Shown piece by piece: positions 1-33,388 of a stretch of DNA of 33,388 bases. The notes under the pieces were generated by a model. That model saw only the letters and a list, made by a program, of their open reading frames with translations, was not told where the DNA came from and ran no database searches. The stretch spans positions 1 to 33,388 of the forward strand of contig JAFVHN010000046.1 of assembly GCA_017474515.1 (NCBI GenBank). Reading direction: 5' to 3'. The stretch comes from Prevotella sp. GTDB lineage: Bacteria > Bacteroidota > Bacteroidia > Bacteroidales > Bacteroidaceae. Numbering within the stretch: the first letter of the stretch is position 1; each line of letters opens with the position of its first letter. The position numbers and the translations under genes are program-made.

Positions 1-11
1 CGCTCAACTTC

Positions 12-205
12 TTGGAGTTCAGGAGTTCAGGAGTTACAGGAGATAAAATGCTTTTAAATTATGAATTCTTAGTTATGAATTATGCACGGCAGCAAAAACT
101 CATAACTCATTACTCAAACTTAATAGTTCTGAAAACTCCCTCTTCGTCAGTTTGCTGAGGTCGGAAGTTTTGTCTGAACTCCTGAACTCCTGTAACTCCT
201 GAGCT
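12..205. repeat. Inverted pair of GGAGTTCA-type simple repeats
   Basis: Tandem copies of roughly GGAGTTCAG run forward at about 14-42, and the complementary form (CTGAACTCC type) runs at about 174-203, so the two blocks face each other across about 130 bp. Between them are 'aactcataactcattactc' type repeats. No open reading frame here looks like a gene. The same TCTGAACTCC string recurs at 12825-12834 and 29789-29821. The function is unknown; it reads as spacer DNA made of dispersed simple repeats. Confidence 0.6.
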
Positions 206-372
206 ACATCAACTTGAAAGTTGAGTTATTTTAATGCAAAGTTATGCCGTTTTTATTAAATATGTATTTAGTGTAAAGTGGAATTTGTTGCAGATAGTGT
301 GCAAACGATTACATGGCGTTGTGATAAGGGGTTTGTTGTAATGTTAAAAAGATTAAAAGAAAATGATGACGG

Positions 373-595
373 AACACTCGTTTTGTAAAGATTTTTCATA
401 AATATTTTTTCCGATGAAAAGTTTGACCGCAAATTTCAAGGAGAGATTTTGAAGTTTGAGGGGAGAAATCTTGAAGATCTCTCTCCGAAATTTGCGGTCA
501 AAACAGGCGATATTTTGAAGCTATTGATTATCAATGAGTTATAAAACCGGCGCATTTTTGCCGAAATTGTCAAGATTTTTTACCATTTTCCGAGT
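373..595 (+). repeat. Dispersed hairpin element, copy 1
   Basis: This is one of three related intergenic elements. The core is an imperfect inverted repeat with a left arm at about 421-450 (starts TTTGACCGCAAATTTC) and a right arm at about 475-504 (ends GAAATTTGCGGTCAAA), around a loop of about 24 nt containing GTTTGAGGGGAGA. Flanks with TTTTGTAAAGATTTTTC on the left and TTTTTTACCATTTTC on the right match those of the copy at 15510-15740 in the same orientation. An 8-bp inverted pair, AACACTCG at 373-380 and CGAGTGTT at 591-598, brackets this copy only. No protein is apparent. Confidence 0.8.
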
Positions 596-693
596 GTTAT
601 AAAAGTTTAAATTTTGGGGACCGAAACGATGTTTTCAATGGCTTTTAGTTTGTTTTTTTCATGTGCTCGGAAAGAGTTTTCCGGCCCTTCTTT

Positions 694-718
694 CACTTGG
701 AAATGAAAAGAAAAACAA
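694..718 (+). promoter_or_regulatory. 25-nt box shared with the PBP upstream region
   Basis: This box has 23 of 25 identities with the reverse complement of 15469-15493; the shared core is GGAAATGAAAAGAAAA. It starts 65 nt before the -7 box of lysS, while the second copy starts 56 nt before the -7 box of the PBP gene. It could be a regulator site, an upstream promoter element or a repeat remnant. The similarity is visible; the role is inference. Confidence 0.45.
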
Positions 719-758
719 TTTTTCACTTTTCACTTTTCTCTTTTACCTTATTTATTTG

Positions 759-766
759 TACCTTTG
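759..766 (+). promoter_or_regulatory. Bacteroidota-type -7 box for lysS
   Basis: TACCTTTG fits the Bacteroidota sigma-ABfr -7 consensus TAnnTTTG and lies 27 nt before the lysS ATG. The upstream -33 TTTG element is not clear. Confidence 0.65.
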
Positions 767-793
767 CACCAAATTTTGTTATTTTAACGACGT

Positions 794-2578
794 ATGAATA
801 TCTTAGAATTAAGTGAACAAGAAATAGGCAGGCGGCAAAGCTTGCAGGAACTGCGCAATATGGGCATCGACCCGTATCCCGCCGCCGAGTATGCAACCAA
901 TGCTTTTAGTGCAGACATCAGAAATAATTTCACCGATGGCCCGGAGGTTGCCGAAGGCGCTACGATGACTGAAGGCACGGAGGTGTGCATTGCCGGCCGC
1001 ATGATGAGCCGCAGGGTGATGGGTAAAGCCTCGTTTGTGGAGTTGCAGGACTCGAAAGGCCGCATACAAGTATATATCACCCGCGACGACATCTGCCCGG
1101 GCGACAACAAGGACCTTTATAATGTGGTGTTCAAGAAACTGCTCGATATCGGCGATTTCATCGGCGTAAAAGGCTTCGTGTTCCGCACGCAGACCGGCGA
1201 GATTTCCGTCCACGCCAAGGAGCTCACCCTGCTTTCGAAGAGCCTGAAGCCCCTGCCCATCGTGAAATACAAGGACGGCGTGGCCTACGACAAGTTCGAC
1301 GACCCTGAGTTGCGCTATCGCCAGCGGTATGTGGATTTGGTGGTGAACGACGGCGTGAAGGAAACCTTCCTCCAGCGTGCCACCGTGTTGCGCACCCTTC
1401 GCCGCGTGCTCGACGATGCCGGCTACACCGAGGTGGAGACGCCCACGCTTCAGAGCATTGCCGGCGGTGCCTCGGCGCGGCCCTTCATCACCCATTTCAA
1501 CGCCCTCGACCAGGACATGTACATGCGCATAGCCACCGAACTCTACCTGAAGAGGCTCATCGTGGGCGGCTTTGAGGGCGTCTATGAGATTGGCAAGAAC
1601 TTCCGCAACGAGGGCATGGACCGCAACCACAACCCCGAGTTCACCTGCATGGAACTCTACGTTCAATATAAGGACTACAACTGGATGATGTCGTTCACCG
1701 AGAAGTTGCTCGAAACCATCTGCATTGCCGTGAACGGCAAGGCCGAGCGCGAAATCGACGGCAACATCATCTCGTTCAAGGCTCCCTACCGCCGTCTGCC
1801 CATCCTTGAAGCCATTGAGGAAAAGACCGGCTTCGACTGCAACGGCAAGACGGAAGAGGAAATCCGCGCCTTCTGCAAGGAAAAAGGCATGGACGTTGAC
1901 GACACGATGGGGAAGGGCAAGCTCATCGACGAGCTGTTCGGCGAATTTTGCGAGGGCACTTTCATCCAGCCCACCTTCATCACCGACTATCCCGTGGAAA
2001 TGTCGCCGCTGACGAAGATGCACCGCTCGAAACCCGGCCTTACCGAGCGCTTTGAGCTGATGGTGAACGGCAAGGAATTGGCCAACGCCTATTCCGAGCT
2101 GAACGACCCCATTGACCAGGAGGAGCGCTTCGTGGAGCAGATGCGGCTGGCCGACAAAGGCGACGACGAGGCCATGGTCATCGACCACGACTTCCTTCGC
2201 GCCCTGCAATACGGCATGCCGCCCACCAGCGGCATCGGCATCGGCATCGACCGCCTGGTGATGCTCATGACGGGCAAGACGTTCATCCAGGAGGTGCTCT
2301 TCTTCCCGCAGATGAAACCCGAGAAGAAGGCTCCGCAGAGCACCGTGGCCGAATGGGCCGAGATTGGCGTGCCCGAGGAATGGGTGCCCGTATTGCGCAA
2401 GGCCGGCTTCAACCTCGTTCAGAACATCAGGGAGGAAAAGGCGCAGGGACTGCAACAAAAGATTGGTGAAATCGTGAAGAAATACAAACTCGACATGAAG
2501 AAACCGACGGTGGATGAAGTCCAGGCTTGGATAAGCCTCACCCCCGACCTCTCTCCAAAAGGAGAAGGGAGTAAATAG
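794..2578 (+). CDS. lysS: Lysyl-tRNA synthetase, class II
   Basis: Charges tRNA-Lys with lysine using ATP, in the cytoplasm. An N-terminal OB-fold anticodon-binding domain lies at about residues 60-150, followed by the class II catalytic domain. Motif 2 is [20 protein letters not shown] near residue 270, and motif 3 is [12 protein letters not shown] near residue 480. At 594 aa the protein is slightly longer than usual for the family. The last 13 residues ([13 protein letters not shown]) are encoded by a 42-bp intergenic-type repeat (2536-2577), so the native protein probably ended near VQAWIS. The ATG is preceded by a Bacteroidota promoter box. The next gene, gpsA, lies on the same strand about 220 bp away. 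Identification is firm. Confidence 0.98.
2536..2577 (+). repeat. 42-bp C-rich repeat inside the lysS 3' end
   Basis: The repeat begins CCTCACCCCCGACCTCTCTC and contains an imperfect CTCTCC/GGAGA foldback. Its reverse complement recurs at 2759-2800 with 34 of 42 identities. It is read in frame as the lysS tail and supplies its stop codon region. Translated forms such as LTPxxSPxGEGS are a hallmark of this kind of dispersed repeat in Bacteroidota (from memory). Confidence 0.75.
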
Positions 2579-2758
2579 TGATGGCTGCCACTTTTAGAGG
2601 TTGATGTAGGCTATCACAACTCTTCGCAACAGGAAGAGCATTTCATATTCTTAGTCAACAGACCTAACGATGTTGCCATGAGCATTGGAACCATTATAAC
2701 AATTAGCGCCCTTCTGGTAAGGGAGTGAGGATGTTATGCGAATTGGAACAATTAAAAC
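2579..2758. other. lysS-gpsA spacer without a recognisable gene
   Basis: About 180 bp between two inverted copies of the 42-bp repeat. It contains two loosely similar segments (around CATTGGAACCATTATAACAA and AATTGGAACAATTAAAACTA). I see no convincing promoter or gene; it is probably repeat-derived spacer. Confidence 0.5.
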
Positions 2759-2800
2759 TATAAACTTCCCTCTCCCCTTGGAGAGGGGGCGGGGGTGAGG
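2759..2800 (-). repeat. 42-bp C-rich repeat, inverted copy before gpsA
   Basis: Inverted partner of 2536-2577 (34 of 42 identities). Its core, CTCTCCCCTTGGAGAG, is a compact hairpin. The GTG at 2795, a possible gpsA start, lies inside the repeat, which argues for the ATG at 2804. The hairpin next to the start codon could influence gpsA expression (inference). Confidence 0.75.
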
Positions 2801-2803
2801 CCT

Positions 2804-3799
2804 ATGTTCGACTGCGGAAGTATAGCTATTATTGGCGGCGGAAGCTGGGCAACGGCCATTGCCAAGATTGTGGTAGGGCACACCCACCACATCGGCTGGT
2901 ATATGCGCCGCGACGACCGCATAGAGGATTTCCGGCGCATGGGCCACAACCCGGCCTATCTCACCAGCGTGCATTTCGACATTGACGAGATAGATTTCTC
3001 GAGCGACATCAACAAAATCGTACAAAACTACGACACCCTTGTCTTTGTGACGCCGTCGCCCTATTTGAAGAACCACCTGAAGAAGCTCAAGACGCGCATC
3101 AAGGACAAGTTCATCATCACCGCCATCAAGGGCATCGTGCCCGAGGACAACCTCACCTGCTCGGAATATTTCCACCAGGTCTATGACGTGCCCTACGGCA
3201 ACCTGGCCTGCATAGGCGGTCCGAGCCATGCCGAGGAGGTGGCCCTTGAAAGGTTGTCGTATCTCACCATAGGCTGTGCCGACCGCGAGAAGGCGGAGAG
3301 CTTTGCCGAGCTTATTGCCAGCGACTTCATCAAGACAAAGACCTCGAGCGACGTTATAGGCATTGAATACTCGTCGGTGCTGAAAAACGTCTATGCCATT
3401 GCCGCCGGCATCTGCTCGGGCCTGAAATACGGCGACAATTTCCAGAGCGTGCTCATGTCGAATGCCGTGCAGGAAATGAACCGCTTCCTCAACAACATCC
3501 ACCCCATCGACCGCAATATCAACGACTCGGTGTATATGGGCGACCTGCTGGTGACGGGCTATTCCAATTTCTCGCGCAACAGGACTTTCGGCACCATGAT
3601 AGGCAAGGGCTACAGCGTGAAGTCGGCGCAGATAGAAATGGAAATGATTGCCGAGGGCTTCTTCGGCACGAAGTGCATGAAGGAAATCAACCGCCACCGC
3701 CATGTCAACATGCCCATTCTCGACGCCGTTTACAACATTCTCTATGAGCGCATCTCGCCTCAGATAGAAATAAAGCTGCTAACCGACTCTTTCCGATAA
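2804..3799 (+). CDS. gpsA: Glycerol-3-phosphate dehydrogenase [NAD(P)+]
   Basis: Reduces dihydroxyacetone phosphate to sn-glycerol-3-phosphate for phospholipid synthesis, in the cytoplasm. The N-terminal Rossmann fold shows IAIIGGGSWATAIAKIV, followed by DTLVFVTPSPYL. The conserved substrate lysine region is SSVLKNVYAIAAGICSGLKYGDN, and FSRNRTFG lies further on. The length of 331 aa is normal. The frame stays open upstream to a GTG at 2795, but that codon sits in a repeat, so I chose the ATG at 2804. The next gene starts 1 nt after this stop, suggesting co-transcription. In many Bacteroidales lysS-gpsA is followed by pgi (from memory); here it is followed by unrelated genes. Confidence 0.95.
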   Translation: MFDCGSIAIIGGGSWATAIAKIVVGHTHHIGWYMRRDDRIEDFRRMGHNPAYLTSVHFDIDEIDFSSDINKIVQNYDTLVFVTPSPYLKNHLKKLKTRIKDKFIITAIKGIVPEDNLTCSEYFHQVYDVPYGNLACIGGPSHAEEVALERLSYLTIGCADREKAESFAELIASDFIKTKTSSDVIGIEYSSVLKNVYAIAAGICSGLKYGDNFQSVLMSNAVQEMNRFLNNIHPIDRNINDSVYMGDLLVTGYSNFSRNRTFGTMIGKGYSVKSAQIEMEMIAEGFFGTKCMKEINRHRHVNMPILDAVYNILYERISPQIEIKLLTDSFR

Positions 3800-3800
3800 A

Positions 3801-4667
3801 GTGAAAAAACCGCCGCTTTATGTCCTGCTTTTGCTGGCATTGTTGTCGGCACCGTGGAAGGTGCTGGGCCAGACAATACTCGACAGCCTCTATGTCGTGG
3901 TGACCATCCAGCCCAACGGCGACGGCAAGATAGTTGAAAAGCGCATGATGCACGTGGGGCAGGAAGGCACCGAGCTCTTCATTCCGGTGAACAGGCTCGA
4001 CGCCCAAAGTCGCCTCAGCGGTTTCAAGGTGTTCGACGAACACGGAGAACTCTATTACGAGTATGTTTCGGACTGGGAGTCGCTTCGGTCGCGCGACCAG
4101 AAAACCTTGAAATGCAGCATTGTGCCTGGCGACGACAACTCCTTTGAACTATGTTGGGGAATGGGTCACGACGGCCTGCGCACCTATTGGGTCAGCTACA
4201 CCATTACGAACCTTGTGCGCAGCTTCAGCGATGTTGACGGGTTCAAGCGCGAGCTGGTGGCCCCCGGCGGCTTTCCTTTGCCACGCTACACCAAGGTCAT
4301 CATTACCAAGGACGGCGAGGAATTGAAAAAAGAAGATGTTGAGGTAGGCGGCGGAGGATTTAACGGCGACGTCCACTTTGGCAATGTCAGCGTGGTGGCA
4401 GAAAGCAAAATACCCATGACGGAAAACGACTCCATACTGGTGAGCTGTAAATTCCGCAAAGGCATCTTCAACCCACAGTTGGTGAGCGACATGACCTTCG
4501 ATGAGGTATATACAAATACGCCGCTACCACATTATAATAATATAATAGGCGCCGTCAAGACATTGGGCACACTGGCGAAGGCCGCCGTTCTTGCCGTCAT
4601 AGCAGCTGTGGCCGCCCTGTTTGCCTTCGTGGTGCTGATGAAACGGAAAAAGGAAACAAATAAATAA
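3801..4667 (+). CDS. DUF2207-like single-pass membrane protein
   Basis: A 288-aa protein with a signal peptide (MKKPPLYVLLLLALLSAPWKVLG), an extracytoplasmic domain of about 230 residues, and one C-terminal membrane helix (about 258-280) ending in the basic tail KRKKETNK. The domain opens with a 'V.IQPNGDGKIVEKRMM' strand pattern that resembles the N-terminal part of DUF2207 membrane proteins; this family call is tentative and no function is known. The start is GTG, forced by the gpsA stop 1 nt upstream, with no in-frame ATG before the signal sequence. It ends 8 nt before the secreted protease gene, so gpsA, this gene and the protease probably form one transcript. Confidence 0.6.
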   Translation: MKKPPLYVLLLLALLSAPWKVLGQTILDSLYVVVTIQPNGDGKIVEKRMMHVGQEGTELFIPVNRLDAQSRLSGFKVFDEHGELYYEYVSDWESLRSRDQKTLKCSIVPGDDNSFELCWGMGHDGLRTYWVSYTITNLVRSFSDVDGFKRELVAPGGFPLPRYTKVIITKDGEELKKEDVEVGGGGFNGDVHFGNVSVVAESKIPMTENDSILVSCKFRKGIFNPQLVSDMTFDEVYTNTPLPHYNNIIGAVKTLGTLAKAAVLAVIAAVAALFAFVVLMKRKKETNK

Positions 4668-4675
4668 AAACAATC

Positions 4676-7600
4676 ATGATGAAAAAACTCTTTAAGAAAA
4701 CTACGGTGTTGTTTGTCGCAATGCTGGCATGCTTTCCTCTGGCCGTCATGGCCCAGATTGATGCCTCCGACAAACTGTCTGTAAGCACGCAGATGTTCCT
4801 TGATGAGCTTGAAGGCCGTACCTCATTCAAGAAGAGCACACCCGCCCCAAACATCGGCCATCCCCGCCAGAATGCACCCCGCATGAGGGAACGGGGGAAG
4901 AACCGGCCGGGCATGTTTGCCTCGCCCGACACCATCGACGGCAAGGCCTACATCTCTGCCTTCATACGTCTTGACAACAACAAGGACCTTAGTGCCCTTG
5001 AAGCCCTTGGCGTGAAGGTGGGCGCAAAGTTCGACAATGGCCTCATCACCGCCGACATCCCCGTGGAGAACGTCAGGCAGGTGGCTGCCCTGGCCAACGT
5101 GAGCAGCGTCAATGTGGCCACCGTCATGCGCATGCAAACCGACAAGGCACGTCAGTACACCAACACCGACGACGTGCTCACCCTCTCGCCCGACGCCATC
5201 CGTGCAGGATTGCCCAATAGCTACGACGGCACCGGCGTGCTGCTCGGCATCATCGACAGCGGCATAGACTTCCAGCATGTGGCCTTCAAAGACAAAAACG
5301 GCAACAGCAGGATTAAGGGTGCCTACGTCTATGACGGCTGGAACACCAAGACCTACACCTCCGTGAGCGACACTGAACCCACCACCGACAACGATGAGGA
5401 AGACCACGGCACCCACACCAGCTCGACGGCGGGCGGCTCCAGTGTCGTTGTCAGTGGAAGCAGTGTCACCGTGACCGACAACCACGGTTCGGCCACCTAT
5501 GGCGGCATGGCTCCCGGCGCCGACCTTTACCTTTGCGGACTTAGTTCACTGGTGAGCACCAAGATTGCCGAGAGTTTTCAGAAAATCATCAATTATGCCG
5601 ACTCCCACAACATGCCCGTAGTGGTGAGCAATAGCTGGGGCTCACAGGGCGGCGCCCACGACGGCTCGGGCGACCTGGCCAGTGTTATCAACCAGTATTT
5701 CAACGACAACAAGCCCAACCACATCTGCCTCTTTGCCTCGAGCAACGACGCCGGACAGGCACCGGCTTCCGAGGGAGGAGGTTTCCACTTCTGCGGCACC
5801 ACGTCGAAAAACAATCCCCTGGGAAGCATCTTCAGGTATGCCTACGGCTACGATGACAACGGCTACTACTACGACGGAGCCATTGACGCGTGGACACGCT
5901 CGTCGTTCACTGGAAGCCTGGCATGCCGAATCTTTGTTCTCGATGCCAACAACGGCAACGTGCTCACCTCGGTGGAGAAAACCACTTCGGGCAACGTGAG
6001 CGGACTCTCAAGCTATTACTCCGGAACCCTTAGCGTCAATTTCTATTCTTCAAACGGAAAAAAACAAGTGAAGGTGTCAGCAAGCAATCTCAGTTCAAGG
6101 AGCTACGGAGGCTATACCCTTGCCGTGCAATTCTATCCCACCGGCAACAGCAGCACGTTCATCGACGTGTGGAGTGAGGACTATGCCTATTTCACCAATT
6201 ACCTTACCACGCCGGGCTATACCTGGACGCAAGGTTCCGACGACATGAGCGTCAGCGACGATGCCACCGTGGCCAATGTCATCTCCGTAGGTGCCTACGT
6301 TTCCAAGACCAGCGTGAAGGACTACCGCAACAGGACATACAGCATCTCGGGAACGGTGGGCGACATCGCCGACTTCTCAAGCTATGCCACCGCCGACCAA
6401 AGTCCCACGGGCATTGCTTATCCCTGGATTTCGGCTCCCGGTTCCACTGTTGTGGCCGCCGTCAACCATTTCGACACCTCGGGAGCAACGAGTTATATCA
6501 ACGGCAACAGTAGTAACTACGGCCTGTACCGCGTCAATAGCAACACCACCAATCCCTACGGCAACATGAGCGGCACGTCGATGGCCACCCCCGTGGCCGC
6601 CGGTATCGTGGCCCTGTGGTTGCAGGCCGCCAACGACAACGGCGCACAGCTCAACACCTCTGAGGTGAAGCGCATTATGCAGGCCACCGCTATCAACGAC
6701 TCCTGGACCACCACCGGTGCCAACGCCTCGCACTTTGGCAATGGCAAGATAGACGCTTTGGGTGGCATACAGGAAATTCTCAACAACACCTGCTCGCCAC
6801 TCATTACCGCCGAGCCCGCCGAACTGCAGTTTGAGGGCTTTGCCACAAGAAGTTACACACAGACGGTCAACGTCTCCGGCCTGCGCTTGCGCGGCGACGT
6901 CACGCTCACCATCGAGGGCGACGAGTGCTTCACCGTGGAGCCTTCCGTCATTTCGCCCGAAGACAAAACGCTCGAAGCCGAGGTCACCGTCACCTGGTCA
7001 CCCCTCGAGGCCGGCACTTCCGCAGCAAGCCTTGTCATCACCACCCAGGATGCAGAGCCCGTCACCATCGCCCTTTCAGGCAATGCCGAGGCGACCCTTC
7101 CCGCACTCATCATCCCCTCGACAGAAATCAGTTTCAACACGAAGACAGGGGCCGCTCAGGAACGCACGTTCAACATTGGCGGACGCTTTGTAACTGAGCC
7201 TGTTACCCTGACACTTGACGACCCGACCGGACTCTTTGCCATCGACCGCGAGGAAATCCCTGCCGACGAAATCAACGAGGAGGCCACCGCCGCCGTCGTC
7301 CTTTCCTTCATGTCTGACGAGGAGAGCGAATATGCCGCAACCCTTACGGTAAGCACGCCGGGCGTGGAGCCTGTTGTTGTGCCCATCACGGCCAAGACCT
7401 TCAGTGGAGGCACCGCCGCCGACACGTTCCTCAACCTCCTCAGCTACGCCACTATCGACGATGTGGGATGGGACCAGACGGTCGTAGAGAACCTCTATGC
7501 CTACAACGAAGACGAGGAGAGCCGCACCGCCTGGCTCACCCTGCCCAGCTATGGCGCCTATATGTCGGCAAAGTCTGCCGACAATCCTCAACGCTGGATT

Positions 7601-8857
7601 TCCTACCACGGAACCACCAACGGCGGACAGTCCTGGGACGCCACCGACGTCTTCCAGGGCAGCGAAGCCTATTTCTCCGGTAGCGCACGATGCATGGCCG
7701 TCTCAAAGTCCACGAACGTCGTGGAGCAGACCCTTGCTTTCTATGTCACCGGATGCACCGCCGCCCGCGCCCTTGGCAAGAACACTAAGAATGCCAATGA
7801 CGACGTGCCCATCTCGCTGAGGGTTTATGAGTGTACGATGGGCGATGACGGCAATCCCGTGGCCGCCTCACAACCCCTCACCAGCGATGCCAACGGCACC
7901 GCCAAGGCCAATGTAACCCTCGCCGTGGAAGGTCTCGATCCTTCCGCCATCTATAAGGTTGAAGTCGGCCTCTACAGAAGCTATTTCTACGAGATTGCCC
8001 TTCAGATGGCATTGCCCGAGCCGCCCGTTCCCCAGCCTGAATATTGTGAACTCACCGTGGGCGAAAGCCAGATGGCAACCTTCCATGCCGAAAGCCAGCT
8101 GGACATCAGCGGCGAAACAGGGCTTACCGGCATCTATTATTGCTATGAGGTGGCCGACGGAGCAGTATTCCTGCGGCCTGTCGAGGGCGACATCCTGCCC
8201 GCCAACACCGCCGTTGTGGTGCGTGCCAACCCCGGCACCTACCAGCTGGAAAAGGTTTCTATAGAAGGCGTTGAAGATATTGCAGACAACCTGCTTATGG
8301 TCTTCTCGCCCGAACAGGAGGAAACCAATCCTGAAGGAAACACCGGCGATGACCCCAACACTGGTGATGATCCCGGCACTGGCGATGACCCCGGTACAGG
8401 TGATGACCCCGGTACAGGTGATGACCCCGGCACCGGCGATGACCCCGGTACAGGTGATGATCCCGGCACCGGTGACGATCCCGGCACCGGTGATGATCCC
8501 GGCACTGGCGATGACCCCGGCACCGGCGATGACCCCGGCACCGGCGATGATCCCATAACAGTCATTCTCACTTATGTCGATGACTCCGCTAACCCGCATT
8601 TCGCAGTCAGCGACCTTTCCTCTCTTTCGGAAGGAACCGTCTATCTCGCCTATTCCCCCGTGGTGGCTCCCAACCCCGCGAAACGCTTCTACCTCATTTT
8701 TGAGGGCGAGCACACCACGGTGCCCACTGCCATCAACAGCCTCACACAGGCCACTGCCGACGCTTATTGGTACACGTTGCAGGGCATCAGAATGGCAACA
8801 CGTCCCACGCAAAAAGGACTTTACATCCATCAGGGTAGAATCATCAGGGTGGAATAA
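4676..8857 (+). CDS. Secreted subtilisin-like (S8) serine protease with GDDP repeats
   Basis: A 1393-aa exported protease. It has a signal peptide (about 1-26, ending AVMAQ), an I9-like propeptide region (about 80-165), and an S8 catalytic domain (about 185-700). The catalytic triad is visible: Asp194 in IIDSGID, His244 in DHGTHT, Ser635 in SGTSMATP; Asn357 in SSNDAG is the probable oxyanion residue. A long insertion separates Asn357 and Ser635. Two beta-sandwich modules follow at about 705-805 and 810-910, then a module at about 1115-1350 interrupted by twelve GDDP hexapeptide units (about 1224-1293). The C-terminus (YTLQGIRMATRPTQKGLYIHQG) resembles type IX secretion sorting tails of Prevotella proteins, suggesting surface attachment or secretion; that is inference. 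Substrate unknown. It starts 8 nt after the upstream membrane protein. Confidence 0.92.
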   Translation: MMKKLFKKTTVLFVAMLACFPLAVMAQIDASDKLSVSTQMFLDELEGRTSFKKSTPAPNIGHPRQNAPRMRERGKNRPGMFASPDTIDGKAYISAFIRLDNNKDLSALEALGVKVGAKFDNGLITADIPVENVRQVAALANVSSVNVATVMRMQTDKARQYTNTDDVLTLSPDAIRAGLPNSYDGTGVLLGIIDSGIDFQHVAFKDKNGNSRIKGAYVYDGWNTKTYTSVSDTEPTTDNDEEDHGTHTSSTAGGSSVVVSGSSVTVTDNHGSATYGGMAPGADLYLCGLSSLVSTKIAESFQKIINYADSHNMPVVVSNSWGSQGGAHDGSGDLASVINQYFNDNKPNHICLFASSNDAGQAPASEGGGFHFCGTTSKNNPLGSIFRYAYGYDDNGYYYDGAIDAWTRSSFTGSLACRIFVLDANNGNVLTSVEKTTSGNVSGLSSYYSGTLSVNFYSSNGKKQVKVSASNLSSRSYGGYTLAVQFYPTGNSSTFIDVWSEDYAYFTNYLTTPGYTWTQGSDDMSVSDDATVANVISVGAYVSKTSVKDYRNRTYSISGTVGDIADFSSYATADQSPTGIAYPWISAPGSTVVAAVNHFDTSGATSYINGNSSNYGLYRVNSNTTNPYGNMSGTSMATPVAAGIVALWLQAANDNGAQLNTSEVKRIMQATAINDSWTTTGANASHFGNGKIDALGGIQEILNNTCSPLITAEPAELQFEGFATRSYTQTVNVSGLRLRGDVTLTIEGDECFTVEPSVISPEDKTLEAEVTVTWSPLEAGTSAASLVITTQDAEPVTIALSGNAEATLPALIIPSTEISFNTKTGAAQERTFNIGGRFVTEPVTLTLDDPTGLFAIDREEIPADEINEEATAAVVLSFMSDEESEYAATLTVSTPGVEPVVVPITAKTFSGGTAADTFLNLLSYATIDDVGWDQTVVENLYAYNEDEESRTAWLTLPSYGAYMSAKSADNPQRWISYHGTTNGGQSWDATDVFQGSEAYFSGSARCMAVSKSTNVVEQTLAFYVTGCTAARALGKNTKNANDDVPISLRVYECTMGDDGNPVAASQPLTSDANGTAKANVTLAVEGLDPSAIYKVEVGLYRSYFYEIALQMALPEPPVPQPEYCELTVGESQMATFHAESQLDISGETGLTGIYYCYEVADGAVFLRPVEGDILPANTAVVVRANPGTYQLEKVSIEGVEDIADNLLMVFSPEQEETNPEGNTGDDPNTGDDPGTGDDPGTGDDPGTGDDPGTGDDPGTGDDPGTGDDPGTGDDPGTGDDPGTGDDPGTGDDPITVILTYVDDSANPHFAVSDLSSLSEGTVYLAYSPVVAPNPAKRFYLIFEGEHTTVPTAINSLTQATADAYWYTLQGIRMATRPTQKGLYIHQGRIIRVE
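8345..8554 (+). repeat. 18-bp in-frame tandem repeat, 12 GDDP units
   Basis: Twelve consecutive units encode GDDP followed by a two-residue linker (NT once, GT ten times, then IT at the end of the block). Codons vary between GGC/GGT, GAT/GAC and CCC, so units are near but not exactly identical. The 18-bp period keeps the frame, so copy-number change by slippage would only lengthen or shorten an acidic linker. It is a coding minisatellite, not a CRISPR array. Confidence 0.95.
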
Positions 8858-8882
8858 GTGTTTTTGCTGAAAAGCGATATTC

Positions 8883-8913
8883 AAGAGGCATTCCGGTTGG
8901 GATGCCTCTTTTT
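8883..8913 (+). terminator. Intrinsic terminator after the protease gene
   Basis: A perfect 9-bp stem, AAGAGGCAT (8883-8891) with ATGCCTCTT (8902-8910), surrounds a 10-nt loop and is followed by T residues. It lies 25 nt past the protease stop. Confidence 0.85.
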
Positions 8914-9020
8914 AGTATGCTCACGTTTCTTCCAACTTCTTTATAGTTCAGAAGTTCAGACAAGTGTCGCAAATTCGCTGCCCTCCAGCGTTTTCATCCA
9001 TTATATCCTTTCAGTCCGGC

Positions 9021-9111
9021 CCAGTCCAGACGGCATCCGACTGCAGTCCAGACGGCATCCGACTGCAGTCCAACCCGCAGAAGGACTGGAGTCGTTTGCG
9101 GTCTGGACTGG
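9021..9111. repeat. 22-bp repeat array with inverted end, locus 1
   Basis: Two direct 22-bp units (9032-9053 and 9054-9075; core GCATCCGACTGCAGTCCA) are preceded by CCAGTCCAGAC (9021-9031) and followed by an inverted unit ending GTCTGGACTGG (9101-9111). The left 29 nt (9021-9049) and right 29 nt (9083-9111) are reverse complements at 25 of 29 positions, so the whole block can fold back. A related block is at 29071-29203. It lies between the protease terminator and the tkt promoter. Confidence 0.85.
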
Positions 9112-9113
9112 CA

Positions 9114-9295
9114 CGATTTGCCGTTTTAGCATGTAAATAAGTAAATCTTTCATGGATAAGCTTTTTACCCTCAGAGCGGCAGGAGCCCCGCGCTCCCTCG
9201 CCACTCTTTGGGACTTTAGGGGTAGGGTGGGGCGTTTTTCTCTTCCTTTTGTTAATTTTAACGGAATAAAGTGTGGCAATGTGGCTAGAAATGCG
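9114..9295. other. Gene-free stretch upstream of tkt
   Basis: Contains a G-rich block around 9225-9237 (GGGGTAGGGTGGGGCG) whose complement resembles the C-rich dispersed repeats near lysS and gpsA. No credible reading frame is present. It may be a third repeat type or a decayed copy. Confidence 0.4.
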
Positions 9296-9303
9296 TATTT
9301 TTG
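9296..9303 (+). promoter_or_regulatory. Bacteroidota-type -7 box for tkt
   Basis: TATTTTTG matches TAnnTTTG and lies 40 nt before the transketolase ATG. The -33 element is not evident. Confidence 0.6.
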
Positions 9304-9343
9304 CATGCAGTATGAATGTACCTAACAAAAAACAATTTTTAGC

Positions 9344-11356
9344 ATGAACGACAACAAGATTATGAACCGGGCTGCGGACAACATCCGCATCCTGGCCGCC
9401 GCCATGGTGGAAAAGGCAAAGTCGGGTCATCCCGGCGGTGCCATGGGCGGTGCCGACTTTATCAACACCCTTTACAGTGAATTCCTGGTCTATGACCCCG
9501 AGAACCCCGAATGGGAGGGCCGCGACCGCTTCTTCCTCGACCCCGGCCACATGGCTCCCATGCTCTACAGCCAGCTGACGCTGATAGGAAAATATACGCT
9601 TGAAGACTTGAAGCAACTCAGGCAGTGGGGCTCGGTGACCCCCGGTCATCCCGAGCGTGAACTGGCCCGCGGCATTGAGAACACCAGCGGTCCCCTCGGA
9701 CAGGGACACACATTCGCCGTAGGTGCCGCCATTGCCGCCAAGTTCCTGAAGGCTCGGCTGGGCAATGTGATGAACCAGACCATCTATGCTTATATCAGCG
9801 ACGGTGGCGTGCAGGAGGAAATATCGCAGGGAAGCGGGCGCATTGCCGGCAACCTGGGACTGGACAACCTCATTATGTTCTACGACGCCAACGACATCCA
9901 GCTGAGCACACGCACCGAGGTGGTGACCAGCGAGGACACGGCAAAGAAATATGAAGCCTGGGGATGGTATGTGCAGAAAATCGACGGCAACGACGTTGAC
10001 CAGATTCGCCAGGCCATCAAGAACGCTCAGGCCGAGAAGGAGCGCCCAAGCATCATCATCGGTCATTGCGTGATGGGCAAGGGCGCCAGGAAAGGCGACG
10101 GCTCGAGCTACGAAAGTAACTGTGCCACCCACGGCGCACCCCTTGGCGGCGACAACTTCGTGGAAACCATGAAGAACCTGGGCGCCGATCCCGAAAATCC
10201 CTTCGTCATCTTCCCCGAAGTAGAGGAACTCTACGCCAAGCGCAAGGAAGAACTGAAGGAGATTTGCCGTCAGCGTTACGCCGAAAAGGAAGAATGGGCC
10301 AAGGGACATCCCGTGCAGGCCAAGCAGATGGAGGAATGGTTCAGCGGCAAGGCTCCCGTCATTGACTGGAGCAAGGTGCAGCAGAAAGCCGGAGCCGCCA
10401 CGCGCGGTGCCAGCGCCACGGTGCTGGGTGCTTTGGCCGAACAGGTGCCCAACATGATTTGCGCCTCGGCCGACCTGTCGAACTCCGACAAGACCGACGG
10501 CTTCCTGAAGAAGACGCACGACCTGGTGAAGGGCGACTTCACGGGAGCTTTCTTCCAGGCTGGTGTGGCTGAGCTCACCATGGCCTGCTGCTGCATTGGC
10601 ATGGCACTCCACGGCGGCGTTATTCCCGCCTGCGGCACCTTCTTCGTGTTCAGCGACTATATGAAGCCCGCCGTGCGCATGGCCGCGCTGATGGAACTTC
10701 CGGTGAAATTCATCTGGACACACGATGCCTTCCGCGTGGGCGAAGACGGTCCCACCCACGAGCCTGTGGAACAAGAGGCACAGATAAGGCTGATGGAGAA
10801 ACTGAAGAACCACCATGGCAAGAACTCGATGCTCGTGGTACGCCCTGCTGATGCCGAGGAGACCACCGTGTGCTGGCGCATGGCCATGGAGAACACCGCC
10901 ACGCCTACGGCCCTTATTTTCTCGCGTCAGAACATCGACATGCTTCCCGAGGGCAACGACTACAGCCAGGCCACGAAGGGCGCCTATGTGGTGGCAGGCA
11001 GCGACGACGACTTCGATGTCATCCTGCTGGCCAGCGGAAGTGAGGTGTCAACACTTGAGGCCGGTGCAAAGCTCTTGCGTCAGGACGGAGTGAAGGTGCG
11101 CGTGGTCAGTGTACCGTCGGAAGGACTCTTCCGCTCACAGAGCAAGGAATATCAGGAGAGCGTGCTGCCCGCAGGGAAGAAGAAATTCGGCATGACCGCC
11201 GGACTGCCTGTCACGCTCGAAGGACTGGTGGGCGCCGACGGCACCGTTTGGGGATTGCAGAGCTTCGGCTTCTCGGCTCCGTACAAGGTGCTCGATGAGA
11301 AACTCGGCTACACCGGAGAGAATGTCTATGAACAGGTGAAGAAACTGCTTGCATAA
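9344..11356 (+). CDS. tkt: Transketolase
   Basis: A thiamine-diphosphate enzyme that moves two-carbon ketol units between pentose-phosphate-pathway sugars in the cytoplasm. At 670 aa it is the normal full length. Visible features are KSGHPGGAMGGADF near the N-terminus, LDPGHMAPMLYS, HPERELARGIENTSGPLGQG, the diphosphate-binding region SDGGVQEEISQG followed by MFYDANDIQLS, the PLGGDNF loop, the central pyrimidine-domain stretch DLSNSDKTDGF, and the C-terminal domain with LASGSEVSTLEAG. The canonical GDG of the diphosphate motif appears here as SDGG, which I recall as usual in Bacteroidota homologues. rpiB starts 2 nt after its stop, so the two pathway genes are probably one operon. Confidence 0.97.
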   Translation: MNDNKIMNRAADNIRILAAAMVEKAKSGHPGGAMGGADFINTLYSEFLVYDPENPEWEGRDRFFLDPGHMAPMLYSQLTLIGKYTLEDLKQLRQWGSVTPGHPERELARGIENTSGPLGQGHTFAVGAAIAAKFLKARLGNVMNQTIYAYISDGGVQEEISQGSGRIAGNLGLDNLIMFYDANDIQLSTRTEVVTSEDTAKKYEAWGWYVQKIDGNDVDQIRQAIKNAQAEKERPSIIIGHCVMGKGARKGDGSSYESNCATHGAPLGGDNFVETMKNLGADPENPFVIFPEVEELYAKRKEELKEICRQRYAEKEEWAKGHPVQAKQMEEWFSGKAPVIDWSKVQQKAGAATRGASATVLGALAEQVPNMICASADLSNSDKTDGFLKKTHDLVKGDFTGAFFQAGVAELTMACCCIGMALHGGVIPACGTFFVFSDYMKPAVRMAALMELPVKFIWTHDAFRVGEDGPTHEPVEQEAQIRLMEKLKNHHGKNSMLVVRPADAEETTVCWRMAMENTATPTALIFSRQNIDMLPEGNDYSQATKGAYVVAGSDDDFDVILLASGSEVSTLEAGAKLLRQDGVKVRVVSVPSEGLFRSQSKEYQESVLPAGKKKFGMTAGLPVTLEGLVGADGTVWGLQSFGFSAPYKVLDEKLGYTGENVYEQVKKLLA

Positions 11357-11358
11357 TC

Positions 11359-11805
11359 ATGGACACCAAAATTATAGGCATAGCCAGCGACCACGCCGGC
11401 TATGCCTTAAAACAATTCGTCAAGCAGTATCTCGTGGAGAAGGGCATGCCCTACAAGGACTACGGCACGTTCACCGAGGAGAGCTGCGACTATAGCGACT
11501 TCGGCCACGCGCTGGCCGAGGGCATTGAGCGCGGAGAGGTCTATCCCGGAATCGCCATCTGCGGTAGCGGGGAGGGCATCAACATGACGCTCAACAAGCA
11601 CCAGGGAATACGTGCCGGACTGTGCTGGATTCCCGAAATTGCCCATCTCATCAGGCAACACAATGATGCCAATGTGCTCGTAATGCCCGGTCGGTTTATC
11701 GACACCGACATGGCGCGCAAAATCATGGATGAGTACTTTGCAACGGCCTTTGAGGGAGGACGCCACAAGCGGCGCATCGACAAGATACCGGTGGCGCAGA
11801 AGTGA
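11359..11805 (+). CDS. rpiB: Ribose-5-phosphate isomerase B
   Basis: Interconverts ribose-5-phosphate and ribulose-5-phosphate, supplying substrate for the transketolase encoded just upstream. At 148 aa it is typical for the RpiB/LacAB family. It shows the N-terminal IGIASDHAGYALK, a central catalytic cysteine loop GIAICGSGEGINMTLNK, and the phosphate-binding RQHNDANVLVMPGRF. The ATG lies 2 nt after the tkt stop, indicating translational coupling. About 40 nt separate it from the following AT-rich gene, which is probably not part of the original operon. Confidence 0.95.
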   Translation: MDTKIIGIASDHAGYALKQFVKQYLVEKGMPYKDYGTFTEESCDYSDFGHALAEGIERGEVYPGIAICGSGEGINMTLNKHQGIRAGLCWIPEIAHLIRQHNDANVLVMPGRFIDTDMARKIMDEYFATAFEGGRHKRRIDKIPVAQK

Positions 11806-11844
11806 GCGCTTTCGCTAAAGGATAAATGAAAAAGATCTAAAAGA

Positions 11845-12828
11845 ATGATTACCATATCAAAAGATAATTTCATAACGGATGAAAAAACCAATTTGGTTTG
11901 TTATTCCAGTCTTCTACCAAAAGATAGCAGTGGATTAACCCCAGAGTTTAGAGAAAGTCTGTATGGTGCATTGCAAGAGTCCGTCAAGGCCATGAAGCAT
12001 TATGACCTTCTCAATACTAAAGATATATGGACCAGAGATTATATGCCAGTACAGTTAACTTCAAATTTGTTTTTGAACTATACCTACAGTCCGGATTATC
12101 TAAGAGACCAAAAGAAATATATCACTAATTGGCTGAAACACAAAGTTCATACACGTCAAATTAAAAAGTTTGATTTGGAATTTGTTACCATACCACTTGT
12201 GCTTGATGGAGGTAATGTTATAAAGGCTATCGACAAATTTGGGAAGCCAACAATCATCATGTGCAATAAGGTTTTGACAGAGAACAACCTATCAAAGGAA
12301 GAACTTACAGAAAGGTGGAATGTTTTTTTTGATGGTCAGATTCATCTTATTCTCATAGATTGGGAAGGTAAAGATGAAAATCCTATTGGACATGCCGACG
12401 GAATGGTGAGGTATATATCTGAGGGCAAGGTTCTTATCGCTAATTATTGTGATTTTGATGATGAAGAACGTTTAACCAAGCCCTTAAAAAAATTCTTCGA
12501 AATTGAACGTCTTCACTTTGGAGATATAGAAGGAATAAAAGGCACCGAGATGTGGAATCTGAAGAAATCAGAGAGTTGGGGTTATATCAATTTCTTACAA
12601 GTTGGTAATCATATCATTTTACCTTCATTAGGTTGGAAGGATCTTGATATAGCTGCTGAACAACAAATCAAGAAAGTGTATGGCCCATCTTTTGAAATTG
12701 AGTCCATAAATTGTGATATGACTGATATTCTGAAGGATCCAGATGATAAAGACGCCAATAGCGGCGGTGGTTTGAATTGTCTGACCTGGACGTTATTTTG
12801 TTCAGAAGTACCATGTTTTATCGTCTGA
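11845..12828 (+). CDS. Agmatine deiminase-family protein (Porphyromonas-type PAD fold)
   Basis: A 327-aa cytoplasmic protein with no signal peptide. Motifs of the guanidino-modifying agmatine deiminase / bacterial peptidylarginine deiminase family are in order: WTRD (W62-D65), LDGGN (Asp121), GHADG (His183, Asp185), and SGGGLNC with the presumed nucleophile Cys312. The expected reaction is hydrolysis of a guanidino group to a ureido group plus ammonia, but the substrate (agmatine, arginine or another) cannot be read off, since the family is divergent and no carbamoylputrescine amidase or antiporter gene is nearby. The gene is AT-rich (30-42% GC in two lines counted) beside GC-rich neighbours, suggesting recent transfer. 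Its stop overlaps a CGTCTGAACTCCT repeat string. Confidence 0.8.
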   Translation: MITISKDNFITDEKTNLVCYSSLLPKDSSGLTPEFRESLYGALQESVKAMKHYDLLNTKDIWTRDYMPVQLTSNLFLNYTYSPDYLRDQKKYITNWLKHKVHTRQIKKFDLEFVTIPLVLDGGNVIKAIDKFGKPTIIMCNKVLTENNLSKEELTERWNVFFDGQIHLILIDWEGKDENPIGHADGMVRYISEGKVLIANYCDFDDEERLTKPLKKFFEIERLHFGDIEGIKGTEMWNLKKSESWGYINFLQVGNHIILPSLGWKDLDIAAEQQIKKVYGPSFEIESINCDMTDILKDPDDKDANSGGGLNCLTWTLFCSEVPCFIV

Positions 12829-12841
12829 ACTCCTAAACCAC

Positions 12842-12895
12842 AAAAATGATAAATGACAAAGGGGTTGTTTCCGCCTTTGTCATTTATCATTTTTT
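12842..12895. terminator. Bidirectional terminator between convergent genes
   Basis: A 21-bp perfect stem (12842-12862 with 12874-12894) surrounds an 11-nt loop, with A-rich 5' and T-rich 3' ends. It can terminate both the deiminase-like gene on the plus strand and the PBP gene on the minus strand. Confidence 0.9.
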
Positions 12896-12916
12896 ATTTA
12901 TCCTCTAGCGAAGCGT

Positions 12917-15397
12917 TTAAAGGTCGTCGAAAGTCACTTGTTTTTCCTCATTCTCCGGCTCCTCACCTTCCTCGAGCGGTGAGATGATTTCGCCGTCGGG
13001 GGTGATGGGGTTGCCGTCCTCGTCGAACAGCATTTCCTCCGTCATCATCGTGGAGTCGTTGTCGATGCTGTCCTTAGGTTGTGGAACATATCCGGCGCAC
13101 TCGTAGAGCGAGGGCATGACGTCGCGGCTCGACGGTTTCTTGAAACGGGCGTGATATTGCTTGAAATCCTTGTTGGTCATCACCGACTGAAGGAAATAGC
13201 CGCAAATGGGCAGGGCCGTCCTGCTGCCTTGTCCCAGTGCCCCGGTGCGGAAGTGTATGCTGCGGTATTCGCCTCCCACCCATGCTCCGCACACCAGTTT
13301 GGGGCTTATGCACATAAACCATGCGTCGGAGTGGTTGTTCGACGTGCCCGTCTTTCCCCCGAAGTCAGTGTCGCGGGCCCCGAAGGTATAGGCGCCGAGG
13401 CTGGCCGACGTGCCGCCGGGCTCGGTAATTCCTCCCATCAGCATCCGTTGCATGAGGAAAGCGCTCTTGTAGGGGATGACCTGTGTTTCCGACGACGGTG
13501 CCACATAGACCTCATGGCCGTCTTTGTCTTCTATGCGCGTGATGACCACGGGCTCCACGTGCAGGCCGTTATAGGCGATGCAGCAGTAGGCGTTCACCAT
13601 TTCCAGGAGGTTTACGTCAGAGGAACCCAGTGCCAGCGAGGGGGCATCCTCCAGCGGACTCTTGATGCCCATGTCGTGGGCGGCGGCAATGATGTTCTTG
13701 ATGCCCATTTCCTGGCCCAGCCTGACGGCCACGCTATTGATGCTCTTGGCAAATGCACTCTTCAGAGGCATGGAGTCGCCGGTGAACGAGCCGTTGGCGT
13801 TCGTGGGCGTCCAAATTTCCGTTTCCTTTTTCTTCTTGTCGTACACCTCCATCGAGATATACTCGTCGCGGCGTTTGTCGCAGGGCGTCAGGCCCTGATT
13901 CATGGCCTCCGTATAGACGAACAGCTTGAACGTGGAGCCGGGTTGCCGCATGGCCGTCACCTTGTCGTATTTCCACGACTTGAAGTCGATGTCGCCCACC
14001 CATGCCTTCACATGCCCCGTGTTGGGTTCCATGGCCACAAACGAGCAGTGCATGAATTTCACCATGTATCGAATGCTGTCGAGCGTTGACATTTCTTTCT
14101 CGATGGTGCCTTTCTCGTAGTCGAAGAGTTTCACCTTGTGCGGCCTTTCCAGGGCTGCCATGATGCTATCGGGTTGTCCGTGGTAGCGTTCCTCAAGGTC
14201 TTTATAAAGTGGCAGCCGCTTGGCAATGCCCTCTATGAAGCCCGGTATGACGCGCTGGCTCTCGTCGCGCCAGGGGTCTTCGCCGTGCCAGTGCTTGTCG
14301 AAGTTGTCCTGCACCTGCCTCATCTGCTTGATGGCGGCCTGTTCGGCATATTTCTGCATCCGCGTGTCGATGGTAGTGTATATCTTCAGGCCGCTGCCGT
14401 CGAGTTCGTAGCCGTTTTCCTGACACCAGTCTTCCAGCTGCTTCGAGATATAGTCCCTGAAATACATGGCCTGCCCGTCGTAGTTGCTTTCCACGCTATA
14501 GTTGAGCTTGATGGGCACCTGTTTGAGCGAGTCGTACTCCGTGCGGCTCAGGTCGCCCCTTCTCACCATGTTGTCCATCACCACGTTGCGCCGTTTCAGG
14601 CTGTTGTCGGGGTTTGAGATGGGATTATAATAGGTGGTGGCTTTCAGCATGCCCACCAAAACGGCGGCCTGCTCGGTAGTGAGCAGCGTGGGCGTGGTGC
14701 CGAAATAGGTCTTGCTGGCCGTCTTGATGCCGAAGGAGTTGGAACCGAAGTCCACCGTGTTGGCATACATGGTGAGAATCTGCTTCTTGTCGTACACCAG
14801 TTCCAGCTTGGTGGCAATAATCCATTCCTTGGTCTTCATGATGAGCATTTTCACCCCGGGAATGTTGCCAAGCAGGCCGGTGCTGTATTGCGTGCGCACG
14901 CGGAACATGTTCTTCGCCAACTGTTGTGTAATGGTGGATGCGCCGCGTGCCTCGCGCCCCGTCACGGCATCCTTCAGAGCGCCCAGCAGGCCGATGGGGT
15001 CTATGCCGCGGTGGTGGTAGAAGCGCTCGTCCTCGGTGTCAACCAGGGCTTTCCAGAAGGCGGGCGAAACATCGCCGTAGGCCACCGGCGTGCGGTTCTC
15101 GTTGAAAAACTTGCCTATCAGCTGGCCGTCTGCGCTGTATATCTCAGAGGCCACGCTCGACGGAGGGTCCATGATGCCCTTGAAGCCCGGCGACTTGCCG
15201 AACAGCCACAAGAAATTGATGTCAACCATGCCCAACCACACAAACACGGCCACGATGAGCGACGTGGCGGCCACCGCGCACTTCGTATACCAGGCGCGCC
15301 CCTTGTATAGCGAGCGATACCACGGCCAACAGCCTGCCACGCCTTTCACAATGCCGCGAAGCAGGCGGCCAACCCAAGAAAAACTGATATGATTCAT
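12917..15397 (-). CDS. Class A penicillin-binding protein (bifunctional transglycosylase/transpeptidase)
   Basis: Polymerises and cross-links peptidoglycan at the outer face of the inner membrane. An N-terminal cytoplasmic segment and one membrane helix (about 40-62) precede the GT51 transglycosylase domain, with Glu122 in TEDERFYHHRGID and GASTITQQLAKNMF. The transpeptidase domain has Ser488-Lys491 in GSTFK, SINS as the SxN motif, and the KTG motif at Lys682 in GGKTGTSNNHSD. The acidic tail is rich in Glu. At 826 aa it resembles PBP1a (mrcA/ponA type). The frame is open to an ATG at 15505, but I chose 15397 because AGGAGG (complement at 15406-15411) and the -7 box at 15430-15437 lie just before it. 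Confidence 0.95.
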   Translation of the reverse strand: MNHISFSWVGRLLRGIVKGVAGCWPWYRSLYKGRAWYTKCAVAATSLIVAVFVWLGMVDINFLWLFGKSPGFKGIMDPPSSVASEIYSADGQLIGKFFNENRTPVAYGDVSPAFWKALVDTEDERFYHHRGIDPIGLLGALKDAVTGREARGASTITQQLAKNMFRVRTQYSTGLLGNIPGVKMLIMKTKEWIIATKLELVYDKKQILTMYANTVDFGSNSFGIKTASKTYFGTTPTLLTTEQAAVLVGMLKATTYYNPISNPDNSLKRRNVVMDNMVRRGDLSRTEYDSLKQVPIKLNYSVESNYDGQAMYFRDYISKQLEDWCQENGYELDGSGLKIYTTIDTRMQKYAEQAAIKQMRQVQDNFDKHWHGEDPWRDESQRVIPGFIEGIAKRLPLYKDLEERYHGQPDSIMAALERPHKVKLFDYEKGTIEKEMSTLDSIRYMVKFMHCSFVAMEPNTGHVKAWVGDIDFKSWKYDKVTAMRQPGSTFKLFVYTEAMNQGLTPCDKRRDEYISMEVYDKKKKETEIWTPTNANGSFTGDSMPLKSAFAKSINSVAVRLGQEMGIKNIIAAAHDMGIKSPLEDAPSLALGSSDVNLLEMVNAYCCIAYNGLHVEPVVITRIEDKDGHEVYVAPSSETQVIPYKSAFLMQRMLMGGITEPGGTSASLGAYTFGARDTDFGGKTGTSNNHSDAWFMCISPKLVCGAWVGGEYRSIHFRTGALGQGSRTALPICGYFLQSVMTNKDFKQYHARFKKPSSRDVMPSLYECAGYVPQPKDSIDNDSTMMTEEMLFDEDGNPITPDGEIISPLEEGEEPENEEKQVTFDDL

Positions 15398-15429
15398 TTG
15401 CGAAACCTCCTTTTTGTACTTTTCGCCTG

Positions 15430-15437
15430 CAAAGGTA
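15430..15437 (-). promoter_or_regulatory. Bacteroidota-type -7 box for the PBP gene
   Basis: On the minus strand this reads TACCTTTG, matching TAnnTTTG, 33 nt before the chosen ATG. The same octamer precedes lysS. Confidence 0.65.
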
Positions 15438-15468
15438 CGGATAAACGAGGGAAATGCAAAATGAAAGC

Positions 15469-15493
15469 TTGCTTTTCTTTTCATTTCCGAGTG
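15469..15493 (-). promoter_or_regulatory. Second copy of the 25-nt upstream box
   Basis: Reverse complement of the box at 694-718 with two mismatches. It lies upstream of the PBP promoter, as the other copy does for lysS. Role unknown. Confidence 0.45.
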
Positions 15494-15509
15494 GGAGTTT
15501 ATCATTTAC

Positions 15510-15740
15510 CATTTAGCGCGGCGCCCTCTTTTGTCAAGATTTTTCAATGATTTTTGATTATCCCATGAGGCTTGACCGCATATTTCGGGGAGAGATTTGG
15601 CAGTTTGAGAGGAGAGAATTGGCAAATCTCTCCCCGAAATTTACCGTCAAACTCGGGGCGATTTGCAAAACGTTGAAATTCAACAACTTACAAAAACGGC
15701 GAAAAATAGTCTGTTTTGTCAATTATTTTTACCAGTTTCC
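15510..15740 (+). repeat. Dispersed hairpin element, copy 2
   Basis: Core arms lie at about 15571-15599 and 15623-15651 with a few mismatches, around a 23-nt loop (15600-15622) containing GCAGTTTGAGAGGAGAGAAT. The left flank has TTTTGTCAAGATTTTTCAA, and the right flank has CAACTTACAAAAACGGCG, TGTTTTGTCAATTATTTTTA and ACCAGTTTCC. Flanks and loop run in the same orientation as copy 1. It lies between the PBP upstream region and tRNA-Ser. Short reading frames across it are by-products of the hairpin. Confidence 0.85.
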
Positions 15741-15944
15741 ACCCATGCCGCTATCCGTCGCAAAAAGGGAAATTATAGAACATGCCTCACTCTTGGAAAC
15801 CTTTTTTTTACGTTTATAAAATTCGAGTTTCGTCTTGCTGCCATCTTGTCCCTCTGCCGGAATGATAATGGGGTGCAAATGATAAAAAACGTTATTAAAA
15901 ATAAAAAAAAGGCCGTTGCTGGCGCTTTTCTCAATAATAACCTG
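15741..15944. other. Gene-free stretch before tRNA-Ser
   Basis: AT-rich spacer with homopolymer runs of T and A. I see no gene or clear repeat in it beyond the hairpin element on its left and the tRNA promoter on its right. Confidence 0.5.
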
Positions 15945-15952
15945 TATCTTTG
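15945..15952 (+). promoter_or_regulatory. Bacteroidota-type -7 box for tRNA-Ser
   Basis: TATCTTTG matches TAnnTTTG and lies 15 nt before the mature tRNA 5' end. Confidence 0.65.
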
Positions 15953-15967
15953 CACCCGATTTTCAAA

Positions 15968-16055
15968 GGAGAGATGCTCGAGTGGCTGAAGAGGCACGCC
16001 TGGAAAGCGTGTATACGTCAAAAGCGTATCCCGGGTTCGAATCCCGGTCTCTCCG
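15968..16055 (+). tRNA. tRNA-Ser(GGA)
   Basis: An 88-nt class II tRNA. The acceptor stem GGAGAGA (15968-15974) pairs with TCTCTCC (16048-16054), with discriminator G at 16055. The anticodon stem CACGC/GCGTG carries loop CTGGAAA, giving anticodon GGA, which reads UCC and UCU. A long variable arm (around TATACGTCAAAAGCGTA) is diagnostic of serine tRNAs, and the T arm contains GGTTCGAATCC. CCA is not encoded. Confidence 0.97.
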
Positions 16056-16068
16056 CAAAGTAAATTTG

Positions 16069-16098
16069 AAACCCGCTGATTTTCAGCGGGTTTTGTTT
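16069..16098 (+). terminator. Intrinsic terminator after tRNA-Ser
   Basis: An 11-bp stem, AAACCCGCTGA (16069-16079) with TCAGCGGGTTT (16083-16093), has a 3-nt loop and is followed by a T-rich tail. Confidence 0.9.
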
Positions 16099-16184
16099 TT
16101 TCTTAAACTAAAGGGTACCCCAGAATATTTATGATTATTTAATACTGAATATTGATGATTGACCGATTTTCAGCCAATCGATAG

Positions 16185-16907
16185 CCAAAAAGGGCAACCC
16201 TTACCAATGCCCAATGCAGGAGGTTCATGTCCCTGACGAAAGAGGATCTTCCCAAAGGACGTAACACCGAGCTGTACCGTGATTTCTGCACCTTTATATT
16301 GTATACCTGCCCGAGTAACAGTACAGAGGTCTTTCAGGACAGTGTTGAGTGGATGAACAGCCAGATTGCCACCTGGGAGGACCATCTGAAGACCAACGAG
16401 AAGCATAAAGTGGAAGCCCACAATAAACGCTCTAATCTGGAATCGAAGAAAAAGGCCCACAACTACTCCTTCGACAGTGGCACGAGTATGTCTTATACCT
16501 CGCAGACTACTGATAACGAAGGCTATGTGCACGACAACAAATTCACCTGCGTATCTGTAGTGTCCAATAAAATTGGGTTTACCGTCAATAGGATGGGCTA
16601 TACGCTGCAGATAGAAAACGAGCTCGGCGGCGGAACTCACTGGGTTGACGGCTGGGAGGAACAAGAGAGCGCAACCTTCGAATATACGTTGAGAGAAGAC
16701 GCCAACACCGAGTCATTGGAAGACTACAACGATGCCATCTCTGTCGATGTCTACGAATATGGCAAATACGGCCCCATCTTCCGCACCATCGGCGGACAGA
16801 CCAGTAAGCCCTACGAGGGCCAGGTGGTCACCAAGTATTATCCCAACTTTGACGCTTTGAACTTTTTTGAAAAAAGTTCAAAGCGTCAAAGTTGGGTTAA
16901 CAAATGA
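16185..16907 (+). pseudogene. Fragment of a larger Bacteroidota protein, truncated at both ends
   Basis: The first ATG with a strong AGGAGG is at 16227 (226 codons), but coding-like sequence in frame (PKRATLTNAQC) runs upstream to a TAG at 16182, so the 5' part of the gene seems lost. There is no signal peptide. The text 'YRDFCTFILYTCPSNSTEVF' and 'YGPIFRTIGGQTSKPYEG' resembles, from memory, a segment of very large uncharacterised secreted proteins of Bacteroidales. The natural reading stops making sense at PNFDALNFF, where a perfect palindrome (16842-16896) begins and supplies an artificial C-terminus. No function can be assigned. It lies directly downstream of tRNA-Ser, a common site for insertion debris. 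It might still be translated. Confidence 0.6.
16842..16896. repeat. Perfect 55-nt palindrome (27-bp arms, 1-nt centre)
   Basis: The arm beginning CCCAACTTTGACGCTTTGAA is repeated exactly in reverse complement around a single central G at 16869. No ordinary terminator has such a short centre and long arms, and no T-run follows. It forms the last codons of the upstream gene fragment. Confidence 0.97.
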
Positions 16908-16913
16908 GAATTC

Positions 16914-16953
16914 GAAAAGCCGCCAGTTTCCATACGGAAGCTGGCGGCTTTTC
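16914..16953 (+). terminator. Terminator-like hairpin
   Basis: GAAAAGCCGCCAG (16914-16926) pairs with CTGGCGGCTTTTC (16941-16953) around a 14-nt loop that can itself pair (TTTCC/GGAAG). The A-run and T-run are within the stem, as in bidirectional terminators. Confidence 0.85.
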
Positions 16954-17059
16954 AAATGTTTCAGATAAAACCGATGATGCTCCTTGAATGAGTGGTTACG
17001 GAAGTTCCACATTGAGGGCCCTGAAACCCTAAAAAAAGCAAAATAGCATATTGTATAAA

Positions 17060-17176
17060 ATCGATATTTTAAATTTGTTAATTGATTTATATCGATATAT
17101 GATTGTTTTTGTCGATAGAGTTTTATTGAATGTCTTTATTTTTACATTCGTAAATAAAAAAGTATCTTTACCTTTA
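17060..17176 (+). promoter_or_regulatory. AT-rich susC upstream region with TATCGATA palindromes
   Basis: ATCGATAT (17060-17067) and ATATCGAT (17089-17096) form an inverted pair, with the palindrome TATCGATA at 17090-17097 and a related GTCGATAG at 17111-17118. Near-consensus -7 boxes TATCTTTA (17164-17171) and TACCTTTA (17169-17176) follow about 50 nt before the susC ATG. A regulator site is plausible but not shown. Confidence 0.4.
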
Positions 17177-17224
17177 TACCCGATTTTTTTTAATTACTTA
17201 ATTATTTACTAAAAACAATCGTTT

Positions 17225-20200
17225 ATGAAGCAAACAAAATCAAGACTGATGATCATGCTCCTGTTCCTGATGAGCGTGTCGCTGGCCTTTGCCCAGCACG
17301 CGGTGACGGGGACGGTGACCGACGGCTCTGGCGAGCCCGTCATCGGCGCGAGCGTGATGGTGAAAGGCTCCACAGCGGGCACGGTGACCGACCTCGACGG
17401 CCGTTTCACCATTCCCAATGCCCCTGCCTCCGGCACCTTGGTGGTGTCGTATGTGGGCTACCGCACACAGACCATTTCCCTTGACGGCCGTAGCTCGGTG
17501 AGCGTGACGCTGGAAGAGGACAAGCAACTGCTCGACGAAGTGGTGGTTGTGGGTTACGGTGTGCAACGCAAGAGCGACGTCACCGGCGCCTTGTCGCGCG
17601 TGGGCGAGAAAGAGCTGAGCTCGAAGCCCGTGAACAATGCCTTTGAGGCCCTGCAGGGCCGCGCCGCCGGTGTCGATATCACCACCAGCGAGCGCCCAGG
17701 CACCATTGGCAGCATTGCCATCCGCGGCCAGCGCTCCATCTCCGCCAGCAGATCTCCCCTCTACGTGGTTGACGGCGTGCCCCTGCAGGCCGGAGGCATT
17801 GAGACGCTGAACCCCCGCGACATAGAGTCGGTGGACATCCTGAAAGATGCCTCCTCGACAGCCATCTACGGTAGCCGCGGCGCCAACGGCGTAGTGCTGG
17901 TGACCACCAAGCACGGTCAGGAAGGAAAGATGCAGCTGAGCTACAACGGCTCTTATACATTCCAGAAAATTGTTGACAAGAGTCCCGCTATGAGCGCCAG
18001 CGACTACATCACTTGGCGCCGTTGGGCAAAATATTATCAGAGTCCCGACAAGTACACACCCGGCGACCAGCCCGTGCAAGCTCAGGACAAGGAATTCTTC
18101 GACGGCGACGAAACGGCGTGGAACAACGTGCTGAAGGGCTGGGCCGGCGGCAGTTGGGACGGCTCCAAGGTCACCGACACCGACTGGACGGACTTCGTGA
18201 CTCGCACCGGCGTCACCCAGGAGCACTCCATCAGCGCCCGCGGCGGCACGAAGAACCTTTCCGGTTTCGTGTCGTTCGGTTACCTAAATAATAAAGGTAC
18301 GCAAAAAGGCCAGGGCTACGAGCGCTACAATTTCACCGCCTCTGCCGACGTGAAGGGCACCAACTGGCTGAAGGCCGGCGGCTCCTTCACCGGCTCCTAT
18401 AGCGTTCAGAAGTACGGCTACTCGAAAGCCTACGGCACCAGCAGCGGCCCCACCGACCTCTATGGTGCGGCCAAGGCCATCCTGCGCTACACGCTGCCCT
18501 ACGACGAGAAAGGTGACATCATCGGCCAGCCCGGCGGCTCCTCCACCAACACCTACTCGGTGATTGACGAGTGGACGAAATCAACCGACAATCGCGAGAA
18601 CTTCCGCTTGCTGGGCAGCTTCTATGCATTGGTTGATTTCGGACAGATAGTGGAAGGGCTTGAAGGACTGCAGTGGAAGACTCAGTTCGGCCCCGACTTC
18701 CGCTACTATCGCAACGGCAACTTCCTCGATGCCAGCTCCATCAGCCGTGCCGGCGGCAACAATACCGTGAGCCGCGGCGACGGCCGCCAGCTGGCCTGGA
18801 CGCTCGACAACATGCTTCTTTTCAACAGGGACTTCGGCCTGCACACGCTGGGCCTGACCCTTTTGCAGAGTGCCTCGAAGACAAGCACCGAGACGAGCAG
18901 CATCAGTGAGGAGAAAGTGCCCATTCCTTCGTTCCTCTGGAACAACCTGGGCGCCGTTGACGTCACCGACACACAGTACAAGGTGGGCATTGGCTCAGGA
19001 CTTTCCGAGAGTGCACTGTCGTCATATATGGCCCGCGTGAACTACGCCTTCATGGACCGCTACCTGCTCACCGCCTCGGCCCGCTGGGACGGTGCTTCGG
19101 TGCTGGCAGAAGGCAAGAAATGGGACTTCTTCCCCTCGATGGCCCTCGGATGGCGCATGGAGCAGGAAGACTTCCTGAAAGACGTGAACTGGCTTGACCA
19201 GTTAAAGATGCGCTTCGGTGTGGGTGTCACCGGCAACTCGGCCGTCAACCCTTACGGCACCCTGGGCGTCATCAGCTCCTACTGGATGCCATTCAGCACA
19301 GGCAACTCGCAGATTCTCGTTACCAACGAGCCCTACTATTCCTCGGGCTCCAATCAGATGCCCAACAAGAACCTGGGCTGGGAGAAGACTACACAGTGGA
19401 ACATCGGTATCGACTTCAGCTTCCTGAAAGGGCGCGTGGGCGGCACCATCGACCTCTACACTTCACGCACCAACGACCTGATTCTTGACATGTCGATACC
19501 TTCGCTTTCGGGTTATCCCTCCATGAAAACCAACATCGGTAAGACCAAGAACAAGGGTATAGAAGTTACGTTGAATACCATTCCCGTGATGACCGGCGAC
19601 TTCACCTGGACCTCGAATCTGAACTTCGCATGGCAGAAAGATGAAATCGTGGAGTTGGCCAACGGCAAGCAAGACGACTTCAACAACGCGTGGTTCATCG
19701 GCGAAAGCATCAGTGTCTATTACGGCTACGACAACGCCGGCCTGTGGCAGGAAAGCGATGCCGCCGAGATGGCGAAGTTCAACGAGAACGGTGAGAAATT
19801 CACCCCCGGTAGTGTGAGACCTGTTGACCAAAACGGCGACTACAAAATCAATGCCGACGACCGCGTGGTGCTGGGCAACCGCAACCCGCGACTGACGGCA
19901 GGATGGAGCAACACCATCTCGTGGAAAGGCTTTGAGCTCATGATCGACCTGCAGGGACGCTTCAAGTACATGATCAGCACGGGCGGCGAAGGACAGCTCG
20001 GCATGTACCAGCAGCGCGAAATCAGCTACTGGACACCCAACAACACGGGAGCCGATTGGCAGAAGCCTGTTTACAACCAGTCGGGCGGCGACCCCTATTC
20101 CGGATTGCTCGGATTCATGGACGCCTCGTTCATCAAGGTGCGCAACCTCTCACTGGCCTACAACTTCGACAAGAAGATGCTGAAATCCATCGGCATCAAC

Positions 20201-20329
20201 GGGCTGAAACTCTATGTGCAGGGCCGGAACCTCGGCATGCTCTACTCATCGGTGGACTTCATGGACCTCGATACTGGTCGCACATACTTCAACCGCGGCA
20301 TCACTGCCGGCGTCACGGTGGATTTCTAA
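17225..20329 (+). CDS. SusC/RagA-family TonB-dependent outer-membrane transporter
   Basis: Imports bound glycan or peptide fragments across the outer membrane with energy from TonB, together with the SusD-like partner downstream. The signal peptide ends SLAFA-Q (residue 24). A carboxypeptidase-regulatory-like beta domain (about 27-102) and the SusC-type segment LLDEVVVVGYG precede the plug, with SPLYVVDGVP and DIESVDILKDASSTAIYGSR. The barrel fills the rest and ends in phenylalanine (GVTVDF). At 1034 aa it is full length with no frameshift. No sigma-factor-interacting STN domain is present. susD follows after 36 nt. No glycoside hydrolase, lyase or protease gene is adjacent, so the ligand cannot be inferred. 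Confidence 0.97.
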   Translation: MKQTKSRLMIMLLFLMSVSLAFAQHAVTGTVTDGSGEPVIGASVMVKGSTAGTVTDLDGRFTIPNAPASGTLVVSYVGYRTQTISLDGRSSVSVTLEEDKQLLDEVVVVGYGVQRKSDVTGALSRVGEKELSSKPVNNAFEALQGRAAGVDITTSERPGTIGSIAIRGQRSISASRSPLYVVDGVPLQAGGIETLNPRDIESVDILKDASSTAIYGSRGANGVVLVTTKHGQEGKMQLSYNGSYTFQKIVDKSPAMSASDYITWRRWAKYYQSPDKYTPGDQPVQAQDKEFFDGDETAWNNVLKGWAGGSWDGSKVTDTDWTDFVTRTGVTQEHSISARGGTKNLSGFVSFGYLNNKGTQKGQGYERYNFTASADVKGTNWLKAGGSFTGSYSVQKYGYSKAYGTSSGPTDLYGAAKAILRYTLPYDEKGDIIGQPGGSSTNTYSVIDEWTKSTDNRENFRLLGSFYALVDFGQIVEGLEGLQWKTQFGPDFRYYRNGNFLDASSISRAGGNNTVSRGDGRQLAWTLDNMLLFNRDFGLHTLGLTLLQSASKTSTETSSISEEKVPIPSFLWNNLGAVDVTDTQYKVGIGSGLSESALSSYMARVNYAFMDRYLLTASARWDGASVLAEGKKWDFFPSMALGWRMEQEDFLKDVNWLDQLKMRFGVGVTGNSAVNPYGTLGVISSYWMPFSTGNSQILVTNEPYYSSGSNQMPNKNLGWEKTTQWNIGIDFSFLKGRVGGTIDLYTSRTNDLILDMSIPSLSGYPSMKTNIGKTKNKGIEVTLNTIPVMTGDFTWTSNLNFAWQKDEIVELANGKQDDFNNAWFIGESISVYYGYDNAGLWQESDAAEMAKFNENGEKFTPGSVRPVDQNGDYKINADDRVVLGNRNPRLTAGWSNTISWKGFELMIDLQGRFKYMISTGGEGQLGMYQQREISYWTPNNTGADWQKPVYNQSGGDPYSGLLGFMDASFIKVRNLSLAYNFDKKMLKSIGINGLKLYVQGRNLGMLYSSVDFMDLDTGRTYFNRGITAGVTVDF

Positions 20330-20365
20330 TTATTGCTTAATCACCCATTAAAGAAACATACGAAC

Positions 20366-22501
20366 ATGAAATATCTGAATAGCAAAACACTCTGCGGTGC
20401 ATTGATGTCGCTCACCCTCCTGGGCACTACCTCGTGCGGCGACGACTTCCTGAACGAAAACGCCGGGCACCTATATACCGATGCACTGCTGGAAGACGAG
20501 ACGGGAGCACTGAAGATGGCTGCCGGACTCTATGGCAACATTCGATGGCACTTCGGCTATGAGTGGGCATACGGCATTACGCTCTATGGCTGCGACGAGT
20601 TCACCAACGGCGCCGACCTTACCTCCGAATGCTGGAACACCTACGACAACCGCCTGGGACCGCAGGACTGCACAACGGCACTGGGAGCCGCCAACAAGAA
20701 CTGTCCGGCCGTGTCGGCACTCTGGGACCAGATGTACTACGGCATCTCCACGGCCAACCTCATTATCAGCAAGGCTGAGAACGTGAAGAACGAAGACAGC
20801 CGCAACAAGGCACTCGGCGAGGCATACTTCCTGCGTGGATACAACTACTACCGCCTGTTCTGCCAGTACGGCGCCGTGGTGCTGGAAACGGAGCCTGCCA
20901 ACGGCACGGTGAAGAAGAACTACACCCGCGCCACCGAGGATGAGACGCTCGGTCTCGTCATCTCCGACTTTGAAAATGCCTACAACATGCTGCCCAAGAC
21001 CAAATGGCGCGGCAACGGCACATGGACACGCTACACCGCCGCTCACTTCCTGGCAAAGGCACTGCTCTACCGCCAGTCGGAGCGCTGCGCATCGTGGGCT
21101 TCCAAGTACGACAAGGCTACCGACCTCAACCGCGTCATCTCCCTCTGCGACGAGGTGATAGCCGCTTGCCCGCTGGCTGCCGACTACTGGGACCTCTACG
21201 CCAAATGGACGGGAGTGGACTGCAAAAACGAAGAGCTCTCTGAAATCCTCATGGCTGCTGAGCACAACGAGGACAACACCACCCAGGGACGGTTCGGAAA
21301 CCGCACCTATAACTACTTCGACCCGCAGTTCTCCAACTTCTCCGGAGGATGGGTGCAGCGCGGACAATACATCGGCGGCATGGACTTCCAGCGTTGCCGT
21401 CCCACCGAATACACCTACTCGGTGTTCGACAATGTGAACGATGCCCGCATGTGGAAGACCTTCAAGACCGTCTATGGACTGAACAATGCCGCAAAGAGCG
21501 ATGCCGACGTGGTGGCCACCAACGGCATACAGCCCGACCAGGTGCCCGACCTCGGAGACGAGGGCATTATCTTCATCCTCAACAAGAAGAGCGACACACG
21601 CTTCGACGGCAACCCCTACGGCACCTTCGGCCGCGGCGGCGACGCCCACAGCTTTGTCAACCCCCGCACCGGCAAGTGGGTGCCCAACGCCTTTGTGACC
21701 TTCCAGGACGGCAAGTATGTGCTCAACACCTACACCGGCAACCCCTCCACATCGAACGTCTTCTGCGGCATCAACAAGACCGCCGACGGATCGCGCACGG
21801 GTGAGAAGGGCGATGCCCACCGCGACGTCATCATGGCACGCACCGGCGAGACCTATCTCGTGAAGGCAGAGGCTCAGGTGCGCCTGGGCAACTACCAGGA
21901 TGCCATCAACACCGTCAACGTGCTGCGCGCCCGAGCCCAGTGGAAGAACGGCGAGAACCGCAGCTACTACACCGACGGCTCCATGGCCTTCCTGAAGGCT
22001 GATGGCGGCGATGCCGACAACAGCACGGCCAATGCCACCTCGGTGAAGAAGAACAAGGACAAGGCCGGAAACGTGCTCTCCAACACGCAGGCCTACTACG
22101 CCTCGATGACCCATACCAACACCTACTACCTCTCAACGGGCATCGAAGAGACCACGGCAGCCTCCGACCTGCAGATAAAGAGCTATTCTCAGCTGCCCGC
22201 CGAAGACGAGGCTGTGCTGGCCGCCATCGGTGCCAGCGGCGACTACGACCGCATGCTCAACTTCATCTTTAATGAGCGCACCCGCGAGTTGCTCGGTGAG
22301 TGGAACCGCTGGGACGAGCTGGCTCGTACAGGGCTCCTCGTTAAGCGTGCCAAGGCATTCAACCCCGAGGCTGCACCCAACGTGCAGGATCGCCACAACT
22401 ACCGTCCCATACCGCAGAAGTTCATCGACACCCTGCAGGGTGATGACGGCAACAACCTCAGCGATGCCGAAAAGAAAGCATGGCAGAACCCAGGTTACTA
22501 A
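20366..22501 (+). CDS. SusD/RagB-family outer-membrane lipoprotein
   Basis: Surface lipoprotein that forms the lid of the SusC channel and captures ligand. The signal peptide MKYLNSKTLCGALMSLTLLG ends in a lipobox with Cys24 (TTSC) followed by GDDFLNE, typical of the family. I chose the ATG at 20366 because it begins that signal sequence, although the frame is open from 20333. TPR-like segments such as GEAYFLRGYNYYRLFCQYG and the C-terminal RTRELLGEWNRWDELARTG are SusD signatures. At 711 aa it is longer than most SusD proteins (usually about 500-600). It is paired with susC and followed directly by a strong terminator, so this is a two-gene operon. Confidence 0.96.
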   Translation: MKYLNSKTLCGALMSLTLLGTTSCGDDFLNENAGHLYTDALLEDETGALKMAAGLYGNIRWHFGYEWAYGITLYGCDEFTNGADLTSECWNTYDNRLGPQDCTTALGAANKNCPAVSALWDQMYYGISTANLIISKAENVKNEDSRNKALGEAYFLRGYNYYRLFCQYGAVVLETEPANGTVKKNYTRATEDETLGLVISDFENAYNMLPKTKWRGNGTWTRYTAAHFLAKALLYRQSERCASWASKYDKATDLNRVISLCDEVIAACPLAADYWDLYAKWTGVDCKNEELSEILMAAEHNEDNTTQGRFGNRTYNYFDPQFSNFSGGWVQRGQYIGGMDFQRCRPTEYTYSVFDNVNDARMWKTFKTVYGLNNAAKSDADVVATNGIQPDQVPDLGDEGIIFILNKKSDTRFDGNPYGTFGRGGDAHSFVNPRTGKWVPNAFVTFQDGKYVLNTYTGNPSTSNVFCGINKTADGSRTGEKGDAHRDVIMARTGETYLVKAEAQVRLGNYQDAINTVNVLRARAQWKNGENRSYYTDGSMAFLKADGGDADNSTANATSVKKNKDKAGNVLSNTQAYYASMTHTNTYYLSTGIEETTAASDLQIKSYSQLPAEDEAVLAAIGASGDYDRMLNFIFNERTRELLGEWNRWDELARTGLLVKRAKAFNPEAAPNVQDRHNYRPIPQKFIDTLQGDDGNNLSDAEKKAWQNPGY

Positions 22502-22534
22502 ATAAAAAAGCCCCCAATCGGGGGCTTTTTTATT
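22501..22534 (+). terminator. Strong intrinsic terminator after susD
   Basis: A perfect 15-bp stem (22501-22515 with 22520-22534) contains CCCCC/GGGGG and closes a 4-nt AATC loop; the right arm includes a TTTTTT run. It starts at the last base of the susD stop codon. Confidence 0.95.
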
Positions 22535-22535
22535 T

Positions 22536-22704
22536 GAGTTATGAGTTATGAATGATGAGTTATGAATGATGAGTTTGAGTTATGAATTATGAATGATGAG
22601 TTTGAGTTATGAATTATGAATGATGAGTTATGAGTTATGAATGATGAGTTATGAGTTATGAATGATGAGTTTGAGTTATCAATGATGTTTGATGAGTTTT
22701 GAGT
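22536..22704. repeat. Imperfect tandem repeats of GAGTTATGAATGAT type
   Basis: About 170 bp of degenerate units built from GAGTTATGA, GAATTATGA and GAATGATGA. Similar units in the opposite sense occur near 95-120. It is non-coding, low-complexity spacer. Confidence 0.8.
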
Positions 22705-22772
22705 TGATATTCACCTTTCGCTTGTTCAAAAACTAATACCATTTTTCTTTATTTAAGACGGATAACTACATA

Positions 22773-23005
22773 GGGAAAAATTGGTAAAAAAAATTGACAA
22801 AATAGGCTGTTTTTGTATTGCTTTTGTAAGTTATTGAATATCAAGGATTAGGATTTTGTTTCAAGTTTGACCGCAAATTTCGGGGAGAGATTTGGCAGTT
22901 TGAGGGGAGAGAATTGGCAAATCTCTCCCCGAAATTTGCGGTCAAACCTCCCGAGGTTACCAAAAATCTTTGAAAAATCTTGACAAAAGGGCGCTACGCT
23001 AAATG
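22773..23005 (-). repeat. Dispersed hairpin element, copy 3 (flanks inverted)
   Basis: This is the best-preserved core: 30-bp perfect arms (22865-22894 and 22918-22947) around a 23-nt loop (22895-22917). Both flanks match copy 2 only as reverse complement (for example TTGAAAAATCTTGACAAAAG on the right and TTGACAAAATAGGCTG on the left), while the loop reads in the same direction as in copies 1 and 2. The right edge shares GCGC..CGCTAAATG with copy 2. It lies between the susD terminator and the minus-strand AraC gene. Confidence 0.88.
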
Positions 23006-23193
23006 AAAAAAATAAAGTTGGAAGCTATACCTTTTAATAAGTAAGTGAACAAAAATAATTGTAAGTGTTTTCTAAAACGAATTATCCTCATTGCTTTTTA
23101 ATTTTCCACTAATTATCTTCAATATTAAAGGGACAAAGAATTAAGACAAATTCGTTTCAATATAATAAGATAATAATGTTTTACCACTTAGTA
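23006..23193. other. AT-rich spacer after the AraC gene
   Basis: Holds no gene or clear structured site that I can see. It is very AT-rich and lies between the hairpin element and the 3' end of the AraC-family gene. Confidence 0.5.
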
Positions 23194-24060
23194 TTATAGC
23201 TTGCAACCGAAATTCTTTCTCTCCCTATATTGTTGTGGCGTTACCCCGGCATTTTTCTTAAACAACCTGTTGAAATAGGAGCTGTCGCCGAAGCCGAGGG
23301 CCGTGGCGATGGTTTTCACGGCTTGGTCGGTGGTGAGGAGCATCAGCTCGGCGCGTTCCAGCTTGCGCTTGGTGATAAACACGTTCGGCGTCATCCCCAT
23401 CTCGCGTTTGAACACCCTGATGAAGTGGTCTTTCGACATGCACGCCCTGTCGGCCAGCTCGTCGATGCCCAGCGGTTGCCCCATGTTTTTCCGGATGAAC
23501 GCCAGTGTGTGGTAGATGCGCTCATCCTGCACCGACACTTTCGGCATGGCCTGTTTCAGGAACCTTGACAACAGGATGAGCACGATGCCCCTCGTTTCCA
23601 CCCTGTCGCTTAGCGTGTATTGCCATGCCTCTTCCGTGTCGTCCGATGGCGTACCGTCGGAGATATCGTAGAGCGGTTCCGTATTGTTGTGTACGGGGTT
23701 GATTTGGCCTGTCCGCTCTATCAGCTCAACGTCGGTGGCGCCGGCCTTCACCGTCAGCGGGAAGTCCCATTCGTCGAAGAGGTCGCTGTCGCCTTGTTGC
23801 TCCTCGCAAAAATGGATGTAGGAGAAAGAGAACGGGGAGAGGGCCTCCACACAGTGCATGGTGAATGGCGGTATGAGATACAAGTGACCAGGCTTCAGTG
23901 TATAGGTGCCCCGGGGCATTGTCACCCTGGCCTCACCGTGGGCCACATATCCGAGGCGCGAGAAAGGACTATAGACATTCTTCCTTTGCCAGCCGCCGTC
24001 GCGGTGACAACGGCCCACGCTGAGCGGGAGAAGGTGCAGTTGGTCGGCAGATATCTTCAT
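23194..24060 (-). CDS. AraC-family transcriptional regulator
   Basis: A 288-aa protein with an N-terminal cupin-like sensor region ([24 protein letters not shown], about 45-80) and a C-terminal pair of helix-turn-helix motifs (from about residue 185: [21 protein letters not shown] and [20 protein letters not shown], then GVTPQQYRE). It probably binds a sugar or related small molecule. The ATG at 24060 begins MKISADQ and follows a -7 box; the open frame above it is not needed. It ends toward the susCD operon, so regulation of that operon is possible but unsupported. It is divergent from trmD with a 163-bp shared promoter region. Confidence 0.93.
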
Positions 24061-24083
24061 GTCACGTCGTTTGTTTGCGGGTG

Positions 24084-24091
24084 CAAAATTA
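24084..24091 (-). promoter_or_regulatory. Bacteroidota-type -7 box for the AraC gene
   Basis: On the minus strand this reads TAATTTTG (TAnnTTTG), 23 nt before the chosen ATG. Confidence 0.6.
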
Positions 24092-24210
24092 GACAAAATT
24101 TCAAGAATATTTGCCAGTGGTGTTAATATTTTTCATTTCTTTTCTGCGTTAATAATTCATAACTCTCAACTTATACCCCTAAAAAAGTATTTATTTCAAA
24201 AAAAAATACG

Positions 24211-24218
24211 TACTTTTG
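24211..24218 (+). promoter_or_regulatory. Bacteroidota-type -7 box for trmD
   Basis: TACTTTTG matches TAnnTTTG only 5 nt before the trmD ATG, implying a very short or absent 5' leader. It also argues against any start codon upstream of 24224. Confidence 0.6.
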
Positions 24219-24223
24219 CATCT

Positions 24224-24913
24224 ATGATGAGAATAGACATTATAACGGTGTTGCCCGAAATGATTGAGGGCTTTGTGCACGAGTCCATCCTCGCCAGGGC
24301 CGAGAAGAAGGGCCTGGCCGAGATACGGCTTCACAATCTTCGCGACTATACGCTCGACAAATGGCGGCGCGTTGACGACTATCCCTACGGTGGTTTTGCG
24401 GGCATGGTGATGCAAATAGAGCCTATCGACCGCTGTATCAGCGCGTTGAAGGCAGAGCGCGACTATGACGAGGTGATATTCACTTCCCCCGACGGTGAGC
24501 GCTTCACGCAACATGTGGCCAACGAGTTGTCGCTGCTCCAGAACATCATCGTGCTCTGCGGACACTATAAGGGCATCGACCAGCGCATCAGGGACCACCT
24601 TGTCACCCGTGAGATTTCCGTGGGCGACTATGTGCTCACCGGTGGGGAACTGGCGGCGGCCATCATTGCCGATGCCGTGGTGAGGGTCATACCCGGCGTG
24701 GTGGGCGACGAGCAGAGCGCCTTGTCCGATTGTTTCCAGGACGACCTCCTGGCCGCACCTATCTACACGCGGCCTGCCGAATATAAGGGCTGGCGCGTGC
24801 CCGACATCCTCTTGAGCGGCAACGAGGCGAAGATAAAAGAATGGGAGATGGAGCAGGCCCTTGAGCGCACGCGAAGGCTAAGGCCCGACCTGTTGGAAAA
24901 AATCAAAAAGTGA
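24224..24913 (+). CDS. trmD: tRNA (guanine-N1-)-methyltransferase
   Basis: Methylates G37 next to the anticodon of tRNAs, using S-adenosylmethionine, which prevents frameshifting. A SPOUT trefoil-knot enzyme of 229 aa, normal for TrmD. Key stretches are [12 protein letters not shown] at the N-terminus, [16 protein letters not shown], the knot region [31 protein letters not shown], and [13 protein letters not shown] near the C-terminus. The frame is open for 55 codons upstream of 24224, but that part crosses the AraC and trmD promoters and reads as non-coding. It is followed after 40 nt by a CD225-type gene that may be cotranscribed. Confidence 0.97.
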
Positions 24914-24953
24914 ATAACCGAACAATATTGTTCAAGTCTAAAAGAATAGAAAT

Positions 24954-25220
24954 ATGCAACAAAACAACATGATGAAGCCCGACAACAACCTTGTGTTGGC
25001 CATCATTTCCACCGTTTGTTGTTGCCTGCCCATTGGCATCTATGCCATCGTGAAGGCGGCAAAAGTTGATAGCTTGTATAATTCCGGGCAATATGAGGCC
25101 GCTGCTTTCGAGGCTTCGGAGGCAAAGAAATGGAGCATTATTGCCATTTGCGTGGGGGCTGTCATCCAAATTATTTACATAGCCATTTATGGCTTTACGA
25201 TTTTTACACAACTGATGTAA
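24954..25220 (+). CDS. CD225/dispanin-family small membrane protein
   Basis: An 88-aa protein with two membrane segments (about 13-33 and 62-85). It carries the family signature: an N-terminal membrane helix with STVCCCLPIGIYAIVKAAKV, then YNSGQYEAAAFEASEAKKWS leading to the second helix. The eukaryotic members are interferon-induced transmembrane proteins; the role of bacterial members is not established. The DUF2752 gene begins 4 nt after its stop, suggesting a functional pair. Confidence 0.85.
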   Translation: MQQNNMMKPDNNLVLAIISTVCCCLPIGIYAIVKAAKVDSLYNSGQYEAAAFEASEAKKWSIIAICVGAVIQIIYIAIYGFTIFTQLM

Positions 25221-25224
25221 TCAG

Positions 25225-25626
25225 GTGGACCATCGTCACCCGGCATCCCGTCGCTCCCCGGGGCAGGGGAACCTCACAGAAGTCCTTGTCTTGGCGGCTG
25301 TGTTTGTAGCCGCGTGTTTCCTTGTGTCATACGGATGGATGTTCCGGTGCCCGTTCAAATTGCTCACTGGGCTTGATTGTCCGGGGTGTGGCTTCCAACG
25401 GGCGTTGCGGGCCTTGCTGAAAGGCGACATCGTGGGTGCGGCACGCTATAATTTCTTCCTTCTCTATGCCATTCCCTACCTCTTGCTGGTCATTGCCGGA
25501 AAGTATGTGCTGAAGGGCAGGGTGGGGCAGAAGGTAAGACGGTTTGCCGAGCATAGATACACCATTTGGTTTTATGTCGTCAGCTTCCTGGCATGGTTTG
25601 TCGTAAGGAATGTGATGCATATTTAA
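25225..25626 (+). CDS. DUF2752 membrane protein
   Basis: A 133-aa protein with three predicted membrane helices (about 18-37, 68-86, 110-130). The conserved DUF2752 core is visible as CPFKLLTGLDCPGCGFQRALRALLKGD, with a CPxCG motif that could bind metal. The start is uncertain: GTG at 25225 is the first start codon after the upstream stop and retains the first helix, but a later alternative start is possible. It is coupled to the CD225 gene. The function of the family is unknown. Confidence 0.8.
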   Translation: MDHRHPASRRSPGQGNLTEVLVLAAVFVAACFLVSYGWMFRCPFKLLTGLDCPGCGFQRALRALLKGDIVGAARYNFFLLYAIPYLLLVIAGKYVLKGRVGQKVRRFAEHRYTIWFYVVSFLAWFVVRNVMHI

Positions 25627-25664
25627 TGCCTGTTCCGACGCTTGGGAGCGTCCTCATTCCTCAT

Positions 25665-26507
25665 TCAAACGTATTTTTCTACAAACTCCTCACCGAGTGC
25701 GAATCCCTCTTCGTAGAGTTTTTCCAGTTTGTCAACGTCTTTTTCCACCCTGTCAACCTCGATGGGCTTTCTTGGCCTTATGCAAAGAATCTCGCCCCTG
25801 GCCTCCAGTTGATCCACCATTTCCAGTTGTTCGTTATATACTTGGTGGCGGTGGCTCAGTGCCACTCTGAGCCTGGGGTAGTCCTTGTAAATGAACGAAG
25901 GCACCTTGCGGTCTTTCCCCGTTGAGCGGTAGCCGTAGTTGCGGGTCATCACCACGACGTTCCCCTTGTGACCTTTTTCCATTGCGCGTAGCAGGGGAAT
26001 GCTGTCAACGATGCCCCCGTCGAGCATCGGTATTCCGTCCACCTCCACAATTTTGCTTACAAAAGGCAGTGAGCTGCTGGCCCTCACGATGTCGAGCAGC
26101 CGCCGCCGGTCTTTTTTCTCCGTGAGATAGCACGCCTTGCCGGTGAGACAGTTGGTGGTAACCATCTCAAACTCATCATGGCTGTTGAAAAAGGTGTCGA
26201 AGTCGTAGGGCAGCAGTTTGTTGGGAAAGTCGTCGTAGAGCAGCTTTTGGTCGAAGATGCTGCCCTGCCTTATCAGGTGCTTCAGGCCGATGTAGTTGTA
26301 GCGTGCCAGGAAGTCTATGTTCGAGAGGCGTGCCCGGCGAATCTGCCGGCTCATGTACGACAGTCCGTTGCAGGCCCCGGCCGACACCGCCACCACATAG
26401 TGGAAATACAATTCATGCTTCATGAAGGCGTCGAGCACGCCGGCGGTGAACACCCCGCGCATGCCGCCGCCCTCGAGCACAAGGCCGGTGTTTCGGTTAA
26501 TGAGCAT
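25665..26507 (-). CDS. Patatin-like phospholipase (RssA/YjjU type)
   Basis: A 280-aa predicted serine acyl hydrolase. It has the oxyanion loop LEGGGMRGVFTAG (about 11-23), nucleophile Ser42 in AVSAGACNG, and catalytic Asp163 in LDGGIVDSIP, giving the Ser-Asp dyad of patatins. The nucleophile motif reads A-x-S-x-G, not the consensus G-x-S-x-G, while neighbouring residues are normal. No signal peptide is present, so it is probably cytoplasmic or membrane-peripheral. Its ATG overlaps the stop of the MscS-type gene by 11 nt, so the two are translationally coupled. A weak GACGC/GCGTC hairpin lies between its 3' end and the convergent DUF2752 gene. Confidence 0.92.
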   Translation of the reverse strand: MLINRNTGLVLEGGGMRGVFTAGVLDAFMKHELYFHYVVAVSAGACNGLSYMSRQIRRARLSNIDFLARYNYIGLKHLIRQGSIFDQKLLYDDFPNKLLPYDFDTFFNSHDEFEMVTTNCLTGKACYLTEKKDRRRLLDIVRASSSLPFVSKIVEVDGIPMLDGGIVDSIPLLRAMEKGHKGNVVVMTRNYGYRSTGKDRKVPSFIYKDYPRLRVALSHRHQVYNEQLEMVDQLEARGEILCIRPRKPIEVDRVEKDVDKLEKLYEEGFALGEEFVEKYV

Positions 26508-28866
26508 TGGTGATGGCCGTTTGAGGCATTTGTTTCACATGGATGTCGCGCTGTGGGAAAGGTATCTCTATTCCGTTGGCGTTTAGCACGTCGTAGATGC
26601 AGTTCATGATGTCCGACACCACATAAATCTGGTGAACGGCATCCACCCAGCAAAGCAACTTGAAGTTGATGCTGCTATCGCCGAACTCCGTGAACACCAC
26701 CCTCACGGGCTTCCCCGTCTGCAGGTAGGGGTTGTTCATGTCGGAAACGGCTTTCTCCACCAGCGCCGCCACGTCCTTGATGCCCGTGCCATAGGCCACT
26801 CCGAAGGGAATCATCGAGAGCACGTAGCCGTGGTTCTTGGTAAGGTTCTTGTAGTTCTTCGTAAACAGCTGCGAGTTGGTGAAGGCGATGATGGAGCCGT
26901 CGATGGCCTCCAGCATGGTGCTGGTGTACGAAATGCTGGTCACCTTTCCCTTGGTGCCGTCACATTCCAGCCAGTCGCCCACCTTCACGCGCCCTGCCAT
27001 CAGGCTGATGCCGTAGTAGATGTTCTCAAGGATGTCTTTCGAGGCAAAGCCGATGCCCGTTGACAGTCCTCCGGCAATATAGGCCATCCATGTGCCGCCC
27101 ACGTGCAGTATGGAGAGGCTGAACATCAGCCATGCTCCCCAAGCCAGCACCTGTATGACGTTCTTCCCCATCACCTCGCGCGTGCCCAGGTTCTTCAGGT
27201 TTTTCCGCTTGAAGTGCAGGTGCAGCAGGTCGAGGCTCACGCGGTTGAGGTAGCCGAAGAAGAAGTAGAGCGATGCCACCTGGATGATGCTGAACAGGCT
27301 GACGCTGAAGTTCTTGATGTCGATGAACCGCTTTGTGAAAATCATCCATGTCAGGTCGCTCAGGTTGAATACGTCGGCGGCCATGTAGATGCTCAGCGGA
27401 ATGGAAAACAGACTCAGCACGGGAAGCACCACTCGATAGATGAGCCTGAACAGCCACGTCTCGGTGACGGGGCGCTCATAGATGCGGTGCTGCTTGCTGT
27501 ATTGCGTCATCCAACCGGTCAGGCAGGTAATGGTAAGTATGCAGGCCAGCTGCATAATCCACCAGATGAGCAGCTGCACGCTGAGCAGCGTGTAACCCGT
27601 CCACGCACACACTGTGCTGGCCATGAATAGCGTGAGCGACACGTAGGCGTAGAACATGTCGCTTCGCGGAATCTCCTTGCCGTACCGCGCCACCGTCCGC
27701 CATTGCCACAACGTGCAAAGCAGGAGAAGTGGCGGCAACACAAGGTTCACCAGATCGTTGGGAATAAGGATGATGCGGAAGGCAATGACCACGAAGCCCA
27801 TGAAGATGAGCGGGGCATAGATGCGAAACGCGCTTTTCACCTGGTCGCCGTTCACGCGCAACAAGAGCGAGAACAATATCACGCCCAGCAGCCACGCATA
27901 TTCCACCAGCAGGCTGCTCGCCATGATGAGGAAATTCTGGCTCGATGAGGCGCGCAGGATGCCAATGATGACGGCAAAGGTAATTGTGGTGGTGGCCAAA
28001 ATCACGCAGGTGCGTTTCTTCTTGAACTCCTCGGTGAGCAGACGCTTGGGCACCAGGTAGCGGATGACCAGGATGTTGAGCACTATCGACACGATGCCGA
28101 AAAGCAGGATGCCCAGGAACAGGTCGATGATGACGTGGCTGTCCCATTGCGACTTCAGGTTCTTCAGCGGCCGGTACTTGTCGTTCACCGCCTCTGCCGT
28201 GCTGGCCATGTTGTCGCCCAGCCGCGAGAGGATGAGGAAATAGTTTTCGCCGCCGTTCCTGAAAATGCTGTTCTGAATCTCGTTGTAGCGCAGGTTGGCA
28301 TAGTCGTTCAGGTTTTTCAGGCGCTGCTCGGTGAACTTGAACAACCGGTCGTATTCCTCCAGTGCCGCGCGACTGTCTCTCATTGAGTTGCGGATGTTGA
28401 CGGCCAGCGTCAGGCACACGTTGCAGTCGTTGCGCTCCTGGGGGGCCATCTGCGTGAAGCGCATCATTCGTTCCAGGCTGCCCACCAAGCTGTCGTAGCG
28501 GGCAATCTCGCCGTCGTTCTTCTCAATGAATTTCCTCATCGGCATGGAGCGCCTCGAGAACTCCTTGAACTGGTTGGTGGCTTCGTGGCAGGCGTAGGTG
28601 AGGTCGAACACATATCCCGGTTTCTGCGAATAGAGCATCAGCGAGTTTTGCGTGCTCTGGTGGAAGGTTTCCCTGAACTGTGCCAGTATTGCCTCGTTGC
28701 GCCGCTGGGCCACGCGGTTGTTGCGCTCCAGTTCCGCATGCTTGTCAATCAGTTCCTGCCGCAGTATGGCCAACGTGCTGCCAAGGTCGCGCTCCTTCAG
28801 CACAGCATGGGCCTGAGGGATGCACAAGGCTGCGAGAATCACCAGGGCGAAAAGTCTTTTCTTCAT
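26497..28866 (-). CDS. MscS-family mechanosensitive channel with large periplasmic domain
   Basis: A 789-aa inner-membrane channel. The signal peptide is MKKRLFALVILAALCIPQAHA, followed by a mostly helical, charged periplasmic region (about 22-245) that may form coiled coils. Multiple membrane helices follow (about 245-590), and the MscS pore and beta domain lies at about 600-785, with GGLSTGIGFASKDILENIYYG as the pore-helix signature and then VGDWLECDGTKGKV. The layout resembles MscK/MscM-type (DUF3772-like) channels, although I cannot place the N-terminal domain in a named family. Such channels release solutes on hypo-osmotic shock. It is co-directional and overlapping with the patatin gene, so membrane tension and lipid turnover may be linked (inference). 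Confidence 0.92.
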   Translation of the reverse strand: MKKRLFALVILAALCIPQAHAVLKERDLGSTLAILRQELIDKHAELERNNRVAQRRNEAILAQFRETFHQSTQNSLMLYSQKPGYVFDLTYACHEATNQFKEFSRRSMPMRKFIEKNDGEIARYDSLVGSLERMMRFTQMAPQERNDCNVCLTLAVNIRNSMRDSRAALEEYDRLFKFTEQRLKNLNDYANLRYNEIQNSIFRNGGENYFLILSRLGDNMASTAEAVNDKYRPLKNLKSQWDSHVIIDLFLGILLFGIVSIVLNILVIRYLVPKRLLTEEFKKKRTCVILATTTITFAVIIGILRASSSQNFLIMASSLLVEYAWLLGVILFSLLLRVNGDQVKSAFRIYAPLIFMGFVVIAFRIILIPNDLVNLVLPPLLLLCTLWQWRTVARYGKEIPRSDMFYAYVSLTLFMASTVCAWTGYTLLSVQLLIWWIMQLACILTITCLTGWMTQYSKQHRIYERPVTETWLFRLIYRVVLPVLSLFSIPLSIYMAADVFNLSDLTWMIFTKRFIDIKNFSVSLFSIIQVASLYFFFGYLNRVSLDLLHLHFKRKNLKNLGTREVMGKNVIQVLAWGAWLMFSLSILHVGGTWMAYIAGGLSTGIGFASKDILENIYYGISLMAGRVKVGDWLECDGTKGKVTSISYTSTMLEAIDGSIIAFTNSQLFTKNYKNLTKNHGYVLSMIPFGVAYGTGIKDVAALVEKAVSDMNNPYLQTGKPVRVVFTEFGDSSINFKLLCWVDAVHQIYVVSDIMNCIYDVLNANGIEIPFPQRDIHVKQMPQTAITNAH

Positions 28867-28888
28867 TCTCTAAAAGGTTTTTACCCTG

Positions 28889-28896
28889 CAAAATTA
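28889..28896 (-). promoter_or_regulatory. Bacteroidota-type -7 box for the MscS gene
   Basis: On the minus strand this reads TAATTTTG (TAnnTTTG), 22 nt before the ATG. Confidence 0.6.
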
Positions 28897-29070
28897 CATT
28901 ATTTCTTCCAAACCATCACACGATTGTACAAAAAAAGTGCGGTTTTCTTCAAATATACGCATCCCGTGTTCTCGTTCTTCCAACTTTTTCGGAGTGCGGG
29001 AACGTTGTCATTCATTGTAAAAGCGCTGTTTTCCTTTGTTTTCGCGAGAGGAATTCTTCCAGTCCTGTAC

Positions 29071-29203
29071 AGTCCAACCCGCATCCGACTGGAGTCCAAA
29101 CCGCATCCGACTGCAGTCCAGACCGCATCCGACTGCAGTCCAAACCGCATCCGACTGCAGTCCGAACCGCAAACGGACTGGAGTTTTTTGCCGTCTGGAC
29201 TGG
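29071..29203. repeat. 22-bp repeat array with inverted end, locus 2
   Basis: Four direct 22-bp units start at 29081, 29103, 29125 and 29147 (core GCATCCGACTGCAGTCCA, with small variations). A spacer and an inverted unit follow, ending GTCTGGACTGG (29193-29203). The right edge GTCTGGACTGGCA.GATTTGC is shared with locus 1 (9101-9121). The array lies in the divergent region between the MscS gene and tatA. There are no unique spacers, so it is not CRISPR. Confidence 0.87.
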
Positions 29204-29372
29204 CAAGATTTGCATTCATAAACGCAAACATTCCTGTTTTTCCATGATAAGCCCGGTGGTTTTTGTTGTCTTCGTGCGGTGTTTCACTTGTTCTTGAACA
29301 CTGATGATGGTGTGGAAAAGGGAAATTTGAACAAAAAGTGAAAGAAAATGTTTGTTTGTTGTTTTTTATTTG
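29204..29372. other. Spacer upstream of the tatA promoter
   Basis: AT-rich stretch between the 22-bp repeat array and the tatA promoter. I see no gene or strong hairpin in it. Confidence 0.5.
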
Positions 29373-29380
29373 TAAATTTG
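29351..29380 (+). promoter_or_regulatory. Promoter for tatA with -33 and -7 boxes
   Basis: TTTG at 29351-29354, an 18-nt gap, and TAAATTTG at 29373-29380 fit the Bacteroidota TTTG/TAnnTTTG promoter. The tatA ATG lies about 100 nt downstream, leaving a long leader. Confidence 0.6.
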
Positions 29381-29481
29381 CAGCAAATTGTAAATAACCG
29401 TTATTCTTTGTGCCAGTGCGGACAGCCGGCCTGTCGCCTGCCTCCCACTGCGCCCGCGAAGATTAAAAAGCTTATAGGAAG

Positions 29482-29661
29482 ATGAACTTAGGATTACCTG
29501 AAATTCTGCTGATAACGCTTGTGGTGCTCCTCCTTTTCGGCGGGAAGAAAATTCCCGAGCTGATGAAGGGGCTGGGCAAGGGCGTGAAAAGTTTCAAGGA
29601 CGGGCTGAACGGCCTGGAGGACAAAGAAAATGAAAACTCTAATGTGAAGAGTGAAAAGTGA
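29482..29661 (+). CDS. tatA: Twin-arginine translocase subunit TatA
   Basis: A 59-aa protein: a short N-terminal membrane helix ([17 protein letters not shown], about 3-19), the FGGKKIPEL hinge, and an amphipathic helix [17 protein letters not shown], all typical of TatA/E. TatA oligomers form the translocation pore for folded proteins. The acidic tail [11 protein letters not shown] runs into a simple GTGAAGAGTGAAAAG-type repeat, so its last residues may be repeat-derived. tatC begins 183 bp downstream on the same strand, across repeat-rich spacer. No separate TatB gene is visible, which fits a minimal TatA-TatC system. Confidence 0.93.
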
Positions 29662-29844
29662 AGAGTGAAGAATGCCGAAGGTATCGCGAGCGAATAGCGA
29701 GAACGAAGTGGCAATTTGCTGCCGCCGTTTCAAAGGTGAAATTTTGAAAAGTTGAAAAATCCAATAAGACTGCGCCATCAGTATCGTCTGAACTCCTGAA
29801 CTCCCGAACTCCTGAACTCCTTTTAAAAATTGAGAAGTTGAAAA
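29662..29844. other. tatA-tatC spacer rich in simple repeats
   Basis: Contains GTGAAGAGTGAA-type repeats near the tatA stop and GAACTCCTGAACTCC repeats at 29789-29821, the type also found at 12-205. No gene is visible in it. It may separate what was once a tighter tatAC operon. Confidence 0.6.
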
Positions 29845-30597
29845 ATGAATAACGACGGCGGCGGGGCCATGACATTCTGGGAGCACCTCGACGTGCTCCG
29901 TGGCAGCCTGATGCGCATGCTGTTGGCCGCCGTAGTCATGTTTGCCGTGGCTTTCGCCCTGAAGGACTGGCTGTTCGCCGTGGTGCTGGCGCCCTCTCAC
30001 AGCTCCTTTTTCGTCTATCGTTGGATAGGAGCAGAGCCTTTCACGCTTCAGCTCATCAACACCGGGCTTACCGAGCAGTTCATGGTCCATCTGAAGGTGG
30101 CTTTCGCCGCTGGAGTGCTGGTGGCATCACCTTATTTATTATATGTGCTTTTCCGCTTCGTGTCGCCCGCACTCTATGAGAATGAGCGGCGCCACAGCGT
30201 ACGGCTCACGGTGGCCGCCTATTTGATGTTCATGGCGGGTGTGGCGGTGAACTATGTGCTGCTCTTTCCACTGACGGTGCGCTTTCTCGGCACCTATCAG
30301 GTGAGCGGCGAAGTGGCCAACATGCTGTCTATTGCCAGCTATGTGGAAACGTTGCTGATGATGAGCCTCGTGTTTGGCGTAATGTTTGAAATGCCCGTGG
30401 TGGCATGGCTCTTGGCACGGTTCGGTATGCTGCGGCATGAATGGATGAAGCGCTACCGCCGCCATGCGCTGGTGGTCATCTTGATTGTGGCTGCCGTGAT
30501 AACGCCCACTTCCGACGTGTTCACGCTCGTGGTGGTGTCGCTGCCCATCTGGTTGCTCTATGAAATCAGTATGTTGATTGTGAGAGTGTGTGAATAG
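29845..30597 (+). CDS. tatC: Twin-arginine translocase subunit TatC
   Basis: A 250-aa inner-membrane protein with six predicted membrane helices; it is the receptor for twin-arginine signal peptides. The N-terminus MTFWEHLDVLRGSLMR matches the conserved cytoplasmic segment (HL.ELR.R type), and FEMPVVAWLLARFGM and AVITPTSDVFT in the C-terminal half are typical. The length is normal. The Tat genes are followed within 35 nt by a polyferredoxin and then by a protein with a clear Tat signal, so the cluster carries translocase and likely cargo together. Confidence 0.96.
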   Translation: MNNDGGGAMTFWEHLDVLRGSLMRMLLAAVVMFAVAFALKDWLFAVVLAPSHSSFFVYRWIGAEPFTLQLINTGLTEQFMVHLKVAFAAGVLVASPYLLYVLFRFVSPALYENERRHSVRLTVAAYLMFMAGVAVNYVLLFPLTVRFLGTYQVSGEVANMLSIASYVETLLMMSLVFGVMFEMPVVAWLLARFGMLRHEWMKRYRRHALVVILIVAAVITPTSDVFTLVVVSLPIWLLYEISMLIVRVCE

Positions 30598-30632
30598 TAA
30601 TGGCCCTTCAATGAAAAAAACTATAACCTTAT

Positions 30633-32111
30633 ATGCTTAGAAAAATCAGAATTATCCTGGCCACGTTGACAATGTTGTTTGTCACGTTGCTGTTTCTCGA
30701 CTTCACCGGCACCCTCCATCATTGGTTCGGATGGCTTGCCAAGGTGCAGTTCCTGCCGGCCGTGCTGGCGCTCAATGTTGTTGTGGTGGCGGTATTGCTG
30801 CTGCTCACCCTCGTTTTTGGCCGCATTTATTGTTCGGTGATTTGTCCGCTGGGCATCATGCAGGACCTCATTTCGTGGCTGCGCAAGAAAAAGAACCGCT
30901 TCAGCCATTCTCCCGAAAAGCGGTGGCTGCGCTATTCCGTGCTTGTGGTGTTCATTGCGGCACTGGTGGCCGGCATTGGGTCGTTCGTGGCCTTGCTGGC
31001 ACCATATAGCAGCTATGGCCGCATGGTGACCAACCTGCTGAAACCTCTTTATGAGGGCGGAAATAACGTGCTTGCCTCCATTGCCGAGTACTACGACAGC
31101 TACGCCTTCTACCATGTTGACGTGTGGGTGAGAAGCCTGCCCACCTTCGTGATTGCCCTGGCTACGTTTGTCATCATCGCAGTGCTGGCATGGCGCGGAG
31201 GGCGCACCTATTGCAACACCATCTGCCCTGTGGGCACGGTGCTCAGTTTCTTCGCGCGCTTCTCGTGGTTCAAGGTCAGATTCGATGCCGACAAGTGCCG
31301 CACCTGCAGCCTGTGCTCAAAGAACTGCAAGGCGGCGTGCATTGATTATAAGTCGCACAAAGTGGACTACAGCCGCTGCGTGGCCTGTGGCAACTGCCTT
31401 GAACACTGCAAGTTCGACGCACTTCATTACTGTCATTCGGTATCTACGGCCAAAGCCGCTGCCGAAGAAAAAGGCGATGTTGACAAGGGCCGCCGTTCGT
31501 TCCTCATCGGCACCGCCCTTGCCATGGGCACCGCCGCGCTGGCGCAGGAGAAGAAAAAGGTTGACGGCGGACTGGCCACCATAGAGGACAAACAGGCCCC
31601 TGACCGCAAGACACCCCTTACCCCGCCGGGCTCGCTTTCAGCGAAGAACATGGCGCGCCATTGCACCGGCTGTCAGCTGTGCGTGGCGGAATGTCCCAAC
31701 GGCGTTTTGCGTCCCTCCACCGGTTTGCTCACGCTGATGCAACCTGAAATGAGTTTCGAGCGTGGCTATTGCCGGCCGGAATGTACGCGTTGTTCGTCGG
31801 TGTGCCCCGCCGGGGCCATCAAGCCCATCACGCGAGAAGAGAAGACGGGCATTCAGACTGGCCATGCCGTATGGGTGAAGAAAAATTGCCTGCCAGTGGC
31901 CGACGGCGTGGAGTGCGGCAACTGCGAGCGCCATTGTCCCACTGGGGCCATCACGATGGTGCAGCTCGATGAAAATGACGACGAATCGCCCATGGTGCCC
32001 ACCGTCGATGAGAGCAGGTGCATAGGATGCGGAGCCTGCGAGAACCTGTGTCCTGCAAGGCCCTTCAGCGCCATTTATGTGGAGGGGCATGAGGTACACC
32101 GAAATATTTAG
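30633..32111 (+). CDS. NapH/NapG-like membrane polyferredoxin with internal twin-arginine motif
   Basis: A 492-aa electron-transfer protein. The N-terminal half resembles NapH/YccM: membrane helices with the paired motifs YCSVICPLG and YCNTICPVG, then two 4Fe-4S sites (CRTCSLCSKNCKAACID and CVACGNCLEHC). Around residue 287 comes RRSFLIGTALAMGTAALAQ, which looks like a Tat signal in mid-protein. The C-terminal half resembles NapG, with further cysteine motifs (CTGCQLCVAECP, CTRCSSVCP, CGNCERHCP, CIGCGACENLCP). It is thus probably a fusion with cytoplasmic and periplasmic clusters that carries electrons across the membrane (inference). The natural donor and acceptor are unknown; the neighbouring aldo/keto reductase is the obvious candidate. 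Confidence 0.88.
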   Translation: MLRKIRIILATLTMLFVTLLFLDFTGTLHHWFGWLAKVQFLPAVLALNVVVVAVLLLLTLVFGRIYCSVICPLGIMQDLISWLRKKKNRFSHSPEKRWLRYSVLVVFIAALVAGIGSFVALLAPYSSYGRMVTNLLKPLYEGGNNVLASIAEYYDSYAFYHVDVWVRSLPTFVIALATFVIIAVLAWRGGRTYCNTICPVGTVLSFFARFSWFKVRFDADKCRTCSLCSKNCKAACIDYKSHKVDYSRCVACGNCLEHCKFDALHYCHSVSTAKAAAEEKGDVDKGRRSFLIGTALAMGTAALAQEKKKVDGGLATIEDKQAPDRKTPLTPPGSLSAKNMARHCTGCQLCVAECPNGVLRPSTGLLTLMQPEMSFERGYCRPECTRCSSVCPAGAIKPITREEKTGIQTGHAVWVKKNCLPVADGVECGNCERHCPTGAITMVQLDENDDESPMVPTVDESRCIGCGACENLCPARPFSAIYVEGHEVHRNI

Positions 32112-32150
32112 TGAAGCCGCAGAACACCCCTCCCCTTGGAAGGCTTCACT
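32110..32150 (+). terminator. Hairpin after the polyferredoxin gene
   Basis: AGTGAAGCC (32110-32118) and GGCTTCACT (32142-32150) form a 9-bp stem around a C-rich loop. The loop resembles the core of the lysS/gpsA C-rich repeat. No long T-run follows, so it may be a weak terminator, a processing site or a repeat remnant; transcription probably continues into the next gene. Confidence 0.5.
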
Positions 32151-32192
32151 TAATTGCTTAGAAAAAAGAACACCTTTTAAAGGCTGAAAGAA

Positions 32193-33388
32193 ATGAAAGA
32201 CATCAACAGAAGAGATTTCCTCAGAATAATGGGCGGGGGCGCATTGGCTTCGTCGGCCCTGCTCGCGGCATGCCGCAAAGCGTCGGATACCAATGACGCC
32301 AACCTGAAAGAACCTCCGGCCGGAGCGATGACCATCCGCCAGAACGCCAATACCGGCGACAAGGTGTCGTTGCTCGGCTACGGCATGATGCGATTGCCCG
32401 TGGAGGATGAAACAAAAGACGACTCCCAATACGACCAGGAGATGATAAACAAGCAGGTGGACTATGCCATTGCCCACGGTGTCAACTATTTCGACACCAG
32501 TCCCGCCTATTGCAAGGGACAATCGGAACACTGCACAGGCATCGCCCTCCACAGGCATCCGCGCGACAAGTATTTCGTGGCAACCAAGTTGTCGAACTTC
32601 TCACCTGAAACATGGAAACGCGAGGCTTCCATCGAAATGTTTGAAAACTCGCTCAAGGAGCTCCAGGTGGAGTATATCGACTACTTGTTGTTGCACGCTA
32701 TCGGAGGCGGCTCGCGCGAATTGGATAGCGAGGAAACCTTCAACGCAAGGTTCATGGACAACGGCATCCTCGACTGGCTGGTGGAACAAAAGAAAAAAGG
32801 AAGAATCAGGAACCTCGGCTTTTCCTATCATGGCGACGTGGATATCTTCGACATGCTGCTGCAATGGCACGATGAGGGCAAATACCATTGGGACTTCGTA
32901 CAGGTGGAACTCAACTATCTGGACTGGGACTGGGCCAATGAGATTAACGACCGCAACACCGACGCCTCGTATCTCTACGACGAATTGCACAAACGGGGCA
33001 TCCCCGCGGTCATCATGGAGCCGTTGCTCGGAGGCAGGCTTGCCAACGTGCCCGACAACATCGTGAAAAAGATGAAGCAAAAGCGGCCCGAGGACACCGT
33101 GGCCAAATGGGCTTTCCGCTATGCCGGAACGCCTGAAGGAGTGCTCACCGTGCTCAGCGGAATGACGTATATGGAGCATCTGCGCGAGAATGTGCTCACT
33201 TATTCTCCGTTGGAACCCATCACCCAAGAAGAAAACGAGTTCCTCATGCACATTGCCGAGGACATCTATAACCTGAAGACCATCCCATGCAATGAGTGCA
33301 ACTACTGCATGCCGTGCCCCTACGGCATCAACATTCCAGCCATCTTTGTACATTATAACAAGTGCATCAAGGAGGGCAACCTCATCAA
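32193..33388 (+). CDS. Tat-exported iron-sulphur aldo/keto reductase (partial, cut by window end)
   Basis: Runs in one open frame to the window edge, 398 codons so far. The N-terminus NRRDFLRIMGGGALASSALLAAC is a twin-arginine signal with RR at 6-7 and a lipobox ending at Cys27, so the product should be a Tat-dependent lipoprotein. The aldo/keto reductase catalytic set is visible: Asp101 and Tyr106 in YFDTSPAY, Lys132 in VATKLS, His168 in LLLHA. A C-terminal ferredoxin-like motif follows: Cys366, 369, 372 and 375 in CNECNYCMPCPYGINIP, then Cys391. The substrate is unknown. The position after tatA, tatC and the polyferredoxin suggests it receives electrons at the outer face of the inner membrane or beyond. 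The C-terminus lies outside the window. Confidence 0.9.
   Translation, partial: MKDINRRDFLRIMGGGALASSALLAACRKASDTNDANLKEPPAGAMTIRQNANTGDKVSLLGYGMMRLPVEDETKDDSQYDQEMINKQVDYAIAHGVNYFDTSPAYCKGQSEHCTGIALHRHPRDKYFVATKLSNFSPETWKREASIEMFENSLKELQVEYIDYLLLHAIGGGSRELDSEETFNARFMDNGILDWLVEQKKKGRIRNLGFSYHGDVDIFDMLLQWHDEGKYHWDFVQVELNYLDWDWANEINDRNTDASYLYDELHKRGIPAVIMEPLLGGRLANVPDNIVKKMKQKRPEDTVAKWAFRYAGTPEGVLTVLSGMTYMEHLRENVLTYSPLEPITQEENEFLMHIAEDIYNLKTIPCNECNYCMPCPYGINIPAIFVHYNKCIKEGNLI

What the first reader, a model, noticed from the sequence alone, without database searches (positions are those of the whole stretch)
373..23005. A three-copy ~225-bp intergenic hairpin element in which one core has flipped relative to its flanks
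Copies at 373-595, 15510-15740 and 22773-23005 share a hairpin core (arms starting TTTGACCGCAAATTTC, perfect over 30 bp in copy 3) and about 60-110 bp of flank on each side. In copies 1 and 2, flanks and loop run in the same sense. In copy 3 both flanks match only as reverse complement, yet the 23-nt loop (GCAGTTTGAGG type) still reads in the plus sense. So the core has inverted within the element, either by recombination between the arms, by template switching at the hairpin, or by an enzyme acting in trans. The element encodes no protein and is not a known named family to me. It could be a non-autonomous mobile element, a regulatory RNA, or a nucleoid/termination site.
Basis: seen in the sequence. 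Interest (0 to 1): 0.75.

Follow-up and report, generated by a model that had tools for sequence, protein, structure and literature searches.

The report
Evenly spaced flipping palindromes in Prevotella
A rumen Prevotella carries over 200 copies of a short non-coding palindromic DNA element, placed unusually evenly along the chromosome, whose middle segment flips freely; a second species has its own version with a different sequence but similar spacing, which hints at a chromosome-organising site.

Summary
The three window copies are real, and the core of copy 3 is inverted relative to its flanks. They belong to a family (F1) with over 200 copies in this rumen Prevotella genome. In 1.13 Mb sampled, 80 strict copies share a core of exactly 81 bp: three tracts on a ~21-bp register between inverted arms. 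The middle tract points either way (40 versus 30), even between the most similar copies.

Sites are evenly spaced. With non-homologous 22-bp arrays included, 0 of 89 gaps are under 4 kb; random placement gives 17-30. A complete genome of another species has its own, different element with similar spacing (4 of 85 gaps under 4 kb; uniform null 17, minimum 6). Intergenic lag scans peak at 22, 44 and 66 bp in same-genus genomes, not in 210 kb from three other families. A third species has many pairwise-unrelated 22-bp arrays, but some lie close together.

Best reading: a DNA-level chromosomal site whose layout and spacing outlast its sequence; the flip is probably neutral template switching. Function is inferred, not shown. 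A mobile element with target immunity is the main rival. Nearest known kinds: BrickBuilt, REP/BIME.

The parts
381..586 (+). F1 copy 1, from left end motif (381-397) to right end motif (565-586); dyad TTGATTATCAA 524-534
422..502 (+). 81-bp core of copy 1, tract pattern RRY in flank sense
15529..15735 (+). F1 copy 2, from left end motif (15529-15545) to right end motif (15714-15735); dyad 15673-15683; conserved tail may reach about 15758
15571..15651 (+). 81-bp core of copy 2, tract pattern RRY in flank sense
22781..22988 (-). F1 copy 3, flanks on minus strand: right end motif 22781-22802, left end motif 22972-22988; dyad 22834-22844; conserved tail may reach about 22759
22866..22946 (-). 81-bp core of copy 3, tract pattern RYY in flank sense: middle unit inverted relative to copies 1 and 2
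9022..9111 (.). 22-bp-register array of unrelated sequence (F2, unit CAGTCCAGACGGCATCCGACTG) with an inverted end; fits the even spacing between copies 1 and 2
29053..29203 (.). second F2 array in the window (unit CAGTCCAAACCGCATCCGACTG) with an inverted end

Best explanation
The three copies belong to a species-specific family (F1, over 200 copies) of a class of intergenic elements in Prevotella: arrays of 22-bp-register, often dyad-symmetric DNA units. Shown: exact core length, free flipping of the middle unit, intergenic placement, and even spacing of the dominant families in two species with different element sequences. Inferred: they act as double-stranded DNA, as sites where a wrapping or bridging protein (a nucleoid protein or gyrase) or a supercoil-driven structure marks successive segments of mostly 5-15 kb, so that selection holds layout and spacing while the sequence is replaced from species to species. 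Also inferred: the flip is a neutral by-product of replication template switching inside the palindrome, which also keeps the arms matched and the inner units alike.
For: Core exactly 81 bp in 80 strict copies although copies differ. Even spacing in own genome: 107 sites, 0 of 89 gaps under 4 kb, CV 0.48; intergenic nulls 17-27 gaps under 4 kb, CV 0.73-0.85; uniform null 30. The 17 non-F1 arrays are all at least 4.7 kb from F1; null expects 8.6 within 3 kb. Complete genome G016: 86 sites in 800 kb, 4 of 85 gaps under 4 kb, uniform null 17.2 with minimum 6. Lag peak at 22, 44 and 66 in same-genus genomes. Stem mismatches G-T 83, A-C 105; on the transcript strand of 30 codirectional copies G-T 27, A-C 38: constraint looks like DNA, not RNA. 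Element-bearing gaps are enriched at transcription-unit borders (46 of 95 divergent or convergent against 82 of 287, P 6.5e-4). Flips independent of copy relatedness.
Against: No functional data. In G003, 3 of 13 gaps between 22-bp arrays are under 4 kb. Orthologous positions are not shown to be conserved (4 of 14 gene ends against 21 of 106). Orientation follows the genes in 23 of 30 codirectional copies, which plain DNA landmarks need not do. 8 of 28 contig ends in the draft lie within 1 kb of a site, so close pairs may be under-sampled there. F1 shows phased GC content but the non-F1 arrays do not. Dyad symmetry is significant in only 7 of 19 unit families.
Confidence: 0.4

Rival explanations
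1. A non-autonomous mobile element (MITE-like) moved in trans by an unidentified transposase; target immunity keeps new insertions several kb from existing ones; fixed length reflects what the transposase moves.
For: Sequence is species-specific: end motif 141 and 142 hits in own genome, 0 in 14 other same-genus genomes. High copy number. Defined ends. Positions not shown to be shared between species. BrickBuilt in P. gingivalis is described as a MITE with a 23-nt array.
Against: Ends are direct, not inverted, repeats. Non-homologous arrays keep the same distance from F1. No match on plasmids or phages. No transposase was tied to the ends; target duplications were not tested.
Confidence: 0.27
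2. Strong gyrase sites: the units phase AT- and GC-rich DNA for wrapping on gyrase, evenly spaced at transcription-unit borders to manage supercoils. This is a specific form of the best explanation.
For: E. coli gyrase motif has 10.75-bp GC periodicity, and BIME-2 elements are preferred sites (PMC6379681, passages). F1 core GC power peaks at 11.25 bp. 80 of 91 F1 sites exceed the genome's 99.9th percentile of a symmetric phased-GC score against 15 of 132 other long intergenic regions.
Against: Non-F1 arrays score no higher than controls (median 10.3 against 10.9). Over 181 bp the F1 peak at 13.75 bp is slightly higher than at 11, and the score ratio is also raised at 13.5. F1 copies are one family, so not independent. 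Third harmonic (7.33) is nearly as strong as 11 across arrays.
Confidence: 0.15
3. A transcribed RNA structure, terminator or transcript stabiliser at gene ends.
For: 23 of 30 codirectional copies run in gene direction; long perfect hairpin.
Against: No G-U excess on the transcript strand (27 against 38 A-C). 28 of 72 copies lie between divergent genes. No Rfam family at its cut-off. Would not explain even spacing.
Confidence: 0.08
4. The core is flipped by a dedicated recombinase as a phase-variation switch.
For: Both orientations are common and the arms are near-perfect inverted repeats.
Against: The loop is about 23 nt, far shorter than known invertible segments (recalled). Sub-units flip singly (right tract in 4 of 80). 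Palindrome template switching needs no special enzyme.
Confidence: 0.04

Closest known systems
BrickBuilt MITE of Porphyromonas gingivalis (PMC4596501; outline, section 5 and part 1 of 2 of section 7 read)
   Same: Bacteroidales, intergenic, restricted to a species and its near relatives, leader and tail around short units (23 nt there, about 22 here).
   Different: 19 copies with 1 to 22.8 direct units and IS5-like inverted ends there; here over 200 copies, fixed 81-bp core with inverted and flipping units, direct-repeat ends, even spacing.
REP / BIME elements (BIME-2 of E. coli; PMC6379681 passages, PMC2817692 listing only)
   Same: High-copy intergenic palindromes in alternating orientation; BIME-2 binds gyrase.
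   Different: No shared sequence recognised; here a 22-bp register and even genome spacing; no transposase of the RAYT kind tied to them.
BOX, ERIC and other intergenic repeats (recalled, not tested)
   Same: Modular or palindromic, high-copy, non-coding.
   Different: As recalled, no 22-bp register shared by unrelated sequences and no even spacing.
Hairpin-loop inversions in chloroplast DNA (recalled, not tested)
   Same: Small loops between inverted arms flip repeatedly during evolution.
   Different: There at isolated hairpins; here in a dispersed family of over 200 copies.

Membership tests
BrickBuilt MITE | 23-nt direct tandem units, variable in number | tested here: not met
   81-bp core in 80 strict copies with inverted units
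BrickBuilt MITE | IS5-like terminal inverted repeat GAGACCTTTGCA | tested here: not met
   4 matches with 2 mismatches in the window, none at an element, as expected by chance (3.17); ends are direct repeats
MITE in general | Terminal inverted repeats | tested here: inconclusive
   Outer ends read by eye only; direct repeats found, no inverted pair recognised
MITE in general | Target-site duplication and empty sites | not tested
   No close strain held; G016 too distant (median identity of orthologues 57%)
REP / BIME | Partner REP-associated tyrosine transposase | tested here: inconclusive
   One Y1 transposase (PF01797) in the genome, not at an element I examined and not classified further
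REP / BIME | High-copy intergenic palindrome | tested here: met
Strong gyrase site | Phased GC content of about 10.75 bp | tested here: inconclusive
   Met by F1, not by non-F1 arrays
Strong gyrase site | Gyrase cleavage in the cell | not testable with these tools
   Needs Topo-Seq
Known structured RNA | Match to an Rfam family at its cut-off | tested here: not met
   In the window only a tRNA reaches its cut-off; none over G016 elements in 120 kb

The most novel reading that the evidence does not exclude
Prevotella chromosomes are marked out by a sequence-free metronome: 22-bp-register palindromic arrays, written with a different sequence in each species (and often in each array), placed mostly 5-15 kb apart and read by their architecture, not their letters. 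Spacing and geometry would be inherited while sequence is not.
Probability: 0.35. Interest if true: 0.92.

Novelty: new variant of a known kind. Interest (0 to 1): 0.78.

Why it matters
Even spacing is, as far as I recall, unusual for a dispersed bacterial repeat. Here two species whose elements differ in sequence both keep them several kb apart, and in one of them non-homologous arrays keep the same distance. That points to a spacing rule, whether chromosome-domain function or insertion immunity, which can be tested in cultivable Prevotella. It bears on how bacteria set topological domain size, and on how hundreds of dispersed sites can change sequence together while keeping their shape.

Tried and rejected
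A long consensus pattern found nothing in named GTDB contigs. The whole-element DNA query matched 1 of 39 other genomes (G002, E 1.7e-4); there it led to a similar flank dyad beside a different 22-nt array. Literature: searches listed no paper on evenly spaced 22-bp arrays in Prevotella; they cover only open-licence PMC text. Rfam gave nothing for the element. Plasmids and phages gave no match. Conserved position: 7 of 10 lag-22 hits in 80 named loci lie 189-604 bp upstream of lysS, like window copy 1, but 7 of the 10 upstream regions that I printed show no array by eye, and the G016 test was not significant, so I do not claim it. The gyrase reading was weakened by the non-F1 arrays. One low-complexity tandem-repeat hit (C94:98444) was dropped; with it 1 of 90 gaps is under 4 kb. 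In one search, G016 sites within 1.5 kb were merged (90 to 86), and the null was merged likewise. My gene caller is home-made and covered only 48% of the 800-kb G016 sample, so the uniform null is the safer one there. Own contigs were chosen for length among contigs with hits; nulls keep the count per contig. One search printed its results and then ended with an error; one search failed and was rerun.
Full report
WHAT IS THERE. The window is contig 77 of a 3.51-Mb draft genome, 88% complete. Its LysS is 91% identical to that of a water-buffalo omasum MAG named Prevotella sp., so the host is probably a rumen Prevotella. The three copies exist as described. Their cores are 422-502, 15571-15651 and 22866-22946. 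Flank alignment puts copies 1 and 2 in plus sense and copy 3 in minus sense, while in flank sense the middle tract of copy 3 is turned the other way.

HOW MANY. The arm TTTGACCGCAAATTTC, with up to two mismatches, occurs 211 times forward and 216 reverse in the genome; the reversed control pattern 1 and 0 times. I sampled 1,130,669 bases on 18 contigs (14 of them whole), chosen for length among contigs with hits. They hold 80 strict copies with arm spacing 65, that is, a core of 81 bp. The other spacings in that scan were, as far as I checked, side matches inside the same elements, except C42:36841, which looks like a deletion remnant. A profile search gave 91 F1 sites at E below 1e-10.

ANATOMY. 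In flank sense: TTTTGTCAAGATTTTTC, about 25 bases, the 81-bp core, about 62 bases with a TTGANNNTCAA-type dyad and TTACAAAA, then TTTTGTCAAGATTTTT again with TTACC or CATAA behind it. Exact copies of the end motif stand 184-186 bp apart in the 9 pairs visible in the capped list. The core holds three tracts of GGGGAGA type about 21 bases apart, with AATCTTSAAGATT or TTGGCAA blocks between. The left tract is almost always purine, the right mostly pyrimidine, the middle either: RRY 40, RYY 30, RRR 4, unclear 6 of 80. The two inner blocks are of the same subtype in 69 of 73 typed copies (SS 45, GG 24, mixed 4; 7 not typed). Among the 50 pairs with the most similar flanks 26 agree in middle orientation, against 50% of all pairs. 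Flips are therefore fast compared with copy divergence.

DNA OR RNA. If the stem worked as RNA, G-U pairs should outnumber A-C mismatches on the transcribed strand. Over all 80 copies the counts are G-T 83 and A-C 105 in flank sense; on the transcript strand of 30 codirectional copies 27 and 38. No Rfam family reaches its cut-off over the element. The constraint looks like one on double-stranded DNA.

CONTEXT. No strict copy lies inside a gene of my simple caller. Of 72 with two neighbours, 30 are codirectional, 28 divergent and 14 convergent; 8 are at contig edges. Element-bearing gaps are less often codirectional than other gaps (49 of 95 against 205 of 287, P 6.5e-4). In 23 of 30 codirectional cases the flank sense follows the genes (counted; P 0.005).

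A CLASS, NOT JUST A FAMILY. Tandem-repeat analysis of the own sample showed 44 intergenic arrays of period 22, against 16 at period 20, 4 at 21 and 3 at 23; units of 7 to 10 and 14 bases are also common. Of the 44, 27 lie in F1 elements (24 strict, 3 diverged) and 17 have unrelated units, two of them in the window. A lag scan of intergenic DNA has its highest peak in the own genome at 22 (38 loci; 21: 1, 23: 0), with 13 at 44 and 8 at 66; lags 20 and 30 reach 12 each. G016 shows 22 hits at lag 22, 30 at 44, 20 at 66, and at most 1 at the other lags tested (17-27, 33). G010 gives 2 at lag 22 and none at the neighbouring lags. In 80 named Prevotella-type loci lag 22 gives 10 hits, the neighbouring lags 0 to 4. 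In 61.7, 68.4 and 80 kb from three genomes of other families lag 22 gives none. In G003, 15 arrays in 160 kb include one family of five and ten without detectable similarity to each other. Dyad symmetry of units averages 14.3 of 22 against 11.5 shuffled, and is below P 0.05 in 7 of 19 families.

SPACING. F1 and other arrays of the own sample together give 107 sites and 89 gaps after dropping one low-complexity hit. The shortest gap is 4.4 kb, the median 9.4 kb, CV 0.48; 78 gaps lie between 4.4 and 15.5 kb, 11 above. Random placement in intergenic regions of at least 100, 200, 300 or 400 bp gave mean CV 0.85 to 0.73 and on average 27 to 17 gaps under 4 kb, never fewer than 8 (3000 draws each). 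Uniform placement gave 30, never fewer than 17 (5000 draws). All 17 non-F1 arrays are at least 4.7 kb from F1. Because 8 of 28 contig ends lie within 1 kb of a site, the draft may hide close pairs. G016, a single contig of 3.17 Mb, is free of that doubt. It has its own element of about 400 bp, with end motifs TTTTGTAAAGATT and CATTTGTAAA, a TTTGATNGTCAA-type dyad followed by TTACAAAA, and units of GTAATTTG-AYG-CAAATTAC type. Ninety profile hits in 800 kb merge to 86 sites; 4 of 85 gaps are under 4 kb, 76 lie between 4.9 and 15.5 kb, 5 above; median 7.8 kb. Uniform placement gives 17 gaps under 4 kb (minimum 6), intergenic placement 23 (minimum 12). The CV there (0.60) is less extreme because of a few large gaps. 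G003 is the counter-example: 3 of its 13 within-contig gaps are under 4 kb. The rule thus seems to hold for dominant families, not for every array.

MECHANISM. Shown: the class, the register, the flips, and the spacing in two species. Inferred: the elements act as DNA sites that mark or insulate chromosome segments. The flip needs only template switching at a palindrome, which would also make arms match and units alike. A mobile element with target immunity is the strongest rival; element positions are not shown to be shared between species (4 of 14 gene ends against 21 of 106; none at 18 adjacent syntenic gene pairs in either genome). Gyrase is a concrete candidate reader: its E. coli motif has 10.75-bp GC phasing (PMC6379681, passages), and other gyrases show 10-11 bp (PMC12324340, passages). 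F1 cores phase at about 11.25 bp, but over 181 bp a 13.75-bp peak is slightly higher, and non-F1 arrays do not stand out.

KNOWN KINDS. BrickBuilt in P. gingivalis (PMC4596501; outline, section 5 and part 1 of section 7 read) shares the leader-array-tail plan but has 19 copies, variable unit number and IS5-like inverted ends; that end sequence is not at the window elements. REP/BIME share copy number, palindromes and, for BIME-2, gyrase binding. In the papers I could search I found no report of even spacing or of a 22-bp register shared by unrelated sequences. I rate it a new variant of a known kind, with a bolder reading in the section on the most novel reading.

Noticed in passing
16838-16900: Nearly perfect hairpin with 31-bp arms and a 1-nt loop at the end of the open frame 16227-16907.
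   Followed up: no
8306-8593: In-frame 18-bp repeat array (11 overlapping copies reported) inside the 1393-aa open frame 4676-8857.
   Followed up: no
22521-22713: Minisatellite of TGAGTTATGAATGATGAGTT type just upstream of copy 3; period 21, not counted in the 22-bp class.
   Followed up: no
2531-2579 and 2757-2805: Inverted repeat with CCCTCTCC/GGAGAGGG, similar in kind to 44-bp-period CCCCTCCCAAGGAGGGG arrays of G016.
   Followed up: partly
left ends of many F1 copies, e.g. 15502-15520: A second repeat of TTTATCATTTAGCGAAGCGCC type abuts the left end of many F1 copies.
   Followed up: no
G003 stretches L212-L215 and L236-L239: Ten 22-bp arrays with unrelated units in one genome, as if each arose locally. 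What sets the step at 22 bp is unexplained.
   Followed up: partly
L094, L167, L169 and other named loci: Long-loop hairpins with unrelated arms next to lysS in rumen Prevotella MAGs.
   Followed up: partly
L173 929-998 (G016): Match to the Bacteroidetes FopS sRNA family RF04319, away from the G016 elements.
   Followed up: no
G010:C1:110701-111609: 77-bp period array that looks like a CRISPR array by eye; left out of the 22-bp class.
   Followed up: no
L240 (G000:C24:23184-23495): Single Y1 transposase (PF01797) in the genome.
   Followed up: no
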